The notes below the pieces were generated by a model. That model was not told the origin of the DNA. It did not search any database and saw nothing but the letters and a program-made list of their open reading frames with translations. The translations under genes were made by a program, and so were the position numbers. Shown here piece after piece: positions 1 through 64,000 of a stretch of DNA of 64,000 bases. Each line of letters begins with the position of its first letter. Within the stretch, counting starts at the first letter, position 1. Origin of the DNA: a virus. The stretch is taken from positions 177,427 through 241,426 of IMG/VR virus record IMGVR_UViG_3300007352_000001, one strand, 5' to 3'.

Positions 1-348
1 CTGCCGCGACGCTTTCCGCTCAGCCTTCTGTCGCTTGGCTTCGCGATCGGACTCCCAGCGCAAGATGTCAGCGGGTTCGATCCCACAAGCACGAATCAGG
101 TTGTTGACGATGGCCAGGACGGTGCGCGCATCTTCCTTGCCGAGCAGGTTGTAGAGGTAGGCCTCACTGAAAAACGGTGCGTCCTCGTCGCCTTTCGCGT
201 AGCCTCTGCTCTTCGAGAAGAAGCCGGCGTGCGGGCGATCTTCCAGCTTCACCGTGAACAGCTGGCTGATCGCACGCTTGAGCGTGCGGCTGCAGACGTG
301 CGTGAGGCGCTGCTTGCACCGGTCGCAGCGGATGCTCAGTTGTTCCAT
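1..348 (-). CDS. Hypothetical protein, truncated by window start
   Basis: The frame opens at an ATG preceded by GGAGG and stays open for 116 codons to base 1, so the C-terminus is outside the window. The N-terminus has a CxxC pair (Cys8, Cys11) and a further Cys19, suggesting a small metal site; the end seen here is Lys/Arg/Glu-rich. It follows the 352-840 gene by 3 bases and is the last visible gene of the minus operon that starts at 2959. I do not recognise the family. Confidence 0.7.
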   Translation of the reverse strand, partial: MEQLSIRCDRCKQRLTHVCSRTLKRAISQLFTVKLEDRPHAGFFSKSRGYAKGDEDAPFFSEAYLYNLLGKEDARTVLAIVNNLIRACGIEPADILRWESDREAKRQKAERKASRQ

Positions 349-351
349 GCG

Positions 352-840
352 TTACCTCCGAAGTTGAAACACGACAGGGAAACGACTGCGCGAGACGCCG
401 TCGGCGTAGGTCACCGCCGACTCCTCGTCGAGGAAGAGACGGTGCGTGGCGAGCGCGGGCTTGCGCTCGTCGAGGCAGAGGATGACGAAGCCGGCTGGAC
501 GGTCGTGTTTCTTGATGCGATCGACGGGGATGGCCTGCCCTTCGCGCTGGTGGCGTTCGTAGGCGATCCGACACTCGCGGATCGCGAAGAGCGTCATCTC
601 AGGATAGCCGGCACGGCGGTAAGCGCGCAGCCGCACGTAGTCGTCGTGCCCGTCGAGCTGGGTCTGGCAGTTGTCGCAGATTCGCTGACGCTTCCCGAGA
701 TGAACGCGCCGGCTGCTGCACGACGTGCACACGGGCTCACCACAGTGCCCGCACGTGCCGACGGGCTGGTAGTAGTCGAACCCGGCCGGCGCGCGGCACC
801 CTTGGTTGACCACTGTGCAGGAATCGAAGTCTCCGCTCAT
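352..840 (-). CDS. Hypothetical zinc-binding protein
   Basis: A 162-residue protein whose N-terminal third has CGHCGEPVCTSC (about residues 30-41) and then ICDNC (about residues 54-58), a pattern expected for one or two structural zinc sites. The C-terminal half is charged and without recognisable motif. Its ATG overlaps the stop of the 837-1121 gene (ATGA), so it is translationally coupled. The function is unknown; a nucleic-acid or protein-binding adaptor is possible but not shown. Confidence 0.75.
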   Translation of the reverse strand: MSGDFDSCTVVNQGCRAPAGFDYYQPVGTCGHCGEPVCTSCSSRRVHLGKRQRICDNCQTQLDGHDDYVRLRAYRRAGYPEMTLFAIRECRIAYERHQREGQAIPVDRIKKHDRPAGFVILCLDERKPALATHRLFLDEESAVTYADGVSRSRFPVVFQLRR

Positions 841-1121
841 GTGCGCAGCTTGCTGAACGGCAACGGCCCGTCGCTCTCGCCGAGAATCGCGTTCAAGGCG
901 TAGATCACGTACTCCTCGGCCTCGCGGACCGTCGCGTGCGCGTCGTACCGCGCGCGGTTCCAGAAGGTCTCGCGGACGTCATGCGGCACTGCGGCTTGCC
1001 AGAAGGTCGCCCAAGTGTCGAGCTGTTCGCAGTAGAGGCGCCACACGAGCGCGAACTCGCCGCGCGGAAGCTCGTGCAACGGTCGTGGTGGTGTACCACC
1101 GGTCCAGGCGATCGTGTTCAT
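837..1121 (-). CDS. Hypothetical protein, 94 aa
   Basis: A small Trp/Tyr-rich protein with an acidic stretch near the C-terminus. Both ends are set by 4-base ATGA overlaps: its start overlaps the stop of the 1118-1555 gene and its stop overlaps the start of the 352-840 gene. Upstream in-frame sequence lies inside the neighbouring gene, so the ATG at 1121 is preferred. No family recognised. Confidence 0.75.
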   Translation of the reverse strand: MNTIAWTGGTPPRPLHELPRGEFALVWRLYCEQLDTWATFWQAAVPHDVRETFWNRARYDAHATVREAEEYVIYALNAILGESDGPLPFSKLRT

Positions 1122-1555
1122 ACGGTCCACGTTTCCAGCGGCGTGACGGCGCCGGGCTTGAAGATCAGCGCGTCCTGTTGCTCGTAGTCGAACTCGTACC
1201 AGGCGTCGTCGCCGGCCTTGGCGACCTCGGCTTTGATCCGCCGGCTGCCGCCATCGCTGACTTTGAGAGACAGTCCCTGACCGCCGACCCGCACGGCGAC
1301 GTGGAACCGCTTCACCAACTTGGGCGTGGCGACCTCGATCTCGTCGACGCGGGTGAGGATGCGTGTTGGCTCCGGTGGGCAACTCCAGTGCGGCCGGGCG
1401 ACACGCGCCCCGTCGGCATCGTTGAGCGGCGTGAGTCGTTCGGTGGACGGGTCGGATAGGTTCAGCGAGCCCCAGACCTGCACCCCGCCACGCTTCTCGA
1501 TCCACTGGCGGATCAGTTCCGCGTTCGAGGCCTTGATGCGGTATCGTTCGCTCAT
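1118..1555 (-). CDS. Hypothetical protein, 145 aa
   Basis: Begins MSERYRIKASN and has no membrane segment or cysteine cluster. The C-terminal half alternates hydrophobic and polar residues, as in a beta-rich domain. It overlaps the upstream XRE-regulator gene and the downstream gene by 4 bases each, so it is in the middle of a coupled operon with a Mom-like gene and a regulator. The function is unknown. Confidence 0.75.
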   Translation of the reverse strand: MSERYRIKASNAELIRQWIEKRGGVQVWGSLNLSDPSTERLTPLNDADGARVARPHWSCPPEPTRILTRVDEIEVATPKLVKRFHVAVRVGGQGLSLKVSDGGSRRIKAEVAKAGDDAWYEFDYEQQDALIFKPGAVTPLETWTV

Positions 1556-1965
1556 GTTGGGGTGCCTCCTCCAAGCTGCGGACGCAGCTCGTGGCGAATG
1601 ACGTTGTACACGCTGAGCAACTCAGAACGGCGCGGCTTGCCGGTGCGATAGCGTTCCAGCTCGTCGAAGAGTCGCAGGAGCAGGACACGCTGGCGATTGG
1701 TGATCACGGTTCGCTGCCGTCGGTGTCGGCGTTGCCTGAGTGCTGTGCTCGCGACTTTGGCGATCTCCGTAACGCCTGCGTCGAAGACCTCGAACTCGCG
1801 CGCCATGTCATCGAGCACGGTCCGCGCGATGCGTTGCGGCGACGTGTGGCCACCTTCCCAGCGGTTCACCGTCGCGAACGAGACGCCGACTCGCGCTGCG
1901 AACTCTTCCTGGGTCAGGTCGAGGCGAGCCCGGAGTCTGAGCACCAGCGTTTTGTAGTCGGGCAT
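1552..1965 (-). CDS. XRE-family helix-turn-helix regulator
   Basis: A 137-residue protein with an N-terminal helix-turn-helix: residues about 8-35 run RLDLTQEEFAARVGVSFATV followed by NRWE, the classic XRE pattern. The C-terminal half is Arg-rich and helical. The start at 1965 overlaps the stop of the Mom-like gene (TGATG). XRE proteins usually act as dimeric repressors or activators; coupling to a putative DNA-modification gene suggests control of modification or of the early genes, which is inference. The N-terminal motif makes the domain call secure; the target is unknown. Confidence 0.85.
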   Translation of the reverse strand: MPDYKTLVLRLRARLDLTQEEFAARVGVSFATVNRWEGGHTSPQRIARTVLDDMAREFEVFDAGVTEIAKVASTALRQRRHRRQRTVITNRQRVLLLRLFDELERYRTGKPRRSELLSVYNVIRHELRPQLGGGTPT

Positions 1966-2765
1966 CACGCTGCCAGGCGGTCGATCTTCGGGTAGGGCAA
2001 GCTCGTCGGCAGGCGCTTGCGATCGGCCTTCTGGAAGGCCCAGGCGTACTTGTGGTTGCCGACATGGCGCAACGGGCGGGTGAGCAGCGCCAGGTGCGTC
2101 TGGAGCCACGCGAGACGCTCCTGCGCATCCTCCGGGGCCTTCGGCGCGCCGAACGCTTCCAGGATCTCGGCCGAGTAAACCCAGCCCTGCTCGCCCGCGC
2201 GGATCTTCTGGATCGCGCGATCGCTGAACACGGTGCCGTTCGGCAGGATGCGCAGCGTGCGCGCCGTGCCGCGACCGAGGTAGACGCCATTGGACGCCTG
2301 GTAGATCGTACCGACGTGGCCGGGAAAGATGGTCTGCCCTTCGTCGTCGGTGCGGGCGATCGGGTCGGAGAACGACACGACGCCGCGCAGGCCTTCACCA
2401 CGCAGCTGCTCGAAGCAGCGCGCCAGGAACCAGGTCTCGCCGTTGCCGGCGACGTTGTCGAGGAGCACGAAACGGCCCAGCTCGACCGATTCCTTGGCCT
2501 CGCCGGGGAACACCGAGGTCAGCACCTTGTTCGAGCACGGGTGGCTGAACACTGCCACGCCGGCCAGGTCGCCACCGCGGTAGAGCCCGAAGCGGAAGCG
2601 GGCCGCGGGGTAGGTCGCCGAGTAGTGGTGTTGGACGACGAAGGCCTTGGCGACGCGGTCGGTGTCGATTGCGGCGACCTCGAACTCGGCCGTGTTGATG
2701 GTCTCACCAGCCGGGCGGTAGGTGTCCCGGCGGTCACGCCAGCGCTGGTTCACGGTGGTCAGCAC
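1965..2765 (-). CDS. Putative Mom-like (GNAT-fold) DNA-modification protein
   Basis: About 266 residues. Features that resemble the phage Mu Mom family (transfer of a carbamoylmethyl group to adenine, protecting phage DNA from restriction) are a HYS motif in VVQHHYSATYPAARF, a following FGLYRGGDLAGVAVF strand pair, VSFSDP in the middle and GHVGTIYQASNGVYLGRG, which matches my memory of the HxGxIYQAxNxxYxG segment of Mom-like acyltransferase folds. The call is from motif recall only. The GTG at 2765 is chosen because it overlaps the previous stop and has GGAGG about 10 bases upstream; a GTG at 2786 is also possible. A coupled XRE gene follows directly. Alternatives are another GNAT-fold enzyme or an uncharacterised phage protein. 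Confidence 0.5.
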   Translation of the reverse strand: MLTTVNQRWRDRRDTYRPAGETINTAEFEVAAIDTDRVAKAFVVQHHYSATYPAARFRFGLYRGGDLAGVAVFSHPCSNKVLTSVFPGEAKESVELGRFVLLDNVAGNGETWFLARCFEQLRGEGLRGVVSFSDPIARTDDEGQTIFPGHVGTIYQASNGVYLGRGTARTLRILPNGTVFSDRAIQKIRAGEQGWVYSAEILEAFGAPKAPEDAQERLAWLQTHLALLTRPLRHVGNHKYAWAFQKADRKRLPTSLPYPKIDRLAA

Positions 2766-2959
2766 GGGCGGAAGTCCTCCAGCCACGAGGGGCCGAAGTT
2801 GTTGCGGACACGCTGCAGGCTCGCCGCCAGGTCGCCGACGTCGAGCCCTTCGCGGCGGTAGTTGCCGCTGAGCCAGGCGTTGCGGATGGCTGCCTTGTAC
2901 TCTCTGCCGAGAAGGTTGCGCGCCCGCTCGACGGCCGCTCGTGCTTCCTGTTCAGTCAT
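2759..2959 (-). CDS. Small hypothetical protein, first gene of a promoter-led operon
   Basis: A 66-residue, charged, mainly helical protein beginning MTEQEARAAVERARNLLG. Its ATG is the ATG of the repeated promoter-like element at 2960-2989, with no Shine-Dalgarno sequence, so the mRNA may be leaderless or nearly so. The stop overlaps the start of the Mom-like gene. Family not recognised. Confidence 0.75.
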   Translation of the reverse strand: MTEQEARAAVERARNLLGREYKAAIRNAWLSGNYRREGLDVGDLAASLQRVRNNFGPSWLEDFRPC

Positions 2960-2989
2960 ACCGGTACAAAGGTGCGAGAACTATGCCAA
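2960..2989 (-). promoter_or_regulatory. Repeated sigma-54-like promoter element, copy a
   Basis: Reading on the minus strand, TTGGCAT is followed after 7 bases by TCGCACCTTTG and then TACCGGTATG. The GG and GC dinucleotides are exactly 10 bases apart, as in -24/-12 (sigma-54) promoters. The terminal ATG is the start of the 2759-2959 gene. The upstream end overlaps the stop codon of the 2981-3154 gene. Confidence 0.7.
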
Positions 2990-3154
2990 CGTGTACGTGT
3001 GGCCTTTGGTGGCGCTCACGTACTTGTCGGCGCCGTACCATTTGACATGGTCGATCTCACCGTCGTCCGAGACGATGGTGGACCAGTGGGCCACCGTGTC
3101 GACCTTGAAGCGTTTCCTGTCCCCGTCACGGACTAGGGTGTCACCGGGTCGCAC
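2981..3154 (-). CDS. Small hypothetical protein, 57 aa
   Basis: Starts with GTG at 3154 preceded by GAGGGG at good spacing and overlaps the end of the 3141-3565 gene by 14 bases. The sequence (VRPGDTLVRDGDRKRFKVDT and onward) is short-strand-rich and ends GHTYTLA, compatible with a small beta-barrel. It is the last gene of the operon that begins at 4860. Function unknown. Confidence 0.65.
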   Translation of the reverse strand: MRPGDTLVRDGDRKRFKVDTVAHWSTIVSDDGEIDHVKWYGADKYVSATKGHTYTLA

Positions 3155-3565
3155 GGCGCCCCTCAAACCACCGTGCCCACCTCGGTAGCTTGGCCTTGAT
3201 CCCGTCCAGCTGCTCATGGATTCGCGTCTCGTCACCGCGTCCGTGGTCGGCCGCGTCGTAGCAGAGCAAGCAGTAGAGCCCGAGCTGCCGCAGGACGGTG
3301 ATCTTCCGTTCCTCCCCGGCGGTGACGTCAGGCCAGAGTCGGGTGACTGCCAGACGGAGGGCGGACTTGCGGTGGTACTTGGCGAAGTTTCCTGCCGTGC
3401 CACAATGCTCGACCGCTGCCGCGTCCGGGTTGCGGAGGGTGTGTACGTGGCGCTCGAACTCCGGCCGGCACGTGGCGCACAGCAAGTCGGCTTCAGCGGC
3501 GCGCTCGCGGCAGTGATGACAGCGTTGGGCGTACGGGATCGGGTTCGGTTCGGTTCGTAGGGCAT
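3141..3565 (-). CDS. Zinc-finger hypothetical protein with an out-of-frame start (possible frameshift)
   Basis: The coding frame (139 codons before the stop at 3141) contains CHHC and CATC pairs near its start and a sensible C-terminus, but has no ATG, GTG or TTG at its 5' end. An ATG at 3565 reads MPYEPN and then falls into a poor frame because CGAAC is present three times in tandem (3543-3557). With two copies the ATG would run straight into NPIPYAQRCHHC. So this is either an indel in this genome, a phase-variable 5-base repeat, or a sequencing or assembly error. The gene lies between the 3571-4005 and 2981-3154 genes in one operon. Confidence 0.55.
3543..3557 (-). repeat. Three tandem copies of a 5-base unit (CGAAC on minus strand)
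   Basis: The plus strand reads GTTCG three times. It sits 3 codons into the apparent start of a zinc-finger gene, and copy number determines which frame the ATG enters. See the gene at 3141-3565. Confidence 0.9.
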
Positions 3566-3570
3566 CACGA

Positions 3571-4005
3571 TCACCGGCGAGCGCAGGACGGCGCAGCGGC
3601 CTTGAGGCCGGCGCGATCGAGCGCCTCGTCCACTGCTTCCTTGCGACTGCGGCAGAAGGTTGAGGACATCTTGTCGCCGATGGTGGCGGTCCAGTACCCG
3701 CCCCGTCGGCGCCAGACTGCGCCGACGTCCCCACCGTCCGAGAGGATCCGATAGCTGCTCGGGCCGTCGTACTTGAACGTGATCATCGTCACCTTGCCGA
3801 GGGTCAGCACCACGCGATCGCCCGGCTTCGACAGCCGCAGCGCGCGGCGCATCATCGCCAACGCACTCTTCGCCGCCGGGGCCATGCTCAGGTGAGTCTC
3901 TTCGAGCGTGAGCGGGTTGCGTAGGAAGTAGTGCCCGTTCTCGTGCCGGCCCAGCGTCAGGCCGTGCGAGAGTGCGAAGGCGACCGCGGTCTTGTGCATC
4001 TGCAT
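3571..4005 (-). CDS. Hypothetical protein, 144 aa
   Basis: Begins MQMHKTAVAFALSHGLTLG and continues through two strand-rich segments (GDRVVLTLGKVTMITFKYD and GGYWTATIG) to a basic C-terminus. GAAGGG lies about 10 bases upstream of the ATG at 4005; an ATG two codons later is an alternative start. It is second in the operon led by the 4018-4860 gene. No catalytic motif seen. Confidence 0.7.
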   Translation of the reverse strand: MQMHKTAVAFALSHGLTLGRHENGHYFLRNPLTLEETHLSMAPAAKSALAMMRRALRLSKPGDRVVLTLGKVTMITFKYDGPSSYRILSDGGDVGAVWRRRGGYWTATIGDKMSSTFCRSRKEAVDEALDRAGLKAAAPSCARR

Positions 4006-4017
4006 GGTGAGTGCCCT

Positions 4018-4860
4018 TCACTTCGCCTTGCGCTGGATCTTCGGCCAGCGGGTCTTGTCGCGCGCGATCGCCTTCTCGTCGTCGACGTTGGACGCATGCT
4101 TGGTAGCCAAGGCGAGGGCGACCAGGTCGGCGCGATCGGCGTGGCTAGAGCGTATGCGCGGCGCGTCCTCACGATCGGTCTGCTCGTTCCAGTAGTCGAC
4201 GTCGCGCAGCTCGCGGGCCAGATCCTCGTACGCGGACCGCTCGGTGTTGTAGAGCACCCAGCCCTTGACGGGGTGAAGGACGGCCTTCGCCAGCTTCTCG
4301 GCGCGCTTGGTATCGCGCTCAGCCTTGCGGGCTTCCTTCGCTTCACGCGCCTCGCGGCCGACGCGCCCCTCGCCCCAGAACTTCGAGGCCGGCGCCGACG
4401 GGAAGCAGACGGTGCACATCGTCTCGCCGTATTCCTTGACCGCTTCCTCTTCGGTCGCGCCGGAGAGGGTGAACACCCATGAATACTGCGTGGTCGGGAA
4501 GCAGGTCGAGCAGCCGCGCGTGCTGTGGACGTGGCCGTTGCCGTTGGTGACCAGGTAGAAGCGTGACCAGGGGCGCCGCGCGTATTCCTCGTGCAGCGGC
4601 GCCGCCGCGGCGCGGGCGGCATCGCGCTTGCGCGTGTACGCGGCGACCTCGGCTTCCGCCTCATCGAGTCCATGGAACCGGAAGTCCGGGCCGTACCTGT
4701 CGGGATGCCGCTCGTGCAGTAGCTTCGAGTCCTCCAGCAGGCGCTCGACACGGTTGGTCAGGTAGGACAGCCGGAAGATCGCGTCGTACTCGATCCCCAC
4801 CAGGCGGGCCAACTCGGTGTCGATCTCGACCGGCGTCTGCGTGCTGAGTGGCTTCGACAT
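4018..4860 (-). CDS. Hypothetical phage protein with two CxxC sites, 280 aa
   Basis: The N-terminal half is helical and charged. The centre has STRGCSTCFPTTQYSW and, about 30 residues later, GETMCTVCFPSAP, giving two CxxC pairs likely to hold one zinc. The C-terminal part is a Lys/Arg/Glu/Ala-rich probable coiled coil. From memory, proteins with this CSTCFP...CTVCFP arrangement are common in actinobacterial phages and lack an assigned role. The start at 4860 is the ATG of promoter-like copy b, with no Shine-Dalgarno sequence, implying a near-leaderless mRNA. Confidence 0.75.
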   Translation of the reverse strand: MSKPLSTQTPVEIDTELARLVGIEYDAIFRLSYLTNRVERLLEDSKLLHERHPDRYGPDFRFHGLDEAEAEVAAYTRKRDAARAAAAPLHEEYARRPWSRFYLVTNGNGHVHSTRGCSTCFPTTQYSWVFTLSGATEEEAVKEYGETMCTVCFPSAPASKFWGEGRVGREAREAKEARKAERDTKRAEKLAKAVLHPVKGWVLYNTERSAYEDLARELRDVDYWNEQTDREDAPRIRSSHADRADLVALALATKHASNVDDEKAIARDKTRWPKIQRKAK

Positions 4861-4890
4861 ACCGGTACAAAGGTGCGAAGAGCGTGCCAA
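4861..4890 (-). promoter_or_regulatory. Repeated sigma-54-like promoter element, copy b
   Basis: On the minus strand TTGGCACGCTCT is followed by TCGCACCTTTG and TACCGGTATG. This is TGGCACG-N4-TCGCA, one mismatch from the sigma-54 consensus TGGCACG-N4-TTGCW. The ATG starts the 4018-4860 gene, and the element directly abuts the stop codon of the 4891-5520 gene. Confidence 0.75.
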
Positions 4891-5520
4891 TCAGTCCCCC
4901 AGGAACCTGTTGCGATTGTCCATGGGGATGAGGGCGCCGTGCCCAGCGTCGACGATTGCTTGGTAGAGTCGCCTAGCACCTGCTTTGAGGTGTGCGACTT
5001 GTACCGGGTCGATGTGGGCGAGCCAGTGAACCTGGTCGACGGTGTAGCTGGCTGGATGACTCGCCGGCAGCTGCAGGACGTCGTTCAGTACCTTGCGTAG
5101 ATCGTGCGCGACCTTCAGCGGCTTCCTTGGGTCGTCAGGCTTCGCCACTGGCGGCTTGAGCCCTTGGCGGAAGAGTGCCTGGCGAAGTGCGTTGCCGCCG
5201 AAGTCGTAGTGATCCGACCGGCCGACGTAGATGTACGGCGCCGCACTCTCGAACACCCAGCGTGTCGGGTCATAGACGCGACCGTCTGGAAGGTCGATCC
5301 AGCCGTGGTTCGAGAACGGCCGGCCCGTGAAGATGTTCCCTTCGGCGATCGGGCCGTGCCAGATGCCGTACGAGAGCTGTGAACGTGCCGGCAGAAGCTC
5401 AGAACGAAAGACCTGTGACGCAACCTGGTAGCAGTGACCAGGCCATCCTTCGACCGGCCAGTTGATCAGGGCGGCAACGGTCCGCACGTCGAGTGCGCGT
5501 TTGCTGAGACGAGTCGGCAT
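4891..5520 (-). CDS. Papain/transglutaminase-like fold protein (putative)
   Basis: A 209-residue protein with a Cys-His-Asp order typical of papain-like and transglutaminase-like folds: WPGHCYQVASQVF (Cys about residue 30), then SNHGWIDLPDGRVYDPTRW (His about 71, Asp about 82). The rest is helical. Catalytic activity is not proven by this pattern; a protease, amidase or inactive fold member are all possible. The start is the ATG at 5520 just after promoter-like copy c, with no Shine-Dalgarno sequence. A second protein with the same kind of triad lies at 62317-63438. Confidence 0.6.
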   Translation of the reverse strand: MPTRLSKRALDVRTVAALINWPVEGWPGHCYQVASQVFRSELLPARSQLSYGIWHGPIAEGNIFTGRPFSNHGWIDLPDGRVYDPTRWVFESAAPYIYVGRSDHYDFGGNALRQALFRQGLKPPVAKPDDPRKPLKVAHDLRKVLNDVLQLPASHPASYTVDQVHWLAHIDPVQVAHLKAGARRLYQAIVDAGHGALIPMDNRNRFLGD

Positions 5521-5551
5521 CTATCGGGACAAAGGTGCGAGAGGTATGCCA
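5521..5551 (-). promoter_or_regulatory. Repeated sigma-54-like promoter element, copy c
   Basis: On the minus strand TGGCATACCTC is followed by TCGCACCTTTGTCCCGAT and AGATG. The GG-to-GC spacing of 10 is kept, but the end reads CCGATAGATG instead of CCGGTATG, so the ATG is shifted 3 bases. It is back to back with copy d, forming a divergent promoter pair. Confidence 0.7.
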
Positions 5552-5577
5552 CCGATCGCGTCGATCTGCTAGAGGAG

Positions 5578-5607
5578 TTGGCACAATCCCTGCACTTTTG
5601 TCCCGGT
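5578..5607 (+). promoter_or_regulatory. Repeated sigma-54-like promoter element, copy d
   Basis: TTGGCACAATCCCTGCACTT is followed by TTGTCCCGGT and then ATG at 5608. Here the -12 part is CTGCA, closer to the sigma-54 TTGCA. It launches the long plus-strand run of genes starting at 5608. GAGGAG lies just upstream of it, too far from the ATG to serve as its ribosome binding site. Confidence 0.7.
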
Positions 5608-5775
5608 ATGGATGCATTGACCGCTGAGTTGTTGGAGGCCGCAAAGCAGGTGTTCGAGTCGACCACTGAGTGCCGGCACGGCCACTGGTTGGTGCCGAAT
5701 GCAGCGGTGCGTCGCCTGGTCGTCGCGACTGAGGCCCTCGATCCAACCTGGCGCCCGGCCTCGGAGGAAGCGTGA
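5608..5775 (+). CDS. Small hypothetical protein, 55 aa
   Basis: Starts at the ATG that ends promoter-like copy d; no Shine-Dalgarno sequence lies between. Sequence MDALTAELLEAAKQVFES begins an amphipathic helix, and one CRHGHW patch follows. The stop overlaps the GTG start of the next gene. Family unknown. Confidence 0.7.
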   Translation: MDALTAELLEAAKQVFESTTECRHGHWLVPNAAVRRLVVATEALDPTWRPASEEA

Positions 5776-5993
5776 GCAACGTCCCCATCAAACCGTTCAA
5801 CGATCGCCAGGCGATCGCGTACGCCGACCGCATCGAGAGCGGTGGAGTCGTCGTCATCATCTGCAACCGGTGCCGCGGCGAGGTGAAGCGGCACAAGGTG
5901 AAGCCGACACTGGCGAAGCTCGTGCTGTCGCAGTGGAACCTCGACAACGGCGGTTTCCCACTCGCCGCGTGCCAGCGGTGCAAGGAGCGTTGA
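5772..5993 (+). CDS. Small zinc-binding hypothetical protein
   Basis: A 73-residue protein (GTG start overlapping the previous stop) with two CxxC pairs: ICNRC about residue 32 and ACQRCKER at the C-terminus, enough for one tetrahedral zinc site. Its stop overlaps the ATG of the HD-domain gene. A DNA- or RNA-binding ribbon is likely but the role is unknown. Confidence 0.7.
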   Translation: MSNVPIKPFNDRQAIAYADRIESGGVVVIICNRCRGEVKRHKVKPTLAKLVLSQWNLDNGGFPLAACQRCKER

Positions 5994-6619
5994 TGCCCAA
6001 GGTCAGAGAGACGGACATTCTGCACGAAGCCGGCGACTACTGGGTGAAGCGAGTGGCCAGAGGATTCGAGGTGTACCGAAACGGCCTGACCCACGCCGTG
6101 CGTGTCGCGAGCGTCGGCGACGGCCCCGGCCCGCGCCTTGGCATTGAGCGAGCGAAGGCCGAGGCTGATCGTCTCTATGCGACAGACTTCGTCGCCACTG
6201 CGCAGCGCATCGCCACCGAGGCCCACGCCGGCCAGACCAGAGCGTTCGGCCCCCAGGCCGGGCAGCCGTACATCATCCACCCCACCGCGGTCGCCGGCCG
6301 CTTCCAGGATGATCCTGTCAAGCAAGCGATCGGTTGGCTGCACGACACCGTCGAGGACACGGCCAAGACCGATCATCCGGTAACCTTCGACGACCTCCGT
6401 GCCGCCGGTTTGCCCGAAGAGGTCGTCACTGGCGTAGACGCAATGACGCGCCGTCAGGGCGAGGCGTACCACGACTTCGTCGTGCGCTGCTCGCGACATC
6501 CGCACGCGCGGCACGTGAAGCTCGCCGACCTCGGCGACAACATGGCCACGTTGCCCGAGGGGCACGGGCTCAGGAAGCGGTACGTCAAGGCGCTCGTGCT
6601 GCTCGCGGAGGCCGAATGA
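5993..6619 (+). CDS. HD-domain phosphohydrolase (MESH1/RelA-SpoT hydrolase-like)
   Basis: About 208 residues. The central part matches the HD fold of (p)ppGpp hydrolases: AHAGQTRAFGPQAGQPYIIH with PTAVA (first His region), then GWLHDTVEDT (the HD pair and adjacent ED), and later KLADLGDNM (third metal ligand region). Known relatives hydrolyse ppGpp or NADPH-type nucleotides; phage copies are proposed to alter the stringent response or nucleotide pools. There is no synthetase domain. It is coupled to both neighbours by overlapping stop and start codons. The fold is well supported; the substrate is not. Confidence 0.85.
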   Translation: MPKVRETDILHEAGDYWVKRVARGFEVYRNGLTHAVRVASVGDGPGPRLGIERAKAEADRLYATDFVATAQRIATEAHAGQTRAFGPQAGQPYIIHPTAVAGRFQDDPVKQAIGWLHDTVEDTAKTDHPVTFDDLRAAGLPEEVVTGVDAMTRRQGEAYHDFVVRCSRHPHARHVKLADLGDNMATLPEGHGLRKRYVKALVLLAEAE

Positions 6620-6765
6620 GACCGCGCAAGTGTCCACGATGCAACGGTCGACTGGCTCTGCTTGGGGCGACGGCTGGATCGCAGAAGCGTTGGTACTGCA
6701 CCACGCGCGGCGGCTGCGGCCACGTGTGGAGTCGTGTCGACGGCAAGTGGGTCGCGTTGTCATGA
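6616..6765 (+). CDS. Zinc-ribbon protein, 49 aa
   Basis: MRPRKCPRCNGRL opens the ribbon and WYCTTRGGCGHVW closes it, giving CxxC and CxxxxxC ligands separated by about 20 residues. The basic first residues suggest nucleic-acid binding. Start and stop both overlap neighbouring genes by 4 bases. Confidence 0.75.
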   Translation: MRPRKCPRCNGRLALLGATAGSQKRWYCTTRGGCGHVWSRVDGKWVALS

Positions 6766-6998
6766 CCGAGCTGCAGCGCCGTGCGCTGGCTCGCGCGATC
6801 AAGGCGTATCCCGAGTCGATCATCGCGACCGGCTCTGGTGACCGAGTGACGCTGGCGTCACTCCACACCAGAGGGTTGCTGACGCGCACTGTGCGACGCG
6901 AGGCGCGCCAGGAAGCGGACCGGGCGTACGCGTACAAGGCATCCGACCTCGTCATGGAAGAGTGGCGCGCGATCTGCGCAAGAAAGGCGGCACCGTGA
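6762..6998 (+). CDS. Hypothetical helical protein, 78 aa
   Basis: An Arg/Ala-rich protein beginning MTELQRRALARAIKAYPES. Residues 30-50 (TLASLHTRGLLTRTVRRE) look like a winged-helix recognition end, so it may be a small DNA-binding protein. It overlaps both neighbours. The domain suggestion is weak. Confidence 0.65.
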   Translation: MTELQRRALARAIKAYPESIIATGSGDRVTLASLHTRGLLTRTVRREARQEADRAYAYKASDLVMEEWRAICARKAAP

Positions 6999-7570
6999 AG
7001 ATCACCAACACTTCACTGTATCTCACCAGGAACCTGCGACGGATCGTCGCCCGCGTCGCGGCCGAGGAGCTGACGTCCGAGCAGCGTGCCGGCATCATCT
7101 CGGTGCGCTTCGAGACGCGGAGAGGGTCACGGAAGGGGCCGTGCACGAGCGTCGCAGTCGGTCGCACCGACAACAAGACCGCGCGCTGTGCGGTCAGCCT
7201 GCCAGAGCAGAGCACGGAGCCGGAGTACGTCGCCGTCGCCCTCGCCCGCGCCTTCGCCGAAGCGAAGGGAGTGAGCCAGCGGCAGATGCAGGAAGTGAAG
7301 CGCTACGGCTTCAAGACCGGCTGGCACACCTTCTACTCGTCAGTGGTCGACATCCCGATCACGAAGCGAGCGCCGCGTATCAAGGCGCGGCCGACGTCGT
7401 TCGCCAAGCTCGTGCACGGGAAGCAGAACGCCGAGGCACGCGTGCGCGAGTGGGAGCGCAAGCAGAAGCTCGCTACGACCAAGTTGAAGGTCTGGCGCGC
7501 GAAGGTGCGTTACTACGATCGGAAACTGGAGAAGCGCAGGCCGAAAGAGGAGGCCGGTGCCACGGCCTGA
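6995..7570 (+). CDS. Hypothetical protein with C-terminal basic coiled coil, 191 aa
   Basis: GTG start at 6995 overlaps the previous stop. The N-terminal 120 residues are mixed alpha/beta (a segment PEYVAVALARAFAEAKGVS resembles a helix-rich core), and the last 60 residues are dense in Lys/Arg/Glu with heptad spacing. It ends the first plus-strand gene run, before a 350-base non-coding stretch. No family recognised. Confidence 0.7.
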   Translation: MKITNTSLYLTRNLRRIVARVAAEELTSEQRAGIISVRFETRRGSRKGPCTSVAVGRTDNKTARCAVSLPEQSTEPEYVAVALARAFAEAKGVSQRQMQEVKRYGFKTGWHTFYSSVVDIPITKRAPRIKARPTSFAKLVHGKQNAEARVREWERKQKLATTKLKVWRAKVRYYDRKLEKRRPKEEAGATA

Positions 7571-7706
7571 CCCACCTGCCGCCAGAGGTTAAAACAACAC
7601 CGCGCTTTTGTAACAGCACCGGGCCGGAGGCTGGCGCTGAGCATGCCGACGCGATATAGGACCGGGGGCTGATAGGCCCCGTGCCGGTCACCTGCCCGGT
7701 GACCTT

Positions 7707-7744
7707 AACCGCCCCGCACGTCCTGCCCGGACGCCGGGGCGGTT
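7707..7744 (+). terminator. Strong hairpin, probable terminator
   Basis: AACCGCCCCG (7707-7716) pairs perfectly with CGGGGCGGTT (7735-7744). An inner stem CGTCC/GGACG (7719-7723 with 7729-7733) extends it. Only a short T-run follows, so intrinsic termination is likely but not certain. A separate 7-bp hairpin (7686-7692 with 7698-7704) lies just upstream. Confidence 0.55.
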
Positions 7745-7749
7745 CACGT

Positions 7750-7779
7750 TTGACAACGCGACAAGATCTGGGGTATGCG
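7750..7779 (+). promoter_or_regulatory. Sigma-70-like promoter candidate for the helicase operon
   Basis: TTGACA at 7750-7755 is followed, after 18 bases, by TATGCG (7774-7779), or after 17 by GTATGC. This differs from the repeated sigma-54-like elements used elsewhere and suggests the replication genes use a different polymerase form. Confidence 0.45.
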
Positions 7780-7787
7780 ACGCATCA

Positions 7788-7834
7788 CCTTCTAGTGGGA
7801 GACGTCTCACGACCGATGCCTTCTAGCGGGGACC
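7788..7834 (+). repeat. Operator-like direct repeat with palindrome
   Basis: CCTTCTAGTGGGAGAC at 7788 and CCTTCTAGCGGGGAC at 7819 are spaced 31 bases apart, close to three helical turns, with GAGACGTCTC (7799-7808) between. The position just downstream of the TTGACA-type promoter suits a repressor or attenuator site. Confidence 0.4.
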
Positions 7835-7919
7835 GGTGGGGTGGCGCTGGGCGCTGGCCAGTAATCCTGGACGTTGACCGGCGCCGCTCCTCGGTGATGC
7901 GGTTGGATGTGGTGGGGTG

Positions 7920-9269
7920 ATGACGGAGCAACGACTCTCGGCGGACCAGCAGCTAGCCGCTGATACGGTGATGACGCGACCGGGTCCGTTCTTCCTGACG
8001 GGCGCCGCAGGCACCGGCAAGAGCTATGTCATCAACCACTTGCGTCGCACCGTGCGCGGCGTCGCGGTCTGCGCGATGACTGGCATGGCCGCGCAACTGA
8101 TCCGCGGCCGGACGCTGCACTCGTACGCCTCGATCCATCCGCGTCATGGCGTCGTGCCATCGCACAAGGCCGTCGAGCGCGTGCAGGCGACGAACCTGCT
8201 CATCATCGACGAGATCTCGATGGCGGACGTGAACCTGTTCATGCAGTTGCACTCGCGCTTCGATGCCTGCGAGTGGGTGCCGAAGGTGCTGATGGTCGGT
8301 GACTTGATGCAGCTGCCGCCAGTCGAGGGCGATCAGCTGATCAACTCGCCCTGGTGGCCGGAGGTCACGACGCTCGTGCTCACCGAGCCGCACCGCCAAC
8401 ACGAGCAGCACTTCATCGACGTGCTGAACGAGATCCGCGTCGGGCACGTGACCTCGAACGTGTTGAGCTTCCTCGCCGAGCGTTACGTCGACCGGCTCCC
8501 GGAAGATTGCACGCAGCTCTACGCGCACCGGCGCTCGGTCGACGACGAGAACACCCGCCGTCTGGATGCCTTGCCGGGGCAACCAACGCGCTTCGACTGG
8601 CAGGTGTACGGCGCGGGGCACTCGCGTTTCCGCACGCGGCAGGAAGAGAAAGACTTCCTCGCGCGCTTCGTGCAGCCTGATCGCGTCCGCTTCCCGGTCG
8701 AGCTGTTCGTGAAGGAACATGCGCGCGTCGTGCTGCTCACCAACGCCGACGAGTGGCGCAACGGTTCAACTGGTGTCGTGACGCAGATCGGTGAGGACTT
8801 CCTGCGTGTGCGACTTGACTGGAATGGTCGAGAGGTATCGGTTGGCCGCACCAATGAGGAAGTGTATCACGACGACGACAAGCCCGTGGCGTACGTCCGA
8901 CAGTTGCCAGTGCGGCTTGGGTGGGCGCTCACGGTGCACAAGGCACAGGGGATGACGATCGACCGCCTGGGCGTCGATTTGAATGGTCACTTCGCGCCTG
9001 GCCAGACGTACGTGGCGCTCAGTCGCGCGGCGACGTCGAGCGGGCTCTTCGTGACGGGGAAGTTGCAACGCTTGCAGGTGAACCAGTTCGCGCGAGCGAT
9101 CGAGGAGATGTCGCGTCGCTTGCATGATGAGCGGATGGCTGCCGGCGTGGCCGGGGTTGTGGTTGATGAGGAGGATGAGGATGTCGGCTTCTTTGGAGGA
9201 AGCACGCCAGTTTCGCGCATCAGTTTCCGCTGCCGCGGTCCTCGCGTGCGACTCGACTGCGTCACCTGA
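7920..9269 (+). CDS. Pif1/RecD-type SF1B DNA helicase
   Basis: A 449-residue helicase. Walker A is GAAGTGKSYVINHL (about residues 28-41), Walker B LLIIDEISM (about 93-101), motif III GDLMQLPPV, then WALTVHKAQGMTID and QTYVALSRA near the C-terminus (motifs V-VI). This order and the VHKAQG box are typical of Pif1-like 5'-3' helicases; phage T4 Dda has the same role in replication start and recombination. The ATG at 7920 follows a GGTGGGG stretch; a GTG one codon earlier is possible. The C-terminal 30 codons overlap the 9181-9597 gene. First gene of a probable replication/recombination operon with the SbcCD-like genes. Confidence 0.9.
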   Translation: MTEQRLSADQQLAADTVMTRPGPFFLTGAAGTGKSYVINHLRRTVRGVAVCAMTGMAAQLIRGRTLHSYASIHPRHGVVPSHKAVERVQATNLLIIDEISMADVNLFMQLHSRFDACEWVPKVLMVGDLMQLPPVEGDQLINSPWWPEVTTLVLTEPHRQHEQHFIDVLNEIRVGHVTSNVLSFLAERYVDRLPEDCTQLYAHRRSVDDENTRRLDALPGQPTRFDWQVYGAGHSRFRTRQEEKDFLARFVQPDRVRFPVELFVKEHARVVLLTNADEWRNGSTGVVTQIGEDFLRVRLDWNGREVSVGRTNEEVYHDDDKPVAYVRQLPVRLGWALTVHKAQGMTIDRLGVDLNGHFAPGQTYVALSRAATSSGLFVTGKLQRLQVNQFARAIEEMSRRLHDERMAAGVAGVVVDEEDEDVGFFGGSTPVSRISFRCRGPRVRLDCVT

Positions 9270-9597
9270 CGCGCAGATCGCCCAGGTTCTCGCCGCCGTG
9301 CTCGCGGCGGTGCCCAACGAGGTGAAGCCGCTCGGCGGCGACGTCGCCGACCACGATCTGCATCCGTTGATCGTCGCGGCCGTGAACGACTTTGCCGGGT
9401 ACTTGAGCACTCAACCGGACTTCCACGTTGGGGAGACTCGTCACCCTGAACCGCTCATCTTGCGCATGAAAGAGTGGATGGAGAAGCGCGAGCTGCGCGA
9501 CACTGCGTGGTCCGGCGATTGGTTCTCGGTGCTGCCGAAGCGCACGATTGAGCTGTACCTGCTCGTCGCGATGCTCCAGGCCCGCAAGCTCGCATGA
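9181..9597 (+). CDS. Hypothetical protein, 138 aa
   Basis: The chosen ATG at 9181 has GAGGAGG about 9 bases upstream and lies inside the 3' end of the helicase gene. The product is soluble, with helical segments (AQIAQVLAAVLAAVPNEV; the C-terminal RTIELYLLVAMLQARKL). Its stop overlaps the ATG of the SbcC N-half. The position between helicase and recombination ATPase suggests a replication accessory role, but no family is recognised. Confidence 0.7.
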   Translation: MSASLEEARQFRASVSAAAVLACDSTASPDAQIAQVLAAVLAAVPNEVKPLGGDVADHDLHPLIVAAVNDFAGYLSTQPDFHVGETRHPEPLILRMKEWMEKRELRDTAWSGDWFSVLPKRTIELYLLVAMLQARKLA

Positions 9598-10568
9598 TCG
9601 GCTCGGTCATACTCGAAGGATTCCAGGGACACATCAGCAGTCACCTGGAGTTCAGCCCAGGCGTCAACGTCGTTGTGGGTGAAGGCGACGTCGGCAAGAC
9701 GGCGGTGATGCGCGCAGTGCGTTGGGCGTTGGAGAACCGCCCAGCGGGGGACGGCTTTGTCTACCGCGGTTCGAGGAAGAAGCTCCCTTGTCGGGTGACG
9801 ATCAAGACAGCGCGTGGCGACACCATCATCCGTGAGCGCAAGCCGAAGAACCGCTACGTGGTGAACGAGACCGAGTTCACGACTGTCGGTCGCACCGTGC
9901 CCGACGAGGTACGTGCCGTTCTCGATCTCCAACCGATCAACGTGCAAGGCCAGTTGATCGGACAGTACTTCCTCGTGCTTGACAGCCCTGGGGAGATCTC
10001 ACGCTACCTGAGTGACCTCTACCACTTCGATGCGGCGACCGTGGCGAGCCAGCAGCTGAAGGAAGGTGCCCACCGCGCGACTCGGCAACAGCAGGATCTC
10101 GTCACCAAGCAGCACCAGCTGACGCAAACGCTCACGGCGTACGAGCCGCTCAGCGAGCTGGAGGCACCGATTGAACTGGCCGAGCAGTCGATCGCGGAGG
10201 TCGAAGAGGCGAAGCAACAGCAAGTGCGCTTGCAGACCTTGCTCAATCAGTTGGACACTGCTGAGCAGGACGCGGCGGTTGCCGCGCGCCTCGCGCAGCA
10301 GGACACGTCTCGCTTGACGCAGTACGCCACCTTGCTCGACTCCACGCTCACGCGACGCACGCAACTGGCCGAGCAGCTACAGCGGTTGCAACGCAGCCGA
10401 CAACAGGCTGCGACGCAGACAACAGCCGTCGAGCAGGCGTCGCGCAACGTCACCGAGGCCGTGATGAAGTACGAAGAGATTCTACGCCGCACTGCCACGT
10501 GTCCGACGTGCCTGCGGCCGATGTCGGAAGACGTCGTCTCGCACATGGTGCACGAGGTAGCAGCGTGA
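9594..10568 (+). CDS. SbcC/Rad50-like ATPase, N-terminal half (Walker A plus zinc hook)
   Basis: A 324-residue protein that begins at the usual SMC/RecF start, MIGSVILEGFQGHISSHLEF, with Walker A GEGDVGKTAVMRA at about residues 30-42. A long Gln/Glu/Leu-rich coiled coil (about 150-300) ends in CPTCLRPM, the zinc-hook motif where Rad50 dimers join. The chain stops there: the returning coil and the Walker B half are encoded separately at 11542-11841 and 11783-12415. In T4 the equivalent is gp46, which works with the gp47 nuclease in recombination and DNA turnover. It is coupled by overlap to the SbcD-like gene. Confidence 0.85.
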   Translation: MIGSVILEGFQGHISSHLEFSPGVNVVVGEGDVGKTAVMRAVRWALENRPAGDGFVYRGSRKKLPCRVTIKTARGDTIIRERKPKNRYVVNETEFTTVGRTVPDEVRAVLDLQPINVQGQLIGQYFLVLDSPGEISRYLSDLYHFDAATVASQQLKEGAHRATRQQQDLVTKQHQLTQTLTAYEPLSELEAPIELAEQSIAEVEEAKQQQVRLQTLLNQLDTAEQDAAVAARLAQQDTSRLTQYATLLDSTLTRRTQLAEQLQRLQRSRQQAATQTTAVEQASRNVTEAVMKYEEILRRTATCPTCLRPMSEDVVSHMVHEVAA

Positions 10569-11542
10569 AGCCCGACGGGATGTGGGACTACCTCGTCCTC
10601 ATCGGCGATCTCCATCTGCGTGCGACCGCCCCTGTCTCGCGGATCGACGACTTCGTGGAGGCGCAGGCGCAGAAGGTGCGCGCCATCGTCAACATCGTGA
10701 AGGCACGTGAGGCGATCGCGGTTTTCACTGGGGACCTCTTCGATCGGCCGGATCCGCCGTACGCGCTCGTCAACCGCTACGTGCCGATCCTCAATGAGCT
10801 GGAGAGTTGCACCAAGTACGTCGTGCCTGGCAACCATGATGTGTACGGCGGCTCGTTGGCGACGCTCGGGCGCTCAGCGCTCGGCAATCTCGTCGCCCAC
10901 CGTTCGATCAACCTGCTCGGGCCGGAGCCGATGCGCTTCCGCGGACCGAGGGGTCCAGTGGCGCTCTTCGGAACGTCGTACATGCACCCGAACTGCCCGT
11001 CTCCAGACCCCGACTGCTCGCTCAACGTCCTCGTGGCGCACGAGATGATCGTTGAGAACCAGCTGTATCGCGAACAGGAAGACTTCACCCTGGTCGATCA
11101 GATCCTCCTCGACCGGCCAGGGTGGGACATGATCGTCTGCGGGCACTACCACTACCGCTTCTTGCGCGAATCGGGGACGACGCGGATCGTGAACCCAGGC
11201 GCCGTCGTGCGTGTCAAGGCGAGCGTTGGAGACCTCGCACTGGAGCCCGCAGTGTACGGGTGGAATCTGAACACTAACGAGCTGGAGTTGATCCCGTTGC
11301 CGCATCTGCCATCGAAGCAGGTTTTCCAGCCGGTCATTGTCGACGCTGGGAAGTCGCAGGAGCCAGAGGTGCTGCAGGCGTTGATGGCGCAGTTGCAGAC
11401 GCGCAACGATCAACGTCTGAGCCTGAGTGAAGTCGCGCATCGGGTGATGGCCGAGCGTGAGACTGAGGAGCCGGTACGGGCGCGTGTCCTCGATGCGTTG
11501 GCGGACGCCGAGGCCGGCTATGGCGCGGGGAGGAAGGCGTGA
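10565..11542 (+). CDS. SbcD/Mre11-like nuclease subunit (gp47-like)
   Basis: A 325-residue calcineurin-like metallophosphoesterase. The metal-binding motifs occur in order: IGDLHLRA (DxH), TGDLFDRPD (GDxxD), PGNHDVYG (GNHD), LVAHEMI and CGHYHYRF (GHxH). This is the Mre11/SbcD nuclease signature; the partner is the SbcC-like ATPase split on either side of it. The C-terminal 90 residues are outside the phosphoesterase core and may bind the coiled coil. The GTG start overlaps the previous stop (GTGA). Confidence 0.9.
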   Translation: MKPDGMWDYLVLIGDLHLRATAPVSRIDDFVEAQAQKVRAIVNIVKAREAIAVFTGDLFDRPDPPYALVNRYVPILNELESCTKYVVPGNHDVYGGSLATLGRSALGNLVAHRSINLLGPEPMRFRGPRGPVALFGTSYMHPNCPSPDPDCSLNVLVAHEMIVENQLYREQEDFTLVDQILLDRPGWDMIVCGHYHYRFLRESGTTRIVNPGAVVRVKASVGDLALEPAVYGWNLNTNELELIPLPHLPSKQVFQPVIVDAGKSQEPEVLQALMAQLQTRNDQRLSLSEVAHRVMAERETEEPVRARVLDALADAEAGYGAGRKA

Positions 11543-11841
11543 TGGACGACATCAACACGCTGCGGGCACGTGTGGCGTCGATGCGGCAGTTGCACGCGCA
11601 GGCGCAGCAGGACGCCGCGGCGAAGACCGCGGTGGTGCACACACTCCTGGAGCAGCTGCAAACCGAGTTCGGCTGCACTAGCGTGGAAGAGGGACAGCAG
11701 CTCCTGCAGCAGCTCGATCAGAAGGCGTCGACGTTGACCACGACGCTCACGCAGCTGCTGGCGGCGGTGGAGCAACAACTGGGTGGGGTGGAACGTGCGG
11801 GAGCAAGTCACAGCGGTTCGGCGACGGTACGAGCGGCTTAG
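11542..11841 (+). CDS. Small coiled-coil protein between SbcD and SbcC C-half
   Basis: 99 residues, dense in Gln, Leu, Ala and Thr, with heptad-like spacing from about residue 10 to 85 (for example LLQQLDQKASTLTTTLTQLL). It sits where the returning coil of Rad50 would be. It may be the separate returning arm that pairs with the N-half coil. The last 59 bases overlap the next gene. The ATG follows AGGAAGG. Confidence 0.65.
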   Translation: MDDINTLRARVASMRQLHAQAQQDAAAKTAVVHTLLEQLQTEFGCTSVEEGQQLLQQLDQKASTLTTTLTQLLAAVEQQLGGVERAGASHSGSATVRAA

Positions 11842-12415
11842 TGAACGCCAGCGGCAAGTTGCCGCGGAGTTGACCACGACCGCGGCCTCGCTCGCCGCGC
11901 TGGCCGAGCAGTCGCGCGTCGAGCAACTGGCGCACGACACGGTCACGGCGATCGACATCGTCTATCGCAAGCTCGCGCTCGATCGTGTCGAGCAGCTTGT
12001 GACCATCGGCCTGCAGGCGATCTTCGAGCACGACTACGCGTTCCGTTTCCACGTCGAGCCGAAACGTGGCCAGGCCGAGACGACGATCATCATCTCGGAC
12101 CAGGGGAAGGATCTCGACCCTACGACGGAGATGGGTGGTAGCGTCGTCGATGTCGTTTCCTTGCTGTTGCGTGTCGTGCTGTGGACGCAGATGCACGAGC
12201 GCTCGGCGCCGCTTTTCTTGCTTGACGAGCCTGCCCGCATGGTGTCGGCGCAGTACCGGCCTGCCTTGGCAGCGTTCCTCCAGCGCCTCTCGAAGGAGCT
12301 GCAGGTGCAGTTCTTCATCGTGACCCACGAGCCAGCCATCGCGTCGTCGGCGGACCGCGTCTTCGAGGTCACGAAGGACGGCCAAGGGGTAAGTCATGTG
12401 GGGATTCTGCGGTGA
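11783..12415 (+). CDS. SbcC/Rad50-like ATPase, C-terminal half (signature and Walker B)
   Basis: About 210 residues. After a coiled start, the C-terminal ATPase half appears: MGGSVVDVVSLLLRVVLW in the position of the ABC signature helix, then APLFLLDEPARMVS (Walker B with catalytic Glu) and QFFIVTHEP (the switch His). Without Walker A it must associate with the 9594-10568 product to form an ATPase site. The start is uncertain: GTG at 11783 or GTG at 11795. The product closes the recombination block. Confidence 0.8.
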   Translation: MGWNVREQVTAVRRRYERLSERQRQVAAELTTTAASLAALAEQSRVEQLAHDTVTAIDIVYRKLALDRVEQLVTIGLQAIFEHDYAFRFHVEPKRGQAETTIIISDQGKDLDPTTEMGGSVVDVVSLLLRVVLWTQMHERSAPLFLLDEPARMVSAQYRPALAAFLQRLSKELQVQFFIVTHEPAIASSADRVFEVTKDGQGVSHVGILR

Positions 12416-12451
12416 AGTGTGGTACATACGGCATGGCGGTTGGGGTGGCGG

Positions 12452-13384
12452 ATGGACGGGACGGATCAGAACGCGTTGATGACGGCGCTCGCCGAGCGCA
12501 TCGACCAACTCGTATCGACCAATCCGCGTCTGCAGGCGCTCCTGACCCAGCTCGTCGAGAGCAAGCACATCTCCTCCATGCGTCGCACGTGGCTGCCGCG
12601 TCACCGTACGTTGCGACAGGCGCACGCCACCGACCCCGCGGCGTTCGGCCAGAAGGTTCTCACAGCCACGCAGACCCAGCGTGGGCTCGCCACCAAGCTG
12701 GAGAAGCAGCTGCACGACCAGATGCAGGCATCGCTCCGCGCGATCGAGACTTTGGCCTCGCAGCGCAACAAGATCCTCACCGGCTTGCCGAAGCTCACGC
12801 GCACCAAACAGACGCACGCCCGGCAACAGTCGCACGTGCTGGCGAGCCGTCAGCTTGGGATCGCGGCGAAGTTCAAGAACGATCTGCGGCAGTCCTACGT
12901 GAACGCATTCCTCGCCGGCATGCGCGCCTCGGGGCACCCCACACGCCCGACGCAAGAGGAGCTGCGCTGGGTCGACAGTGCGTGGAAGCACGAACTGCGC
13001 TACGTGAACCGGCTGGTCGGCGAGATCAGCCAAGGCACGCCGGTCGATCGGCTGCAGCATCGCATCAAGATGTACCCGCGCGTGGTACGCGCGATGTTCG
13101 ACGCCGGCCGCGTGGCTGGAGGGCACCCAGACGCGTTGATCTACTGGGAAGTCGACCACGACGCCGAACACTGCCCGGATTGTCTCTACCTGGAGTCCCT
13201 TGCACCGTTCACTGCGAAGACGTTGCCCACGACACCGCGGGCGGGGCTCTGTCGGTGCCTTGGCAACTGCAAGTGCCGGCTCGTCACGGTGCACGCGACC
13301 AATGCCGTGGTGCGCAAGCGTAACCGCGAACTACCTACACGGGAGGCGATCGTGCGGAAGATCCAATCGGCGCGGAGAGCCTGA
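12452..13384 (+). CDS. Hypothetical protein with MuF-like C-terminal cysteine motif
   Basis: A 310-residue protein: a helical, Gln/Arg-rich N-terminal 180 residues and a C-terminal DHDAEHCPDCLYLESLAPF followed by a CRCLGNCKCRLV segment. The CxxC ... CxCxxxCxC layout resembles the C-terminal motif of phage Mu F/SPP1 gp7 minor head proteins (CxxC ... NCRC), which help package DNA, but no portal or capsid gene is near. The ATG at 12452 is chosen as the first with plausible purine-rich upstream sequence; GTG starts lie upstream. Treat the head-protein idea as a suggestion. Confidence 0.6.
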   Translation: MDGTDQNALMTALAERIDQLVSTNPRLQALLTQLVESKHISSMRRTWLPRHRTLRQAHATDPAAFGQKVLTATQTQRGLATKLEKQLHDQMQASLRAIETLASQRNKILTGLPKLTRTKQTHARQQSHVLASRQLGIAAKFKNDLRQSYVNAFLAGMRASGHPTRPTQEELRWVDSAWKHELRYVNRLVGEISQGTPVDRLQHRIKMYPRVVRAMFDAGRVAGGHPDALIYWEVDHDAEHCPDCLYLESLAPFTAKTLPTTPRAGLCRCLGNCKCRLVTVHATNAVVRKRNRELPTREAIVRKIQSARRA

Positions 13385-13707
13385 TGCGGCTCGTGAACCT
13401 GACCCCGGTGGCGATCGTCATCGAAACCCCGAGTGGGCAGCGCGTGCTCGAACCGTCCGGGCGCGTCGCGCGTCTGAACACCGTGCAAGAGCCTGACGAG
13501 AGCGTCGACGGCGTCGAATGCGTCCGCACCAGGATCCGTGAGGTTCTCGGACTGCCGGAGGCGACGGTGGGCGTGGTCTACGTTGTCTCGCCACTCGTCG
13601 GACAGTTCGCCCACCGCCACGACGTCGTCTGCCCGGACACCGGCCCGACGGCCATTCGTGATGCTGACGGAAAGCTGATCGCCGTGCGGCAGATGCAGCG
13701 CTTCTGA
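13384..13707 (+). CDS. Small conserved phage/plasmid protein (NLTP motif)
   Basis: 107 residues starting MRLVNLTPVAIVIETPSG, with a middle VRTRIREVLGLPE and a following VVYVVSPLVGQFAHRHDVV. From memory, this NLTPHxI...GLP...YIVS...PDTGP layout recurs in small phage and plasmid proteins of unknown role. The start overlaps the preceding stop. Likely a beta-rich fold. Confidence 0.7.
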   Translation: MRLVNLTPVAIVIETPSGQRVLEPSGRVARLNTVQEPDESVDGVECVRTRIREVLGLPEATVGVVYVVSPLVGQFAHRHDVVCPDTGPTAIRDADGKLIAVRQMQRF

Positions 13708-13715
13708 GGGAGATC

Positions 13716-13982
13716 ATGGGGGACAAGACACGAGGGTTGTACGGCAAGTTCTACGTCGCGCGCGTGGACGAGTCCGACATGCCTGGTGGAAAGCACCAAG
13801 GATGCGACTACTTCGTGCTCGACCTCTCTCACGACCCGTACGCTGGTCCGGCGATCCAGGCGTACATCGACGCGTGCAAAGACGAGTACCCACTGCTCGC
13901 CGAGGATCTCCGCAAGAAGCACCTCGGTGAAAAACGTCCGGCGCAGGGAGTCGCCACGGACGCCGAACCGGAGGACGCATGA
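13716..13982 (+). CDS. Small conserved phage protein, 88 aa
   Basis: The core DESDMPGGKHQGCDYFVLDL with SHDPYAGPAIQAY resembles a short protein found in many phages and bacteria, with no assigned function. The ATG follows GGGAGATC. The stop overlaps the tubulin-like gene start (ATGA), so it may be co-expressed with it. Confidence 0.75.
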   Translation: MGDKTRGLYGKFYVARVDESDMPGGKHQGCDYFVLDLSHDPYAGPAIQAYIDACKDEYPLLAEDLRKKHLGEKRPAQGVATDAEPEDA

Positions 13983-15136
13983 CCAACGTCAACATCAAGC
14001 TGCCAATCCTCGACATTGAGGATTACGACATCCCGCACGAACGTGCCGGCCAGGTGAGCAACGAGATCCAAGGCTCGGTGCAGTACGCGTTCATCGGTTC
14101 CGGTCAGGGTGGTTGTCGCTTGGCGCGTGAGTTCTACCACCTCGGCTACCGCAAGACGCTCTGCTTGAACACGGCGCCGCAGGACCTGCTGCTGGTCGAC
14201 TTGCCGGATACGCAGAAGCTCCTGCTCGACATCGGTCAAGGCGGTGCCGGCAAGAACATGGAGCGTGGCGAGAAGGCCGCGGTGGCGCACCGGCAGGAGA
14301 TCTACGATCTCATGCGGCGAGTCTTCGGCAAGGTCGACCACATCATCATCTGCGCCTCGGCCGGTGGCGGCTCGGGTGGCGGGAGCGTGTTCGCGCTCAT
14401 CATGGTCGCCAAGCGGTACCTGCGTTACATCGGCTACGACGATGTCGACCAGCGCGTCGGCGTGATGGTGACGCTGCCGACGCGCGGCGAAGCCAGCTCG
14501 CCGAAGGTGGCGGTCAACGCCTACGACCTAGTGCAGCGGCTCTCTGATCTCGCCGAGGCCAAGCAGGTCACGCCGCTGATCATCATCGACAATGACAAGA
14601 TCAAGCAGCTGTACTCGGGACTGCCGGTGGCGACGTTCTGGCCGACGCTCAACAAGAACGTCGCGCAACTCTTCGACGCCTTCAATCGACTCTCGACGCA
14701 GAACTCGCCGTACACCACGTTCGATCCCGAGGACTACCGTACGATTATCACTGGCGGCGGTCACTGCATCTTCGGGCTCACGACCGTGAAGGGCATGGAC
14801 ACCGAGACGGTCGAGGAGACACGGATCTCGAACGCCCTGAAGGCCAACTTGGAGAAAACACTCCTGGCCGGAGGTTTCGATATCACCACGGCGACGCACG
14901 CGGCGTGCTGCGTGGTCGGCGGCGAGCAGATGTTCGCCCAGCAGGCCGGGCTTCAGGATGCGATCGAGTACGCGTTCGACACCCTGACGCAGATGACCGG
15001 GGAGGCGATGGTGCACCGCGGCATCTACCAATCGGAGCGTGAGCTGTTGCTCGCCTACACCATCTTGAGTGGACTCAAGCGACCTGATGAGCGGTACTTG
15101 GAGTTGAGCCGGCAGGCGCAGCGCGCATACCCATGA
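13979..15136 (+). CDS. FtsZ/tubulin-superfamily GTPase
   Basis: A 385-residue cytoskeletal GTPase. The T1 loop is FIGSGQGGCRLAREF (about residues 38-52), the tubulin signature T4 loop is ASAGGGSGGGSVFAL (about 126-140), IIIDNDKIKQLY (about 201-212) matches the FtsZ segment PNDKL, and TTFDPEDYRTII (about 246-257) matches the T7 loop, keeping both acidic residues that complete GTP hydrolysis across the subunit interface although the Asn is replaced. There is a 30-residue N-terminal extension. Known phage homologues (PhuZ, TubZ) form filaments that centre or segregate phage DNA; this one looks closer to FtsZ-like sequences. It is coupled to the 15133-15498 gene, a candidate partner. Confidence 0.85.
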   Translation: MTNVNIKLPILDIEDYDIPHERAGQVSNEIQGSVQYAFIGSGQGGCRLAREFYHLGYRKTLCLNTAPQDLLLVDLPDTQKLLLDIGQGGAGKNMERGEKAAVAHRQEIYDLMRRVFGKVDHIIICASAGGGSGGGSVFALIMVAKRYLRYIGYDDVDQRVGVMVTLPTRGEASSPKVAVNAYDLVQRLSDLAEAKQVTPLIIIDNDKIKQLYSGLPVATFWPTLNKNVAQLFDAFNRLSTQNSPYTTFDPEDYRTIITGGGHCIFGLTTVKGMDTETVEETRISNALKANLEKTLLAGGFDITTATHAACCVVGGEQMFAQQAGLQDAIEYAFDTLTQMTGEAMVHRGIYQSERELLLAYTILSGLKRPDERYLELSRQAQRAYP

Positions 15137-15498
15137 GTGACGACGACGACTTCGCACAGCTCGTGCAGAAGACCTTGGCGCCGCTGGTACAGGTGAAGGA
15201 CTTCACCATCCAGAAGCGTCGCGTCCAGGTCGTGTTCGACTTCTTGAACATGAACTCGTTCGTCGAGAAGCAGCTCGACCAAGCGTTGCGGATCTGGCAG
15301 GCACGCTACCCGGGCGCTGGTCTGTCGATCATCCCCGAGAACGAGAACTACCGCGTCCGCTACCCGTTCCACCGTGAAGAGTTCGAGACCATGGGTAAGG
15401 CGATCCTAGTCTCGGGCCAGCACGCCAGACCAGCCCCTGGCAAGGTCACTATCAACGTTGGCGAGATTCGCCGCTTAACCGACAACGAGGAGGAGTGA
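15133..15498 (+). CDS. Hypothetical protein coupled to the tubulin-like gene
   Basis: 121 residues; the start overlaps the tubulin-like stop by 4 bases. After an acidic start (MSDDDDFAQLVQKTLAPL) it reads as a small alpha/beta domain and ends acidic. Position makes it a candidate adaptor or regulator of the GTPase filament, as TubR is for TubZ, but no helix-turn-helix is visible. Family unknown. Confidence 0.7.
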   Translation: MSDDDDFAQLVQKTLAPLVQVKDFTIQKRRVQVVFDFLNMNSFVEKQLDQALRIWQARYPGAGLSIIPENENYRVRYPFHREEFETMGKAILVSGQHARPAPGKVTINVGEIRRLTDNEEE

Positions 15499-15665
15499 TG
15501 TCGGACGACGATGAGTGGGAAGACGACGACTGGGAAGACGACGATGATGACGAGTTCCTGTGCGGTGGGTGCAAACAGGATCAGCCAGCCAGCTGCCGGT
15601 GCGACGAGTGCGATCTCTGCCCAGACTGTTGTGACTGCGACGACGAAGAAGATGAGGAGTGGTGA
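15498..15665 (+). CDS. Very acidic cysteine-rich protein, 55 aa
   Basis: Starts at the TGATG overlap with the previous gene, preceded by GAGGAGGAG. About 40 percent of residues are Asp or Glu, surrounding a cysteine cluster (CGGC, CRCDEC, CPDCCDC) with nine Cys, enough for two metal ions. The charge suggests a DNA mimic or metal-binding peptide; that is inference. Confidence 0.65.
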   Translation: MSDDDEWEDDDWEDDDDDEFLCGGCKQDQPASCRCDECDLCPDCCDCDDEEDEEW

Positions 15666-15713
15666 ATAGCACGAGGCCGTGCTATGCCGCGCAACGGGTG
15701 AGGAGAGCGGACA

Positions 15714-15959
15714 GTGGTGAGGTGGTGGCGGCGAACACGGAACCGGCTCGGGCGCATCGCGCGCACGGCCGTCGAATCCCTCGTGGTCGTTTCGTCGATC
15801 GCGTTGCGCGCCTGGTTGTCGCGGCAGTGGCGCGACGCGATCGCCTACCACATCATCGTCGCCCTTGGGTATCGCGTACCGGTGTGGAACGGTGACGTCC
15901 ACGAGGAACGTGACAGTGAGCGAAGCATCCGCATCACCACAATCGAACTTCGGGACTGA
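15714..15959 (+). CDS. Small basic hypothetical protein with hydrophobic segment
   Basis: 81 residues: basic N-terminus (MVRWWRRTRNRLGRIAR), a hydrophobic stretch (ESLVVVSSIALRAWL) and a polar tail. It may lie along or in the membrane. GTG start (15714 or 15717) follows GAGGAG. The function is unknown. Confidence 0.5.
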   Translation: MVRWWRRTRNRLGRIARTAVESLVVVSSIALRAWLSRQWRDAIAYHIIVALGYRVPVWNGDVHEERDSERSIRITTIELRD

Positions 15960-15972
15960 GGGGAGTTGGGGG

Positions 15973-16710
15973 ATGGTAGAAGGGCAAGAGGTCGAGATCT
16001 ACCGGTCTATGTTGCAGCCGTTCGCGCTGCAGAAGTGCAGCGTGCAGAACCTGTACTTGGCGCCGGGTAACTCTACGCAAGGGCTCGACCGATCACTGCT
16101 CGGTGCGCTCTTCGACCGCCGCGTCCCGTTCTGGACCAACGTCAAGCGTCGTGGCCGTGACCTGTTGCTGGAGTTCGAGCGCATCTCCCTGCTCATCCGC
16201 GGCGGTTTCACTGTGCATGTGAACGAGCCCGCGTCGAAGGACGATGTGGTGCGGCTCTACTTGGGGCACACCGCGGACACCAGCCGTCCACCGCAGGCGC
16301 GAGCGCAGCGCATTGCCGTGCGCCCAAACGGCAAGATGCGGGTGACGTTGCTCTCGCCGGAAATGTACGCCGCGATCTATCGACGCTTCGGGAGTGACGT
16401 GCTCTCGCAGGCGGTCGACGTGCCCCAGCTCTACGACGACAGCCGTGAACTGGGGAAGCCGATCGGGGCGTACCTGCTCGATCAGAACAACGTCGCCGGG
16501 ATCGGCCCGCGGACCGCGGTAGAAGCGATCGTGGTGATGGCGCAGTGCGACTTGTCCACGCCTGTGCGGGAGCTGACACCAGAACAGTTTGGGACGTGCG
16601 TGTTCGGCGCACAGCTTGTGGCGATCACCGCGCTCGTCCAGCAGGTACGGAAGGGAGAGGCATACCCCTACCGCTTGCCAGCGGAGACCGAGACAGCAGA
16701 CCGGCAATGA
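15973..16710 (+). CDS. Divergent Fpg/Nei-like DNA glycosylase
   Basis: 245 residues. MVEGQEVEIYRSML aligns with the MPELPEVE or MPEGPE start of Fpg/Nei enzymes, KRRGRDLLLEF with the RRxKYLLLEL strand, IYRRFGSDVL with the RRFG region, and AYLLDQNNVAGIG with the helix-two-turn-helix LLDQxxxAGIGN. Fpg/Nei remove oxidised bases using an N-terminal Pro; here residue 2 is Val, as in NEIL3. The usual catalytic Lys is Arg, the Asn after GIG is Pro, and no C-terminal zinc finger is present. It may be an altered-specificity or inactive DNA-binding member. The ATG at 15973 follows GGGGAG. Confidence 0.65.
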   Translation: MVEGQEVEIYRSMLQPFALQKCSVQNLYLAPGNSTQGLDRSLLGALFDRRVPFWTNVKRRGRDLLLEFERISLLIRGGFTVHVNEPASKDDVVRLYLGHTADTSRPPQARAQRIAVRPNGKMRVTLLSPEMYAAIYRRFGSDVLSQAVDVPQLYDDSRELGKPIGAYLLDQNNVAGIGPRTAVEAIVVMAQCDLSTPVRELTPEQFGTCVFGAQLVAITALVQQVRKGEAYPYRLPAETETADRQ

Positions 16711-16723
16711 AGGGGGTAGTCCA

Positions 16724-16999
16724 GTGGCACAGTCGAAGGGAGTAGATCGTGGGTTCATCGACCCCAACGACAGCTCACGGTACGTGATGCACGGGCATCG
16801 GGAGCTGAAGATCCCCAAGCGGTGGGAGGAACTCACGCCGGGGATGTTCTTGGCGATCATGGACGACATCGCCAATCGCTACCCGTTCTTGAACACGAAG
16901 GATCTGAAGTCGACGCTCGAAGGGATCCGCGAGGAGATGGCGCAGATGCGCAAGCTCATGCAGCAGCTCGTCGACTTGGAAACAGAGCTGGGCGACTAG
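16724..16999 (+). CDS. Hypothetical protein with C-terminal coiled coil, 91 aa
   Basis: GTG start at 16724, preceded by AAGGGGG. The middle has LKIPKRWEELTPGMFLAIMD and the last 30 residues (REEMAQMRKLMQQLVDLETE) form a clear amphipathic helix. It may oligomerise. Family unknown. Confidence 0.65.
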   Translation: MAQSKGVDRGFIDPNDSSRYVMHGHRELKIPKRWEELTPGMFLAIMDDIANRYPFLNTKDLKSTLEGIREEMAQMRKLMQQLVDLETELGD

Positions 17000-17071
17000 C
17001 CGATCTGTTCCGCGACCGTCACGTTTCGCGACCGTCGGCAACGTCGCCCAACAACCCCATGGGAGGTGGCT

Positions 17072-17437
17072 GTGGATGCGGTAGATGTGGAGGGGCGGCT
17101 GTACGTGCAGATGCAACGTGCCGCCAGGCTCGCGCGACGCGCGTGGCCAGAGGAACAGGACCGACCGGTCGAGGGGCTTTGCAAAGAGCTTCTCGCACAC
17201 CTGCTCGAAGAAGGCGGCGAACTCGCCGGGGCGATTCGCAGCTATCACGGCCGGCGTCTGCGGCCGGAGGTGAGCGGCTCGCACAAAGAAGTCACGCTGG
17301 AGATGGGCGACGTGCTGATCGTGTGCTTGCGCATCGCGTTTCTGCAGCAGGTGGATCCATACTTGGCCATCGACTTGAGCCTCGACAAGTTCGAGCGCCG
17401 GGTCGAAGCACTCGAACGTACGCTGGCAGGAGGGTGA
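17072..17437 (+). CDS. MazG-like nucleoside triphosphate pyrophosphohydrolase
   Basis: 121 residues with the all-alpha NTP-pyrophosphatase pattern: LLEEGGELAGAI (acidic EExxE metal site, about residues 46-57) and EVTLEMGDVLIVCLRIA (ExxD site, about 73-89). MazG-type enzymes split (d)NTPs to NMP and pyrophosphate; in phages they tune nucleotide pools or lower ppGpp precursors. GTG at 17072 has GGGAGG upstream at better spacing than the GTG at 17066. It fits the nearby HD-domain and ThyX genes as nucleotide metabolism. Confidence 0.8.
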   Translation: MDAVDVEGRLYVQMQRAARLARRAWPEEQDRPVEGLCKELLAHLLEEGGELAGAIRSYHGRRLRPEVSGSHKEVTLEMGDVLIVCLRIAFLQQVDPYLAIDLSLDKFERRVEALERTLAGG

Positions 17438-17438
17438 G

Positions 17439-17798
17439 ATGGGGATGGATGTGGAGGGGTACGAAGAGCTGCGCGCAGTCCTCGAAGGTGCCTACGATCA
17501 GGCCGCGCGCGGCAAGGGGAAGGAGCGGCACGCTGGTGGGCAAGTCTACACCAGACAGCCGATCTTGATGATCCCGGCACTGATCGCCGACGAGACCGAC
17601 GACAGCTTGCGCTATCAGGCGATCAAGAAGCTGACCGAGTCGAAGCGGCTCCCAACCGAGCGTGCGATTGCCGAGTGCTACGGCGCCATCATCTACACGG
17701 CGACCATGATCATGCGCATGAAGGACCGGCTCCTACCAGTCCAGGACACGGTCGCACCTTCCCGGCCGCGAGTCTCTAGGAAACGCCGCGCGGCGTAG
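17439..17798 (+). CDS. Conserved phage protein with GKGKERHA motif
   Basis: 119 residues. The segment QAARGKGKERHAGGQVYTRQ followed by PILMIPAL and, later, AIAECYGAIIYTATMIMRMK matches a small phage family I remember from many tailed phages, of unknown role and sometimes beside MazG genes as here (1 base from it). Ends in a basic tail. GGAGGGTGAG precedes the ATG. Confidence 0.7.
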   Translation: MGMDVEGYEELRAVLEGAYDQAARGKGKERHAGGQVYTRQPILMIPALIADETDDSLRYQAIKKLTESKRLPTERAIAECYGAIIYTATMIMRMKDRLLPVQDTVAPSRPRVSRKRRAA

Positions 17799-17825
17799 AA
17801 GCGCATTGACGCTTTTTCAAGATCT

Positions 17826-18074
17826 ATGCTAGCGTTCGCCGGCATGGATCTGGTGTTGTCCTACCTGTTCACGGGCGCGGTCGTCGGCGTCGTCCAGTGG
17901 CCGTACGTCGAGCTACTGGCCGACGAGGCGATCCGTGCCCGGAACGCTGCACCGCAGCTGCGCCGGCCACTTCTGGTCGTGACCTTCACCTTGGTCGTCA
18001 TCTTCTGGCTTCCGGCCGGCCTTTGGTACGTCTACCGGCGCGTTGGCACGCTCCTCGCACGTTTGCACCGGTAG
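17826..18074 (+). CDS. Small membrane protein, two predicted segments
   Basis: Up to 82 residues with two hydrophobic spans, LVLSYLFTGAVVGVVQWPYV and LLVVTFTLVVIFWLPAGLWY, and a basic C-terminus. The start is uncertain (ATG 17826 or 17844, neither with a good ribosome binding site). Its last 30 bases coincide with promoter-like copy h. A holin is possible from the topology but there is no lysis context. Confidence 0.6.
   Translation: MLAFAGMDLVLSYLFTGAVVGVVQWPYVELLADEAIRARNAAPQLRRPLLVVTFTLVVIFWLPAGLWYVYRRVGTLLARLHR
18043..18074 (+). promoter_or_regulatory. Repeated sigma-54-like promoter element, copy h
   Basis: TTGGCACGCTCCTCGCACGT is followed by TTGCACCGGTAG. Matches TGGCACG-N4-TCGCA, but the 3' end is CCGGTAGG, so no ATG is present; the downstream gene starts 35 bases later at 18109 with its own GAGGGAGG. 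This copy shows that the conserved DNA does not depend on encoding a start codon. Confidence 0.65.
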
Positions 18075-18108
18075 GCAGATCAACCCAACTGAGGGAGGTA
18101 TTGAGGTT

Positions 18109-18693
18109 ATGGCACTGGTGAATACCCGCAGGGCGGTCGCAGAGCAGCGGACGTTCTCGAAGCGCTTGCTCGACGCGGCGCGTGAGTGCGCCCGGCTCTC
18201 GCACCTGAAGCACTTCTTCGAGGATCGGCACGACGCGGCCAAGACCGTCCTGTTCGCTGCTGTCGAGGCCGAGCCGGGCGTGGTCGTCGGGCCGGGCAAC
18301 TCCCTCGGCAAGAAGCAGGGCTTCGAGTTGGGCTCGATTCAGCGCAACGAGAAGTACACCTACAAGCTCGACAGCGACGCGCTGTTCGACGCGGTCAAGC
18401 GCGGCAAGATCTCGAAGGCGGACTTCGGGGCGTTGGTCAGCGGCGTGAACTCCGAGCTGTGCGCGCAGCTGTTCAACGGCGACACGCTACCGGTCATCCT
18501 CACCAAGGAACAAGAGAAGGATGACAAGGGGAATCCGCTGACGATCGACAAGTTCGTCCCAAGCACGCTGGCGCTCGCGCCGTTCATCGCGTTGGCCGAC
18601 GACATCACGCGTGTGGACGACGAGATCTTCGCGCCGCTGCTCCTGCCCGACCTGCACGTGGCGCCGAAGCGTAAGAAGGCGGCGGCGTCGTAA
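18109..18693 (+). CDS. Hypothetical protein in a single-gene expression cassette
   Basis: 194 residues, soluble, mixed alpha/beta, with a Lys/Ala-rich tail (APKRKKAAAS). It has its own promoter-like element (18043-18074), a GAGGGAGG ribosome binding site and a 13-bp hairpin terminator immediately after, an arrangement unique in this window and typical of an abundantly made product such as an ssDNA-binding or structural protein. No sequence family is recognised; the ssDNA-binding idea is only from context. Confidence 0.75.
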   Translation: MALVNTRRAVAEQRTFSKRLLDAARECARLSHLKHFFEDRHDAAKTVLFAAVEAEPGVVVGPGNSLGKKQGFELGSIQRNEKYTYKLDSDALFDAVKRGKISKADFGALVSGVNSELCAQLFNGDTLPVILTKEQEKDDKGNPLTIDKFVPSTLALAPFIALADDITRVDDEIFAPLLLPDLHVAPKRKKAAAS

Positions 18694-18710
18694 GACGACC
18701 GCGGTCACAG

Positions 18711-18750
18711 CCGCACCGCCAGTCGGTTCCCCCTACTGGCGGTGCGGTTT
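18711..18750 (+). terminator. Intrinsic terminator
   Basis: CCGCACCGCCAGT (18711-18723) pairs perfectly with ACTGGCGGTGCGG (18735-18747), with an 11-base loop, followed by TTT. This is the strongest hairpin in the window and lies 17 bases after the stop of the 18109-18693 gene. Confidence 0.8.
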
Positions 18751-18768
18751 CCTGGGGGAGGTGTGGGG

Positions 18769-19026
18769 ATGCTGCGGAAGCAGGTTCGAGTCGGCCGGAC
18801 CGTGGTCACCATGGTGTTCGACACCGTCACGCAATGCTGGTGGTCTGATCAACAACAGATTCCCACTGCCGCAGAACGCATTTCCGCTCGTTTGCGCGGC
18901 GAGGGTACGTACAAGGCAGGCATGCTCCGTGCCGGCAGCGAGCCTGAGAAGCGAGCCCCGATCGCGAAGCCTGGCACGTACCATCGCCGGCTGCACATGT
19001 ACAAACCGCGTGTGCGCCGTCGATGA
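18769..19026 (+). CDS. Small basic hypothetical protein, 85 aa
   Basis: ATG at 18769 follows GGGGGAGG. Basic throughout, ending in an Arg-rich tail (RRLHMYKPRVRRR), with a WWSDQQQIPTAAERISARL segment. Nucleic-acid binding is plausible. It overlaps the next gene's start by 4 bases. Confidence 0.65.
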   Translation: MLRKQVRVGRTVVTMVFDTVTQCWWSDQQQIPTAAERISARLRGEGTYKAGMLRAGSEPEKRAPIAKPGTYHRRLHMYKPRVRRR

Positions 19027-19781
19027 TCATCAACGACCGTATCGTTCGGCGGAAGTTGCTGGACATCGCTTGGAGTGTGCTCGATGCCACCCAGGCGCGC
19101 CCTACGTGGCCTCCAGAAGTCCAGCCGATCAGCCAGGTGTTCAGCCGCTCGTACTTCGTCGGCCGTGTCTTCGAGGATCTCGATGTCTGCCACGCCTGCC
19201 AGGTGGCGCGCTCAACGCCGTGCTGGCTCGATCAGCGCGACCAGAAGTGCACCGGCAGTGTCTGTTGCGGCCTGTGTCTCTCGGCGAGCTACTTGGTGCA
19301 GGTCAACACCGAGCTGGCCGCGGTGCCGGCTGGTGCGTTGCCGGCGGAACGCTCCGACGGAGTCGGCTACCATCTGGGCCAGTGGTGGTGGCTCACCAGG
19401 CGCACGCAGAATCAGTACGTGTGGGCGGTCGAGCCTGCCGATGGGACGACGCTGCGCGTCCCGAAGATCAAGCGCACGCTGACGGTGATCGAGCAGTTGC
19501 GCGGGCCGGGCGGCGGTGGGGCACTCACCTGGAAGCTGTGCGACGCGCAGCATGCCCGTCTGGCGAACGACTCGGACCTTTTTTGCGGAGCGCAGCACTA
19601 CGCCAAGGGCGGGTGCCCGATCAGCATGGTGACGCCCGATCTCAAGAACGTCGAGACCGTTTTGGCAGCTCAGGCCGAGTCGATCGTGACGCGATGCACC
19701 GACTTCGTTCGGCAGGTCAGTATCGCCAACTTCTCCCGGCTCAAGTACCAGGCCAATCTTTTCGTCACACCCCAGGTCTGA
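19023..19781 (+). CDS. Cysteine-rich hypothetical protein, 252 aa
   Basis: Contains CHACQVARSTPC and CTGSVCCGLCLS (about residues 57-95), later C-containing loops (KLCDAQH, FCGAQHYAKGGC) and a helical end. Enough Cys/His for two or more zinc sites. It starts by ATGA overlap with the previous gene and ends two bases before promoter-like copy e. Unknown function. Confidence 0.7.
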   Translation: MIINDRIVRRKLLDIAWSVLDATQARPTWPPEVQPISQVFSRSYFVGRVFEDLDVCHACQVARSTPCWLDQRDQKCTGSVCCGLCLSASYLVQVNTELAAVPAGALPAERSDGVGYHLGQWWWLTRRTQNQYVWAVEPADGTTLRVPKIKRTLTVIEQLRGPGGGGALTWKLCDAQHARLANDSDLFCGAQHYAKGGCPISMVTPDLKNVETVLAAQAESIVTRCTDFVRQVSIANFSRLKYQANLFVTPQV

Positions 19782-19782
19782 T

Positions 19783-19812
19783 CTGGCACAGATCTCGCAC
19801 CTTTGTCCCGGT
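19783..19812 (+). promoter_or_regulatory. Repeated sigma-54-like promoter element, copy e
   Basis: CTGGCACAGATCTCGCACCT is followed by TTGTCCCGGT and the ATG of the ArdC-like gene at 19813. The GG-GC spacing of 10 is kept. There is no Shine-Dalgarno sequence between the element and the ATG. Confidence 0.7.
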
Positions 19813-20760
19813 ATGAGCAACGCTGACGTGTACAAGAAGGTGACCGAGCGGGTCGTGGGCCTGCTCGAACAGGGAACGGTGCCGTGGCACAAGCCGTGGG
19901 TCGGCGGGCAGCGAGGCCTGCCCCGCAACCTGATCTCGAAGCGGCCGTACCACGGCTGCAACGTGTTCTTCCTCGCCGTGCAGCAGTACGAGTCGCCCTA
20001 CTGGCTGACCTTCCACCAGCTCAAGCAGCTCGCCGGCTGCGACCAGCCCTTCTGCAAGAAGCCGCACGAGCACGGGCTCGTGATCAAGGGCGAGAAGGGT
20101 ACCCCGATCGTGTTCTGGCGGACGCGGCAGTTCACGCAGGTCAACCAGGCGACGGGCGAGGATGAGACGGTCAACGTGCCGCTGGCGCGCATCTACACCG
20201 TCTTCAACGTCGCGCAGGTGACCGGCATCGAGGACAAGCTGCCCGATCGCGCCGCGCTGCCAGACAACGACCTCGCCCCGCTCGACGCGTGCGAGCGCAT
20301 CATCCACAACATGCCACAGCGCCCGGAGATTCGGCACCAGGAGCAGCGCGCGTACTACCGACCGCTTGCCGACTTCGTGAACCTGCCGCTCTTCGACACG
20401 TTCGAGTCGGCCGAGGCCTACTACTCGACGGCCTACCACGAGCTGGGCCACGCGACCGGTCACAAGTCGCGGTTGAACCGCGCGACGTTGAACGACCTCG
20501 TCGACTTCGGCGACACGAACTACTCGCAGGAGGAACTGGTCGCTGAGTTCACCGCGGCCTTTCTCTGCGGCATCGCCGGCATCGAGAACACGACGGTCAA
20601 CACGTCCGCGGCCTACCTGAAGGGCTGGATCAGTCGACTGCAGGCGGATCCGCAGCTGCTGACGCGCGCAGCGTCGCAGGCGCAGGCTGCCGCCGACTAC
20701 ATCTTGCACGTGCAGCCCGAGCAGGCGGTGGAGGGGGAGTCGGATGCCGTCGCGGAATAG
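19813..20760 (+). CDS. ArdC-like antirestriction protein (ssDNA-binding N-domain plus zincin domain)
   Basis: 315 residues. The N-terminal part matches the ArdC/DUF1738 domain: VTERVVGLLEQGTVPWHKPW, then a YHGCNVFFLAV segment and LVIKGEKGTPIVFWR. The C-terminal zincin motif is TAYHELGHATGHKSRL (HExxH plus the TGH/SRL continuation). ArdC proteins bind ssDNA and protect incoming DNA from restriction; the protease-like site is needed for some effects. It has its own promoter-like element and an almost leaderless start, suggesting early or strong expression. It overlaps the next gene by 17 bases. Confidence 0.85.
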   Translation: MSNADVYKKVTERVVGLLEQGTVPWHKPWVGGQRGLPRNLISKRPYHGCNVFFLAVQQYESPYWLTFHQLKQLAGCDQPFCKKPHEHGLVIKGEKGTPIVFWRTRQFTQVNQATGEDETVNVPLARIYTVFNVAQVTGIEDKLPDRAALPDNDLAPLDACERIIHNMPQRPEIRHQEQRAYYRPLADFVNLPLFDTFESAEAYYSTAYHELGHATGHKSRLNRATLNDLVDFGDTNYSQEELVAEFTAAFLCGIAGIENTTVNTSAAYLKGWISRLQADPQLLTRAASQAQAAADYILHVQPEQAVEGESDAVAE

Positions 20761-21076
20761 CACGGCGAAGGACCTGGTCACGCTCTCGTTCCGTGCGCTC
20801 GTTGCGCGCGTCAACGAGCGTGTACGCCTCTCCGAAGCGGATCTGCTCGGCGCCGCACAGCGCGTGAACGCCACCAATGTCGTGCTCTGCGAGAACATCG
20901 ACATCAAGAGCCGCATCTTTGGTGAGCGCGCGGTCGTGCTGGTCGGTGGAGAAGCGCCATACGCCGACGTCGACGCGGTGAAGCCGTTGCTGCGGACGGT
21001 GAGGGGTGTCTCGTGCACGCTGGTGCCGCGATACACCGCCACCGTTCCGCTCAACCGCACCGAGAGGCACGCATGA
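20744..21076 (+). CDS. Hypothetical protein, 110 aa
   Basis: Begins MPSRNSTAKDLVTLSFRALV inside the end of the ArdC-like gene (GGGGGAG ribosome binding site). Alpha/beta composition without motifs. The stop overlaps the next ATG. Its tight coupling to ArdC suggests related use, but the function is unknown. Confidence 0.65.
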   Translation: MPSRNSTAKDLVTLSFRALVARVNERVRLSEADLLGAAQRVNATNVVLCENIDIKSRIFGERAVVLVGGEAPYADVDAVKPLLRTVRGVSCTLVPRYTATVPLNRTERHA

Positions 21077-21357
21077 AGCGCCCGCTCGCGACGCGGACAC
21101 GCCGCCCGCCGTTGGCCGGCCCGTTCGCCGTGCTCATCGTCCCCGAAGAGAAGTTCATCCTGACTCAGGATGTGGTCCCGCCGGTGCCAGTGCATCCGCG
21201 CTCGCACCGGCTCACGCAGCTGCCAGTGGTGGCGTCGCTCACGAGCGAGCAGGCTGCGCTGTGCGTCTGGGCGTTCCCCAAAGGTGGACTCGCCGACGTC
21301 GCTAAGCGATTGCGTCAGCTCGCTGCGGTGCTCGAAGGTACTCAGGAGCTGCTCTAG
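21073..21357 (+). CDS. Hypothetical protein, 94 aa
   Basis: Basic N-terminus (MKRPLATRTRRPPL) followed by a beta-rich middle and a C-terminal helix (VAKRLRQLAAVLEGTQELL). ATGA overlap with the gene before. Unknown. Confidence 0.65.
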   Translation: MKRPLATRTRRPPLAGPFAVLIVPEEKFILTQDVVPPVPVHPRSHRLTQLPVVASLTSEQAALCVWAFPKGGLADVAKRLRQLAAVLEGTQELL

Positions 21358-21408
21358 GCACGGCATTCGCATGTCTGTGCCGATAGAGAAAGGACCACAT
21401 GGTGCACG

Positions 21409-21597
21409 ATGGACTCAGAGTGGATCGGAATCCGGCATTTGCTGGGAGGTACGTTCTCGCCATTGTGCGGAGACTTCCCAGGTTTCATCACAGGCAAAGT
21501 CGCCAACTGCAACTGCCCGACGTGCCTCTCGTTGTGGGATGCACGGGGCGGCGCCAGGCACTTGACGGCCGATGACGTCGAGATTGTGGGTCACTAG
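21409..21597 (+). CDS. Small zinc-binding hypothetical protein, 62 aa
   Basis: Holds FSPLCGDFPGF and NCNCPTCLSLW, a possible four-Cys metal site. The frame is chosen over an ATG at 21400 in another frame, which has the better-placed AAGGA but a poor Arg-rich product. Moderate confidence. Confidence 0.5.
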   Translation: MDSEWIGIRHLLGGTFSPLCGDFPGFITGKVANCNCPTCLSLWDARGGARHLTADDVEIVGH

Positions 21598-21606
21598 GAG
21601 GATCAC

Positions 21607-22149
21607 ATGACCAAGATCGGACGAGGGTTGATCACGGCACTCGCAGTGATCGCGTTGCTCTGCGCGGTGGAGTCGGCGCAGGCGCAGCGTCACGGACGGA
21701 ACGGCAACCAGACGTTCACGTTCAACCAGAACTACAGCTACGGGCCGAACAACAACGGCCGCGACCTCGGCTACGCGAATCTCGGGCTCACCGCGTTCCT
21801 CGCGCTCCTCGACTCCGGCACCGGCGTTCGCCAGAACGGCGTGCCGGCGCCTGGCTACGACACCTACCCCGGTGGTGGTGTCGGCGGGGCCTGGGCCGGT
21901 GGTGTGGTCGTCGGCGGGGCACCCGTCGTCGTGACCGGTGTCGGACCGGTTGTGGTCTGTGACAACCCGAGCTGGTGCACGTGGCCGTCGCCGCTCGGAC
22001 CTGGTCCGGGCTCCAACGGCTTCGCGGCCGGCGTGCGGGCCGGTCAGCAGATCGCGCGTGAGCGGCGCATCGCCGGCTCGGTCGCCTACCACCAGAACTA
22101 CGCGGCCGGCTTGGAGCTGGGCGCGGCCGGGGGTGCGTACGCGCCGTGA
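21607..22149 (+). CDS. Secreted Gly/Asn-rich protein
   Basis: 180 residues. A Sec signal peptide (MTKIGRGLITALAVIALL, cleavage after AQA about residue 26) is followed by an Asn/Tyr-rich part (NQTFTFNQNYSYGPNNN) and a Gly/Val-rich centre (GGVGGAWAGGVVVGG). The mature protein is probably disordered or surface-adhesive. GGAGGATC precedes the ATG. A secreted product from a phage may act on the host envelope or exclude other phages; this is inference. Confidence 0.7.
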   Translation: MTKIGRGLITALAVIALLCAVESAQAQRHGRNGNQTFTFNQNYSYGPNNNGRDLGYANLGLTAFLALLDSGTGVRQNGVPAPGYDTYPGGGVGGAWAGGVVVGGAPVVVTGVGPVVVCDNPSWCTWPSPLGPGPGSNGFAAGVRAGQQIARERRIAGSVAYHQNYAAGLELGAAGGAYAP

Positions 22150-22448
22150 CCTCGCCGGCTCCCACTCGGCGCCGGTCCGGACTCGCAGGTGATGTCCGGG
22201 CCGGCACCCTCGGTTCACTGATAGCCAGCGCAGTGGTGGTGCTTGCACTCCTCTGCGCTGGCCACGTGTTGGCCGCGGCGTTCGCGGCCGTGTGCGCGTA
22301 CATCGGGTACCGCATTGCCCGATGGATCTTCGTCGACATCGTCGCGCCGGTGGTGGAGACCACCGCGCGCATTATCACACGAGCTGCAGGAGGAGGGGTG
22401 GCTGATGGGAGCGAAGTGGTACGGAACAGCGAAGAGCGCGCAGACTAA
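22146..22448 (+). CDS. Membrane protein, 100 aa
   Basis: GTG start overlaps the previous stop. Hydrophobic spans about residues 22-55 (LGSLIASAVVVLALLCAGHV and AAAFAAVCAYIGY) and a third weaker span, with a charged C-terminus. It follows a secreted protein gene, so both may act at the envelope. The 3' end overlaps the next gene. Confidence 0.65.
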   Translation: MTSPAPTRRRSGLAGDVRAGTLGSLIASAVVVLALLCAGHVLAAAFAAVCAYIGYRIARWIFVDIVAPVVETTARIITRAAGGGVADGSEVVRNSEERAD

Positions 22449-22851
22449 CCTGCTCGCGCTTTATCGCTACGAACAAGGCGACGATGACACCGTCCAGGCA
22501 CACAAGATCGAGACGCGTGGCCTCGACACTGACCGAGTGGGGCACCGTGCTACCGCGGACGTCGCCAACGCCAAGGTGCTCGCGTTGGCGATTCTCCACG
22601 ATCTGCTCAACGAGGATCCACAGGAGTACCCGCACACGCGTGCGACGCCCCTGGCCGAACAACTGTACGCGACGTTCTGGGGCACGCAGCTCGAACGGCT
22701 GCACGTAACGCAGGACGAGCTATGGGAGTGGGTGCGATCACAAGGCGAAGCGGGCGGGCCGTTGCGTGTCGGCGACTCGTCCGTGCCGGATGGCACGCCG
22801 TCGACCCCGCGCGCCATCGTGCGCATCACGACCGAGAAGGTGTCGCGATGA
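22405..22851 (+). CDS. Hypothetical protein, 148 aa
   Basis: ATG at 22405 with GAGGAGGGG upstream, inside the end of the membrane protein gene. Soluble, helical, with no cysteine; LALAILHDLLNEDPQEYP is a typical helix. The stop overlaps the ATG of the DUF4326-SLOG gene. Unknown. Confidence 0.65.
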   Translation: MGAKWYGTAKSAQTNLLALYRYEQGDDDTVQAHKIETRGLDTDRVGHRATADVANAKVLALAILHDLLNEDPQEYPHTRATPLAEQLYATFWGTQLERLHVTQDELWEWVRSQGEAGGPLRVGDSSVPDGTPSTPRAIVRITTEKVSR

Positions 22852-23570
22852 TCACCAGCGTCGCGAACCTCCGGTACGGCGCTACGTACGACGTCTACTG
22901 CGGGCGGGCGATGCCGGACCGCAACCTGCCAGAATCACCGTGGGCCAACCCGTTCCGCATCGGATCGGACGGCGACCGTGACGAGGTGATCCGCAAGCAT
23001 CGTGTCTGGCTCTTCGAGCACCCCCAGCTCGCCGCGCGCGTGAAGGAAGAGCTGTACGGCAAGATCCTCGGCTGCTGGTGCGCTCCGCAGCGCTGTCACT
23101 GCGACACCTATGTCGAGCTAGCTGAGGCACACGAGATCCTGATTTCTGGCGGACGCGAGTGGGTCAACGACACGATCATCCGCAAGGCGCTCGCGCGTGT
23201 TCCGGCTGGTACGATCATCATCCACGGCGGGCAGCGCGGCGCTGACACCGTCGCCGATCGCGTCGCCAAGGAACTCGGATTCGACACGATTGCGTTCCCG
23301 GCCTGGGGAGCTGGGGCTGACCAGCGACTGGCGCGGTCCGGCAAGGGTGCCGGGAATCTTCGCAACCTCCGCATGCTGCTGCGCTCCCCAAAGCGCGTGC
23401 TCGCGTTCCATGACGATCTCGAAAACCAAAGCCGCGGTACCAAGCACTGCGTCACTGCGGCGCAGTTCGCCGGCATCACCGTCGAGCTGTTCACCTCAAC
23501 CGGCGCGGAGATTTTGCTCACGCCGTTCAGTCGAGAGGAGAGTCTCAATGCGCTCGCTTCTACTCAGTAG
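22848..23570 (+). CDS. DUF4326-SLOG (DUF2493/YspA-like) fusion protein
   Basis: 240 residues in two domains. Residues about 1-90 match DUF4326: CGRAMPDRNLPESPWANPF, then LGCWCAPQRCHCDTYVE. Residues about 95-210 match the SLOG nucleotide-binding fold of the DUF2493/YspA type: ILISGGREWVND, IIHGGQRGADTVADRVA and later AFHDDLENQSRGT. SLOG domains bind or process nucleotide-derived ligands, and DUF4326 occurs in phages with no known role; the fusion hints at a shared ligand. The end overlaps the 23548 gene. Confidence 0.8.
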   Translation: MITSVANLRYGATYDVYCGRAMPDRNLPESPWANPFRIGSDGDRDEVIRKHRVWLFEHPQLAARVKEELYGKILGCWCAPQRCHCDTYVELAEAHEILISGGREWVNDTIIRKALARVPAGTIIIHGGQRGADTVADRVAKELGFDTIAFPAWGAGADQRLARSGKGAGNLRNLRMLLRSPKRVLAFHDDLENQSRGTKHCVTAAQFAGITVELFTSTGAEILLTPFSREESLNALASTQ

Positions 23571-23823
23571 TCTCACCATCCTGCTGACGTCGACGGCGGC
23601 GCTGGCGGGCAGTGTCACCTTCGAGAACGTGCCCGGCACCGAGAACTACCAGGTGCGCAACCAGCTCGGGCAGATCCAAGGGACGCTCGAACGGCAGTAC
23701 GATCCGAACGCCCGCGCCTACCGCTTCCGCGACGGGTCGAACGGCCAGCTCTCGGACTGGAAGCTGGAGGACAAGGGCGGCAAGACCGTGCTCGTGCCGA
23801 GCCCGTTCCGCCCACACAACTGA
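23548..23823 (+). CDS. Small secreted protein, 91 aa
   Basis: Signal peptide MRSLLLSSLTILLTSTAALA (cleavage about residue 20) and a short mature domain (SVTFENVPGTENYQVRNQLG and onward). ATG follows GAGAGGAGAG. It lies at the end of a run with two other envelope-directed genes. Unknown function. Confidence 0.65.
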   Translation: MRSLLLSSLTILLTSTAALAGSVTFENVPGTENYQVRNQLGQIQGTLERQYDPNARAYRFRDGSNGQLSDWKLEDKGGKTVLVPSPFRPHN

Positions 23824-23885
23824 ACCTTGCAATCGCGGACATACTGTGAAAACTTCTGCGCCCGTGAGTCAGGTGAGGGTGCAAG

Positions 23886-24476
23886 ATGCGGCTGCTTGAG
23901 GATACGGATCGTCCCCACGTCATGTTCGACTTGGAGGCGCTCGGCAACCCGCCGCAGGGCGCGATCGTCGCCATCGGGGCGTGCAAGTTCCGCATGTTCG
24001 GCGACGGGCCAGAAGGCGAGCCGTTCTATGCCACGATCAAGCCAGACTCGTGCGTCAAATACGGACTGCGCCTCGACCCGAGCAACATCAACTTCTGGCT
24101 GAAGCAGCCAGATGAGGCACGCCTCGCGCTGTTCCAGCCGCCGCAGCGCTCGCTGCTCGACGTCCTGATTGACTTCCGCACGTGGTACGAGGGCTCAGCA
24201 ACAATCTGGTCGCACGTGACGTTCGACAGCCGTCTGCTCGACGATGCGTTCGATGCAGTCGACCGGCAGTTTCCGTACTCAAAGCGTGACCATCGCGACC
24301 TGCGCACGCTGTTCGACCTCGCCTACGGCTACGGCAAGCAGCCGCGCAAGGTCATGCCGGAAGCGGTGCGTCACCACGCGCTGCACGACGCCACCAAGCA
24401 AGTCTACCAAGTCCAGGCAGCGCTCAAAGTGCTGCGCGGCGATCCGGAACCGAGGAGGGCAGATGGCGACCAATGA
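23886..24476 (+). CDS. DnaQ-fold 3'-5' exonuclease (DexA/Rv2179c-like)
   Basis: 196 residues. HVMFDLEALGNPPQGAIVAI is exonuclease motif I (DxE), WSHVTFDSRLLDDAF motif II (D), and HHALHDATKQVYQ motif III (HxxxxD). The layout, including a loop NINFWLKQPDEAR, is that of T4 DexA and mycobacterial Rv2179c proteins, which degrade single-stranded DNA or RNA 3' ends. GAGGGTGCAAG precedes the ATG. It fits nucleic-acid turnover with the nearby SbcCD-like set. Confidence 0.8.
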   Translation: MRLLEDTDRPHVMFDLEALGNPPQGAIVAIGACKFRMFGDGPEGEPFYATIKPDSCVKYGLRLDPSNINFWLKQPDEARLALFQPPQRSLLDVLIDFRTWYEGSATIWSHVTFDSRLLDDAFDAVDRQFPYSKRDHRDLRTLFDLAYGYGKQPRKVMPEAVRHHALHDATKQVYQVQAALKVLRGDPEPRRADGDQ

Positions 24477-24957
24477 CGTGCCGGGCGCGAACCCGGCGAA
24501 CAACGACACTTTGCACGAAGGGTGTTGGGCCGAGCACGAGGACGGCTCACTAATCCTCGTGCAGGGCATGCAGCCCGAGGACAACCGCGTCATCTTCTCG
24601 GTGTTCGATCTCGCCAAGGGCTTGGAGTACCGCACGGCGATGCCGGAGAACAACTTCAAGAGCCGCTTCTCGTGGAAGCCGAGCGATCCGAAGTCGGCGA
24701 AGTGGACCTGGCACGACAAGACCGCCTTTCCGTGGGATCGCATCATGCAGTCCTTCCCGCCCGGCGAGCGCCCACCGTTCGCTGAGCACACGATCTCACA
24801 GGCCGAGCGCGTGAAGCGAGATCTGCGCCGCCGCGGGATCGAGGTGAAAGAGAGCAAGCTCGCGGACGTCGGCAGCGTGGCGTACGAGCGCACGACCAGC
24901 GTGATCGCCATCATCGGTGACAAGATCACCCGCGCGTTCAACGAGCTGCGCAAGTAG
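24463..24957 (+). CDS. Hypothetical protein, 164 aa
   Basis: ATG follows GAGGAGGGC inside the exonuclease end. Residues about 20-95 read like a beta-rich domain (GSLILVQGMQPEDNRVIFSV) with Trp-rich WKPSDPKSAKWTWHDKTAF; the C-terminal part is helical and basic. Family unknown. Confidence 0.65.
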   Translation: MATNDVPGANPANNDTLHEGCWAEHEDGSLILVQGMQPEDNRVIFSVFDLAKGLEYRTAMPENNFKSRFSWKPSDPKSAKWTWHDKTAFPWDRIMQSFPPGERPPFAEHTISQAERVKRDLRRRGIEVKESKLADVGSVAYERTTSVIAIIGDKITRAFNELRK

Positions 24958-24961
24958 GCCG

Positions 24962-25321
24962 ATGGCGCGTGGCAAGAAAGCAGAGGCTGCGGCCGAGGCC
25001 TCGATCCCCGAACCACCGGCGCCACCGCCCAGCTCGAACGTGCGGACGGACATGTACTGTACCGAGTGCAGCAAGCGGTTCATTGCAAAGCTCGATCTCG
25101 GGCTCGACGGCAACCACGTGATCGAGTGCCCGTGGTGTGGGCACGAGCACTGTCGCGTGGTGAAGGACGGCAAGGTCACCGAAGATCGCTGGAGTACTCG
25201 CGCACAGAACACCCACCGCGTCGAGCGTCGGCACGTCTGGAAGCACGACTCGCTGCCGGCGCAGACCTCCTCGGCCTCGTGGTTCATTCACGAGATGTGG
25301 CTCGATCGGATGACGCAATGA
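24962..25321 (+). CDS. Zinc-finger hypothetical protein, 119 aa
   Basis: Ala/Pro-rich start, then MYCTECSKRF and CPWCGHEHC (about residues 37-65), a likely zinc ribbon, and a Trp-ended tail with DSLPAQTSSAS. From memory, similar small proteins are found in phage structural regions. Coupled to the next gene by ATGA. Confidence 0.65.
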   Translation: MARGKKAEAAAEASIPEPPAPPPSSNVRTDMYCTECSKRFIAKLDLGLDGNHVIECPWCGHEHCRVVKDGKVTEDRWSTRAQNTHRVERRHVWKHDSLPAQTSSASWFIHEMWLDRMTQ

Positions 25322-26091
25322 TGATCGACAACAAGGGATGGGGCTGGACGGACGACGATGATGACGGTGGCACCGGCTGCCGGCACAGCAACAGGAAACA
25401 CGGGTGGATCACGCAGATGTGGCCAGACTCGGGGACCTACAACAATCAGCCAACGACGCAGACCTCCGGCAACTACTATCGGTTCGTGCTGAACTCGATC
25501 ACATCGGCGACGAACAACTCGATGACGGTACAGTACGGCGGTCTGCAGCAGACACAGATTCAGTACGTGTCGCCGCGCATGCAATGGACCACTGGCATCA
25601 GGGAAGTGCCGGCGCGTGGTCGCAATGACCACATGAAGCTCGAAGCCGGTGAGAAGATGCGGATCGAGCTGCCCGACGGCGCAGTGCTCGTCGTTGAGGA
25701 GAGCGGGGCGTACACCTTGGTCGACAAGGACGCGAAGCTCACCTACAGGGCCAACCGCATCCGCGACTGGAACCCGTACCTGAACGCATCGGATCTGCTC
25801 GCCGAGTTCGTGCAGTATCTCGGCTCGCTCGGACTCTCGCGCAGCGATGCGAAGGCGATCCCCATCGAGCTGTTCATCAACTGGTTGGTGATCGAGGCCG
25901 CACGGGTGGATGGCGAAGAGGCGCCGCCGGACGTGCGAGTGCTTGACCACCCAGCGCTGCCAGCGCCGACCAACCCTCGCTGGAACATGCGCTGCATCCA
26001 GTGCCGGCGCTTCATCCCGCGCCGGCTTGCCGAGAAGCAGATCATGGTCTGCAGCCCGGAGCACATGCAAAGGTTCCTGGAGGCGGCGTGA
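25318..26091 (+). CDS. Hypothetical protein with C-terminal Cys motif, 257 aa
   Basis: A three-part protein: Gly/Asn/Gln/Ser/Thr-rich N-terminal 80 residues, a middle beta-rich domain with GEKMRIELPDGAVLVVEESG, and a C-terminal MRCIQCRRFIPRR plus later MVCSPEH zinc site. Starts overlapping the previous stop. The function is unknown. Confidence 0.65.
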   Translation: MMIDNKGWGWTDDDDDGGTGCRHSNRKHGWITQMWPDSGTYNNQPTTQTSGNYYRFVLNSITSATNNSMTVQYGGLQQTQIQYVSPRMQWTTGIREVPARGRNDHMKLEAGEKMRIELPDGAVLVVEESGAYTLVDKDAKLTYRANRIRDWNPYLNASDLLAEFVQYLGSLGLSRSDAKAIPIELFINWLVIEAARVDGEEAPPDVRVLDHPALPAPTNPRWNMRCIQCRRFIPRRLAEKQIMVCSPEHMQRFLEAA

Positions 26092-26588
26092 AGCGGAAGG
26101 ATGCGCTGCGACTGCTTGACTTGGTCGAGGTCACCATCGACGGCCAGCAGCACGTGATGCCGCGGGTGTTCAACGAGGTCTGCGTCGTGAACGCACTGCC
26201 CACCGACGATCTGCGATCGTATGTTGGCGCGCACAGTACGCCACCGTACCCGTCGCATCCCGAGCCACGTATTAGGGAACTCGCCCGTGGCGTTGTCGAA
26301 GGTCGCGTGTTCTGCGATCGCATGGTCTGCGATCGCGGCAATCTCGACATGATCTTCATGCCGCTTGTGTTCGATACCGCGATCGCGCGAGCCAGGCTCG
26401 TGATGCGCGGTGGCGCATTGTACGCCAACATGACCGACACGCTGGGCTCGTACGGCGTCAACGGCTACCCGACCTTTCACACGGTTGGCATTATGAACCG
26501 CGAGGATGGTGAACGGTTCTACCGACTCATCGAGTCGATGCAGGAGACTTTGCGCGCCATGGAGAGCGCGCCACTTGAGGGAGGATGA
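26088..26588 (+). CDS. Hypothetical protein, 166 aa
   Basis: GTG start overlapping the previous stop, preceded by GGAGG. Alpha/beta composition, with FCDRMVCDRGNLDMIFMP and GVNGYPTFHTVGIM as the most distinctive parts. No catalytic motif recognised. Confidence 0.65.
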   Translation: MKRKDALRLLDLVEVTIDGQQHVMPRVFNEVCVVNALPTDDLRSYVGAHSTPPYPSHPEPRIRELARGVVEGRVFCDRMVCDRGNLDMIFMPLVFDTAIARARLVMRGGALYANMTDTLGSYGVNGYPTFHTVGIMNREDGERFYRLIESMQETLRAMESAPLEGG

Positions 26589-26593
26589 GGACC

Positions 26594-26914
26594 ATGCCCA
26601 AACGAGCCACGATCCACACGCTGAAGGAGCTGGAGCAGCGACGCGACGCTCGCACTGCCAAGCCGGACGCCTGTGATCTTCGCTGTGAGAACTCGAACCC
26701 GTTGAACCCGTGCACCTGCCGCAAGTGCGAGGGCCGGTGCCACGGGTCGCGCAAGATCACGCCGCAGCATCTCGAAGCCCTCTGCGATCGCAAGCTCCGC
26801 GACCCAGAGCTGTCGTCGGCCGAGAACCGTTTCTGGATGCATCAGCTACGAGCGCTCATGTCCTACGAGGCCGAGCAGCAGCACCGTCGCCGCAGACGGA
26901 AGCGCGCCGCCTGA
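26594..26914 (+). CDS. Basic zinc-binding hypothetical protein, 106 aa
   Basis: Holds a dense Cys cluster, CDLRCENSNPLNPCTCRKCE and GRCHG (about residues 27-52), and ends in an Arg-rich tail HRRRRRKRAA. GAGGATGAGG precedes the ATG. Likely nucleic-acid binding; function unknown. Confidence 0.65.
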   Translation: MPKRATIHTLKELEQRRDARTAKPDACDLRCENSNPLNPCTCRKCEGRCHGSRKITPQHLEALCDRKLRDPELSSAENRFWMHQLRALMSYEAEQQHRRRRRKRAA

Positions 26915-27168
26915 TGGACGAGAACAAGAAACGCCGGCTGGTCGAGCTGCTCTATCGGATCCGACCGTGTTGTGGGTTGTGCAAACACGGGTCGTTCCGG
27001 CCGGGACAGTACTTCGGCATGTGCGGGAAGAACACCTACGAGCATGGCAAGCACACCGGTCCGCCGCGGCAGCTCTCAATCTCGCGCTATGGCGTCTGCC
27101 TTGCGCCTGAGCTAGACGAGTCCAGGCTGCAGACTCTTGAAGGGTTTGGCGAGTTTGTCGACGGCTGA
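26914..27168 (+). CDS. Small zinc-binding hypothetical protein, 84 aa
   Basis: The core RPCCGLCKHGSFRPGQYFGM followed by CGKN and a later GVCLAPE gives a four-Cys pattern (CxxC, C, C). Its ATG overlaps the previous stop. It is the last gene before promoter-like copy f, which begins at its stop codon. Confidence 0.65.
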   Translation: MDENKKRRLVELLYRIRPCCGLCKHGSFRPGQYFGMCGKNTYEHGKHTGPPRQLSISRYGVCLAPELDESRLQTLEGFGEFVDG

Positions 27169-27197
27169 TGGCACGGTCCTCGCACCTTTGGCCCGGT
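27168..27197 (+). promoter_or_regulatory. Repeated sigma-54-like promoter element, copy f
   Basis: TGGCACGGTCCTCGCACCTT is followed by TGGCCCGGT and ATG at 27198. TGGCACG-N4-TCGCA again has one mismatch to sigma-54 consensus. The ATG opens only a 7-codon frame (MTGSASV); the likely gene begins at GTG 27208. Confidence 0.7.
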
Positions 27198-27207
27198 ATG
27201 ACTGGGA

Positions 27208-27474
27208 GTGCAAGTGTTTGAACTGGGAGACCAGGTGGTCGTCGTCGGGCCGGGCTCGAATCCGTGGGTTGGTCGCACTGGGACCGTTGTCCAGGTCCTC
27301 GGCGACGACGGGCCGTTCCCGTATGTTGTGAGCGTCGACGACACGCAGATCGTCGCGCAGGTGGCTGATCTGCAGCTGCATGCGCGGCCGTTGCCGGCGC
27401 TCGATCCGGACGACGATCTCCCGTGGGACCGTTGGCAAGCTGAGTGGGAGGCGCAATGCCGCGTAAGAACGTGA
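27208..27474 (+). CDS. Small SH3/KOW-like protein (putative)
   Basis: 88 residues starting FELGDQVVVVGPGSNPWVGR with TGTVVQVL, a pattern like KOW or SH3-type barrels (GDxVxVxxG....GxVxxV). The C-terminus is acidic. It overlaps the next gene. The initiation codon is a GTG, reached after a mini-ORF, so translation may be by re-initiation. Confidence 0.55.
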   Translation: MQVFELGDQVVVVGPGSNPWVGRTGTVVQVLGDDGPFPYVVSVDDTQIVAQVADLQLHARPLPALDPDDDLPWDRWQAEWEAQCRVRT

Positions 27475-28106
27475 AGGCCCAACCGACCGACGAGCTGGAA
27501 GACGTCGCCGCGGAGAATCCGGAGGGTGAGGAGGCCGAGGTCGAGGAGAAGGCCAAGCCGATCTTTCGCAGCGCGCTCTCAGCTAGCGTCGCCGATCAGA
27601 TCTGGAACGAGTTCACGGCAAGTGGTGGACGGACGCAGTTCGGTCCGGATGACAAGGAAGTCATCGTCGAGGTCACGCCCGACGAGAAGAGCCTCGTGAT
27701 CCGTGCACGGGCGAGCCGACCGGCGTACGCCGATCAGCCGAAAGAGTTCATCAAAAAGGTGGCGGGCCGCGTCGAGTCGACGGCCAAGCGGGCGATCGAG
27801 GAAGTGTACCTGCGAGCACTCAGCGAGGCCCAGCGTTTGATGCTGATCGCCGAGCTGTTCGATCTCTTCGAGCGCAAGCTCGTGATCGGCGACAACGAGG
27901 AAGCACTGGCGCGCATCGAGGCTATCGCCTCGCGCACCAAGCGCACGCTCTTCTACGAGCAGATGACCGAGGACGACGTCGTGTTCTGGCTCGACGAGGC
28001 GCGCATCGTGTACGAGGAGTTGGGGCCGTGGGTGCCGAAGCCGAAGGTTCCGCCGTTGGATCCGCCGAAGCCAGAGGTCGACAAAGAGGACGAGGACGAA
28101 GAGTGA
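27456..28106 (+). CDS. Acidic helical hypothetical protein, 216 aa
   Basis: Acidic start (EELEDVAAENPEGEEAEVEE-like) and end (EVDKEDEDEE) around a basic-helical centre with ITRVE-type repeats absent. Long helices such as SEAQRLMLIAELFDLFERKL suggest a coiled bundle. The ATG follows GGGAGG. No enzyme motif. Possible scaffold or inhibitor; not recognised. Confidence 0.65.
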   Translation: MPRKNVKAQPTDELEDVAAENPEGEEAEVEEKAKPIFRSALSASVADQIWNEFTASGGRTQFGPDDKEVIVEVTPDEKSLVIRARASRPAYADQPKEFIKKVAGRVESTAKRAIEEVYLRALSEAQRLMLIAELFDLFERKLVIGDNEEALARIEAIASRTKRTLFYEQMTEDDVVFWLDEARIVYEELGPWVPKPKVPPLDPPKPEVDKEDEDEE

Positions 28107-28405
28107 CCATCGTGGTGTGGTTTGCCCGCGTCGGTACCATGGCGCTTGGGTTCAGCTGCACCACGGTGGGCGCCGCGTGGATGGACGCGTCGCTGATTGT
28201 CTGCGGGGTCCTGATCGTGCTACTGAGGGGCCTCGCGTTGTGGTGGTGGGAGGTGTGGGATGGGGCAGTATGCGGTCAACACGTCAGTCTCGATCGAACG
28301 GTCACGGGGCGAGATCGAGTCCACGCTCATGAAGTACGGCGCGTCACGGTTCGCGTACCTGAACGATGCCGAGCATGGGCGAGTCGTCATCGGCTTCACA
28401 GCTAA
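28103..28405 (+). CDS. Probable small membrane protein overlapping the next gene
   Basis: GTG start overlaps the previous stop (GTGA). Two hydrophobic spans (TIVVWFARVGTMALGFSC and SLIVCGVLIVLLRGLALWWW) lie in the first 55 residues. The remaining 45 codons run in a different frame through the 28260-28733 gene, so either the C-terminus is long and overlapped or the true gene is shorter by an unseen frameshift. Confidence 0.4.
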   Translation: MTIVVWFARVGTMALGFSCTTVGAAWMDASLIVCGVLIVLLRGLALWWWEVWDGAVCGQHVSLDRTVTGRDRVHAHEVRRVTVRVPERCRAWASRHRLHS

Positions 28406-28733
28406 CAATCGGCTGCTCCGCTTCGAGCTGCCGGTTCCGCGGCGTGATGATCCCAAGTATCAGCGTGACGGCCGCAACGCGAAGCGATCGGCCGACGCGC
28501 AGTACAAGGCGTGGGATCAAGAGTGTCGCTCGCAGTGGCGTTCGCTCGCGCTCTCGATCAAGGCGAAGCTGGAGTCCGTCGCCGCCGGTATCGAGACGTT
28601 CGAGACCGCCTTCCTCGCGCACATCGTCGTGCCGGGTGAGAACAAGACCATGGGCGAGTGGGCGATCCCACAGCTCGCCAAGGCATACGAGACGCAGAAG
28701 CGGATGCCTGCGCTCATCCCGGACTTGCGGTGA
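28260..28733 (+). CDS. Conserved phage protein (MGQYAxxTSV type), 157 aa
   Basis: Begins MGQYAVNTSVSIERSRGEIE and STLMKYGASRFAY, a start I remember from a small uncharacterised protein present in many phages. An LRFELPVPRRDDP segment follows and the C-terminal half is helical. GGGAGGTGTGGG precedes the ATG. The role is unknown. Confidence 0.75.
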   Translation: MGQYAVNTSVSIERSRGEIESTLMKYGASRFAYLNDAEHGRVVIGFTANNRLLRFELPVPRRDDPKYQRDGRNAKRSADAQYKAWDQECRSQWRSLALSIKAKLESVAAGIETFETAFLAHIVVPGENKTMGEWAIPQLAKAYETQKRMPALIPDLR

Positions 28734-28737
28734 CGTC

Positions 28738-29412
28738 ATGACACTGCAGGAGCGGGTGTTCAGGTTCATTGACTCGACGGCACTGCACGGCGCCACCGAC
28801 GACGAGATCGCGGCAGCATTGAAGCGCCAGCCTCAGAAGGCGAGCGCGAAGCGACAGGCGTTGTGGGTTCTCAACCAGCTGACGCAGGACGGGCGCACAC
28901 GTACTTCACGGACTGGGCAGCAGGAAACCGTCTGGGTAACGAAAGATGCGGTGCGCCGAGCATACGGACTGGCACCGCTGGTTCCGCTGCAGGGTACCTC
29001 TCGGCGCACTGATCTCGCCTCACGCCTCTCGTACGCCGCGGTCAAACCGACCTTGGCGAAGAGACACATGAGTACGCTCATGGCGCTCGCCGAGTACATC
29101 GCGGCGACGGGATCGAAGCCGACGGGATATGAGCTGCTTGAATATATCAAGGCACGCAGTGGTGCGCCGCTGCTGCTGGATGTGAACAGCGTGCGGCCGA
29201 ATCTCACCGGATTGAAGGATAGAGGGCTCGTCAAGAAGGTCGGGCCGCTTCGCCATTGCACGAAGTCTCCGACAGGCAAGCGAGCGAACGAGTGGCAGTT
29301 GACGGACAGTGGGCGCGCGATGCTGCAGAACGTCGCGCAAACGGATGAACCGGTTGTGGTTGAGGAGGTGGGGCATGCAGTTGGTGGAACCAAGGGTGCA
29401 TCTGATCGGTAA
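28738..29412 (+). CDS. Putative winged-helix DNA-binding protein, 224 aa
   Basis: Two winged-helix-like modules: ALHGATDDEIAAALKRQ with GRTRTSRTGQQETVWV, and ITGSKPTGYELLEYIK-like ATGSKPTGYELLEYIKARSG with NLTGLKDRGLVKKVGPL. The second contains a typical helix-turn-helix and wing. It ends with an acidic tail overlapping the ThyX start. It could be a late or middle regulator; the target is unknown. Confidence 0.6.
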   Translation: MTLQERVFRFIDSTALHGATDDEIAAALKRQPQKASAKRQALWVLNQLTQDGRTRTSRTGQQETVWVTKDAVRRAYGLAPLVPLQGTSRRTDLASRLSYAAVKPTLAKRHMSTLMALAEYIAATGSKPTGYELLEYIKARSGAPLLLDVNSVRPNLTGLKDRGLVKKVGPLRHCTKSPTGKRANEWQLTDSGRAMLQNVAQTDEPVVVEEVGHAVGGTKGASDR

Positions 29413-30172
29413 GCCGCAGTTGCAATGGGACGCAGTCAACAACTACCTGCACGACATTGGGGGTGAGGCGTGGTTCGATCGCATCGAACCGTTGTACCAG
29501 GCTGGCGACATCACCGACGCCGAGGCGATGGTCGAGTTCGCTGGTCGGCTCTGTTACCGCGCGTGGGCACCGGGCTTGAACGCGAACGTGACCAAGGTGC
29601 GCGAGGACAGCGGCGTGTACCTGCGCAACATCCTGCAGCAACGCCACGGCTCGGTGCTGGAGCACGCATACTGGATCTTCATCTTCCAAGACGTCAGCCG
29701 GGTCTGGACGCACGAGTGGGTGCGCCACCGCATGGGCGTCTCGATCAGCCAGGAGTCGCTGCGCTACGTGCGGCTCGACAAGCTGAAGATGTGGATCCCA
29801 CCATGGGCGCAGCAGGATCTGGAGTTCTTCAACCGCGCCGTCGCACTCGTCGAGGACATGGAGGCTTTCCAGGTCTGGATGGCCGAGCACTTCAACCTCG
29901 ATCGCGAGGGCATGCCCTTCGACGAGAAGAAGGCCAAGACGTCGTTCATGCGCCGCTTCGCGCCAGAGGGATTGGCGACGTCGATGGTGTGGGGCGGCAA
30001 CACGCGAGCGGTGCGCCACGTGCTGGAGATGCGCAGCGACACCGCGGCCGAGGAAGAGATGCGCCTTGTCACCGCGCAACTCGGACACATCATGCAGGAC
30101 GAAGCACCCAAGCTCTTCGGCGATTACGTCGTCGAGGACAATCACTTCAAGACGGAGTTCCGGAAGGTCTGA
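29375..30172 (+). CDS. thyX: Flavin-dependent thymidylate synthase
   Basis: About 265 residues. The ThyX signature is VRHRMGVSISQESLRY (about residues 110-125): RHR, then eight residues to Ser, one more than the usual RHRx7S, as remembered from phage ThyX proteins. Substrate-region QRHGSVLEHAYW (about 86-97) is also present. ThyX converts dUMP to dTMP with FAD, NAD(P)H and methylene-tetrahydrofolate. GAGGAGGTGGGG precedes the ATG at 29375, within the previous gene's end. It provides thymidine for phage replication, in line with MazG and the HD-domain enzyme upstream. Confidence 0.9.
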   Translation: MQLVEPRVHLIGKPQLQWDAVNNYLHDIGGEAWFDRIEPLYQAGDITDAEAMVEFAGRLCYRAWAPGLNANVTKVREDSGVYLRNILQQRHGSVLEHAYWIFIFQDVSRVWTHEWVRHRMGVSISQESLRYVRLDKLKMWIPPWAQQDLEFFNRAVALVEDMEAFQVWMAEHFNLDREGMPFDEKKAKTSFMRRFAPEGLATSMVWGGNTRAVRHVLEMRSDTAAEEEMRLVTAQLGHIMQDEAPKLFGDYVVEDNHFKTEFRKV

Positions 30173-30187
30173 CCACAGGAGGACGGT

Positions 30188-31225
30188 ATGCCTGACACGG
30201 AAGCGATGGAGGCGGTCAACGGCGTGAAGGAAGTGCCTATCACGATCGAGGACGCGCAGGAGTGGGTGAGAACGTCCGACGACCTCGGGCTGGTTGGCAT
30301 GGCCGGCCCGCCGCGGCCGTTCGTTCATCTCTTCTTCACCGTGTTGGAGTACCGGCACTTCCCACCTGACAATCGCGTGCTCAACGACGAGTTCAAGCTC
30401 GCCTCGATCAAGTGGGGCGACGTCGTGTGGATGTTCGTCCGCGTGCCGGCGTCGTACCGGCCGCAGGTCGAGGCGGTCGCTGCCGAGATGGGGCTGCGCC
30501 TCGGCGATGGGTTGCCCACGATGCTCGGCGGGCCAGACGGCCCGCAACGGTTCCCGATCGACGGCGACAACGTGTACACGTTGGAGAACGTCGGCGGTTC
30601 ACAGGTCTACCAGTGGACACCGCAGGAACGCGACCTGGCGCTCAAGGACGAGCTGGCGCGCATCCAGCGCATCGTCGACACCAAGCGGGTCTCTCCCGAC
30701 GACGTCAAGGCGAGCTTGGCGCCGGTCGATGGACGGGTCGGCCACGCGAGTCATCCAGACACCAAGCGCAAGCCGCCACCCGCGGCCGAGCTGCTCGTGC
30801 GGCTGCGTGCGAATCCAAACGAGCGTATTCGGCTCGGCACCATCGGCCAGTTCGAGGCCGAAGATCTGATGGTGCTCGCTGGCGCGTTGGCGCCCGAGTT
30901 CACCGTCGTGTTCGACAAGGACCAGGAGATCTACGCCGGCAAGATGCCGGTGCGGATCTCCATGAGTCCTGGCGCCCGCCAGCTGATCGCCCGCTACCCA
31001 AACCGCGAGCAGGCGATTCTGCACTACGTCACGGCTGCATTCTCGGCCTTCGACAAGGACGCCGTCGAGGCTGGTGGCTACGTCAAGGCGCTCGAAGATT
31101 CGCCCAACGACGTGCGGTTGATGTGCGTCTTCACGCCTGGCGACGGAGTCTTGGCCGAGGCTGAGATCATCAGCGTCGAGGAGTTTGAGCGCACACACGG
31201 CGCCGACCAGGGCCAGGGCAGCTAG
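30188..31225 (+). CDS. Hypothetical protein, 345 aa
   Basis: Preceded by AGGAGGA. Two domains: an alpha/beta N-terminal half (HLFFTVLEYRHFPPDNRVL, WMFVRVPASYRPQ), then a helical middle and a second alpha/beta half (MVLAGALAPEFTVVFDKDQE). The longest unassigned product of this region and last gene before promoter-like copy g. No motif recognised. Confidence 0.7.
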   Translation: MPDTEAMEAVNGVKEVPITIEDAQEWVRTSDDLGLVGMAGPPRPFVHLFFTVLEYRHFPPDNRVLNDEFKLASIKWGDVVWMFVRVPASYRPQVEAVAAEMGLRLGDGLPTMLGGPDGPQRFPIDGDNVYTLENVGGSQVYQWTPQERDLALKDELARIQRIVDTKRVSPDDVKASLAPVDGRVGHASHPDTKRKPPPAAELLVRLRANPNERIRLGTIGQFEAEDLMVLAGALAPEFTVVFDKDQEIYAGKMPVRISMSPGARQLIARYPNREQAILHYVTAAFSAFDKDAVEAGGYVKALEDSPNDVRLMCVFTPGDGVLAEAEIISVEEFERTHGADQGQGS

Positions 31226-31226
31226 C

Positions 31227-31256
31227 TTGGCACAGTCCTCGCACCTTTGAGCCGGT
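31227..31256 (+). promoter_or_regulatory. Repeated sigma-54-like promoter element, copy g
   Basis: TTGGCACAGTCCTCGCACCT is followed by TTGAGCCGGT and ATG at 31257. It begins right after the stop of the 30188-31225 gene. Gives a leaderless or nearly leaderless mRNA for the zinc-ribbon gene. Confidence 0.7.
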
Positions 31257-31430
31257 ATGATCCTGTGGTGCTACACGTGCCGGACGATCAGCACGCATGA
31301 GCAGGCGTTGACGCCGGCCGCGACGGTGTACACCTGCACCGACTGCGGCCGGCAGGAGACGTTCACCGCGGCTCCTTGTCGCACGCCGTCGCCGCTGCCG
31401 CGTACGCCTCTCGGTTGTCGGTCCACGTGA
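31257..31430 (+). CDS. Zinc-ribbon protein, 57 aa, leaderless
   Basis: MILWCYTCRTISTHEQ and YTCTDCGRQETFTA supply two CxxC pairs separated by about 25 residues, a complete zinc ribbon. The C-terminal part overlaps the convergent minus-strand gene at 31363-31531. The ATG is that of promoter-like copy g. It is the only gene of its transcript unless reading continues. Confidence 0.65.
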   Translation: MILWCYTCRTISTHEQALTPAATVYTCTDCGRQETFTAAPCRTPSPLPRTPLGCRST

Positions 31431-31531
31431 GCCCGTGGGCTGAGCCCCAGATCATGATGCCGCAGCGCTCGCAGCACCCGGCGCTCGCTGCCGTACTCGG
31501 CGATCGTCTGCCGCTGCTCGTCGGTGAGCAT
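31363..31531 (-). CDS. Small hypothetical protein, apparently frameshifted
   Basis: The ATG at 31531 overlaps the previous stop (TGATG) and reads a sensible MLTDEQRQTIAEYGSERRVL. After about codon 20 the sensible sequence moves to the +1 frame, with CCERCGIMIWGSAHGLTWTD and NREAYAAAATACDKEPR, ending at 31363. The join falls in a GCTGCGAGCGCTGCGG stretch. An indel, a sequencing error or a programmed shift could explain it. Confidence 0.45.
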
Positions 31532-31779
31532 CAGTCTTTGCGAACCCGCTGCAGTGCTGGGGTCGTCAGCTCACGGAAGTGCATCCGGCGATCGTTCATC
31601 GAGCCCACTAGCTGGCCAGCTTTGCGCTCGTTGACCGCCCAGCGCAGAAGGCCAACGGCCTCCTCGAACAGCTGCCGCTTCGAGCGCAGCCCGAGATCGG
31701 TCATCAGTGCTTCGAGCTGCTCGAAGTCTTCCGCGGCGACGTCGCAGTTGAAGCGACGCGTTTCTTCACTCGTCCCCAT
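31531..31779 (-). CDS. Ribbon-helix-helix-like DNA-binding protein (putative)
   Basis: 82 residues. TRRFNCDVAAEDFEQLEALM then DLGLRSKRQLFEEAVGLLRW resembles an RHH domain: a short strand, helix, turn and second helix. RHH proteins bind operators as dimers. ATG at 31779 has GGAGGAGG upstream at good spacing; ATG 31785 is an alternative. Last-but-one gene of the long minus run. Confidence 0.6.
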   Translation of the reverse strand: MGTSEETRRFNCDVAAEDFEQLEALMTDLGLRSKRQLFEEAVGLLRWAVNERKAGQLVGSMNDRRMHFRELTTPALQRVRKD

Positions 31780-32383
31780 CCTCATCCTCCTCCTCCACTG
31801 TCACCGGTTTGCCCACCATCAGAGCAGGCGTGATCAACGGATCGCTCCGCGACGCGTCACCGACGCGTAGCTTGCCGAGCGGCCGAAGGTGTCGCACCGT
31901 GCCCTGCTGAATGAAGTAGCGGCTGTGCGTGACGCAGACTGCGAAGCGCACGCGGCTGGTCTTGTGCTCGACGAGCTGCGTGGCGATCTCACCACACGGC
32001 ACGGTGTCAGCCGCTCGCACGGCCGCACACGTCATCCGCTTTTTCCGATGCTCTCCCATTGGTTGCGCCAGCTCTAGGGTCATCTGCGTCATATCGACGC
32101 GGCACCCGCCCTCGACGGCGACTGCGAGTAGCTCGACCAGTGGCATCGGCGACTGGCCATTGGCGTCGACGTCGCCCTTCACGATCACGTGCGCCGACCC
32201 GCTGCGCACGCCGTAGAGGCGGACGGTGTTCGGGTGGTCGGGAGACTGCTCGGCGCGGACGACGTTCGGCGCCGTGCTCTCGATCACCAGGTTGTCGAGT
32301 TGAACGGGCCGACCGTGAGAGTCGTATGCGTCGACTGTGACTTCTCGCAGCCGGCCCTGTTCGATCTTGAGGTCTTTGCTCAC
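31766..32383 (-). CDS. Hypothetical protein with Ig-like N-domain, 205 aa
   Basis: Residues about 10-75 (REVTVDAYDSHGRPVQLDNL to SGSAHVIVKGDVDANG) look like a bacterial Ig-like (Big2-type) beta-sandwich, as in the 49533-50015 protein. The rest has scattered Cys (TCAAVRAADTVPCGE) and a very acidic C-terminus (VEEEDEDGDE). Unknown role, possibly a virion or surface-binding domain. Confidence 0.55.
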   Translation of the reverse strand: MSKDLKIEQGRLREVTVDAYDSHGRPVQLDNLVIESTAPNVVRAEQSPDHPNTVRLYGVRSGSAHVIVKGDVDANGQSPMPLVELLAVAVEGGCRVDMTQMTLELAQPMGEHRKKRMTCAAVRAADTVPCGEIATQLVEHKTSRVRFAVCVTHSRYFIQQGTVRHLRPLGKLRVGDASRSDPLITPALMVGKPVTVEEEDEDGDE

Positions 32384-33039
32384 GTAGCCAACGCAAACTC
32401 CGCGGCATCGACCGGTTGTCGCTTCACCGGCGGACTCGCCGCGCGATCATCATCCGAATACGTCCAGCGAGACAGCTGGCGCCACTGCCTCTCCTCCTCA
32501 TCGAAGGCGAACATCATGTTCATCTGCGCCCGGCCAATGCCTTGGATCTCGATCAACGTCTCCGCGATGCGCTGCGCGAGCCACGAGTCGTCCGGAAACT
32601 GCTCGATCGTCAACCCTTTCAGGATGAGGATCGTACCACGGGCTTTCTGCAGCGTCTTGCGCAGCTCGTTGACCTTCTCGGCGCTGTAAACGCGCGGGGT
32701 GCTGAGGGCATCGGCGTGTTTGATCGGCTCTCGCACCGCGTGGCCGGCGGCGAGTAGCGTACGAATCCGATCACGCAGCCGCTCTTCGAGGAGCTTCACG
32801 CAGAGGCGGTGGCTGTTGCGGTGCTTCACGTTGACGCCCAGCTCGGGGATAGAGCCGACCCAGCTGAGCTTGCCGTCGGGCCAGAAGTGGCGGTGGTAGG
32901 GCTGCGTCGCCAAGCGTTCGACTTCGGCCTCGTCGACCTGGACGCGTGTCGGTGATGTGCCGGCGAGTGGTGGCTTGGAAGCGCTGCGTCGCGCGGGAGG
33001 CTTCTTCGTCGCGTGTCTCTTCTTCATCGGCATGCTCAT
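32380..33039 (-). CDS. Hypothetical protein, 219 aa
   Basis: Basic N-terminus (MKKRHATKKPPARRSASKPP), then a helical body with YHRHFWPDGKLSWVGSIPEL near its start. ATGA overlaps at both ends. No motif recognised; the first Met is uncertain (three within 6 codons). Confidence 0.65.
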   Translation of the reverse strand: MSMPMKKRHATKKPPARRSASKPPLAGTSPTRVQVDEAEVERLATQPYHRHFWPDGKLSWVGSIPELGVNVKHRNSHRLCVKLLEERLRDRIRTLLAAGHAVREPIKHADALSTPRVYSAEKVNELRKTLQKARGTILILKGLTIEQFPDDSWLAQRIAETLIEIQGIGRAQMNMMFAFDEEERQWRQLSRWTYSDDDRAASPPVKRQPVDAAEFALAT

Positions 33040-33590
33040 CCCTTGAACGCTTTGCTGGAGCGCTCACCAACTTGCTGCTGCCAGTCGTCACGGAGCAGGC
33101 CGAAGAGCACCCGGTCGTAGAACTGCCCACCAACTTTGACCGCACTGCGTTGGCGCCCTTCTTCGTGCATGCCGCCCTTGTGCATCGCGAGCGAGGCTTC
33201 ATTGCCACTGACCACGGTGCTCTCGCATCGGTGCACGCCGAGCTTCTCGAACGAGTAGCGCAGCAGAGCGCGAGCGGCGAAGCGGCCGATGCCCTTGCGG
33301 CGGTGCTGCGGCAGAACCCCCAGGCCGATGTCGGCGGTGTCGGCGTGGTGGTGCCGCTCGATCCAGGCGACGCCGACGGGCGTCGAGCCCTCGTGAATGA
33401 TGAACTCGATACGACCGTAGTCGGTTTTGCGATCCTCCCCGAGCAGGTGGAACGCGCCGAATGACATGAAGCGGCCCTGGTCCTGCAGCAGGATGTGCCA
33501 GATCTCAGACATCCGCTTTGCGGTGTGGGGGGTGACTGTCTCCAGCGTCACGATCCCGGTCTTCGACTTCTTTTTCTTGTCCTTTGCCAT
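33036..33590 (-). CDS. GNAT-family N-acetyltransferase
   Basis: 184 residues. The GNAT acetyl-CoA motif is IGLGVLPQHRRKGIGRFAAR (V/I-x-x-x-x-R/Q-x-x-G-x-G/A form), about residues 93-112, followed by SFEKLGVHRCESTVVSGNEA typical of RimJ/RimL-like proteins that acetylate protein N-termini or small molecules. The basic start (MAKDKKKKSK) is unusual. ATG 33590 has GAGGAG upstream. The substrate is unknown; in phages such enzymes may change host proteins or modify nucleotides. Confidence 0.8.
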   Translation of the reverse strand: MAKDKKKKSKTGIVTLETVTPHTAKRMSEIWHILLQDQGRFMSFGAFHLLGEDRKTDYGRIEFIIHEGSTPVGVAWIERHHHADTADIGLGVLPQHRRKGIGRFAARALLRYSFEKLGVHRCESTVVSGNEASLAMHKGGMHEEGRQRSAVKVGGQFYDRVLFGLLRDDWQQQVGERSSKAFKG

Positions 33591-33592
33591 CC

Positions 33593-33793
33593 TCAACTCT
33601 CCTCATGTTCGGGTCGCCCTCGGTTGCCGGTGATCTTCGCCGCCGGGCAATCCGTGGCGCAACCGTGGTGGCGCATCTCTCCGCAGCCGGCACAACTTGG
33701 CGCACCGTTGTAGATCGGCTGTACCCACTGCATGTCCTCGATCACTTCTCGCAACCGCTTCACGCGGCGCTGGTAGGTCCTGATGCTGGTCAT
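33593..33793 (-). CDS. Small zinc-binding hypothetical protein, 66 aa
   Basis: The N-terminal 25 residues are helical (MTSIRTYQRRVKRLREVIED); SCAGCGEMRHHGCATDCPAA gives a CxxC...CxxxC metal site. Coupled on both sides by overlaps. Confidence 0.65.
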   Translation of the reverse strand: MTSIRTYQRRVKRLREVIEDMQWVQPIYNGAPSCAGCGEMRHHGCATDCPAAKITGNRGRPEHEES

Positions 33794-34599
33794 TTGGGGA
33801 AGTGCCCCGCGTGTGCGAGTCGCTCTTTGAGTTCCTGCAGCAGCGCGCGGATTGGCCCGTAGCTGCGCGGGCCGAAGGTGTCCTCTTGCGCGATCACGGT
33901 CTCGACGACGAGGTCAATGTGGTGCCCGCAATCACACACATGCGCCCTGGGCGTCGTCCAGACATCTAGTGCACGCTGCTCCACAGCGATGAGCATCTGC
34001 AGCCGCTCAGGTTCGGTGCCTTGTGCGATGCCCAGGAGTCGGCCGAGTGCAGCCTGCATGTGCGTTTTCAACAGCGCGTACTCTTCGGCGAGCCGTTCGT
34101 ACTGGCCTGTCAGGTCCATGAGCTGCGTTTGCTGCAGCTCGTAGGCGCGTTCCCACACCGCTTCGAGCGGTTCGAGCTGCTCTGTGGCAATGGGGCTGCC
34201 AAAGTCGAGATCAGGGTCTTTGAGCCAAACGATCACGTCACGGATCAGTCGCCGGTGGGCAAGATCACGCCAACTCTCACTGGCTGCCAGCCCTTCGAGT
34301 TTCTGGACGAGTTCGAGATGAGCGTGGACAGCAGCCACATCAACGGCCTTTTCGCGGTCGTCTTCGTCCTCTTCGTCATGGGTTGCGATGCGCTGAAGTT
34401 GTCGCGCGATCGGCGGCTCGGTGAAGTACTTGAGGTAGAGTCGCTGCCCCCACGCGGGCAGGATCAGGTAAGTGATCCCGCTGTAGTGCCCCAGGCGAAT
34501 GCAGAGGATCGCTAGGAGAGCGTAGATCGTCACGATCAGCATGTGGACTGCCCAGAGAGCGCGGTCTGGAGTCGCCCACGAAAGATACTGCTCGATCAT
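33790..34599 (-). CDS. Membrane-anchored helical protein, 269 aa
   Basis: One N-terminal hydrophobic span (ALWAVHMLIVTIYALLAILC, about residues 14-34) followed by a long acidic helical body and a C-terminal HVCDCGHHIDLVVE metal-binding patch. The topology suggests anchoring with the body in the cytoplasm. Unknown family. Confidence 0.65.
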   Translation of the reverse strand: MIEQYLSWATPDRALWAVHMLIVTIYALLAILCIRLGHYSGITYLILPAWGQRLYLKYFTEPPIARQLQRIATHDEEDEDDREKAVDVAAVHAHLELVQKLEGLAASESWRDLAHRRLIRDVIVWLKDPDLDFGSPIATEQLEPLEAVWERAYELQQTQLMDLTGQYERLAEEYALLKTHMQAALGRLLGIAQGTEPERLQMLIAVEQRALDVWTTPRAHVCDCGHHIDLVVETVIAQEDTFGPRSYGPIRALLQELKERLAHAGHFPK

Positions 34600-35003
34600 C
34601 GTCTTCGCCGCGGCGCGTTCGTTTTCTGGCGTCGTCCGTTCGAGCCATCGAGTGCGGTCTCCATCATTTCATCAACCGAGTCAAAGACCTGGCCGACGTA
34701 CTTGGACTGCATCACCTTCGCGGCGTCGTACATGCCGAGTCGCTCAGCGATGCGCGTCATCTGCGTGGCGATCTCGTGCTTCTCCGAGAAGATCAAGGCG
34801 CCGAGGCAGTGGAGGTCTCTGCGCTCCTTCCGTACACGGTTGCCCATCGCGCCGGTGGTCTTGTGGCAAGCGAAGGTTGCCCCTTGGTGGTCGAGGAGGC
34901 CGTCAGTGATCTCGGTGATGCGGCCGGACATGAGCCGGATCCCGCCCTCACGTTTGAACGGGCAGTCGTGGCAGAGCACAGTGACATGGAACGGCCGAAC
35001 CAC
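34596..35003 (-). CDS. Conserved phage protein (CxxCPF type), 135 aa
   Basis: TVLCHDCPFKREGGIRLMSG, RITEITDGLLDHQGATFACHKT and a later CLGALIF recall a small Cys-rich phage family with pattern CxxCPF...FxCHKT. Four Cys and a His could bind a metal or Fe-S cluster. Ends in an Arg-rich tail. The function is unknown. Confidence 0.65.
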   Translation of the reverse strand: MVRPFHVTVLCHDCPFKREGGIRLMSGRITEITDGLLDHQGATFACHKTTGAMGNRVRKERRDLHCLGALIFSEKHEIATQMTRIAERLGMYDAAKVMQSKYVGQVFDSVDEMMETALDGSNGRRQKTNAPRRRR

Positions 35004-35341
35004 TAGCAGCCTCGCCTGAGTCGCTGGATCGAGGCCAACAGATCGACCAGCTCGGGACGAGCCATGAACTCAGCCAGCTCATCAGCGGTAGCAGCGCGGC
35101 GCTCGCTATTCTCCATGAACACAATCACGACCCCACACTCCGCGCAGAGACCCCAATCACCTGGCTTCGGTCCTTCGACAGGTTTCTTCAGCATCGCTTC
35201 GAGCGAATCGCCTCGCTGAATGTCGATGTTGGTATCGCCGTCGAGTAGGGCTCCACACCCTGGGCATCCGCGTTTGGTGCCACGGAAGCTCTTGACGCGC
35301 ACGAGCCCGACCACTCCCAGCTTCGGGTCAGTGTGGGGCAT
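35003..35341 (-). CDS. Zinc-ribbon hypothetical protein, 112 aa
   Basis: GCPGCGALLDGDTNIDI (about residues 22-38) and GLCAECGVVIVF (about 67-78) make a zinc ribbon. The start at 35341 lies inside the preceding gene. No further motif. Confidence 0.65.
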   Translation of the reverse strand: MPHTDPKLGVVGLVRVKSFRGTKRGCPGCGALLDGDTNIDIQRGDSLEAMLKKPVEGPKPGDWGLCAECGVVIVFMENSERRAATADELAEFMARPELVDLLASIQRLRRGC

Positions 35342-35594
35342 GCGCCACTGGGTTCGAGCTGATGTCGTAGACAACGCGTCGGATGTTCAGCGCGTCGATG
35401 CACGCGTTACCGAACGCGCACAAGCGGTCCCACGGTGGTGCATCCTCGATCGGATCGCCCGCCGTGAGGCGTAGCACGAGCAGCCGCTCGTACGGGCTCG
35501 TGTCCTCGTGCGTGCGCACGGTGACAAAGCTGCCGTGGACTCGCGACAGTTGGTAGTGCGTGAGCAGGTGTTGGAGCAACGCTTCCTCATCCAT
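35328..35594 (-). CDS. Hypothetical protein, 88 aa
   Basis: MDEEALLQHLLTHYQLSRVH start and a beta-rich centre (RLLVLRLTAGDPIED). GAGGAG precedes the ATG. It overlaps the next gene by 14 bases. Not recognised. Confidence 0.6.
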   Translation of the reverse strand: MDEEALLQHLLTHYQLSRVHGSFVTVRTHEDTSPYERLLVLRLTAGDPIEDAPPWDRLCAFGNACIDALNIRRVVYDISSNPVAHAPH

Positions 35595-35606
35595 CGGGCG
35601 AACTCC

Positions 35607-35828
35607 TCAGAGCCAGCCGTTGTCCTTCATGCCTTGGCACGGATCGCAGAACCGCTTCGGTGGGGTGGTGTACGATTCCGGCTTTGTGTCAGCCAGCAGT
35701 CCGCACCCTTGGCAGTAGAAGTACATCGGCGAGCCGGCGTAGAGCTTCGAGTTGTCAATCCGACCGTCTTTCTTGGCTTGTGCCTTGCGCGTGGCGAGCG
35801 CGGCTTCGGCCTGCTCGCGCTCACTCAT
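35607..35828 (-). CDS. Small zinc-binding hypothetical protein, 73 aa
   Basis: Charged helical start (MSEREQAEAALATRKAQAKK), then MYFYCQGCGLLADT and RFCDPCQGMKDN, two CxxC pairs about 25 residues apart. ATG 35828 overlaps the end of the preceding gene; ATG 35849 is an alternative. Confidence 0.65.
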   Translation of the reverse strand: MSEREQAEAALATRKAQAKKDGRIDNSKLYAGSPMYFYCQGCGLLADTKPESYTTPPKRFCDPCQGMKDNGWL

Positions 35829-36048
35829 CGGGATCGGACTCGACGCCATCGCGTGCACGCGACCAGGCCAATCCGACCTGCGTGCTGAGGCGCGCAAGGA
35901 ACTGCGACGGGACCGTGAAGCCGACGAGCAGAAGGCCACGGCTCAGGAGCGTCAGCGGGCGCGGCGCCATCCACACGAACATCGGTGTCAGGAGCGTCCA
36001 GAAGACACCGAAGATTGCCAGATCGAAGAGAAAGATCATCCACACCAT
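35821..36048 (-). CDS. Small membrane protein, 75 aa
   Basis: Hydrophobic spans MIFLFDLAIFGVFWTLLTPM and LTLLSRGLLLVGFTV with a charged C-terminal tail. GAAAGG is close to the ATG. Followed by overlapping zinc-binding gene. Confidence 0.6.
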   Translation of the reverse strand: MVWMIFLFDLAIFGVFWTLLTPMFVWMAPRPLTLLSRGLLLVGFTVPSQFLARLSTQVGLAWSRARDGVESDPDE

Positions 36049-36085
36049 CCTTTCATTTCAGAGCCGGTGTGTGCCCGGCTGGGGG

Positions 36086-36265
36086 TTACAGTTTCGCTTG
36101 GGCCTTGCTCCACTCCATCAGTTCGAGCACTGAGGCCGTCGACGGCAGCATCGACGTGCTGTCGACCATGCACGCGACCAGCTCATCGAGCCCTCGATGC
36201 AGCTCGCGATGGCGGTCTGTGCAGCGACACGGCGAGCCACCGTGCGTCCGCGCGTCTGTACTCAT
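36086..36265 (-). CDS. Small hypothetical protein, 59 aa
   Basis: Begins MSTDARTHGGSPCRCTDRHR with a CRC and His patch, then an acidic helical part. ATGA overlap with the preceding gene. Not recognised. Confidence 0.55.
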   Translation of the reverse strand: MSTDARTHGGSPCRCTDRHRELHRGLDELVACMVDSTSMLPSTASVLELMEWSKAQAKL

Positions 36266-36498
36266 GCGCGACCTGCCTTGAGGTCTTCGGTGAACTGCGC
36301 CAGTTCGCGCACGAGTGCGTCCATGAAGATGAGATCGTTGTCGGTCGGTTCCGCACCGGGTTCGAGTATCGTCATCACGTTGCTGAAGAGCGCTTGCGCC
36401 CCAGCATAGAACGCGCGGCGGGTCTCCTGGATCTGGACCGCTGGGGCGTCTTTCGGCAGCAGGGTCTGGTAGCTGTCCCACAACTCTTTGAGTGTCAT
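36262..36498 (-). CDS. Small helical hypothetical protein, 78 aa
   Basis: MTLKELWDSYQTLLPKDAPA then AGAQALFSNVMTILEPGAEP; predicted helical, no Cys. Overlaps both neighbours by 4 bases. Not recognised. Confidence 0.65.
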   Translation of the reverse strand: MTLKELWDSYQTLLPKDAPAVQIQETRRAFYAGAQALFSNVMTILEPGAEPTDNDLIFMDALVRELAQFTEDLKAGRA

Positions 36499-36731
36499 GA
36501 TGGGGTCTTCGCCTCCGAGTGGTGATAGCCGCCGAACTGGATCTCGACAGCATCGCTGTGATGGCGCACGCCAAGGAAACGGACTGCCGGCCACTTGCCT
36601 CGCCACATGGCGTGGTTGGGTTCGAGGCCGCTGTTCAGCTCGGTGAGCAGGTCGTGCACGAAGGCGTACGGGTCCTGCCGAATCGCGCTGATGAAGTCGT
36701 GGTTGAACTCGACGAGCGTGCGTGTGCTCAT
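36495..36731 (-). CDS. Small hypothetical protein, 78 aa
   Basis: MSTRTLVEFNHDFISAIRQD start; His-rich end (VRHHSDAVEIQFGGYHHSE). Overlaps both neighbours by 4 bases. Not recognised. Confidence 0.65.
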   Translation of the reverse strand: MSTRTLVEFNHDFISAIRQDPYAFVHDLLTELNSGLEPNHAMWRGKWPAVRFLGVRHHSDAVEIQFGGYHHSEAKTPS

Positions 36732-37105
36732 TTGGCCTCCATCATCGAGCGGGCGGTGCGGATCTGGGTCACGACGTCGCAGACGTTGTAGCGCCAGCCC
36801 CAGCACGACCACCAGCGCAGGGTGCTGTAGGTGACCGTGACGCGCTCCCCGGTCTCCTCGGCGCGTCGTGCCAGCTCGACCAGGCCCTTGCCCGGCTCGA
36901 TCGAGAAGCGCTCGCTCTGCTTCTCGCCGACGTCCGTGCTGCCGTGCAGCAGGTAGAGGTCCCACGTCAGCACGGTCTTGCCGGCCTCGCTCACGTTGAC
37001 GATCGTTCCCGAAGACTGGTTGCGTGTGGGCGTCACCATGTAGCTGTAGCTGAACCAGCCAATGGCGAGGACAAGGACGACGGCGGCGGTGATGAGCTTA
37101 CCCAC
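36728..37105 (-). CDS. Membrane-anchored protein, 125 aa
   Basis: GTG start at 37105 with AGGAGA upstream. N-terminal hydrophobic segment GKLITAAVVLVLAIGWFSYS works as a signal anchor; the outer domain is beta-rich (SGTIVNVSEAGKTVLTWDLY) with a WWSCWGWRYNVCD patch. Some phage envelope and inner-membrane proteins have this size, but no family is recognised. Confidence 0.65.
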   Translation of the reverse strand: MGKLITAAVVLVLAIGWFSYSYMVTPTRNQSSGTIVNVSEAGKTVLTWDLYLLHGSTDVGEKQSERFSIEPGKGLVELARRAEETGERVTVTYSTLRWWSCWGWRYNVCDVVTQIRTARSMMEAK

Positions 37106-37466
37106 GGGTGGTCTCCTGTGTTGGGCGGGAAGGCAGACGACGCCACCAGAGCACGCCCTCGTTCGGCACCGAGGTGTAGCCCCAGAAGGTGTCGTTCTCT
37201 GCGGTGGGGATGGCAGGGATGTAGGAGCCGATCTGGTCGGTGGGGCCGAACTCGCCTGTGTGCCGGCCGTGCTCGTCGAGATCGTCGATCGGCACCTTAC
37301 TGTCGGTGGATGCGCAGATCGCGCAGAGCAGCGTCTGGTTGTCGAGGAACGCGTTGTAGTAGCGCCACAGCTTGCAGTCGCTCGCGCCGCAAGGTTGGCA
37401 GCGGTAGCTGGTGGGCGCCGCGTCACTGGCGTAGTCGACGGGCTGTGTCGGGTCGACGAGGCTCAT
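37098..37466 (-). CDS. Zinc-binding hypothetical protein, 122 aa
   Basis: YRCQPCGASDCKLWR and LLCAICAST (about residues 22-52) form a likely zinc site; the remainder is Trp/Pro-rich (WGYTSVPNEGVLWWRRLPSR). From memory, proteins of this kind occur in many phages. Overlaps the next gene by 8 bases. Confidence 0.65.
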   Translation of the reverse strand: MSLVDPTQPVDYASDAAPTSYRCQPCGASDCKLWRYYNAFLDNQTLLCAICASTDSKVPIDDLDEHGRHTGEFGPTDQIGSYIPAIPTAENDTFWGYTSVPNEGVLWWRRLPSRPTQETTRG

Positions 37467-37858
37467 GCGGCACGCGTGGTGTTGGCCGGGTGCATGTAGT
37501 TCTCGAAGTCGATGTTCATCACGTTGACGTTGTGCCGTTCACACCAGACTTGGAAGCCGCGCTGGGTGTGCGCCACAGACAGCCGCGCCCAGTCCATGGC
37601 TGAGATGGTGCGCGGGCGCTCTTGCAGGCAGAGCCCGCAGTGGATGAACATCTCTTGCTGGCGCGCATTGCTGATGGGTGCCGGTGGGTTGACCAGCGGC
37701 CCCTCACTGTCGAAGTGCCCGTCCGGGGTGAAGATCCATTGGCGGGTGCGTGCATCGGTGAGCACGTTGGCGTCCGCGCCATCGAAAATACGGTACGCGC
37801 CCGGTGGGATGTCGACCTCGACGGAGGCGCCGTCGGCCGCTCTCACGTGAACCTTCAT
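37463..37858 (-). CDS. Hypothetical protein, 131 aa
   Basis: MKVHVRAADGASVEVDIPPG opens a beta-rich N-domain (about 45 residues); the C-terminal part has FIHCGLCLQERPRT and a VWCERHNVN Cys-His pair. Four-base overlap with the next gene. Not recognised. Confidence 0.65.
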   Translation of the reverse strand: MKVHVRAADGASVEVDIPPGAYRIFDGADANVLTDARTRQWIFTPDGHFDSEGPLVNPPAPISNARQQEMFIHCGLCLQERPRTISAMDWARLSVAHTQRGFQVWCERHNVNVMNIDFENYMHPANTTRAA

Positions 37859-37862
37859 GACC

Positions 37863-38249
37863 TCACCACGGTCCGCAGCGTTCGGCGGGGCCGTGGACGA
37901 AGCCGCACCCGCACATGACGCGCTTTGCAGGGTCGACGTGCTCAGCGAGCAGCGCGCCGAACATCCCTTGCGCCAGCCGTCGGCGCTCTGCGTAGTGTTC
38001 GCTGCCGGGCGCATCGTCACCGACGTAGGCTTGCGGATCCCGATGGAGCGCCGCCGTGTGCCGCGTCATGGCCTTGTGGACGACCTCGCTCAGGTACTGG
38101 TCACCTGGGGCGCGCCGTTGGAGTGCACGCAGCTCGACGGCGAGCCACGCGCTCATGTGGTCGAACGCGAGCATCGCCCAGTAGCACTCGTCGTGTGTCG
38201 GCTGCTTGCCGTTGCGGGCGTCGGTCAGAATCTCGGCTGTGGTCCGCAT
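37863..38249 (-). CDS. Hypothetical protein, 128 aa
   Basis: Helical, with a C-terminal VMCGCGFVHGPAERCG metal-binding-like patch. The start overlaps the next gene's stop. Not recognised. Confidence 0.65.
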   Translation of the reverse strand: MRTTAEILTDARNGKQPTHDECYWAMLAFDHMSAWLAVELRALQRRAPGDQYLSEVVHKAMTRHTAALHRDPQAYVGDDAPGSEHYAERRRLAQGMFGALLAEHVDPAKRVMCGCGFVHGPAERCGPW

Positions 38250-38797
38250 CAGGGCTCCTGGATGAACTCGTACTGGGCGCGGAACTCGCCGTCGTGCTGC
38301 CCGCGCGTGGTGATCTCCTTGACGCCCTCGGTCGGTACGTCGGCGACGCGGAACGTGAAGCCGCAGGCAGTGCACTCGTGGCTGCGATGCGGTGGGTTAT
38401 CCCAGTCGCGCTCGGGTGCCGGGGCGTCGATGTGTTGGGTGCGACAGTTCGGGCAGAAGATCACCACCGGCAACGGCGGCAGTGCATGCAGGTCTGGGGC
38501 AGTACAGCTCTCGACGATGTGCTCGAAGAGCCGGAGCATGTTGAGCGGTGGCAGGCTACCATCTCGCCCGACACTGGCCGCGCGTTGGATCACGTTCAGG
38601 CGTAGGAGGACCCGGCACAGCGGGCAGCCGAGACGCCGCTCGAACTCGATCTCGACGTGCCCATTGTCGCAGATCGTCATCGCCGCTTCCTGCTGGCGCA
38701 TCACCGCATCCAACTCCGCGTGCCGTCGCTCGTGCTCGGCCAGCCGTTGGAGCAGCACCGAGCGCCGTGTCTGCCAGCGCGCGATCAGCCGACGCAT
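38249..38797 (-). CDS. Zinc-finger hypothetical protein, 182 aa
   Basis: N-terminal basic helix (MRRLIARWQTRRSVLLQRLA). MTICDNGHVEIEFERRLGCP begins a first CxxxH...CPLC site (about residues 43-65) and VIFCPNCRTQH then HECTACGFTFRVAD form a second zinc ribbon. The start overlaps the preceding stop (TGATG). Possible nucleic-acid-binding adaptor. Confidence 0.65.
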   Translation of the reverse strand: MRRLIARWQTRRSVLLQRLAEHERRHAELDAVMRQQEAAMTICDNGHVEIEFERRLGCPLCRVLLRLNVIQRAASVGRDGSLPPLNMLRLFEHIVESCTAPDLHALPPLPVVIFCPNCRTQHIDAPAPERDWDNPPHRSHECTACGFTFRVADVPTEGVKEITTRGQHDGEFRAQYEFIQEP

Positions 38798-39045
38798 CAG
38801 TGCCAGGCTCCGCACGCGCACGGACCGCTGCTCACGTCGCACCGCACGCCGCCGTTGGTTCCGAACGACGCGTACTCGCTGTGGAGGTCCATCAAGTGGA
38901 GCACCATCACGCCGTCGACCAGGCAGCAGGATTGCAGCCCGATGAAGTCGTGGCGGTGATTCTCGGGGTGCTCCTTGATGTCTCGCTCCCGCTCGCTCAC
39001 GCGCTGGCGGTGCAGCGCGTCGCGATCGGTCGTGCTCTGTGGCAT
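38797..39045 (-). CDS. Hypothetical protein, 82 aa
   Basis: MPQSTTDRDALHRQRVSERE charged start; LQSCCLVDGVMVLHLMDLHS centre and SSGPCACGAWH end. GGAGG precedes the ATG. TGATG coupling to the next gene. Confidence 0.65.
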   Translation of the reverse strand: MPQSTTDRDALHRQRVSERERDIKEHPENHRHDFIGLQSCCLVDGVMVLHLMDLHSEYASFGTNGGVRCDVSSGPCACGAWH

Positions 39046-39266
39046 CACGGCCTCCTTCCTCGATGTTGCTCGATGAGTTGTCGACCCGCGACGGTGCGCA
39101 CAAAGTACGCGCCCACGCGGTCGTCGTAATGATCGACGCGCGCCAGCTGGCGCCGTTCCAAGCTCCATGCGGTGCGCAAGGGGCCACCGGAGCAATAGGT
39201 GGCCGACTGCCCTTCGTCGGCCAGCTGGTGCAGCACCACCCACTGTGCGAGCGTGAGCCGGCTCAT
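39045..39266 (-). CDS. Small hypothetical protein, possible winged helix
   Basis: 73 residues. LTLAQWVVLHQLADEGQSAT then RRQLARVDHYDDRVGAYFVR then TVAGRQLIEQHR resembles a short winged helix (MarR-like order), suggesting DNA binding. Weak call. Overlaps both neighbours. Confidence 0.55.
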   Translation of the reverse strand: MSRLTLAQWVVLHQLADEGQSATYCSGGPLRTAWSLERRQLARVDHYDDRVGAYFVRTVAGRQLIEQHRGRRP

Positions 39267-39577
39267 TCGACGTGCCAGAGCGTGCCGTAGATCGCCTCAC
39301 GGCTGACCCACCCGTTCACATGACCATGGTTGTTGCTGATCTGGTAGCGCTCGCCGCGCTTGGAGCTGACCAGGTGCAGGTAGTGGGAGCGTCCCACCTT
39401 GCAGAGCACGATGTCGCCGACGTGAATCGGTCCCCGCACTGGCCGCACCGTGCAGAGGTCCCCCGAGTCGATCCGTGGCGTCATCGAGTTGCCCCGTGGA
39501 CGGAACTGCACTGTCTCGCCGGCCAGCAGCTTCGCGATGTGCCCCGTGGCCCAGCTCATGACGACGGGAGCATCCAT
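39263..39577 (-). CDS. S24/S26 (LexA-like) peptidase-fold protein
   Basis: 104 residues: RPRGNSMTPRIDSGDLCTVR carries the GxSMxPxIxxGD motif with the nucleophilic Ser, then VGDIVLCKVGRSHYLHLVSS and YQISNNHGHVNGWV follow the usual beta order. S24 proteins self-cleave to relieve repression; the DNA-binding domain is absent here, as in UmuD-type proteins. The general-base Lys is not certain. Overlap with the next gene by 22 bases. Confidence 0.65.
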   Translation of the reverse strand: MDAPVVMSWATGHIAKLLAGETVQFRPRGNSMTPRIDSGDLCTVRPVRGPIHVGDIVLCKVGRSHYLHLVSSKRGERYQISNNHGHVNGWVSREAIYGTLWHVE

Positions 39578-39795
39578 TCATCAGGTTTCACTTTGCGAAG
39601 CAGCCGTTGCCGGAAGCGCAGCACGATGCGGAGGTCTGACGCATCGACATCCGGCCAGAGTGCCATCGCCTGCCGCACGAGCTGGTTGGTGGTGAACGTG
39701 GCGGCGCCTTCTTGGGTCAGGTGGAGCGCCGCGCGTTCGAGCACGCCGACGATCGCTTCGAGGTCGGTTGGGTTCTCTAGATCGCGCAGCGTCAT
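39556..39795 (-). CDS. Hypothetical protein, 79 aa
   Basis: MTLRDLENPTDLEAIVGVLE start; helical with HLTQEGAATFTTNQLVRQAM and a basic end. TGATG-type overlap with the preceding gene. Not recognised. Confidence 0.6.
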   Translation of the reverse strand: MTLRDLENPTDLEAIVGVLERAALHLTQEGAATFTTNQLVRQAMALWPDVDASDLRIVLRFRQRLLRKVKPDEWMLPSS

Positions 39796-40058
39796 CAGAG
39801 CCGCCGTTTCTCTTCGATCAGCGACCAGAGTTGCTGCCCGTCCGCGTGCCCGAGCGCGTTCTCCAGCAGCCCGCCGATCTGCCGCGGGATGTCTTCCTCG
39901 GGGTTGGCGAAGGTGCGCCCGGCGCGCATCTCGTCGTAGAGCGCCACGGCGAGGGTATGCACCAGCTCGCCGATCGCCTGGTCGGTGTGTTGGCGGACGA
40001 TGCCCCCAACCAGGCCGCAGTGGCGGATGCGCTCCGCAGCTGGCGTCTCGAAGCACAT
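39795..40058 (-). CDS. Hypothetical protein, 87 aa
   Basis: MCFETPAAERIRHCGLVGGI start, predicted helical throughout, acidic centre (RTFANPEEDIPRQ). Overlaps both neighbours. Not recognised. Confidence 0.6.
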   Translation of the reverse strand: MCFETPAAERIRHCGLVGGIVRQHTDQAIGELVHTLAVALYDEMRAGRTFANPEEDIPRQIGGLLENALGHADGQQLWSLIEEKRRL

Positions 40059-40582
40059 CAGGCGTCCTCACCGACCCGGCCGAGCCGGATCGACATCTGC
40101 GCGGGCGAGAGTGTGTACCAGGTCGTCCACACGTCCATGGCTCTGGCGAACCCAGCGTCGTACTCGCTCGGGAACGGCGTGAAGCCTTCACTGTGCTCGT
40201 GGATCGCCCCTTGGATCGCCGCGCGGATCGTGGCGAGCACGCGTAGCGGCGGCTTGCCGCGGGGATCAGTGTGCGTGATCAGCCAGTCCACCATGCGGCT
40301 GAGCGCCTTGTTGTAGCGCCGGTGCGCATCGAGCCACAGTTGGCCCGCGGCCACCGGCCCCAGGTCTTCCGCGATGCGCTGGACATCCGCCTCGCACGGG
40401 AGGCCGGGGAAGCTCGCCGGGTCCGTGGTGTCGTTGGCGACCTTCGGTGCGGCCAGCAGCAGCTCGCGCACGATCTCCTCGACCTGGTCGAGTGCGGCTT
40501 GGAGCCGGTAGACCTCGTGCGTCTTGGCGTGCGCCACCAGCGTCGCTTGGGTCAACGGGTCCGGTGCGGTCTGTTCCTCCAT
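40058..40582 (-). CDS. Hypothetical helical protein, 174 aa
   Basis: ATG 40582 follows GGAGGAGG; a GTG at 40597 is possible. Helical, with a His-rich centre (AIHEHSEGFTPFPSEYD) and a Trp cluster (MDVWTTWYTLSPAQ). Not recognised. Confidence 0.65.
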   Translation of the reverse strand: MEEQTAPDPLTQATLVAHAKTHEVYRLQAALDQVEEIVRELLLAAPKVANDTTDPASFPGLPCEADVQRIAEDLGPVAAGQLWLDAHRRYNKALSRMVDWLITHTDPRGKPPLRVLATIRAAIQGAIHEHSEGFTPFPSEYDAGFARAMDVWTTWYTLSPAQMSIRLGRVGEDA

Positions 40583-40598
40583 CCCATCCTCCTCCACA

Positions 40599-40817
40599 TC
40601 AGCGGGGTCGCCGCGGGGGTGGCCGGCGACACAGTTCGTTGATCAGGCCCTCGATCTTGTTCACCATCTCGTCGTCCATCCGGATCGGCGTGCTGCGCTC
40701 GTAGACCTGTCGGAAGGTGACGGTGCGCTGCTGGCGGGGACAGGTGCGCTCGACTTCGTTCAAGACGATCAGCGCCACCAGCAGGTGGAAGATCGTGTAG
40801 AACATCGTGTAGAGCAT
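40599..40817 (-). CDS. Small membrane protein, 72 aa
   Basis: N-terminal span MLYTMFYTIFHLLVALIVLN, then a basic cytoplasmic-type tail (RTCPRQQRTVTFRQVYERS). TGATG-type overlap with the preceding gene. Confidence 0.6.
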   Translation of the reverse strand: MLYTMFYTIFHLLVALIVLNEVERTCPRQQRTVTFRQVYERSTPIRMDDEMVNKIEGLINELCRRPPPRRPR

Positions 40818-41098
40818 CAGTGCCGCGTCTCCTCCGTCGGCCCCGACTCGATGCGCCTATGGACTACGCGCACTCGGACTTCCTGACCTGGGTAGAGCGT
40901 CATGCCCGGTTCGTACCTCACCACCGCCGGGTACGAGCCCAGCGTCGGGTGGTGGATCATTCCATGCTCGTCAGGCTCCAGCGCCGAGGCATCTGGCCAC
41001 GCGGCCTTCCATGCCTTGTCCTCTCGCCAGCTGACCACCGCGGCGATCACGCCGCCCAACAGTAGGCAGCCACCCAGGAAGAGCATCGTGCCGGTCAT
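40817..41098 (-). CDS. Small membrane-anchored protein, 93 aa
   Basis: Span TGTMLFLGGCLLLGGVIAAV at the N-terminus, then a soluble tail with a beta-rich segment (TLYPGQEVRVRVVHRR). Overlaps both neighbours. Confidence 0.6.
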   Translation of the reverse strand: MTGTMLFLGGCLLLGGVIAAVVSWREDKAWKAAWPDASALEPDEHGMIHHPTLGSYPAVVRYEPGMTLYPGQEVRVRVVHRRIESGPTEETRH

Positions 41099-41556
41099 AC
41101 CTTCTTCGCCGCCAGCTGCAGCTGTGCCAGGGCCAAGAGCATGTCGCCGGGCGTGACCAGCAGTCCGCCGTCGAGCTGCTTCCGGGTGTCGGTCACCAGC
41201 TTCTCGATGCCCGCTACGAGCACACCCAGCGGGTGCTCGGGGCACTGGGCGATGTGCGCTTTCAGCACGTTGGCCTGCACCACTGGCGTGCTCTCCACCG
41301 GCCCGTAGCGGTGCCCGCAGTAGACGCAGTTCACGTACATGCCCGACTGCAGGTCCGCCACCCATTGGCGTAAGCGGACCAGCTCCTCGATCTCGTCTGC
41401 GGGCACGACCTCCAGGTGCTCCACGTGGCAGGGCAGCATGATCCCGCCCAGCCGTGGATTGCACCGGCGCTCGCCATCGCTCCGGACATCGGTCGCCTCC
41501 CGGCCGTGGCTGTGACACCACCACAGGCCGGGACTGCGCTCGCTCAGCCAGTTCAT
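41095..41556 (-). CDS. Zinc-binding hypothetical protein, 153 aa
   Basis: SPGLWWCHSHGREATD near the start and MYVNCVYCGHRYGPVES plus AHIAQCPEHP form a CxxC...HxxxC finger (about residues 75-103). The C-terminal part is helical. ATGA overlap with the 41553-41684 gene. Confidence 0.65.
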   Translation of the reverse strand: MNWLSERSPGLWWCHSHGREATDVRSDGERRCNPRLGGIMLPCHVEHLEVVPADEIEELVRLRQWVADLQSGMYVNCVYCGHRYGPVESTPVVQANVLKAHIAQCPEHPLGVLVAGIEKLVTDTRKQLDGGLLVTPGDMLLALAQLQLAAKKV

Positions 41557-41684
41557 CGGCGCTCCGGTGGTGTTAGCCGGCCACCGCACCGTGGACAGCA
41601 CAGGCCACGGACCGGCCCACGCTCGGTCCGCCCGCAGCCGGCGGCGTAGCAGTAGCCCACCGGGTCCTCACGGTCATCGTTCAT
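41553..41684 (-). CDS. Zinc-ribbon peptide, 43 aa
   Basis: VGYCYAAGCGRTERGP and LCCPRCGGRLTPPERR provide CxxxxC and CCxxC pairs, a compact zinc ribbon. Start at 41684 directly behind the 41686-42063 gene; stop overlaps the next ATG. Confidence 0.55.
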   Translation of the reverse strand: MNDDREDPVGYCYAAGCGRTERGPVRGLCCPRCGGRLTPPERR

Positions 41685-41685
41685 C

Positions 41686-42063
41686 TCAGCTCTGCGCGCC
41701 GACGATGTCCTCGGCCATCTTCGAGTAGCGGGCGTTGGAGGCCAGGAACTGCTCGCGCCACTCCCAGTCGTCCATCACGTAGCGGGCGAAGTCGTGCTGG
41801 CTCAGCTCCACGATGTCGTCGACCGACATCTCCAGCATCTTGAGCACCCGATCGTACTCTTTGGTCTGGTCGACCGGCGCCAGCATCGACCAACTGCGTG
41901 GGATCCGCCGTCCTGCCTTGGCGTTCTCCAGCAGGCGGTCCAGCTCGGCGATCGCCTGTGCCCGGAACCCCTCCTGGGCCTCCAGGAAGATCGCCCGGTG
42001 CTTCTCGCGGTTCTCGCGCACGATGGCGAGCAACGCGGCCTTCTCAATCTTGACGGTCTGCAT
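41686..42063 (-). CDS. Hypothetical helical protein, first gene of the long minus run
   Basis: 125 residues, MQTVKIEKAALLAIVRENRE start with GGGAGGGG upstream. Helical and charged (FRAQAIAELDRLLENAKAGR), Trp pair WEWREQF near the end. It heads about 30 minus-strand genes with hardly a gap, so transcription likely starts just upstream of 42063. Confidence 0.7.
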   Translation of the reverse strand: MQTVKIEKAALLAIVRENREKHRAIFLEAQEGFRAQAIAELDRLLENAKAGRRIPRSWSMLAPVDQTKEYDRVLKMLEMSVDDIVELSQHDFARYVMDDWEWREQFLASNARYSKMAEDIVGAQS

Positions 42064-42442
42064 GGCCCCTCCCACGTCCTAGACTGGGACGTCCTAGTAG
42101 CTGGCTAGTAGGTGCGGCTGGGCACATACCGGGGGCAGGGTGGCGTGCGCGACAGCGCCGCCGCCCGTCAGCTGACTGCTGTGCGTGACTCACCACACCC
42201 ACCCGCATTGACCCACCCATGCCGTTGATTTGGAGCGCACGCTCTTAGCGCGCTTCTTACTCGCTCGTCAAGCTCAACGTCCAAACAGCCGGGCTAGGTA
42301 GTCCGTACCTAGCCACCAACAAAGGTCGACCACGGGTCGACAAAACGGCCGGTACGCCGTGGTTCACCCCTGTATCGCAGGGAAACCCACTTCGGGAGAG
42401 GTGTCTCCAGCCTCTCCCGCAGCCGTTTTGGAGGGCCACACC
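42064..42442. promoter_or_regulatory. Divergent control region between two gene runs
   Basis: No gene is supported in these 379 bases. Leftward: inverted repeat CGTCC/GGACG near 42076-42091, and a weak TTGACG-N17-CTAAGA promoter candidate at about 42243-42272 (minus). Rightward: hairpin GGCTAGGTA/TACCTAGCC (42292-42300 with 42306-42314) and the structured leader after it. No copy of the sigma-54-like element is present with an intact -24 part. Confidence 0.5.
42292..42442 (+). promoter_or_regulatory. Structured 5' leader with four-way-junction fold
   Basis: Closing stem: CAAAACGGC (42341-42349) pairs with GCCGTTTTG (42422-42430). Inside are CGG-UACG-CCG (42350-42359), GGTT...AACC around CCCTG/CAGGG (42361-42387), and CGGGAGAGG/CCTCTCCCG (42393-42401 with 42411-42419). 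The ribosome binding site GGAGGG (42430-42435) abuts the closing stem. Upstream are a 9-bp hairpin (42292-42314) and GTCGAC/GTCGAC (42325-42341). It may be a riboswitch, protein-binding leader or stability element; no known class is recognised. Confidence 0.55.
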
Positions 42443-42928
42443 ATGCGTCGAGTCGATCCGCTGGAAGTGGACGTGCTCCTCGACCTCGCCGCTGCTGCAG
42501 GTCCTGGTGCCGCCACCCAGCTCGCTTCAGGCCGTTCGCTGTTCGATGTCAGCGAACGCGCTCAGTTCCTCGTGTCCTCGCAGGCTCTGGCCGAGGCTCT
42601 CGCCGATGTGCAGCCGCTCGTCGACGCGATGCCGCGCCACAGTGAAGGCGATCTGGACACGGCCATCGACCTGCAGGATGCCGCCGCGCAGCTGGGCAAG
42701 GTCATCCCGCGGTTGCAGCTCGCGATCCGTGCCACCGAGAGCATGCAGGAGCGTGCGGCGATCGTCGCCGTCCTCGACGCCGCGCTCGACGCACACCGCC
42801 AGCTGAACGAGTGGTCGAGCCGTGCGGCCGAGTACAACCCGCCGCACGCCGCCGAGATCATCCAGAACTTCCACGGCCTGGTCATGATGGCGAAGGACCT
42901 GGCCCAGCTGGACCAGAACTACCGGTGA
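42443..42928 (+). CDS. Hypothetical helical protein downstream of structured leader
   Basis: 161 residues, MRRVDPLEVDVLLDLAAAAG start, helical, Ala/Leu-rich, without Cys or membrane span. GGAGGG precedes the ATG by 7 bases. It heads the plus-strand run that includes the secreted array. GTGA overlap with the first secreted paralogue. The function is unknown. Confidence 0.7.
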   Translation: MRRVDPLEVDVLLDLAAAAGPGAATQLASGRSLFDVSERAQFLVSSQALAEALADVQPLVDAMPRHSEGDLDTAIDLQDAAAQLGKVIPRLQLAIRATESMQERAAIVAVLDAALDAHRQLNEWSSRAAEYNPPHAAEIIQNFHGLVMMAKDLAQLDQNYR

Positions 42929-43515
42929 GCACCATCCGCGCCCTGGTGTGCGCCGCAGCCTTGCTGCTGAGCGCACCGGCCTGGGCAGGGGAAATCTACC
43001 TGCACGCCGCGGGCGCCCTCACCAAGGGCTCTGGTGGATGCACACGGGTGCAGAACGACGGCACCGCCGGCCCGATCGTCTCGATGCAGTGCTCGCAGAC
43101 GGGCACGCAGGAGCTGTTCTGGTGGGTGCCGATCCCGTCGGACTTCGGCAGTACGATCACGCCGACGATCACCTACCACACCGGCTCGGTGTCGGCTGGC
43201 AACCTGTGCTTCCGGATCCGGCTGACGGCGTTCGCCACCGACGGCTCGGCAGCCAACATGCTGACGGCCGCGGCAGCCACCAACACGGTGACGATCACCG
43301 ATGCCAACCTGACCGCGGTGGTGAACTCGCCGAACCAAGGGGCGGGTACCTCGCTGACGCCGCAACAGCGCACCAGCGCAGGGCTCACCAGCTGCGCGGT
43401 GCAGAGCTGCCAGAACCTCTACGGCCTGGTGCAGGTCGAGCGCATGAACGACGGCAGCTGCAGCTCGAACCTCGCGACCAATGCGCAGGTCGACATGCTG
43501 CGGCTTGCCTACTGA
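42925..43515 (+). CDS. Secreted paralogue 1 of 7 (most divergent)
   Basis: 196 residues. Signal peptide STIRALVCAAALLLSAPAWA (cleavage before GEIYLHA). Shares with the array the GxIYLxA start, the STCTK-like GGCTRVQND, paired Cys and an ending region with CSSN, but has MLRLAY instead of LEVxY at the end. Mature length about 175. It lies before the non-secreted 43531 gene. Family unknown; it is probably a periplasmic or surface protein. Confidence 0.7.
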   Translation: MSTIRALVCAAALLLSAPAWAGEIYLHAAGALTKGSGGCTRVQNDGTAGPIVSMQCSQTGTQELFWWVPIPSDFGSTITPTITYHTGSVSAGNLCFRIRLTAFATDGSAANMLTAAAATNTVTITDANLTAVVNSPNQGAGTSLTPQQRTSAGLTSCAVQSCQNLYGLVQVERMNDGSCSSNLATNAQVDMLRLAY

Positions 43516-43530
43516 CGAAAGGCGATGCGG

Positions 43531-44109
43531 ATGGATGCGGAGCGGTTGCTGCTGAAGGTCCGGAAGTTCGGTGACGTTCAGGCGGAACATGTGGCCTGGA
43601 CCGAGCCGTTGTCGTGGAACTCGGCGACTCCGGCCGGTGTTGGGTTCACCGAGCACAAGCTGTCGTTCATCGACGTGCTCAACCACGCCTTCCAGCTCTA
43701 CGCGCAGGGCGACGTGGTCCCCGACGTTGGGGATGAGCTGGTTGATGTCAGCCGCAAGGTCGCGAGCCGCGACCTCGTCTTCCTCGGCGAGCGCGCCACG
43801 TTCATCATCGAGACGCTGCCGGGGTTCATCATGCACCCGCCGCAGCAGCTCGGCAGTGCGACGCGCCTCGGCCGTCTGAACGGACACTGGACGGTGGTGC
43901 GGGAGTCCGCGTTGCCGCTGAACGAGTTCATCGTGGTGCACGTGCAGCCGCAGACGCGCACGGTGTTCGCCACGCCAGGCGTGGCCGGTAAGCAAGAAGA
44001 CATCGCGGAGTTTCTCCAGCGCCGCGCCGCCTCGCTGATCCAAGCGGTGGCCTCGACCAAGGCGCCGGCCAATCGACAGGTCAATCCCCACGCATCGTGC
44101 GCTGGGTGA
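43531..44109 (+). CDS. Hypothetical protein inside the secreted array, 192 aa
   Basis: No signal peptide. ATG 43531 has GAAAGG at good spacing; an ATG at 43525 is closer. Alpha/beta composition (DELVDVSRKVASRDLVFLGE, LNEFIVVHVQPQTRTVF). Its place between secreted paralogues 1 and 2 suggests a linked job such as a cytoplasmic partner or immunity-type protein; no sequence support. Confidence 0.65.
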   Translation: MDAERLLLKVRKFGDVQAEHVAWTEPLSWNSATPAGVGFTEHKLSFIDVLNHAFQLYAQGDVVPDVGDELVDVSRKVASRDLVFLGERATFIIETLPGFIMHPPQQLGSATRLGRLNGHWTVVRESALPLNEFIVVHVQPQTRTVFATPGVAGKQEDIAEFLQRRAASLIQAVASTKAPANRQVNPHASCAG

Positions 44110-44118
44110 CGAGGTCTC

Positions 44119-44706
44119 ATGGGCGGGTGGCGGTGGTGGAGTGGAGTGGTTGTGGCCGTGGCACTGGGTGCTGCGGCGCCCGCCCATGCAGGCAAACTCG
44201 AACTGTGGGCTGACTCGGCCTACACGCTCTCGGGCTCGGGCTGCACGAAGGTCGTGAACAACGCCGCCTCGAACGAGGCGTACACGACCATCAACTGCCC
44301 GGATGCCGCGGGCGGGACCTTCGTGGTTCCGTTCGCGATCCCGGAAGTGGCCGCGGCCACGGGCTGGACCTACCGCATCCACTACGCGGTCTCGAACAAC
44401 TCGACCTCGTCGACGTGCGCCTGGGACGTGCAGCTCCAAGCGCAGACGAGCGACGGGACAGTGGTGATCACTGGCGGGCCGACGACCACGGTCACCGCGG
44501 GGCCGCGCGATCACACCGCCGGCAAGATCGACCTCTCGCCGACCAGCGCGGCGATGACCGGCATTCGCGACAGCCAAGCCGGCGCGAACTGCTCGGGATC
44601 CACCTGCACGGACACCGGGGGCGTCGCACTCGTCACGCTGAACAACACCAGCACGAGCGGCATCACCGGCACCTGCAACTTTCGGCTGTTGGAGATCACG
44701 TACTGA
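44119..44706 (+). CDS. Secreted paralogue 2 of 7
   Basis: 195 residues. Signal peptide (MGGWRWWSGVVVAVALGAAA, cleavage AHA-GK). Array features: GKLELWAD, SGCTKVV, YTTINCPDA, ATGWTYRIHYAV, CAWDV, CSGSTCTDTGG, CNFRLLEITY. Four conserved Cys suggest two disulphides in an extracytoplasmic beta domain. The LLEI codons hold the GGAG used by the next gene. Confidence 0.75.
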   Translation: MGGWRWWSGVVVAVALGAAAPAHAGKLELWADSAYTLSGSGCTKVVNNAASNEAYTTINCPDAAGGTFVVPFAIPEVAAATGWTYRIHYAVSNNSTSSTCAWDVQLQAQTSDGTVVITGGPTTTVTAGPRDHTAGKIDLSPTSAAMTGIRDSQAGANCSGSTCTDTGGVALVTLNNTSTSGITGTCNFRLLEITY

Positions 44707-45290
44707 TGCGCTCACTGCTCACCACGCTGTGCTTCGCTGTGCTCGTGCTGGCTCAGCCGGCGTGGGCAGGACGGCTCTATCTCTTTGCCGAGAACGCCAT
44801 CCTGCCGTCGGGCTCGACGTGCACCAAGAACATCGAGATCCAGTCGGATCGCGCCTACACGACGATCAACTGCCCGCCGGGCGGCAACAACATCTTCGCG
44901 ATCCCGTTCCCGTTCCCAACCGATGCGCCGAGCACGGGATGGACGTTCCGCGTCCACTACCAGGTGAACCAGACCACCGCGTCGTCGCGCTGCGCGTGGG
45001 ACGTCACCATGAAGACGTTCCCCGACAACAGTGACGCCACGATCACCGGCGGCTCGGTCACCACGCTCCAGAGCACCTCGCAGACGCACACCGTCAACCG
45101 CCGGTACGTCTCCCCGGCGAGCGGCGCCATCAGCCAGATCCTCGGTCCGAGCGGCAGTCCCTGCACCGGCACGCCGTCGAACTGCGCGGATCTCAGCGCG
45201 GTGGCGAAGCTCGACATGAACGACGGATCGAGCACCAACATCAGCAACCCGAACAGCTGCAACTTCCGCATGCTGGAGGTTCGGTACTGA
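44706..45290 (+). CDS. Secreted paralogue 3 of 7
   Basis: 194 residues. Signal peptide MRSLLTTLCFAVLVLAQPAW (cleavage WAG-RLY or AWA-G). Same plan: GRLYLFAEN, STCTKNIE, YTTINCPPG, DAPSTGWTFRVHYQV, CAWDVTM, a C-rich segment GSPCTGTPSNCADLS, CNFRMLEVRY. TGATG overlap at both ends. Closest to paralogues 4 and 5 in the GWTxRVHY block. Confidence 0.75.
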   Translation: MRSLLTTLCFAVLVLAQPAWAGRLYLFAENAILPSGSTCTKNIEIQSDRAYTTINCPPGGNNIFAIPFPFPTDAPSTGWTFRVHYQVNQTTASSRCAWDVTMKTFPDNSDATITGGSVTTLQSTSQTHTVNRRYVSPASGAISQILGPSGSPCTGTPSNCADLSAVAKLDMNDGSSTNISNPNSCNFRMLEVRY

Positions 45291-45937
45291 TGCCGCGTTC
45301 GCTGTTTGCGAATAGCAAACGTGCCGGCGTCACGGGCCTTTTCTCCCTGTTGGGGTGTGCCCGTTTGCGGATTGCATACGCCGCGGCGCTGCTCGTGCTG
45401 GTCGCCACGCCGGCTCACGCCGGCCGCATCTACGTGTTCGCCGAGGCGTTCTACCTGACGACGACTTCGACGTGCACCAAGACGGTCAACTCGACCACGC
45501 AGAACTCGACGACGACGATCAACTGTCCGTCGAACGTGCTGACCACCGGCTTCCGCGCCAACGTGGCGTTCCCGCCCGATGCGCCGAACAGCTGGTCGTA
45601 CAGGGTCTGGTACACGACGCCGGACACGGCCTCGAACAAGTCGTGCAGCTGGCAGATCCAGGCGCGCTCGCGCCCCCACGACTCGCGCAACGACCTGGGC
45701 GGCGGTGAGGACACCGCTACCGTGATCGGTGGACCGATCCAACACGCCAACAACCGCCAGTACAAGACCGACATCTCGACGGCGACGGCCGTCTACAACA
45801 CGGCGACTTCGGCCAACTGTTCGAGCACGGCGTGCCAGGACACCGAGGTGCGCCTCAACATCGCGCTCATTCCGGTGCTCTTCAGTGCCGACTCCGCGAG
45901 CGAGTGCGACTTCCGATATCTGGAGATCGAGTACTGA
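45290..45937 (+). CDS. Secreted paralogue 4 of 7, extended N-terminus
   Basis: 215 residues. The signal peptide (LRIAYAAALLVLVATPAHAG) starts about 25 residues into the frame, after MPRSLFANSKRAGVTG. A TTG at 45365 (before RIAYAAALL) would restore the usual start, so initiation may differ. Array core GRIYVFAEA, STCTKTVN, TTINCPSN, CSSTACQDTE, CDFRYLEIEY. The 5' end has near-repeated TTTGCGAATAGCAAACG and TTTGCGGATTGCATACG. Confidence 0.7.
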   Translation: MPRSLFANSKRAGVTGLFSLLGCARLRIAYAAALLVLVATPAHAGRIYVFAEAFYLTTTSTCTKTVNSTTQNSTTTINCPSNVLTTGFRANVAFPPDAPNSWSYRVWYTTPDTASNKSCSWQIQARSRPHDSRNDLGGGEDTATVIGGPIQHANNRQYKTDISTATAVYNTATSANCSSTACQDTEVRLNIALIPVLFSADSASECDFRYLEIEY

Positions 45938-46521
45938 TGCGCACGCTACGGATTCTCTTCGTCGCGCTCGCTGTACTCCTCGTGGGCTCCAAGGCTCACG
46001 CCGGCCGCATCTACGGCTGGGCTGAGGCAGCGAAGCTCACCTCATCGTCCTCGGGTTGCACGCTCACCGACAACCAGGGTGTGCGCTCGGGCGGCAACTA
46101 CGCCTACCGCACGATGAACTGCACCGACGGTGCGAACCGCGAGTTCGTGCTGCCGTTGTGGATCCCGCCCGATGCGCCCAACACGGGCTGGACGGCGCGC
46201 GTGCATTACGAGACGACCGACACCAGCGCCAGCAAGGTCTGCGCGTGGAACGTGTCGATTGGCGCCTACAAGGACGGCGCCTCGCCGCTCGGCTCGCAAG
46301 GGTCGACCACGGCGATCGCTGGTAGCTCGCGCACGCACGTGGCTGGCACGCGCTACATCACCAGCCCGTCGGCGACCTTCTCGCTCTACGATGTGCTCGC
46401 GGCTGGCGCCTGCGCCTCGACCAACTGCCTGCAGAAGACGGCCAAGGCCTACGTCACGCTCGACAGCTCGGCCACCACCGCCACGGGGTGTGACTTCCGC
46501 ATGCTGGAGGTTCGGTACTGA
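45937..46521 (+). CDS. Secreted paralogue 5 of 7
   Basis: 194 residues. Signal peptide MRTLRILFVALAVLLVGSKA (cleavage AHA-GR). Core GRIYGWAEA, SGCTLTD, YRTMNCTDG, DAPNTGWTARVHYETTDTS, CAWNV, CASTNC, CDFRMLEVRY. TGATG at both ends, with GGAGG from LEVRY 10 bases before the next ATG. Confidence 0.75.
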   Translation: MRTLRILFVALAVLLVGSKAHAGRIYGWAEAAKLTSSSSGCTLTDNQGVRSGGNYAYRTMNCTDGANREFVLPLWIPPDAPNTGWTARVHYETTDTSASKVCAWNVSIGAYKDGASPLGSQGSTTAIAGSSRTHVAGTRYITSPSATFSLYDVLAAGACASTNCLQKTAKAYVTLDSSATTATGCDFRMLEVRY

Positions 46522-47126
46522 TGCGCACGCTGAAGCTCCTGGTCGTGCTCGCGCTGTGCCTCCTGCCAGCCACCGCGCACGCCGTCACCTACTTCGCCTT
46601 CGCCGAAGACGCCACCCTCGCCACGGCGACTGACATCTGCGCCATCACTGAGCACCAGGGCACGTCGAGCAACTACACTACGGTCGACTGCACGGGCTCG
46701 GGCGAGACGCGTGTCGCCATCCCGCTCTACCGCCCGGTGTACGACCCGAGCAGCTGGCCGAAGGCGGCGACGGTGAAGGTCCACTACGAGACGCCCGACA
46801 CCAGCTCGAACACGCACTGCGACTGGGACGTGGCGATCTACATCATCAACACGTACACCTCGTCGGGCACGGTGCAGCCGGCCCTGGTGAATGCGTCTTC
46901 GGTGTCGACGACGGCCGTCACGGGCACAACCCAGACGCACGCGGCGGACACGCGCTACATCACGCCCGCCACCTCGACGTTCAACTTGAAGGATCCAGCT
47001 GGCTCGGACTGCAGCAACGGCAATGCGGGCTGCGCCGATGGCGAGGCCGTGGTCATCATCGACTGGGACGACGCGTCGTCGACCGCGAGCGAGTGCCGGC
47101 TGCGGGCGGTGGAGGTGAACTACTGA
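46521..47126 (+). CDS. Secreted paralogue 6 of 7
   Basis: 201 residues. Signal peptide MRTLKLLVVLALCLLPATAH (cleavage AHA-VTY). Core VTYFAFAEDAT, TDICAITEH, YTTVDCTG, KVHYETPDTSSN, CDWDVAI, CSNGNAGCADGE, CRLRAVEVNY. The end EVNY replaces LEVRY but keeps GGAGG. Confidence 0.75.
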   Translation: MRTLKLLVVLALCLLPATAHAVTYFAFAEDATLATATDICAITEHQGTSSNYTTVDCTGSGETRVAIPLYRPVYDPSSWPKAATVKVHYETPDTSSNTHCDWDVAIYIINTYTSSGTVQPALVNASSVSTTAVTGTTQTHAADTRYITPATSTFNLKDPAGSDCSNGNAGCADGEAVVIIDWDDASSTASECRLRAVEVNY

Positions 47127-47800
47127 TGCGCTCGCACATCGCTGAGCTGCGGTTGTTCGTGAAGCAGCTGCATGAGCTGGGCCGTCTGCTCGGGATCCCG
47201 AAGCAGGCGATGCGCCAGTACATCGGCAGCCGCCTGTTCGTCGTGGCACTGGTCGCGCTCCTGGGTGGCTTCGGTGAAGCGCACGCTGGCATGATCCAGC
47301 TTGGCGCCGAGGCCGCACAGTTCGCGAGCCCCGCGCCTGCCACGTGCACCAAGGTCACGACCGCGGCAAGCAACTACACCGACACCTCGATTAACTGCAC
47401 GTCGTCTGGATCAGACGTGAAGTTCTACCTGCCGGTGGCGATCCCACCAGATTACACCGGCGGCTCGGGCATCTTCACCTCGGTGTACTACACGTCGCCT
47501 GACCCGTTCACGAACCGGCGGTGCTACTGGGCCTTGGCGCTCTCGGCCCTGCGCGACGGTGCCACCGCCGCCTCGCTCGATACCACGACGGTGTTCACGG
47601 CCGGCCCGCAGGTTCAGCACGTGGCGGGTCGACGGTACTGGGCGCAGAACAACGTGCTCCCGTACGACGTGCTAGCCGGCGCGAACTGCTCGGGCAGCAA
47701 CTGCTCGGATACTGAGGCCATTTTGGAGGTCACGTTGCGCGCCTCGCCGAACACCTCGGCGACGCAGTGCAACTTCGACTTCGTCACCCTTCGCTACTGA
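47126..47800 (+). CDS. Secreted paralogue 7 of 7, long N-terminus
   Basis: 224 residues from the ATG at the TGATG overlap. The signal peptide SRLFVVALVALLGGFGEAHA begins near residue 34; an ATG at 47210 (MRQYIGS) would give a normal start. Core MIQLGAEAA, ATCTKVTT, DTSINCTSS, VYYTSPDP, CYWALAL, CSGSNCSDTEA, CNFDFVTLRY. Last member; followed by a 16-base gap and the dockerin-like gene. Confidence 0.7.
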   Translation: MRSHIAELRLFVKQLHELGRLLGIPKQAMRQYIGSRLFVVALVALLGGFGEAHAGMIQLGAEAAQFASPAPATCTKVTTAASNYTDTSINCTSSGSDVKFYLPVAIPPDYTGGSGIFTSVYYTSPDPFTNRRCYWALALSALRDGATAASLDTTTVFTAGPQVQHVAGRRYWAQNNVLPYDVLAGANCSGSNCSDTEAILEVTLRASPNTSATQCNFDFVTLRY

Positions 47801-47816
47801 GAAAGGGACGTACGCC

Positions 47817-48266
47817 ATGTGGAAGGTTCTGGTGCAGGTTGTGGCTGGGGCAGCGATGCCCTTCATTTTGCTGGGGGCGACACTGGCGTATGTGCCGCCT
47901 CAGTACGTGATCGGCTCTGCCGCGCCACCGGAGTGCAAGGCGTGCAGCTGCCCCGGCGACCTGGACGGCAACGGTGCAGTGTCGGTAGGCGAGCTGATCG
48001 CGGCGGTGAACTCGCTGCTGCACGGTTGCCCAGCGCCGGCCCCGACGTTCACGCCGATCACCAAGCGCACCGCGGTCGTCTTCTGCCCAGGGGACTGCAA
48101 CGGAGATGGAGTGGTGACCATCGCAGAGAAGGACCAGGCGATCGCGATCATCAACGGGGCGCCCCTCTCGACGTGCATGGCCGCGGACGCCAACGGCGAC
48201 GGCCGTGTGCGCAGCAACGACATCACCATGATCATCCAGGCGATCAACGACGGCTGCCCGCAATGA
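47817..48266 (+). CDS. Secreted or anchored dockerin/EF-hand-like calcium-binding protein
   Basis: 149 residues. An N-terminal hydrophobic start (VLVQVVAGAAMPFILLGATL) can be a signal or anchor. Three calcium-loop motifs follow: CPGDLDGNGAVSVGELIAAV, CPGDCNGDGVVTIAEKDQAI and ADANGDGRVRSNDITMII, each DxNxDGxV then an acidic partner, as in dockerin I and related F-hands; each ends near a Cys. Dockerins bind cohesins, and loose relatives are abundant in some deltaproteobacterial lineages. It may display or tether the secreted array. GAAAGGGA precedes the ATG. Confidence 0.75.
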   Translation: MWKVLVQVVAGAAMPFILLGATLAYVPPQYVIGSAAPPECKACSCPGDLDGNGAVSVGELIAAVNSLLHGCPAPAPTFTPITKRTAVVFCPGDCNGDGVVTIAEKDQAIAIINGAPLSTCMAADANGDGRVRSNDITMIIQAINDGCPQ

Positions 48267-48700
48267 GCACATTGTCGGCTGAGTTCCGCATGTTCCCGCC
48301 GACCTACGCGGACATGTACGGGTTCCCGCGGCAGCCGCCCAGCTCGGGCTGGCAGCAGTGGCAGCAGCAACAATGGGTCGACGACCGCACCTCGGTGCAG
48401 CCGCCGTACGTGCCGTCGTACGGGGAACCCATCTGGATCGTGCAGCCGTCGGTCACGGTGCCGATGGTGCCGTACCCGCATCCGCAGAAGCTGCCGACGG
48501 TGCCGTCACCAACGCCGTTCCAGCCACAGCGGACCTACACCGTCGAGGAGCTGGAACTGATGCTGGCTGCGGCGCAGCAGCACGCTCTGCACGACGGCGC
48601 CCCGAGCGATCACGTCCCCACGCCTTTCGAGCACTTGCAGAAGGGGCAGATCGGCTACGCCTCGCGTCGCGACGTCGTCGAGCGCGACGGCGCACCGTGA
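48263..48700 (+). CDS. Pro/Gln-rich hypothetical protein with GYASR motif, 145 aa
   Basis: Pro, Gln, Tyr and Trp-rich N-terminal half (GWQQWQQQQWVDDRTS), helical segment VEELELMLAAAQQHAL, then FEHLQKGQIGYASRRDVVE. That last motif recurs in the next two genes. ATGA overlap with the previous stop. Function unknown. Confidence 0.65.
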   Translation: MSTLSAEFRMFPPTYADMYGFPRQPPSSGWQQWQQQQWVDDRTSVQPPYVPSYGEPIWIVQPSVTVPMVPYPHPQKLPTVPSPTPFQPQRTYTVEELELMLAAAQQHALHDGAPSDHVPTPFEHLQKGQIGYASRRDVVERDGAP

Positions 48701-48870
48701 GGATTCAGGGCCGGCTCCGTACCCCGAAGCCCGTCGTCTTCCACGATGAGGAGTGCACGGTGCGGTTCAACGAGCACCTGCAACCTGGCCAGGTCGGCTA
48801 CGCGTCACGTGAGGGAACACATGGCTGGACCGCTGCTCGATCCGACTCGCCCGCACCACCCGTCGCTTGA
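48697..48870 (+). CDS. Small hypothetical protein with GYASR motif, 57 aa
   Basis: GTG start overlapping the previous stop. RFNEHLQPGQVGYASREGTH repeats the motif of its neighbours. Last 50 bases overlap the 48821 gene in another frame. Probably real because of the shared motif. Confidence 0.55.
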   Translation: MRIQGRLRTPKPVVFHDEECTVRFNEHLQPGQVGYASREGTHGWTAARSDSPAPPVA

Positions 48871-49177
48871 CGACCTAGTCGATCCGAACTGTCACCGCCT
48901 GGTTCGCCACTTCTTCGAGAAGCCGCGGACACCTAGCGCCGACGGCGTCGCCTTCGATCGTGACGGCAAGCGCCCGTTCAACTTCCACCTGCAGCGCGGG
49001 CAGGTGGGCTACGCCAGTCGCACCGTCGTCGACACGGCGATCGGCACGGTGGCGGTGAGTACGCCGGAGTGCGGGACCGTGCCGCAGCTGGTCACCAACG
49101 GACCGCCGCTCACGAACAACCCACTGCTCGACATCGCCAACCGGCGCATCCGTGCACTGACACACCGTGAGGAGTGA
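48821..49177 (+). CDS. Hypothetical protein with GYASR motif, 118 aa
   Basis: GAGGGA precedes the ATG. FNFHLQRGQVGYASRTVVDT in the middle is the third motif copy; the end is polar. The stop overlaps the next ATG. Function unknown. Confidence 0.65.
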   Translation: MAGPLLDPTRPHHPSLDDLVDPNCHRLVRHFFEKPRTPSADGVAFDRDGKRPFNFHLQRGQVGYASRTVVDTAIGTVAVSTPECGTVPQLVTNGPPLTNNPLLDIANRRIRALTHREE

Positions 49178-49536
49178 TGAAGGATCCCAACGCACGTATC
49201 CGGCGGATCGAGCGTCTGCTGGTGAAGCTCGAACACGCCTGGACCGGTCAGGTGAAAGCGATCCGTCTCGAACTGGATCTGCTCTCGCTGGTGCTGGTGC
49301 AGGAACTGAAGATCCCCGGCGAGCGCATGGAGCACTACCGCCGCCAGGTGATCGTGATGCACTCACAACTCGAAGCCGCGGCAGCGATGTCGGAGTGTCT
49401 CCGGCCGCTCGCCGCGGCGTTGAAGACACCCTTCCTCCACGATTCGGCACAGGCTGAGTCGCCAGCAACCCCGGCGGCGGTAGGCGCCCTCCTCCCGCAG
49501 CCGGGGTTCCCGCCCGAGGAGGCTACAACAGCATGA
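49177..49536 (+). CDS. Helical hypothetical protein, 119 aa
   Basis: MKDPNARIRRIERLLVKLEH and ELDLLSLVLVQELKIPGERM suggest long helices, Pro/Ala-rich tail. GAGGAG precedes the ATG. ATGA overlap with the next gene. Confidence 0.65.
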   Translation: MKDPNARIRRIERLLVKLEHAWTGQVKAIRLELDLLSLVLVQELKIPGERMEHYRRQVIVMHSQLEAAAAMSECLRPLAAALKTPFLHDSAQAESPATPAAVGALLPQPGFPPEEATTA

Positions 49537-50015
49537 CAGCGCTCCTCTACGTGCTGCTGGGTGTGGGTTTGACGCTCGCCCTTGGCGCTCTCTGTCCCGC
49601 ACGCCATGGGCGCCTTGGGCGACTTCGGGTGCCCATACGGATGCGGGACACCAACGACAACGGAGGAGTCGAGATCATGGTCACCATGACCACCACGCAG
49701 CAAGTCGACATCGGCCCGATCACCGCGACCGATCGTCGAGGCAACCCCGCACCGCTCGATGGCGCCCCGACCTTCGGCAGCTCGGACGAAGCCGTCTGCA
49801 CCGTCGAGGCGCATCCGTCGGGCGACCCCGCCATGGCGCTCGCCAAGGCGGTCGGTCCGACGGGCTCGGTGCAGATCACCGTCAGCGCTGACGCCGACCT
49901 CGGCGAAGGCGTGAAGCCGATTCAGGGCATCCTGCAGATCGACGTGCTCGCCGCCGAGGCCAGCACGCTGGTCATCGCCACCGGTCAGCCGACCGAGCAG
50001 GACCTGGGTGCCTGA
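49533..50015 (+). CDS. Ig-like domain protein with N-terminal membrane segment (or internal start)
   Basis: 160 residues from 49533: one span (ALLYVLLGVGLTLALGALC), a short linker, then an Ig-like (Big2-like) domain VTMTTTQQVDIGPITATDRR to VQITVSADADLGEG. An ATG at 49677 with GGAGGAG upstream would give only the Ig-like domain (112 aa). Both products are possible. Ig-like domains in phages are often on virion surfaces. TGATG overlap with the next gene. Confidence 0.6.
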   Translation: MTALLYVLLGVGLTLALGALCPARHGRLGRLRVPIRMRDTNDNGGVEIMVTMTTTQQVDIGPITATDRRGNPAPLDGAPTFGSSDEAVCTVEAHPSGDPAMALAKAVGPTGSVQITVSADADLGEGVKPIQGILQIDVLAAEASTLVIATGQPTEQDLGA

Positions 50016-50815
50016 TGCTCCACACTGTGGTCGATCGCCTGCTCGCATCAGGCGATGTCGAGCAGGCGATCGCCGCAGTGCTAGAGTCGGGCATGACGCG
50101 CTTGCCCGACGGTAGTGGCTTCTTCACCGGCACCGTGAAATCCCCGCACGATGTGCGGGGAAAGCGTGGTCGAATCACCGCAGAGGCCAAGGACGAAGGT
50201 GACGAGTGGGATCGTCTGGTCGGCGACAAGCGTCGCTACCGCCGCTGGCGTCGCACACGTTGGTGTGAGTGCTCGAACGGCGCGTGTCCTGCGCATCCCG
50301 GCAAGGAGCTGCACGACATCCAGGCGCGCTCGCACACGGTGATCAAGACTGAGACCGGTGAGCCGCATCGCTTCTGCGGCAACTGCGCTCGTCATGCCGT
50401 GAAGAGCGGACGTTTCCACGTGAGCGAAGCGATCGACGAAGGCGACGTGGTGAGCTTCAGCGCTGGCCAACGACGTCGGCAGATGGCGCTTCGGCCGCAG
50501 CGCCCAGCCCCGAAGCGCTCGATGAAGGACCAGTTCTTGGCGCGTATGGGCTTTCCCAAGCGCCCCATCTCGCTCGATGCGGCCCGTGAGCGTCGGGACG
50601 ATCCGGTCCGCGCGCAGTACGATCTCGCTGGCGACATCCAGCACTGGGGTGAGCGCCACCGCTACGACAAGGATCCCGAGTGGCGTGGCCCTGCCGTGGT
50701 GAGCTGGCGGGCACAGAAGGCTGCCGGCAAGGTATTCGGCGCCGCGGGGATCGAGGGCGTGAAGCTGCGCTCGGCGATGCTGCGCTCGAAGCTCAACACG
50801 TTCCGAGGTCGATGA
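50015..50815 (+). CDS. Hypothetical zinc-binding protein, 266 aa
   Basis: Helical start (VVDRLLASGDVEQAIAAVLE), a central WCECSNGACPAHPGKELHDI and RFCGNCARH zinc site (about residues 83-130), and a basic helical C-terminus. Contains in its DNA a 9-bp palindrome (50141-50161). ATGA overlap with the next gene. Not recognised. Confidence 0.65.
   Translation: MLHTVVDRLLASGDVEQAIAAVLESGMTRLPDGSGFFTGTVKSPHDVRGKRGRITAEAKDEGDEWDRLVGDKRRYRRWRRTRWCECSNGACPAHPGKELHDIQARSHTVIKTETGEPHRFCGNCARHAVKSGRFHVSEAIDEGDVVSFSAGQRRRQMALRPQRPAPKRSMKDQFLARMGFPKRPISLDAARERRDDPVRAQYDLAGDIQHWGERHRYDKDPEWRGPAVVSWRAQKAAGKVFGAAGIEGVKLRSAMLRSKLNTFRGR
50141..50161 (+). other. Perfect inverted repeat inside a coding region
   Basis: TCCCCGCAC and GTGCGGGGA are separated by GAT. 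The look is that of type I-E CRISPR repeats (GTxxxCCCCGC...GCGGGGA), but only one copy exists. It would form a strong mRNA hairpin within codons 43-49 of the 50015-50815 gene. Confidence 0.6.
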
Positions 50816-51279
50816 ACTACGACGAGGCCCGTCAACGCCAGGGCGACGGACGCTGGGACTGGACCACGGCCAATCGACGCCTGGGCACGTTCGCCGACGG
50901 CTACTGTGCCGGCTGGTACACCTGGACGCAGGCCGACGCTGATCGGCTCGCGATTCCGCTCGATCGGCTCCTCGCTGAGCAAGAGAAGGATCACGGCGCG
51001 CACCGTGCCAAGTTCCACACCGACGGGCACGCGACCAAGGAAGACGCCGAGCGCTGCTACTACGAGTACTCGGCCGATCACCTCTACGAGTCCGGCCCGT
51101 GGTCGCCCGAACAGAAGTGCCACTACCAGGACTGCCGCGAGCTGGCGAACATGGGCCTGGAGAACCGCGGCTACGCGGGCTGCTTCAGTCTCACGCTCCT
51201 CTGCGATGCGCACCGCACCGTCGAGGTGATGCGCGAGCTGCAGCCGTTCAAGCCGGGGATGTCGCACATCCACTCGTAA
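50812..51279 (+). CDS. Conserved phage protein (MNYDEARQRQ type), 155 aa
   Basis: MNYDEARQRQGDGRWDWTTA and DGYCAGWYTWTQADADRLAI resemble a small protein seen in many actinobacteriophages and others. Later KCHYQDCRELANMG and FSLTLLCDAHR suggest a Cys/His metal site. Function unknown. Confidence 0.7.
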   Translation: MNYDEARQRQGDGRWDWTTANRRLGTFADGYCAGWYTWTQADADRLAIPLDRLLAEQEKDHGAHRAKFHTDGHATKEDAERCYYEYSADHLYESGPWSPEQKCHYQDCRELANMGLENRGYAGCFSLTLLCDAHRTVEVMRELQPFKPGMSHIHS

Positions 51280-51321
51280 GCGTTGACGAGTCCGCGAGGA
51301 CTCTGCTACCAGGGGCGAACC

Positions 51322-52161
51322 ATGAATCCCGAGGCACTCGCACGACACTTTAAGTCGATCGGTGCCGCGATCCAGATCACTGAGGTGCCGCGTGAGACGA
51401 CGACGCGTCGTCCGCGAGCGCGGCTGGTGCGGTGGGGTAGCGGCGAGCCGGTCAGTTCTCCCTCTCACATTCTCGACGTGCGGCCGATGCGCGAGCATCG
51501 CCAGGCCAGGCCGGTCGAGACCTTCACCCTGCGTGTGAACGAGGGGGTGCAGGTGAACGCGGTCCACATCGACCCCGAGCTGCGCCACCTGCTGCTGAAC
51601 GTCAACGACGGGACGCAGAAGGCCAAGTACCTCTGTGGGCACGACGAGCGCCACTGGTTCGTGGCTGGGGTGGCGAACAACGTCACCACCGTGCGCACGG
51701 CCATGGAGAGCTTGCAGCCGCCTCCGGTCGCCGAGAAGACGCGCCGACTGAAGACCAAGGACAAGCTCAGCCGGCGCAACGACGCCTTCGTGCGCCAGGG
51801 CGAGTGGTTCTTCGTCCCGGAGCCGAAGCTCCGGCTGCCGGCCACCGCGCAGGTCTACAAGCACGAACCGCTGCGTCGGAACACGCGCTCGAAGCCGCAC
51901 ATGGCCGAGGAGCTGACCCGCCACGGCGGCACGGTCGTCTACCTGTGCTCGCACTTTCGCACCGGTGCGACGGCCAAGCAGTGGCGGGAGCACAAGGCAA
52001 GCGGCGCGTTTTGCCACGCGAATACGGCCGTGCGCGATGCGATCGTGTACGTGCGCGGCAAGATCTCGCACGCCGATCACAAGACCGTCACGCTGAAGGG
52101 CTGGCACCGGGTGTTCATGAACAACGAGCCCTTCCGCGCCGAAGTCGCCTTCCTCGACTGA
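51322..52161 (+). CDS. Conserved hypothetical protein, 279 aa
   Basis: Blocks LLLNVNDGTQKAKYLCGHDE, RHWFVAGV, QGEWFFVPEP and TLKGWHRVFMNNEPFR are familiar from uncharacterised phage and bacterial proteins. WFFVPEP and KYLCGHDERHW are the strongest. The start at 51322 follows GGGGCG and no strong Shine-Dalgarno sequence. No catalytic assignment. Confidence 0.7.
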   Translation: MNPEALARHFKSIGAAIQITEVPRETTTRRPRARLVRWGSGEPVSSPSHILDVRPMREHRQARPVETFTLRVNEGVQVNAVHIDPELRHLLLNVNDGTQKAKYLCGHDERHWFVAGVANNVTTVRTAMESLQPPPVAEKTRRLKTKDKLSRRNDAFVRQGEWFFVPEPKLRLPATAQVYKHEPLRRNTRSKPHMAEELTRHGGTVVYLCSHFRTGATAKQWREHKASGAFCHANTAVRDAIVYVRGKISHADHKTVTLKGWHRVFMNNEPFRAEVAFLD

Positions 52162-52218
52162 CCACGGAATGGTTGAGGGTGCCTGGCCAGACCCACGCTT
52201 ACTCTACGTTTCGCTGGC

Positions 52219-52284
52219 ATGCGGCGTGGGGTGGGCCTTGCACTGATCGGGTGGGTGCTCTTCTTCGTGAGCACGAAACGGTGA
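52219..52284 (+). CDS. Possible 21-residue membrane peptide
   Basis: ATG CGG... encodes MRRGVGLALIGWVLFFVSTKR, one hydrophobic span flanked by basic residues. It lies in the 131-base gap before the 52293 gene, without a clear ribosome binding site. Weak. Confidence 0.3.
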   Translation: MRRGVGLALIGWVLFFVSTKR

Positions 52285-52292
52285 GGTGAGTT

Positions 52293-52553
52293 GTGGAACT
52301 CGACGACGGACTGAGCGGCGCTGGACCAACCCGCGGCCCGGACATCCCGGTGAGCTTCCCACGAGCGCGTCTGCTCTGGGCACAGCTTGCCGGCCACTAC
52401 ACGGCCTGGCGCACCGGCGTCCCGTTCGACATCACCGAGCAGCTCCGGGCGAGTGCTCGGGCACTGCATGTTCCAGGCCCGGATGTCGAACAGCACGACG
52501 AGGACTACGACGGCGACTGCTACTGCGCGCTCTGCCTGTCGTACTCGGACTGA
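52293..52553 (+). CDS. Small acidic hypothetical protein, 86 aa
   Basis: GTG start preceded by GAGGTGAG. Ends with DEDYDGDCYCALCLSYSD, an acidic CxCxxC patch. TGATG overlap with the next gene. Confidence 0.6.
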   Translation: MELDDGLSGAGPTRGPDIPVSFPRARLLWAQLAGHYTAWRTGVPFDITEQLRASARALHVPGPDVEQHDEDYDGDCYCALCLSYSD

Positions 52554-52816
52554 TGTTCCCGAGCCGCTTCACCAAATCGCTGCTGTGGATCTACTGGCGC
52601 ACGCTCCTGCGTCTGAGTGTGCGCCGCCAGCGGCTCACCTACGTCGACGTCCGCCTGATGCGCATCTACGGCTACCTCGAACGCCGTAAGCGGCGGGCGA
52701 ACCGCGGGCCGTTCCTGCAAACGCCGTCGCGCGTAGAGCGCGAGCTGCGGGAGATGGAAGACGAGCTGGCGCTGATCAAGCCGGTGCGGTCCGATGGCGA
52801 GGCAGGTAAGATATGA
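52553..52816 (+). CDS. Small basic hypothetical protein, 87 aa
   Basis: MFPSRFTKSLLWIYWRTLLR then RQRLTYVDVRLMRIYGYLER; the first part is amphipathic or membrane-associated and the C-terminus is charged. ATGA overlap with the next gene. Confidence 0.6.
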   Translation: MFPSRFTKSLLWIYWRTLLRLSVRRQRLTYVDVRLMRIYGYLERRKRRANRGPFLQTPSRVERELREMEDELALIKPVRSDGEAGKI

Positions 52817-53040
52817 GCGGTGGCGAGACACTCGCAGAAGCGATTGCTCGACATGAGATCTGCCGTTGTGGAGATCCGCTCGGCGACGATGCTGTTGGTC
52901 TCACTGACGACCGGCGCCTCGTGATGATCGTCGCGTGCCGTGAGTGCGCCGTTGATCTGCGACTGCTTCCCAATCCTGATGGACCGGTCGACATCCCTGC
53001 AAGGTTCACGCTGGTTCTGAACGATGTCGGGGCAGGGTAA
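52813..53040 (+). CDS. Small zinc-binding hypothetical protein, 75 aa
   Basis: ARHEICRCGDPLGDDA and MIVACRECAVDL give CxC and CxxC pairs. GGCAGGT precedes the ATG. Overlaps the next gene by 17 bases. Confidence 0.6.
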   Translation: MSGGETLAEAIARHEICRCGDPLGDDAVGLTDDRRLVMIVACRECAVDLRLLPNPDGPVDIPARFTLVLNDVGAG

Positions 53041-53233
53041 GTCGGTCGATGAGATCGTCGGTGAGTTGGCGGACGTCATGGCCATGTCGCTCCTCGACAA
53101 GTTCGCGCTTGCTGCGCTGCAGGGCATCCTCGCGCACGCAGGACACGACAACGATCCTGCGGACGTCGCTCGCTGGTCGTACGACTTCGCCGAGGCCGCA
53201 TTGAGGGAGCGCGGGTTCCGCGTGAAGACGTGA
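53024..53233 (+). CDS. Small helical hypothetical protein, 69 aa
   Basis: MSGQGKSVDEIVGELADVMA and LLDKFALAALQGILAHAGHD are helical; basic end. Start inside the previous gene. Not recognised. Confidence 0.6.
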   Translation: MSGQGKSVDEIVGELADVMAMSLLDKFALAALQGILAHAGHDNDPADVARWSYDFAEAALRERGFRVKT

Positions 53234-53263
53234 GTCGCCGACACCGTCGACGGTTGAACAAAG

Positions 53264-53833
53264 ATGAGCGCAACGAGCGAGACGGCGTCCGCCGCTACAA
53301 GCACCGCCGTGCTCTCCCGTGCTTGGAAGACGGCACACAGGTTCCTCGGGCACAGGCCCGCCGACACTGAACGCTGCGCGTTCGTCGACTTCCCGGTCGA
53401 GACCGACTGCGAGTGCTGCAATCGCAAGCCGTGTGGAAGCGTGTCCCTGCGCTTCGAGTTCCGCGACGATGACGGCCGCTGGGTGCGACAGTGGCTCTGT
53501 GGACGGCACCACCGTCTCGCAGGCCGCTGGGCGGACATCGACCAGCTGGAGCATCGCATGTACGATCTCCGCGGTCGGTGGTACGACGACAACAGCTTCC
53601 ACTCCTGGTGGAACGCGTGGAACTTCCTCACCGAGCTGTGGGAGCACTGGGACGAGCGCAACTTCGGCTGGGCGTGGGGCAACGGCTGCGCCGGCACCGG
53701 CCCCCGCAAGAACCACGACGGCTCGGAGTCGCTGCCGTACCGCACCTTCGGCGTCTCGGTCGACATCTGGGACCAGGCCATCGTGTTCGTCTGGAACTTC
53801 CGACTCTTCAGCGGCTACTGCTACTTCTGGTGA
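53264..53833 (+). CDS. Trp/Tyr/Phe-rich hypothetical protein, 189 aa
   Basis: ETDCECCNRKPCGSVSLRFE has a CxCC...C site; the second half is unusually aromatic (WWNAWNFLTELWEHWDERNF). It is likely a compact soluble protein or a surface protein. No family recognised. A 30-base gap precedes it. Confidence 0.65.
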   Translation: MSATSETASAATSTAVLSRAWKTAHRFLGHRPADTERCAFVDFPVETDCECCNRKPCGSVSLRFEFRDDDGRWVRQWLCGRHHRLAGRWADIDQLEHRMYDLRGRWYDDNSFHSWWNAWNFLTELWEHWDERNFGWAWGNGCAGTGPRKNHDGSESLPYRTFGVSVDIWDQAIVFVWNFRLFSGYCYFW

Positions 53834-53851
53834 GAACCGTGGAGGACAGCC

Positions 53852-53971
53852 GTGTTTGGATTCGACAGCGCCGTGCCGCACCTCGTGCAGTGGTGCGCCG
53901 ATACGCTCCTGCTGTTCGCCTGTCTCATCGCTGCCTTGTTGGTCGTCAGCGACGACCGGCTCGGCGCTTGA
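53852..53971 (+). CDS. Small membrane protein, 39 aa
   Basis: GTG start with GGAGGA 6 bases upstream. Sequence VFGFDSAVPHLVQWCADTLL then FACLIAALLVVSDDRLGA: one transmembrane span. It may be a small holin-type or regulator peptide; unknown. Confidence 0.55.
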   Translation: MFGFDSAVPHLVQWCADTLLLFACLIAALLVVSDDRLGA

Positions 53972-54239
53972 CAAAACATCACGAACTCTGCCAGTGATTT
54001 GGGCGTAGGTTTCCACCACCACTCTTACTGATCATCTACCGTGGTACCGCGGACGGGTGGTGTGGGATGGTTGGTGGGCCTGCACACCCAGCGCTGGCGA
54101 GACAAGCTGTGCCGGCTGGCAAACCCAACCTGCGCCAGATGAGCGCAGGAGCTACGTGCAAGGCGTAGGCCGGCTCCAGTTCACTTTTGACACAAGAACG
54201 GTGGTGTTCTTGTGGCGCTTTCGTTGTGGAGGGGTGGGG
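53972..54239. other. Non-coding stretch before the KTSC-domain gene
   Basis: Contains a 17-base segment CGTAGGTTTCCACCACC (54004-54020) that recurs with two changes at 56472-56488, an inverted repeat CTGCGC/GCGCAG near 54131-54149, and a perfect 9-bp inverted repeat CACAAGAAC/GTTCTTGTG (54191-54199 with 54206-54214). No gene is convincing; likely regulatory. Confidence 0.4.
54191..54214 (+). promoter_or_regulatory. Perfect 9-bp inverted repeat, possible operator or RNA hairpin
   Basis: CACAAGAAC, loop GGTGGT, GTTCTTGTG. It is 25 bases upstream of the 54240 ATG, where a repressor or a leader hairpin would act. No T-run follows. Confidence 0.5.
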
Positions 54240-54734
54240 ATGGTGTGGCTGGCGTACTACTGGGACGGTGACTGGGAACAGTTGGTCTTCATCGGTCTGT
54301 TCACCGAGATCACCAAGGCGTTCGAGGCCGTCGACGCGCACGCGAAGCGGAAGGTGGACTTCCCCGCGGCACCGGCGTCGATGCCGACCGAGTACTCGTG
54401 GGACGGCTACCACGTGCGCTGCTTCGAGATCGACCTCGACTACGCGAACCCGCCGGTAGATCTCGCCGACGTCGTGGGCCGCGCGCTCGCCGATGACGAA
54501 GACAACGCCACGCTGCAGCTGAAGCCAGTCGCGTCGAGCAACATCGCGGCGATCGGCTACAACAAGCTCACCTCCGTGCTGCGCGTGAAGTTCCTGACCG
54601 GCGGCGTCTACGACTACAGCGGCGTCCCGCCCGTAGTGGCCGAGGAGTTCCAAGAGGCGTCCTCAAAGGGCACGTACCTCTCGCGCTTCATCCGGCCCCG
54701 CTACGCGGTGCGCAAGCTCGACGCGGCCGAGTGA
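54240..54734 (+). CDS. KTSC-domain protein, 164 aa
   Basis: C-terminal residues about 92-160 match the KTSC domain: VASSNIAAIGYNKLTSVLRV, then VYDYSGVPPVVAEEFQEASS and GTYLSRFIRPRY. The N-terminal 85 residues are alpha/beta (WEQLVFIGLFTEITKAF). KTSC is named after Lys-tRNA synthetase C-terminal-like domains and occurs in phage proteins of unknown role. GGAGGGG precedes the ATG. Confidence 0.75.
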   Translation: MVWLAYYWDGDWEQLVFIGLFTEITKAFEAVDAHAKRKVDFPAAPASMPTEYSWDGYHVRCFEIDLDYANPPVDLADVVGRALADDEDNATLQLKPVASSNIAAIGYNKLTSVLRVKFLTGGVYDYSGVPPVVAEEFQEASSKGTYLSRFIRPRYAVRKLDAAE

Positions 54735-54765
54735 GACTTTCGCGCATCTGAAACACGCGAAAGTC
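54735..54765 (+). terminator. 10-bp hairpin after the KTSC gene
   Basis: GACTTTCGCG (54735-54744) and CGCGAAAGTC (54756-54765) with an 11-base loop. It begins at the stop codon's next base and ends 17 bases before the next ATG. Without a T-run it may instead stabilise or attenuate. Confidence 0.5.
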
Positions 54766-54781
54766 GCACAGAGAGGCGATC

Positions 54782-55327
54782 ATGGCTTGGACAGCCAACG
54801 AGACGGCAAAGGGGACCAGCGAGTTCACCGACAAGACGCTGGAGTTCGACCAGCTGTTGACCAGCGCCGAGGATCTCGACGCGCTGGTGCAGCCGCCTGG
54901 CGTCGAACCGGCGACGTGGGCGGTACCGCTGGACGAGTTCATCGACGTCACCACGCGCTGGCACGGGTACAACCGCGCCGCCGACGGCGATCAGTTCACG
55001 CTCTCCCGTCAGCTCGCGAAGCGTTTCACGACGCCGCCGATTCCCGACCACGTGCCGGAACGGCCCCCGTGGTGGTGGGGACTCGAACAGATGTTGGAGC
55101 GGTCGCGCTTCAATCGGCAGGAGACCACCGAGGAGTACGTCCGCTTCGTCTTGAACGACATCAGCAAGCCGCGGGCGACCGTCATCGTGTACGCCGACGG
55201 AAGCTGGCACACGATCCTCGGCGGGATGATGCACAAGGGCGCTGACACAATCGAGATGTTCCTGAAGCTCACGCGGTGGTTCCGTCAGTGGGAAACGACC
55301 GCGCGCTCGCTGGCTGAGGAGGCATGA
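54782..55327 (+). CDS. Hypothetical protein, 181 aa
   Basis: Helical and Trp-rich (VPERPPWWWGLEQMLERSRF). GAGAGG precedes the ATG. Acidic start, ends AEEA. ATGA overlap with the next gene. Not recognised. Confidence 0.65.
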   Translation: MAWTANETAKGTSEFTDKTLEFDQLLTSAEDLDALVQPPGVEPATWAVPLDEFIDVTTRWHGYNRAADGDQFTLSRQLAKRFTTPPIPDHVPERPPWWWGLEQMLERSRFNRQETTEEYVRFVLNDISKPRATVIVYADGSWHTILGGMMHKGADTIEMFLKLTRWFRQWETTARSLAEEA

Positions 55328-55836
55328 TGGCCGACACGTTCAACATCCTCCAGCACCTGCTCCCGAAGACGCTCACGCGCGCTGAGGTGCAGCGCCTGCG
55401 CAACCGTGCACGCTGTGTGCCGGGCTCGGACGAGGCGACCACACGCGCGTTCGATGCGCTCGTGGAGGCCCTCGATCAGGTCGATGCGGCGCTCGCCCGC
55501 AAGGAGCTGGACGACGAGAAGCTCGTGCGCAAGATCCTGCAGGAGCAGGAGCGGCGCCGCGAGTCGGCGCGCAAGCTGATGGTGGATCATCTGCGGCATC
55601 TCGACGCCGTGGTGAAGAGTCCAGACGAGGTCGAGCCGGTCGAGCGCGCTTTCAAGTCTGGGCGGCAGAAGCTCTTCGGTTCCGAGCTGCTCTCGCGCCA
55701 CGTGCGCGAGACCATCAACGGCGAACAGCCGACCAACTTCGTCCGCCACAACGGCCAGCCGCTGGCCTACAACGCAGGCCTGCACGATCGTCTGGTCGCC
55801 CTGGGCATCCTCCCGGCCGTCGAAGAGACCTGCTGA
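55324..55836 (+). CDS. Helical hypothetical protein, 170 aa
   Basis: Long helices (LVRKILQEQERRRESARKLM) and a C-terminal NFVRHNGQPLAYNAGLHDRL. Last gene before the tRNA cluster. Start 55324 or 55327. Confidence 0.65.
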   Translation: MMADTFNILQHLLPKTLTRAEVQRLRNRARCVPGSDEATTRAFDALVEALDQVDAALARKELDDEKLVRKILQEQERRRESARKLMVDHLRHLDAVVKSPDEVEPVERAFKSGRQKLFGSELLSRHVRETINGEQPTNFVRHNGQPLAYNAGLHDRLVALGILPAVEETC

Positions 55837-55852
55837 CGCTCGTGGGAGCGTC
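55835..55852 (+). terminator. 7-bp hairpin before tRNA cluster
   Basis: GACGCTC (55835-55841) pairs with GAGCGTC (55846-55852) around GTGG, starting at the last base of the preceding stop. No T-run; a processing or weak termination site. Confidence 0.4.
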
Positions 55853-55892
55853 GACACTGTACGCCCGCTCGTCGTTGCGGTAGGTTCACCCT

Positions 55893-55966
55893 GCCCCGAT
55901 GGCTCAGTCTGGTAGAGCGGCTGACTTTGGATCAGCAGGTCGCTGGTTCAAATCCAGCTCGGGGTG
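55893..55966 (+). tRNA. tRNA-Gln (anticodon UUG)
   Basis: Acceptor GCCCCGA pairs with TCGGGGT (one G-U at position 1), D-stem GCTC/GAGC, anticodon stem GCTGA/TCAGC with loop CTTTGGA, T-arm GCTGG TTCAAAT CCAGC, discriminator G. No CCA encoded. First of five tRNA genes; UUG reads CAA and CAG. Confidence 0.9.
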
Positions 55967-55969
55967 CTT

Positions 55970-56042
55970 GGGTCGATAGCTCAAATGGGAGAGCGCCTGT
56001 TTTGCAAGCAGGGGGTTTGGGGTTCAAGTCCCCGTCGATCCA
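55970..56042 (+). tRNA. tRNA-Ala (anticodon UGC)
   Basis: Acceptor GGGTCGA/TCGATCC, D-stem GCTC/GAGC, anticodon stem CCTGT/GCAGG with loop TTTGCAA, T-arm ending CCCCG, discriminator A. No CCA encoded. Three bases after tRNA-Gln. Confidence 0.9.
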
Positions 56043-56050
56043 CTTCTCGA

Positions 56051-56123
56051 TCCCCGGTAGCTCAGATGGAAGAGCGCTCGCCTACGAAGCGACAGGTCGC
56101 TGGTTCGACTCCAGTCCGGGGAA
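56051..56123 (+). tRNA. tRNA-Arg (anticodon ACG)
   Basis: Acceptor TCCCCGG/CCGGGGA, D-stem GCTC/GAGC, anticodon loop CTACGAA, T-arm GCTGG TTCGACT CCAGT, discriminator A. One C-C mismatch at the base of the anticodon stem. The A at position 34 would need deamination to inosine by host TadA to read CGC and CGA. Confidence 0.9.
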
Positions 56124-56138
56124 CTGCACACACGATGG

Positions 56139-56213
56139 TCCCCGGTAGCTCAGCCTGGCTAGAGCATGCGCCCGATAAGCGCAGAGTCGTCGGTTCAAAT
56201 CCGACTCGGGGAA
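56139..56213 (+). tRNA. tRNA-Ile (anticodon GAU)
   Basis: Acceptor TCCCCGG/TCGGGGA (one G-U), anticodon stem TGCGC/GCGCA with loop CCGATAA, T-arm GTCGG TTCAAAT CCGAC, discriminator A. Reads AUC and AUU. Confidence 0.9.
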
Positions 56214-56217
56214 CTGA

Positions 56218-56304
56218 TGCGGAGTACCCGAGTTGGTAGCAGGGAGCGGCCTGTTAAGCCGTTGGGCGTAAGCCCCGTCGTAGGTTCGAGTCCTACCTCC
56301 GCAG
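56218..56304 (+). tRNA. Class II-shaped tRNA with anticodon GUU (Asn by anticodon)
   Basis: 87 bases. Acceptor TGCGGAG/CTCCGCA, 3-bp D-stem CCC/GGG, anticodon stem GCGGC/GCCGT with loop CTGTTAA (anticodon GTT), a 17-base variable region whose GGGC-GTAA-GCCC forms an arm (56264-56275), T-arm GTAGG TTCGAGT CCTAC, discriminator G. tRNA-Asn is normally class I (short variable loop); long arms belong to Leu, Ser and Tyr. The anticodon indicates Asn but the identity is uncertain. Confidence 0.85.
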
Positions 56305-56445
56305 CCTTTTCTCCTCCTCTGCTTTTCGTAGCTCCTGCACGCGCTTCCACAGGTGCGGGAAGCGCTGCTGTAGGTCAGGTGAGCGTTCGAGGTCCTGGAT
56401 GGCCTCGCGCACGAGGGGCGCGAGCCAGTCGCGGTCTTCAGTCAT
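56293..56445 (-). CDS. Small acidic helical protein on the opposite strand, 50 aa
   Basis: The third ATG of an ATGATGATG run (56445) has AGGAG at 6-base spacing. MTEDRDWLAPLVREAIQDLE and RFPHLWKRVQELRKAEEEKR are helical. Its stop lies inside the tRNA(GUU) gene. The only minus-strand gene between plus-strand runs here; moderate support. Confidence 0.4.
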   Translation of the reverse strand: MTEDRDWLAPLVREAIQDLERSPDLQQRFPHLWKRVQELRKAEEEKRLRR

Positions 56446-56516
56446 CATCATCTCCTGAGACCAGTATCTCACGAAGGTTTCCACCGCCGACCCACCAGGC
56501 TGTGGGCACGGTTACG

Positions 56517-56543
56517 GCGGCGTCTCTGTGCAAGAGGCGCCGC
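56517..56543 (+). promoter_or_regulatory. 10-bp hairpin in the gap after the tRNAs
   Basis: GCGGCGTCTC (56517-56526) pairs with GAGGCGCCGC (56534-56543), one G-U, loop TGTGCAA. It lies 97 bases before the next gene. The rest of 56446-56639 holds the second copy of CGAAGGTTTCCACCGCC (56472-56488) and no gene. Confidence 0.45.
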
Positions 56544-56639
56544 TAGATCTCTCGCTCGTCCACCAGGTGTGGAAGGAGCATCCGGTGGCGTCGTCCGAGC
56601 TATGCTTGGCGGCGCTTCCAGTCAACGTCTGGAGGACGT

Positions 56640-56957
56640 GTGCTCGAAGCGATCGACTACGACGAACTCGACCCCGGCATCCGCGACATCGTGCGGCTGT
56701 GCCGGGAGAACGGCTTCGACACCTGCGACAGCGGCGACGGGGTCTCGAAGCCGAACGTCGGTGTTGAGGACGAGCACGGCGTGATCGAGAACTGGGCCTG
56801 TCCGAACGTGGCGGTCCAAGTCGAGCGCGAGACGTTCTTCACCGAGGCCGATCGCCTCCAGCAGCTGCTCGGCACCGAGTGGCGCATCGAGGCAACCTAC
56901 TGGCCAGACGGCGGCGCGTGCATGCTGCTCGCCGTCAAGGATGGGATGCCTTCATGA
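56640..56957 (+). CDS. Hypothetical protein, 105 aa
   Basis: GTG start with GGAGGA upstream. MLEAIDYDELDPGIRDIVRL and the following CRENGFDTCDSGDGVSKP segment; alpha/beta. ATGA overlap with the next gene. Not recognised. Confidence 0.65.
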   Translation: MLEAIDYDELDPGIRDIVRLCRENGFDTCDSGDGVSKPNVGVEDEHGVIENWACPNVAVQVERETFFTEADRLQQLLGTEWRIEATYWPDGGACMLLAVKDGMPS

Positions 56958-57889
56958 CCAGCGTGCGTGACATTGTCCTTGCCGAGGTCGCTCCTCCGGG
57001 TTTCAAAGGCACCGTGAAGGCGATGAAGCGCAAGCACGGCTTTTCCAACAAGAAGGCCTACGCGCTCGCCTGGTCGATGAAGAACAAGGGCGACCGCTCG
57101 CACTACAAGGCCGACGGCACGCACAAGGAGTCGGTCGACGAGGCCTTTGTCACCCGCGAGCAGCTGCTGCGCGACTTCCCGCCGAACCCAGTGGTACTGC
57201 GTCAGCTTCGTGCAGGGACGTACAACACTGAGGCTGCAGCGGCAGAACGTGATGTGGCCAAGGAACATCAGCTGAACGTCGCCCGGCGCACGCTCAAGAT
57301 GCCGGATGCGATGGCGGGAGTGATGGGCGGCATGACCAAGGACCAGGCGCGACGGATCGTGCAGAACCACGCCGGCAGCTTCGCGGCCCGAGTGCGCGGC
57401 TACCAGGAGACCGACGAGTCGCTGCGCTTGGTGCAGCCCGGCACCACCGGCTGGCGGGACAAGTCCTTCGGCGCCGCGGAGCGCCGCCAGCAGATCCGTG
57501 CGCGGGTACACCAGCAAGGCACGGTCCACGGCGTGCAGTCCGAACGCGTTTTGAAGAAGGCTGCTGCTGCGGTACAACAGGGGCGCATGAAGGAAGATGT
57601 CAACGCGACCTGGAGCCAGCTCGTCGACGAGAAGAAGGACAGTCTCACCGACCCGGTCAAGTACGAGCTGATGTACTCGGGCGGCGGGCACGGCGGGCCG
57701 TACCTCGGCGCACAGGCAGCCTACAAGGGCGCCAAGCGCATGCTGAAGGGCGGCAGCGATCGCGCGGTCACTATCGCGCGCTACGCCAAGCCGGGCGAGC
57801 AGGGCCTCTTCATCCCGCGCTTCACGGTCCGCAAGGACGGCACCTCGTCGTCAATGCGGCCGATGATGGATCCACGGTTCCGCAAGTGA
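56954..57889 (+). CDS. Hypothetical phage protein with AMKRKHG motif, 311 aa
   Basis: Near the start KGTVKAMKRKHGFSNKKAYA and LAWSMKNKGDRSHYK resemble a short segment found in assorted phage proteins (virion or capsid-associated). The body is helical and Arg/Gln-rich; the C-terminus is Gly-rich then basic. No enzymatic motif. It starts a new run after the tRNAs. Confidence 0.65.
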   Translation: MTSVRDIVLAEVAPPGFKGTVKAMKRKHGFSNKKAYALAWSMKNKGDRSHYKADGTHKESVDEAFVTREQLLRDFPPNPVVLRQLRAGTYNTEAAAAERDVAKEHQLNVARRTLKMPDAMAGVMGGMTKDQARRIVQNHAGSFAARVRGYQETDESLRLVQPGTTGWRDKSFGAAERRQQIRARVHQQGTVHGVQSERVLKKAAAAVQQGRMKEDVNATWSQLVDEKKDSLTDPVKYELMYSGGGHGGPYLGAQAAYKGAKRMLKGGSDRAVTIARYAKPGEQGLFIPRFTVRKDGTSSSMRPMMDPRFRK

Positions 57890-57969
57890 ACCGCCTGCTG
57901 GCCGCGCTCGTGCTGGTGCCTGCACACGCCGCGCTCGGCTGGCTCATCGTGACGCTCTTCTGGCCATGA
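57886..57969 (+). CDS. Small membrane peptide, 27 aa
   Basis: GTG overlaps the previous stop (GTGA) and the TGA overlaps the next ATG (ATGA), so the frame is coupled at both ends. VNRLLAALVLVPAHAALGWL then IVTLFWP is one hydrophobic span with a basic start. Tight coupling supports translation. Confidence 0.5.
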   Translation: MNRLLAALVLVPAHAALGWLIVTLFWP

Positions 57970-58226
57970 TCATCAACCTCACCTGGGCCGAGTTGCTCGA
58001 AGCCGCCCGCCCAGTGGTGCACGCGCACTACCTGCAGATGATGGTCGACAAGTACCCGGTCGACGCCCCGCCGACGCGGATTGCGCAGGACATCCGGCAC
58101 CGGTTCCGCACCCACATGAAGCTGCCAGTGAAGCCCGAGCAGGTGAAGGCGACGGTATCAGCCGCATTGCGCTACCATGCGTATAACCAGCGCACGCACC
58201 GCCAGGTGATGGGAGTGCGGCCGTGA
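57966..58226 (+). CDS. Hypothetical protein, 86 aa
   Basis: MIINLTWAELLEAARPVVHA start, then PTRIAQDIRHRFRTHMKLPV and a basic helical end. Start coupled to the 27-residue peptide, stop coupled to the next GTG. Not recognised. Confidence 0.65.
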   Translation: MIINLTWAELLEAARPVVHAHYLQMMVDKYPVDAPPTRIAQDIRHRFRTHMKLPVKPEQVKATVSAALRYHAYNQRTHRQVMGVRP

Positions 58227-58321
58227 TCGAGTACGTGTTCCCGCTCACCGTTGTCGCGACCGTGTCGCTCCTGGCCTGGTTCGCCTGCCATCCGGTGGAA
58301 GACGATGACCGCACTCTGTGA
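58223..58321 (+). CDS. Small membrane peptide, 32 aa
   Basis: GTG overlaps the previous stop. IEYVFPLTVVATVSLLAWFA then CHPVEDDDRTL: one span with an acidic tail. Its last 17 bases overlap the methyltransferase start. Two such peptides in 450 bases is notable. Confidence 0.5.
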   Translation: MIEYVFPLTVVATVSLLAWFACHPVEDDDRTL

Positions 58322-58940
58322 GTTGGCCAAGACCTACCGCACCGACAAAGGGCCGTGGGGCTTCGATGGCGACGCCTCGCCGGGCCACGGCTACACGCGC
58401 ACCTACGATGCGCTCTTCCGCTCGATGCGCCATGACGCGATCGTGCTCTTGGAGATCGGCATCGCCAAGGGCGCCTCGCTGCTCATGTGGAGCGAGTACT
58501 TCGCCGAAGGCACGATCCTCGGCCTCGACATCTCGTTGGCCAACGTCGATCGCTCCACGCTCGCCGGCACGCAGGGTGGCGGCTGGGAACAGCTGCCGCG
58601 GCACGCCGACATCCAGCTCTACGAAGGCAGCCAGGACAACACGGCGCTGCTCCGACAGATTGCCGAGGACAACGGTGGCGTGCTCGACATCGTCATCGAC
58701 GACGGCAGTCATCGCGCGGAGCACCAGGTCCAGACCTTCGAGACGCTGTTCCCGTACGTGGCGCCGGGCGGCTACTACGTGATCGAGGACATCGGCCACG
58801 GCGATGCGGTGTCCGGCAGCGTCTTCACGAGCCGGATGCTCGACGCACAGGGGCTCTTCGCCGACGTCGACGAACTGTACTGGGCGATTCGCCAGCGGAC
58901 GAGCCAGTCGGTCATTCTCCGTAAGAAGGCACGCGTATGA
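58305..58940 (+). CDS. Class I SAM-dependent methyltransferase (macrocin/CmcI-type)
   Basis: 211 residues. AKTYRTDKGPWGFDGDASPG with HGYTRTYDALF, then VLLEIGIAKGASLLMWSEYF (SAM-binding GxG region), GLDIS (acidic SAM contact), DIVIDDGSHRAEHQ and GGYYVIEDIG. This combination is typical of sugar O-methyltransferases such as MycE-like and cephalosporin-hydroxylase-type proteins; DDGSHxxxxQ is the metal-binding part. Substrate in a phage could be a surface glycan or a capsid/host sugar. ATGA overlap with the next gene. Confidence 0.8.
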   Translation: MTALCELAKTYRTDKGPWGFDGDASPGHGYTRTYDALFRSMRHDAIVLLEIGIAKGASLLMWSEYFAEGTILGLDISLANVDRSTLAGTQGGGWEQLPRHADIQLYEGSQDNTALLRQIAEDNGGVLDIVIDDGSHRAEHQVQTFETLFPYVAPGGYYVIEDIGHGDAVSGSVFTSRMLDAQGLFADVDELYWAIRQRTSQSVILRKKARV

Positions 58941-59530
58941 AGAAGACGCACGAGCGCATGCGTGAGATCGCGTACGGCTGGCACGGCGGGCAGAGTTCGC
59001 CGCTGTACTCGTTCGCGTCGACCGGCAAGATCCACGGCCCCGAGCACCGCCACGGGCTGCTGCGCGAGATCGACAGCTCGCTCAATCATCCCGACAAGCA
59101 CACGCTTTGGGATGCCGGTGAGCTGCGCGAGCTGCAATCACTGCGCAGCCACCTCGCCATTGCCCCAGACAAGCACGGCGCGTTCCCAGCGCGCGAGCAG
59201 CCGGCGATCCAAGCTGGCCGTGTCGGGGCCTGGAGCATCGGCGGCGTGAAGGAAGGGGCTGACGCCTTGCTGAACGGCGCGCCGGTGCGCAAAGTCGTCG
59301 AGACCGTCTCGTTCCGAGAGCCTCGTCGCCGGCCGCGGCAGCCGGCGCGGACCGTCACGTACGGCGATTCGACGTACAAGGTGAAAGGCAAGGTCGAGAT
59401 TCCAGACCTCACCAAGATGGAGCGTATGGACGCGCTCATCTGGCTGAACCGCAACACGCACGCACGGGGCTACTCGAAAGCCAACCCGCTCGCCGGCATC
59501 GGTGGCGTGATCAGCCTCAAGACGCGCTAG
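58937..59530 (+). CDS. Hypothetical protein, 197 aa
   Basis: Begins MKKTHERMREIAYGWHGGQS. Polar and basic, with helical parts; YGDSTYKVKGKVEIPDLTKM near the C-terminus. Its TAG lies in a CTAG shared with the convergent minus gene. Not recognised. Confidence 0.6.
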   Translation: MKKTHERMREIAYGWHGGQSSPLYSFASTGKIHGPEHRHGLLREIDSSLNHPDKHTLWDAGELRELQSLRSHLAIAPDKHGAFPAREQPAIQAGRVGAWSIGGVKEGADALLNGAPVRKVVETVSFREPRRRPRQPARTVTYGDSTYKVKGKVEIPDLTKMERMDALIWLNRNTHARGYSKANPLAGIGGVISLKTR

Positions 59531-60486
59531 ACCGCCAGCGGCGCTGGCATCCAGTTCTGCAATGGGTGCGGCCCCGGCAACTGCACCAGGACTGGGTTCT
59601 CCGGAATCGGCCGCACGCTGGTGCTGGTCTTGTTGGTCTCGTCGGGATGCATGTGATCGACACAGCGCGGTTCGAGTCGATCGTGGGTGCCCTCGATCAC
59701 TCGCAGGAACACGCGCGCGGGGCTCGCACAGTACCCTGATCGTGGAAACGCTCGCTCGCGGCGGATGTCGCCGACGCGCAGGAGCCGGCGCGAGCGGAAG
59801 GTCGGCTCACCACCGATCGCGTCGGCGTGGCCGTAGTAGTACCAACACCGCCACGGATACTCTTGGTTCCAGGTGCGCGCCATGAAGAGTTCCTTCTGCC
59901 CGGTGAACACCGAGCATGAGCCGCCGCACCACGGGCCGAGATGGTCGATGTAGAAGAACATCGGGCTCTGGCAGCGACGCTCGCGACACTTCACCGCTGA
60001 GCGTCTAGCGGTCCACCCTGGCCACAGGCGCCGCGGCATCTGGTAGTCCGTGATCAACGCGGCGATGTCGATGGCGCGATTCCACTTCAGACGCGTTGCC
60101 GCCGGTAGCAGCAAGAGCTGCCCGCGCGCGTAGCCGGTGGCGCAGTACCGACAGAGCGCGTTCTTGGTCAGCTTGTCGATCGCTACGACGTCGGGCCGGC
60201 CGCAGCGCTCGTGCTTCCCCCAGCGCCACACGAGCTGGCAGGCGAGCGGCGTCGGTAGCGACGCGGTGTGCACCGAGCCCAGCGAGTAGAACTCCTCGCT
60301 CCACAGGTCGCGGTCGATGGCGCACGCCTCGCAGAGCGGCCACGCGCACCGCGGATCGTGATCGAGGGTGAGCTTCACGGGTGGGCCGTCGACGATCTCC
60401 GTGAACACGCTCGCTTCGTCGGTGCGGCAACTTCCGCAAACCATGCCCCGGACGTCCGTGATCTGCCCCACATGTTCCATCCGCAT
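59527..60486 (-). CDS. Cys-rich hypothetical protein on the minus strand, 319 aa
   Basis: At least five metal-type pairs: VCGSCRTD, CAWPLCEACAID, GRPD...LCRYCATG, KCRERRCQSP and WCGGSC, suggesting several zinc sites, with Trp/Tyr-rich loops (WRCWYYYGHADAIGG). The ATG is at 60486 or 60480. It is convergent with the 58937-59530 gene (stops share CTAG) and divergent from the next. Confidence 0.6.
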   Translation of the reverse strand: MRMEHVGQITDVRGMVCGSCRTDEASVFTEIVDGPPVKLTLDHDPRCAWPLCEACAIDRDLWSEEFYSLGSVHTASLPTPLACQLVWRWGKHERCGRPDVVAIDKLTKNALCRYCATGYARGQLLLLPAATRLKWNRAIDIAALITDYQMPRRLWPGWTARRSAVKCRERRCQSPMFFYIDHLGPWCGGSCSVFTGQKELFMARTWNQEYPWRCWYYYGHADAIGGEPTFRSRRLLRVGDIRRERAFPRSGYCASPARVFLRVIEGTHDRLEPRCVDHMHPDETNKTSTSVRPIPENPVLVQLPGPHPLQNWMPAPLAV

Positions 60487-60592
60487 GCTCCATCAAGGGT
60501 ACTTCACCTGGGAATGCCAGAGGTGTGGGCACCGCTGCAACGGTGACCTGCCGACGAAAGAGACCGATGACGGTGAACGACGCGACGATTGA
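60485..60592 (+). CDS. Possible zinc-ribbon peptide, 35 aa
   Basis: MLHQGYFTWECQRCGHRCNG has CxxCxxxC, followed by an acidic/basic tail. The start is inside GCATGC, overlapping the divergent minus-strand start, with no ribosome binding site. Its 3' end overlaps the endolysin gene. Uncertain. Confidence 0.3.
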   Translation: MLHQGYFTWECQRCGHRCNGDLPTKETDDGERRDD

Positions 60593-61016
60593 CCTGATCA
60601 AAGGCTTCGAGAGCCTGCGGACGCGGGCGTACCAGGACACGGGTGGGGTGTGGACGATCGGCTACGGTCATACCAGCGCCGCCGGCAACCCGAAGGTCTT
60701 CCGCGGCATGGTGGTCTCGCCGGAGTCTGCGCTGCGGATCCTGTACGATGACGTGTCGAAGTTCGCCACGGGCGTCGAGCAGCTGGTCACCGTCACCCTG
60801 AACGAGAACCAGTTCGGGGCGCTCGTCAGCTTCGCGTTCAACGTCGGGCTGGGCGCGTTCAAGGGCTCCTCGGTGTTGAAGCGCGTGAACAGCCGCCAGT
60901 TCGCCGAGGTGCCGGCCCGCTTGAATCTCTGGGTGAAGGACAACGGCAAGGTGCTGAAGGGGCTGGTGCGCCGCCGCAAGGCTGAGGGCGTGCTGTTCCT
61001 GACTCCGGTGGTCTGA
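60567..61016 (+). CDS. Endolysin, T4 lysozyme-type (GH24) muramidase
   Basis: 149 residues. IKGFESLRTRAYQDTGGVWT then IGYGHT carries the catalytic Glu (residue about 14), Asp (in YQD) and Thr (in GYGHT) triad of T4-like lysozymes; NENQFGALVSFAFNVGLGAF is the conserved second block. Cuts peptidoglycan glycan strands to lyse the cell. No signal peptide or SAR anchor, so a holin is needed; candidates are small membrane proteins upstream. AAAGAG is a weak ribosome binding site. Confidence 0.9.
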   Translation: MTVNDATIDLIKGFESLRTRAYQDTGGVWTIGYGHTSAAGNPKVFRGMVVSPESALRILYDDVSKFATGVEQLVTVTLNENQFGALVSFAFNVGLGAFKGSSVLKRVNSRQFAEVPARLNLWVKDNGKVLKGLVRRRKAEGVLFLTPVV

Positions 61017-61028
61017 TAGACGGGCCGC

Positions 61029-61334
61029 ATGGATGTGGTTCATGCGGACGTACCTTTAGAAGGCTGCAAGCACCTTGTCACGCCGTTCCAGTGCATCGCC
61101 TACACCTGCTTCGCGCGCACCACGCACCTCCCACTGGTGGAGCTGGTCACCCCGAAGGGCAAGCAGGTGGTCCACTTCCAGTTCGGCGCCTGCGCGCAGC
61201 ACCTCACCACGGTGCGCCTCGCGCTCAGCGACGCCCCATTCTTGCGGTTCGTCTGCGGGCTGCTCGACGTGCCGGAGGTGGGCAGCCACATCATGCGCGT
61301 CACCTTCGAGCAGGCACCGGTCGGGAGTGCCTGA
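61029..61334 (+). CDS. Hypothetical protein, 101 aa
   Basis: FQCIAYTCFARTTHLPLVEL opens a beta-rich centre with LVELVTPKGKQVVHFQFGAC; acidic end. Three spaced Cys. Not recognised. Confidence 0.6.
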   Translation: MDVVHADVPLEGCKHLVTPFQCIAYTCFARTTHLPLVELVTPKGKQVVHFQFGACAQHLTTVRLALSDAPFLRFVCGLLDVPEVGSHIMRVTFEQAPVGSA

Positions 61335-61350
61335 CCGAGGAGAGTCGGTC

Positions 61351-61665
61351 ATGGACACGCCAGTGTTGGAACGGCCGCATGTCGAGATCAACCGGGTCTG
61401 CGCCCGACAGCACTGCGGCAACTTCTCGGTCTACCAGCCCGTCCTGAAGATCTTCCACACGACCTCGGCCGAGCCGTACATCCTCTTCATCGGCATGGGC
61501 ATCTGCCTGACGCACCAGCCCGACATCACCACCGACGTGCTCCTCGGCTTGCCCGAGCAGCAGGCGTTCATCCGCAACGTGTTCACCGCGCTGCACCTCG
61601 GCGAGCCCCAGTTCGAGCGCAGCCTGGTGGAGTTCGAGATGCTCGACGCTGAAGGCTCCGCATGA
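61351..61665 (+). CDS. Hypothetical protein, 104 aa
   Basis: GAGGAGAG precedes the ATG at 61351. NRVCARQHCGNFSVYQPVLK resembles the preceding gene's style, so the two may be diverged duplicates. ATGA overlap with the next gene. Confidence 0.6.
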   Translation: MDTPVLERPHVEINRVCARQHCGNFSVYQPVLKIFHTTSAEPYILFIGMGICLTHQPDITTDVLLGLPEQQAFIRNVFTALHLGEPQFERSLVEFEMLDAEGSA

Positions 61666-61853
61666 GCTGCTACCGCCACCGGGTCCTGCCCACAGGCGGG
61701 GAGATGCGCGGGATCGGCGACCCGGACGCGCAGCGGTACACACGCCGTCGCCGGCAGCTGTTTCTCCGTCGCTTTATCGACTGGGATCCTGTACATCCGA
61801 AGAAGCGCCAGGACCGGTCCTGGAAGCGCTTCCGAGCGACGAGGTATCGCTGA
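61662..61853 (+). CDS. Small basic hypothetical protein, 63 aa
   Basis: Arg-rich (RRRRQLFLRRFIDWDPVHPK), probably nucleic-acid binding. Overlaps the neighbours at both ends (ATGA, TGATG). Confidence 0.6.
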   Translation: MSCYRHRVLPTGGEMRGIGDPDAQRYTRRRRQLFLRRFIDWDPVHPKKRQDRSWKRFRATRYR

Positions 61854-62317
61854 TGGCGTGCTCTTGGTGTCCGAATCCGATGGCTCAGACGACCCCGCTG
61901 ATTGTCACCGATCGCGGCGCTGAGGCCTCTGGTCGGAAGACCGGTGACACGGTCAATCTCTGCCCTGCGTGCGCGACGAGCGCATTGCGCCGTCGGCACG
62001 CGAAGGCGGCAACCAAGCCGCGGGAACAGATCGAGGCAGTCGCCCGCGGCATGCGGCCGGCTGACGTCCTCGCCGAGAATGATCCGAACGACGACTTTGT
62101 CGCGGACACCGACGGCTCGCCGCTGCGGATCCCACCCAAGGGTCATCCCGATCGGTGCCCGGACTGCGGTGGCAGCCGTGCGCTGCGCGTCGGGTACACG
62201 TGGTGCGGGGCGATCCCGAACACGCCGTGCAACATCCCCGGCGGCGGGGAGCCGCACCAAGACGATCTGATCAACGCGAAGATCAAAGCCCATCCGTACC
62301 GCTACCGGCGCCGCTGA
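61853..62317 (+). CDS. Zinc-finger hypothetical protein, 154 aa
   Basis: MACSWCPNPMAQT with VNLCPACATSALR, then DRCPDCGGSRALRVGYTWCG: three CxxC pairs and extra Cys, two probable zinc sites. Basic C-terminus. TGATG overlap with the next gene. Confidence 0.65.
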   Translation: MACSWCPNPMAQTTPLIVTDRGAEASGRKTGDTVNLCPACATSALRRRHAKAATKPREQIEAVARGMRPADVLAENDPNDDFVADTDGSPLRIPPKGHPDRCPDCGGSRALRVGYTWCGAIPNTPCNIPGGGEPHQDDLINAKIKAHPYRYRRR

Positions 62318-63438
62318 TGGCTGAGTGGCACAAGCGCGGCTGGCTCGCTCCGTCGGGCACGCTGCACTCGATCGCAGCCGAAGGGACGCACACCGACTGG
62401 TTGCTCGCGCACCCGGAACACTGGGAGCCGGGCAAGCACCAGGAGGCGGTCGACCGCATCAACAAGGGCGAAGGCAAGCACTACGCGGTCCGCGACGCCA
62501 ATGCCCGCCTGCTGCGCCACGGGTGGGTGCGCCAGGCGGGCCGCGGCATGTACGAGCTGAGCGACCGTCGCCATCTGCGCCGCGTCCTCGACCACGTCAT
62601 GACGAACTACCCCGACATTGACCGGGTCACCGTCGACATCGGGGTGGACAAGCCGACCACGCACACGATCTCGGTGCACGAGGAGACGATTCCACTGGGG
62701 CAGTGCTACTCGTGGGCGACCAAGAATGCGCGCGAGGGAGACACCGTCGTGCACGGCACGGTGCAGCATCCATGGGACGGGCACAGCTTCTCGCACGCTT
62801 GGATCGAGCGAGGCGATCGCGTGCACGACTTTCAGACCTCGATCGGCCTCGGACCGGGCAAGCAGGGTTGGACGCGAGCAGCCTTCCAGGACGCCTACAC
62901 GCCGTCCCAGACGCGTCGTTATGCGCCGCACGAGGCCAAGGCCCACATGCTGCGCCATGGTCACCACGGGCCATGGGAGTGGGTGGAACGCGTGCTTGCT
63001 GGGGAGCGGCCTGCAGATGTCATCAACGAGGCCGTAGGCTTGGTGCGCAAAAGCACTCAAGACTTCCTCTTGAACGATCCTGATGGCGGCGAGACCGACG
63101 CCGAGATGTATAACTTCGGGCGTGGGCGGGAACGCTACCGGCCTCGTCACGGCAAGGTGCACGAGTTCGACATTGTCCATCGCCAGCATGGGCGGGTCGG
63201 TACGATGCACGTGGCGCACACCGATCGAACGCAGCGGACGCTCTACGTACCGTGGATCGAGATTGAGCCCGCTCATGAGCGGGCTGTGAACCCGATGAGT
63301 CTGCGCACGTCGCTGCAGGCGCACTTTCCTCGTGCGCGTGAAGTGCGCGGCTGGCGCATCACTGGCCGCAGGCCAGGCGTCCGTTCGTACACGCTGCCGC
63401 CGCCTCGCAGCAACCCGCGACAAGGAAAGCTGTTCTGA
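62317..63438 (+). CDS. Transglutaminase/papain-like fold protein (putative), 373 aa
   Basis: N-terminal helical part with AEWHKRGWLAPSGTLHSIA (a typical phage virion-type start), then a Cys-His-Asp order: IPLGQCYSWATKNAREGD (Cys about residue 130), HSFSHAWIERGDRVHDFQ (His about 159, Asp about 168). C-terminal half basic with WRITGRRPGVRSYTL. Activity is unproven. The 4891-5520 protein has the same triad order; the two may be related. ATGA/TGATG couplings. Confidence 0.55.
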   Translation: MAEWHKRGWLAPSGTLHSIAAEGTHTDWLLAHPEHWEPGKHQEAVDRINKGEGKHYAVRDANARLLRHGWVRQAGRGMYELSDRRHLRRVLDHVMTNYPDIDRVTVDIGVDKPTTHTISVHEETIPLGQCYSWATKNAREGDTVVHGTVQHPWDGHSFSHAWIERGDRVHDFQTSIGLGPGKQGWTRAAFQDAYTPSQTRRYAPHEAKAHMLRHGHHGPWEWVERVLAGERPADVINEAVGLVRKSTQDFLLNDPDGGETDAEMYNFGRGRERYRPRHGKVHEFDIVHRQHGRVGTMHVAHTDRTQRTLYVPWIEIEPAHERAVNPMSLRTSLQAHFPRAREVRGWRITGRRPGVRSYTLPPPRSNPRQGKLF

Positions 63439-64000
63439 TGACGATCACGGCGTACGTTGAGTCGCTCATGGGCGGCACCAAGCCGCGGACGGTCATCGAG
63501 CAGATGGTCGCCGGCCTGCGCCCTGGGCAGCATCTTCACCCGAACCAATACCCGTGGCACGACGGGCACACGCGCTACGGCCGTGGGCAGCTGCTCGAAG
63601 ACGAGCACGAGTGGAACGACCAGGCGGTGAAGGGGAGGGTTGCCGGCTATCACGACATCGCGCGCCACTTTGGACACGTGGTGCCGAACGCGGGCGCGGA
63701 CCTGAAGCACTACGACTACCGCGCCGAGCATGCCGAGAAGATCGACCGCACGCTGACAGGCCACGGCTACACCGCCTACTACGCAGGCGGGAAGTACGGA
63801 CAGCCAGCCCTGCACACCAAGAACTACGACTCGGGCCACCTCATGATCTGGAACCCAGACGAGGGCTCGGGCGGGGACTTCGGCCACCGCGCGTACACTG
63901 ACGCCTGGCGCAAGATGCACGAGCTGGCGCACGCGATCACCAAGCCGATCGTCAACGCGAAGTACGGCGAGGCGCAGCGCATCGGCAAGCTCGGCCACCA
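63438..64000 (+). CDS. HELAH metalloprotease-like protein, truncated by window end
   Basis: Open from the TGATG overlap at 63438 to the last base (187 codons). MHELAHAITKPIVNAKYGEA has HExxH, a zinc-peptidase-like site, preceded by a WNPDEGSGGDFGHRAYTDAW region and His-rich segments (GQHLHPNQYPWHDGHTR). The rest is outside. It may be a virion or ArdC-like peptidase. Confidence 0.6.
   Translation, partial: MTITAYVESLMGGTKPRTVIEQMVAGLRPGQHLHPNQYPWHDGHTRYGRGQLLEDEHEWNDQAVKGRVAGYHDIARHFGHVVPNAGADLKHYDYRAEHAEKIDRTLTGHGYTAYYAGGKYGQPALHTKNYDSGHLMIWNPDEGSGGDFGHRAYTDAWRKMHELAHAITKPIVNAKYGEAQRIGKLGH

Follow-up and report, generated by a model that had tools for sequence, protein, structure and literature searches.

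The DNA analysed here (the window, 64,000 nucleotides) forms the very end of a virus record that is 241,426 bases long. The window contains eight copies of a conserved 31-bp element, which an earlier note had read from the letters alone as sigma-54-like promoters scattered over both strands. All eight are verified at the coordinates and strands given there, and one further, weaker copy was missing from that account. Positions below are those of the window, and positions in the record carry a G.

2960..2989, minus strand: element copy (G180383 in the record); the ATG of gene 2759-2959 directly adjoins, with a 3-nt predicted leader and no Shine-Dalgarno (SD) sequence, and the operon runs on to a mom gene, 1965-2765
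4861..4890, minus strand: element copy; the ATG of gene 4018-4860 directly adjoins
5521..5551, minus strand: element copy, ending CCGATAG; the ATG of gene 4891-5520 follows after a 5-nt predicted leader
5578..5607, plus strand: element copy; the ATG of a small gene, 5608-5775, directly adjoins
18043..18074, plus strand: element copy, beginning before the preceding gene has ended; gene 18109-18693, with SD GGGAGGT, follows after a 39-nt predicted leader
19783..19812, plus strand: element copy; the ATG of an ArdC-like anti-restriction gene directly adjoins
19813..20760, plus strand: ArdC-like gene (PF08401 at residues 5-131, and PF18818)
21356..21387, plus strand: weaker element copy, AGGCACGGCATTCGCATGTCTGTGCCGATAGA; SD AAAGGA, ATG at 21399
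27168..27197, plus strand: element copy; the adjoining ATG opens only a 7-codon ORF
31227..31256, plus strand: element copy; the ATG of a 57-codon zinc-ribbon-like ORF (31257-31430) directly adjoins

The copies at 5521..5551 (minus) and 5578..5607 (plus) are divergent and lie 26 bp apart. Two of the adjoining start codons are backed by homology. The ATG of gene 4018-4860 is backed as the true start because homologue alignments begin at residue 1-8, and the near-leaderless ArdC start because the Pfam match starts at residue 5. Six copies in the window end in ATG; with 27168 discounted, the five genes said to have their ATG as the end of the element are upheld, as are predicted transcription starts only a few bases from the ATG (a leader of 3 nt, but 5 nt at copy 5521). 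The gene downstream of copy 27168 likely starts at GTG 27214, with SD GGGAG. The near-leaderless 7-codon mini-ORF (27198-27221) overlaps this likely GTG start, possibly as translational coupling.

Allowing 3 mismatches or fewer, TGGCAYNNNNNYYGCACCTTTGNNCCGGTATG matches the window at exactly these eight sites and matches none of 100 dinucleotide-preserving shuffles of it. Scanning the complete record doubles the family: 15 copies are present at up to 3 mismatches, the reversed pattern gives 0, and the weaker copy at 21356 brings the total to 16. This element search spanned the whole record, and the stretches otherwise examined covered 200 of its 241 kb. A 31-column matrix of the 16 copies (~46 bits) scores all 16 at no less than 32 bits. 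In the 140 kb examined first no other site exceeds 6 bits, and in 60 kb more, from the structural region, none exceeds 3 bits; the best reversed-sequence site reaches 15 bits. The 16 copies are a discrete family with no intermediate sites, and the conserved unit is one block, -26 to +4, that is never split.

The copies lie at 13.9 kb, 113.9–153.7 kb and 180–209 kb of the record. The whole-record search finds no copy in the ~100 kb from 13.9 to 113.9 kb, a stretch that includes T4-like capsid and tail-sheath genes. All 16 copies point at the gene that follows. Intergenic DNA makes up 8.5% of the 200 kb examined, and the copies occupy minimal gaps, often beginning a few bases past the preceding stop codon. 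The genes directly downstream, a minority of them with an assigned function, include the ArdC anti-restriction protein and the small gene leading into the Mom-family DNA-modification gene of the element-headed operon (1965-2765). The element-headed genes thus appear to be of a non-structural class, perhaps early or middle.

The record also has another promoter family, which is sigma70-like and reads TTGAC(A/G)-N15-TGN-TA, with close variants. All of its sites are intergenic, at least three of them 10–13 bases before an ATG:

17806, 51283 and 53968, plus strand: sigma70-like sites in the window
G17162, plus strand, and G42471, G59156, G63326 and G104660, minus strand: sigma70-like sites in the record

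The sequence TTGACA-N13-TATGC lies opposite two element copies; because it belongs to this separate family, its link to the element is judged coincidental. Motif discovery for late genes (24–84 kb) returned SD-like signals only. Elsewhere in the window, 13979-15136 reads as a Tubulin/FtsZ-like protein, which shares 24% identity with a protein of Bacillus phage G and is here found in a phage with no recognisable RNA polymerase beta/beta' subunits, and 44119-47800 holds a row of paralogous ~200-residue secreted-looking proteins. Dockerin-like CPGDCNGDG repeats and TPTPT linkers occur in phage proteins at 47817-48266 and at L082:9757-13062 and are a possible clue to the host.

The layout of the element is T(-26)GGCAY(-21)R(-20)...TCGCAC(-10)..TTTG(-5)..CCGGTA(+4), with the RNA start (+1) predicted at the GG after CC. 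The previously described ending CCGGTA(TG) holds as far as CCGGTA; the trailing TG lies outside the conserved core, after which eight copies read ATG and the other eight AGG, AAG, AGA or TGG. Of the 16 copies, 8 have their start codon at +4 or +6, no more than 5 nt from the predicted +1, so that these would be near-leaderless transcription units with a predicted leader of 3–5 nt and no SD; the anti-SD energies of this group, -1.9 to +1.9 kcal/mol, in part reflect the fixed sequence of the element itself. At the other eight, the start codon is 12–39 nt away and has an SD past the element (-5.6 to -13.1 kcal/mol). What is informative in this split is the displaced starts: each of them has an SD, and that SD lies downstream of CCGGT. 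Such a division fits an RNA that starts at the 3' end of the element, and therefore a promoter class. No RNA structure is found in the element (mean z +0.38), which makes it more likely that the element acts as DNA; an RNA element was rejected since no fold was found. We infer promoter activity and the start site from these features, and consider it very probable that the 16 copies are a real, well-supported promoter family.

The full element does not turn up beyond chance in 2.9 million viral contigs (IMG/VR) or in 84,980 genomes. It was rejected as a host motif: genome contigs hold it only twice, vs ~1.9 expected by chance. The sigma-54-like half followed by CACCTTTG has 33 matches in viral contigs, none of them continuing to CCGGTA, and these are judged to be chance. 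No close relative was found for the non-structural region of the phage. The nearest relatives found (e.g. L083, L096, L085) lack the element, and as fragments of the structural region they are uninformative.

Several observations bear on sigma-54 as the reader. GG at -25/-24 and GC at -13/-12, separated by 10 bases, are present in 16 of 16 copies. The exact -24/-12 spacing reported previously is thus correct in every copy, and it also holds against an independent sigma-54 matrix from 29 intergenic Salmonella sites (PMC3844500). Columns -26 to -11 score as high against this matrix in only 1 of 100,000 column permutations, and all 16 copies are among its top 31 of 399,712 sites. A consensus-only permutation test over 18 positions is weaker (612 of 200,000, ~0.3%). 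A single matrix was tested, picked because sigma-54 had already been proposed; with correction for ~20 known promoter classes, the column test still leaves a chance of ~1 in 5,000. The permitted variation also agrees with the matrix, with only C or T at -21 and only A or G at -20. There are departures: most copies score under the Salmonella minimum (median 10.7 vs 13.9); the element has C at -10, unlike the Salmonella set; and C stands at -14 in 14 of 16 copies vs T in 28 of 29 Salmonella sites. The known glnA sigma-54 site also has C at -14, so C is tolerated.

Conservation 3' of -12 does exceed what sigma-54 needs, with invariant sequence down to +4, and no isolated intergenic -24/-12 site of like quality was seen without the downstream half. 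Sigma-54 requires an activator. No conserved activator site is apparent, in that the 200 bp before the copies hold no common upstream word above random, and no sigma-54 activator protein (PF00158) was found in the phage; a host activator or a distant enhancer is conceivable. Of the proposed sigma-54 reading, promoter function and the -24/-12 fit are supported; C at -14, the missing upstream activator site and the missing activator leave reading by sigma-54 itself not established. Neither a sigma-54 gene nor a sigma70 region 2 is recognised in the record. The phage does encode a full-length PspA/IM30-family protein (G158134-158838, L076:14134-14838; PF04012, 4.8e-12), and nothing in the phage collection matches it. 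In E. coli the protein bound and held by PspA is PspF, a sigma-54 activator (PMC9239133), and by analogy the phage protein gives a weak hint of a tie to sigma-54 use. Counting against sigma-54, a part of the weak homology is to phages of Actinobacteria, a group most members of which are not known to have sigma-54.

The best single hypothesis, which we hold with somewhat better than even confidence, is that the element is read by host polymerase together with sigma-54 or a factor resembling it. The record encodes no detectable beta/beta' RNA polymerase, and host polymerase is therefore likely: RNA_pol_Rpb2_6 (PF00562) and Rpb1_2 (PF00623) are unmatched in it, in a search whose controls matched 14 of 14, which could miss very divergent subunits and which covers a record that may be incomplete. 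The phage would then use the element as a promoter at least 16 times, to drive genes that lie outside the structural block. The -26 to -11 half of the element would be read as a -24/-12 promoter by host polymerase carrying the host's own sigma-54 or a close functional equivalent, and the invariant stretches from -8 to -5 and from -2 to +4 would add a second, phage-specific requirement, such as a cofactor contact or a start-site rule, that confines the element to this phage. RNA starting at the GG after CC would yield near-leaderless mRNAs in half of the copies. We infer sigma-54 as the reader, and this role for the downstream block, from the resemblances set out above. If this is true, the phage would be an unusually clean case in which to ask how a virus drives a host sigma factor that depends on an activator, and its 16 natural variants, with and without a leader, allow a direct test of the start-site rule.

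A less probable candidate is that host core polymerase works with an initiation factor encoded by the phage, an unrecognised sigma-like or activator protein requiring all 31 bp of the element, whose -24/-12 likeness would be convergent. The single -26 to +4 block, never split, favours this reading. C at -14 points the same way, as does the failure of the full element to appear above chance in 85,000 genomes or in other viruses. So does the annotation of five 28-bp copies in phage YuA as a 'putative sigma70 promoter requiring phage-encoded cofactor'. Small unassigned DNA-binding proteins are encoded, an HTH protein at 1552-1965 and a weak sigma-region-4-like helix at G170254; but no sigma70-type region 2 is found, and convergence would have to produce by chance a fit to the sigma-54 column profile of ~1 in 100,000. 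Of the suggested readers, an extra phage factor or a phage polymerase, no polymerase was found (the T7-type search had no working control), and an extra factor is possible, with no candidate identified.

Also less probable is that the phage has evolved a composite promoter of its own, in which a -24/-12 core of sigma-54 type is joined to a start-site block. A phage factor recognising this block would replace the ATP-dependent activator, and host sigma-54 polymerase would make near-leaderless mRNAs with no enhancer.

Three further readings are each very improbable. Long near-invariant elements across the start site typify phage polymerase promoters, and this element is likewise long, nearly invariant and spans the start site; but a promoter for an undetected phage RNA polymerase has against it the lack of any RNA_pol_Rpb2_6 or Rpb1_2 match in the record and, weakly since no control genome matched in that search, of any T7-type match (PF00940). 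A translation or RNA-level signal at gene starts would explain why the element sits at start codons, in one orientation to the gene and outside the structural block, as the SAS of cluster K mycobacteriophages does (PMC3203893), but the element has neither anti-SD complementarity nor a fold, and eight copies have their start codon 12–39 nt off with its own SD. A role as an oriented operator to which a phage repressor binds, comparable to the L5 stoperators, would suit an asymmetric, oriented element in short intergenic gaps, but leaves unaccounted for both the sigma-54 spacing and the translation of genes with neither SD nor leader.

For sigma-54 as the reader, the closest precedent is Pseudomonas phage YuA, whose development depends on host sigma-54; such use by phages is called rare (PMC5053324). 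The YuA annotation lists three -24/-12 promoters, among structural and lysis genes. The arrangement and reliance on the host are alike, whereas the 16 copies here are placed outside the structural block, have in common a long downstream stretch that is invariant, and often abut the ATG; nothing in the YuA genome matches the element. The five 28-bp YuA repeats are also long, near-invariant and just upstream of several non-structural genes, including, as for one copy here, an anti-restriction gene. Their sequence is unrelated (CTTTACTTCTTCGGA...CACTATA) and their start codons lie farther downstream; the cofactor promoter sequence CTTTACTTCTTCGG...CACTATA has no match to the element. The Salmonella sigma-54 promoters (PMC3844500) share T-26 GG CA Y R, GC at -13/-12, A at -11 and the exact spacing, but the element has C not T at -14, C at -10, an invariant TTTG-NN-CCGGTA and no conserved activator site. 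Among mycobacteriophages, the cluster K SAS, a 13-bp motif containing AGGAG and proposed for translation (PMC3203893), is likewise repeated, asymmetric, beside non-structural start codons and nearly absent elsewhere. By its sequence the element is not an SAS: it lacks an SD, has anti-SD energy near 0 in start-adjacent copies and is placed like a promoter. Cluster O mycobacteriophages have promoters predicted to yield leaderless mRNAs (PMC4351075), but these are SigA-type, with -35/-10 rather than the -24/-12 of the element. Phage use of host sigma-54 is already known from YuA, and the element is most likely a variant of it; by analogy it looks like both YuA ideas combined, a -24/-12 core with a long phage-private block, in many copies and with near-leaderless starts.

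Follow-up and report, generated by a model that had tools for sequence, protein, structure and literature searches.

The gene at 13979-15136 and its neighbours

The stretch of DNA analysed here, referred to as the window, comprises 64,000 nucleotides and corresponds to positions 177427-241426 of a virus record of 241,426 bases on which 356 genes were called. At 13979-15136 on the plus strand lies an intact open reading frame of 385 codons with an ATG start and the sequence GGAGG ahead of it at 13970-13974. Pfam, a phylogenetic tree and an AlphaFold2 model assign its product to the tubulin/FtsZ superfamily of GTPases, and more precisely to its TubZ branch, and the gene is therefore called tubZ below. 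The 385-aa protein matches the Pfam families Tubulin GTPase (PF00091, E=3.9e-9, 37.5 bits against a cut-off of 33) and TubZ-like_C (PF22453, E=1.4e-7, 32 bits against a cut-off of 26), while FtsZ_C (PF12327) gave no Pfam match.

Motifs were mapped by alignment with E. coli FtsZ and their conservation was scored in 35 homologues of the phage clade described below. An acidic N-terminal tail, mostly predicted to be disordered (aa 1-34, 13979-14080, plus strand, as for all motifs of the gene), holds the clade motif in the form LPILDIEDYD and is followed by the T1 loop FIGSGQGGCRLA (aa 38-49, 14090-14125), where T1 reads FIGSGQGG and G40, G42, Q43, G44 and G45 are kept in every one of the 35 relatives. 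The same complete conservation applies to G89 and K92 of the T3 region GAGKN (aa 89-93, 14243-14257), to G130, G131, G133 and G135 of the T4 signature AGGGSGGGS (aa 128-136, 14360-14386) and to D204 and N205 of the T6 motif DNDK (aa 204-207, 14588-14599), which lies in the stretch IDNDK and whose N205 corresponds to N165 of E. coli FtsZ. In the T7 loop TTFDPED (aa 246-252, 14714-14734), the catalytic acids D249 and D252 align with D209 and D212 of E. coli FtsZ; D249 is kept in 35/35 relatives, and position 252 is D in 31 and E in four. The T7 Asn of E. coli FtsZ is replaced by T247, and since Asn is found at this position in none of the 35 homologues, its absence is a rule of the clade and not a decay of the window copy. 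An earlier note on this DNA, made from the letters alone, had described a phage-encoded tubulin/FtsZ-superfamily GTPase with T1, T4, NDK and T7-like FDPED regions, both catalytic acidic residues and a substituted T7 Asn, and this description is borne out in full by Pfam, the aligned motifs and the predicted fold.

Judged by these motifs and by the modelled fold, the protein belongs to the tubulin/FtsZ GTPase superfamily, and its family assignment is firm. Among close pairs of relatives, the six with a usable estimate gave dN/dS values of 0.014-0.091, synonymous sites being saturated in three further pairs, which shows that purifying selection acts on the gene in these relatives. The window gene is real, intact and conserved.

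Three small reading frames accompany tubZ on the same strand. The upstream one (13716-13982, 88 aa) is ATGA-coupled to tubZ and belongs to the small phage protein family phrog_9572 (E=2e-19), with no Pfam family and no helix-turn-helix match. Downstream, an orphan frame of 121 aa (15133-15498) overlaps tubZ, and its end is in turn overlapped by a 55-aa, Asp/Cys-rich frame (15498-15665). The overlapping start of the 121-aa frame agrees with the coupling that had been noted earlier; the accompanying suggestion that it could encode a partner did not hold, as a conserved partner is ruled out by the lack of homologues in phage records, in viral contigs and near the tubZ of any relative. This frame has no Pfam or PHROG family and its model (pLDDT 47.5) is too poor to read, and its coupling to tubZ suggests co-expression rather than partnership.

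On its other side tubZ has recombination genes of the SbcCD type nearby. The SbcC/Rad50-type gene is in two pieces (9594-12415): an N-terminal half at 9594-10568, finishing with a zinc-hook-like CPTC motif, is followed by an SbcD-like phosphoesterase (10565-11542), a 99-aa reading frame and a C-terminal SMC half (11783-12415). Further downstream, at 15973-16710, a weak H2TH match of the formamidopyrimidine-DNA glycosylase type (E=0.0003) lies under the curated cut-off.

Phylogenetic placement and distribution of the clade

A tree of 69 rows (IQ-TREE, LG+C20 PMSF, CetZ left out) recovered FtsZ as a clade of its own (99/99) that excludes the window protein, and PhuZ as another (100/100). TubZ and the phage proteins group together (100/97), apart from both, and within this branch a phage-only clade, supported at 96/89, unites the window protein, which belongs to its subclade III (99/98), with 35 sampled phage proteins. 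Bacillus phage G and its IMG/VR relative group with a plasmid TubZ, outside the phage-only clade. Given the long branches of some TubZ and PhuZ rows and the omission of CetZ, the deep branchings are less certain than the phage clade itself. A phylogeny had been proposed in the earlier note as a check, and with FtsZ, TubZ and PhuZ included it sets the window protein, whose frame is intact, outside the FtsZ and PhuZ clades. The impression of an FtsZ-like rather than PhuZ-like protein was thus right in its second half and not in its first, the tree placing the protein with TubZ. A captured or decayed host FtsZ is ruled out by the tree and by the absent FtsZ_C domain, and a PhuZ identity by the separate clade, by the PHROG comparison, in which the PhuZ family phrog_4733 matches at just E=0.025, and by a search of the virus record itself, which gave no PhuZ match at E 0.001.

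The AlphaFold2 model, built from an alignment of 22 sequences, has a mean pLDDT of 89 and a pTM of 0.88, with values below 50 only at residues 1-24. The closest solved folds are TubZ of B. cereus (Z 38.5) and Bt TubZ (Z 37.4), followed by CetZ2 (Z 36.4), TubZ of Clostridium phage c-st (4xcq, Z 32.2) and FtsZ (Z about 31), the FtsZ structures being only 19-24% identical to the model. As TubZ and CetZ2 are about two Z units apart, the fold alone cannot choose between them; the best solved relative by sequence is a TubZ (RepX 4ei7, E=3e-15), and sequence and Pfam together favour TubZ over CetZ. Rankings were taken from BFVD and the PDB, which omit some families, so that a missing row was not counted as an absence.

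Among 50,697 deposited phages, a tblastn search found no member of the clade, and its sole match was gp138 of Bacillus phage G (24% identity over 90%). With two further members of the clade as queries, the only matches were phage G again and one 6.7-kb faecal contig (E=0.01). A scan of viral contigs with the single tubZ sequence gave no matches, and neither did a search with the terminase, since the patterns were too specific, and this was cured by the use of alignments: a first alignment-based scan found 23 viral contigs with 30-52% identity, and a second, in IMG/VR, confirmed 321 relatives. The best 80 of these, all 49-53% identical, were retained, and the remaining 241 may include other TubZ types. 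Seven Bacillales TubZ with 23-28% identity were found among plasmids, and relatives in bacterial genomes, mainly Bacillales TubZ, also reach just 23-28%. On a Pontibacillus sp. ALD_SL1 plasmid of 898 kb (NZ_CP062975) there are three TubZ-profile matches, one of which joins phage G in the tree.

The family phrog_17961 was matched by 19 of 22 clade members, and the protein A0A6J5RW92 of an uncultured Caudovirales phage, named 'FtsZ Cell division GTPase', has a TM score of 0.84 in BFVD and 32% identity; both are probable clade members, so that clade sequences are probably already present in UniProt and PHROGs with no function assigned. With respect to the literature, reviews recognise two groups of phage tubulins, PhuZ and a TubZ group typified by c-st (PMC7950403), and a comparative study refers to two representatives in jumbo phages, which it ties to pseudolysogenic segregation (PMC7824862). 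In addition, PhuZ was reported in a survey of huge phages (PMC7162821) and unplaced tubulin/FtsZ clusters in a hot-spring virome (PMC8597652). No description of the clade as a family was found in the open-licence literature, preprints aside. The clade is widespread and abundant in IMG/VR, yet undescribed.

Terminal tails, gene neighbourhoods and the host virus

The members of subclades II and III differ from plasmid TubZ at both ends. The C-terminal tail of TubZ recruits a cofactor (PMC3678025) and is 48-102 aa long in most plasmid and genome TubZ (261 aa in one) and 61-62 aa for phage G. The window protein has 16 aa beyond P369, and the corresponding tail measures 2-35 aa in subclades II and III and 68-72 aa in subclade I, where one is cut by the end of its contig. 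The extended, adaptor-recruiting C-terminal tail that serves as a criterion of TubRZC systems is thus missing from the window protein. At the other end, subclades II and III carry an acidic N-terminal tail (net -4 over aa 1-35 in the window protein) whose motif follows the pattern [ILVF]-P-x-[ILV]-x-[ILV], as in LDIPTLDIED of subclade III, IEIPDIPIPEP of subclade II and KLPILDIED of the window protein. This motif occurs in 17 of 24 clade representatives dereplicated at 90%, whereas 2000 shuffles gave 0.7 on average and never more than 4, a contrast that overstates its significance because the pattern was picked post hoc and the representatives share descent; it is still notable in being conserved inside a disordered tail. 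Plasmid TubZ, FtsZ and PhuZ do not contain it. Compared with plasmid TubZ, subclades II and III thus show a tail exchange, the C-terminal tail being lost and an acidic N-terminal motif standing in its place. Three N-termini of subclade III are also similar, along five or six residues, to LDIPTFLR, the C-terminal peptide of FtsZ, a similarity that may be due to chance.

The neighbours of tubZ in the clade include membrane, packaging, protease or sugar-enzyme genes, and the frame directly upstream varies from a single-membrane-span protein to a portal-like protein, a sugar epimerase and others. In the commonest lineage, three small genes separate tubZ from the terminase (phrog_2, 1e-51) and portal (phrog_213, 4e-76) downstream of it, and subclade II has a different arrangement, with terminase, a portal-like protein and then tubZ. 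The 638-aa protein ahead of the subclade II tubZ is portal-like by position, with a Pfam E-value of 0.048 and no profile match to the other portal. The location of tubZ within a terminase operon in two lineages fits late expression. This packaging neighbourhood is not universal (6/19 clusters at 80% identity, 9/25 at 90%), and in the window phage terminase and portal lie about 16 kb from tubZ, past an oppositely oriented block, so that the late-operon argument is not directly transferable to it.

The virus record encodes a T4-type major head protein (phrog_138, 5e-55), whose nearest deposited relatives are those of Listeria phage LIS04 and Bacillus phage SP-15 (36-37%) and to which the head protein of a 595-kb uncultured phage is 38% identical. 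It also encodes a head maturation protease, portal, DnaB helicase, DNA polymerase, single-strand binding protein and the NAD-salvage enzyme NAMPT. Of 14 large records of relatives, 8 were found to have a T4-type capsid gene; these records, like that of the window virus, may be fragments. When the major head protein was used to look for further relatives of the host phage, the contigs obtained were at most 121 kb long and lacked tubZ; they too are probably fragments. Nothing here points to the nucleus-like shell considered in the earlier note: the Rpb2 domain of RNA polymerase (PF00562) was not detected in the record, nor was chimallin, the chimallin search having found three of four PhuZ-bearing control phages, and the capsid is of the T4 type. 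Tyrosine integrase and ParA-type ATPase were likewise not found in the record or in nine relatives, which argues against a plasmid-like life. Taken together, these features suggest that the window virus is a lytic jumbo phage of the T4-like kind that does not form a nucleus.

Candidate roles in the infected cell

Proteins of this superfamily polymerise head to tail with GTP, their T7 acids acting across the interface between subunits, and TubZ forms treadmilling, GTP-dependent filaments. The likeliest reading, at about even odds, is that the clade forms, within the TubZ branch, a TubR-independent and GTP-dependent filament that acts on phage DNA or capsids during the lytic cycle. Considering the conserved residues and the fold, subunits would stack head to tail, with D249 and D252 in the T7 loop of one subunit completing the GTPase site of the next, and the resulting filament would, without the help of TubR, place or transport the DNA or the capsids in the cell. 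The acidic N-tail motif, in the form P-x-[IL]-x-[ILV], may serve docking or assembly and so take over from the C-terminal tail that plasmid TubZ has; polymerisation, lytic timing, cargo and tail role are what we infer here. Such a role would be analogous to the job of PhuZ, likewise a phage tubulin, but PhuZ belongs to a separate clade and to Chimalliviridae that form a nucleus, whereas the present phage is T4-like and has no detected nucleus, chimallin or Rpb2 domain.

The filament might instead serve a TubRZC-like type III partition of an extrachromosomal, pseudolysogenic genome, with an adaptor and a centromere that went unrecognised, and although we consider this rather unlikely, several comparisons speak for it. 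The window protein lies in the TubZ branch and shares PF22453, the T7 acids and its side of the tree with TubZ of the Bacillus plasmid TubRZC systems (RepX 4ei7; TubZ-Bt 2xka/3m89). A gene of about 100 aa and wHTH type (MarR-like in the single plasmid case tested) lies directly upstream of tubZ in plasmids and in phage G, the nearest isolate, where it is TubR-like. TubZ of Clostridium phage c-st, which is phage-borne and has the same fold (sequence match just E=0.15), works with TubR to partition a plasmid prophage (PMC7950403). On the other hand, the window protein is only about 20% identical to Bacillus plasmid TubZ, from which it also differs in lacking the C-terminal adaptor tail and in its acidic N-motif, and the clade, which never has the T7 Asn, resides in T4-like phages. 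Phage G gp138, in turn, unlike the window protein, has a 61-aa C-terminal tail and no acidic N-tail. Neither the window nor any of the clade members looked at showed a TubR-like wHTH gene beside tubZ, and a TubR profile matched none of nine virus records, this being a low-power profile that often misses real TubRs (in leave-one-out runs, known ones scored E 7e-5, 0.0012, 0.13 or 0.79, or were missed). Within 13200-16200 of the window no tubC-type iterated repeats were detected, the repeats present being Asp-codon repeats of low complexity and pairs attributable to chance, and a centromere could lie elsewhere. The missing adjacent or profile-matched TubR, the absence of repeats around the gene, the lost adaptor tail and the lack of integrase or ParA are each weak alone.

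Interference with host division, by co-assembly or competition with host FtsZ or its partners so that the cell factory is enlarged, seems improbable. It draws on the [LVF]-[DN]-I-P-[TS] pattern shared by the subclade III N-motif and the FtsZ peptide LDIPTFLR, but this resemblance is short and post hoc, subclade II and the window copy do not share it, and FtsZ structures share little identity with the model (19-24%). A membrane scaffold for late steps, clustering lysis proteins or delivering capsids to a membrane site, is most improbable. It draws on the small proteins with a predicted membrane or signal segment that flank tubZ ahead of terminase and portal in the commonest lineage, but these are mainly a feature of that one lineage of near relatives (69 loci in one 80% cluster) and are absent in the window phage.

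If the lytic positioning filament is taken further, the clade could represent a third class of phage tubulins besides PhuZ and TubRZC-type TubZ, namely one that is lytic-phase, TubR-independent, widespread in uncultured T4-like phages, docked to its cargo through the N-motif and, in some lineages, made with the DNA-packaging machinery; this broader proposal is tentative and falls somewhat short of an even chance. Of the well-studied phage tubulins, PhuZ serves the phage nucleus and TubZ segregates a plasmid prophage. Should the proposal be true, ordinary-looking lytic phages with neither role would organise the cell by means of a cytoskeleton, and a partition filament would have been re-purposed through tail exchange, ideas that the present set of sequences makes directly testable.

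Elsewhere in the window, a protein of the ArdC antirestriction type is encoded at 19813-20760 (ArdcN, 5.8e-29; zincin-like metallopeptidase, 2e-35), and five tRNA genes, for Gln, Ala, Arg, Ile and Asn, are clustered at 55893-56306.
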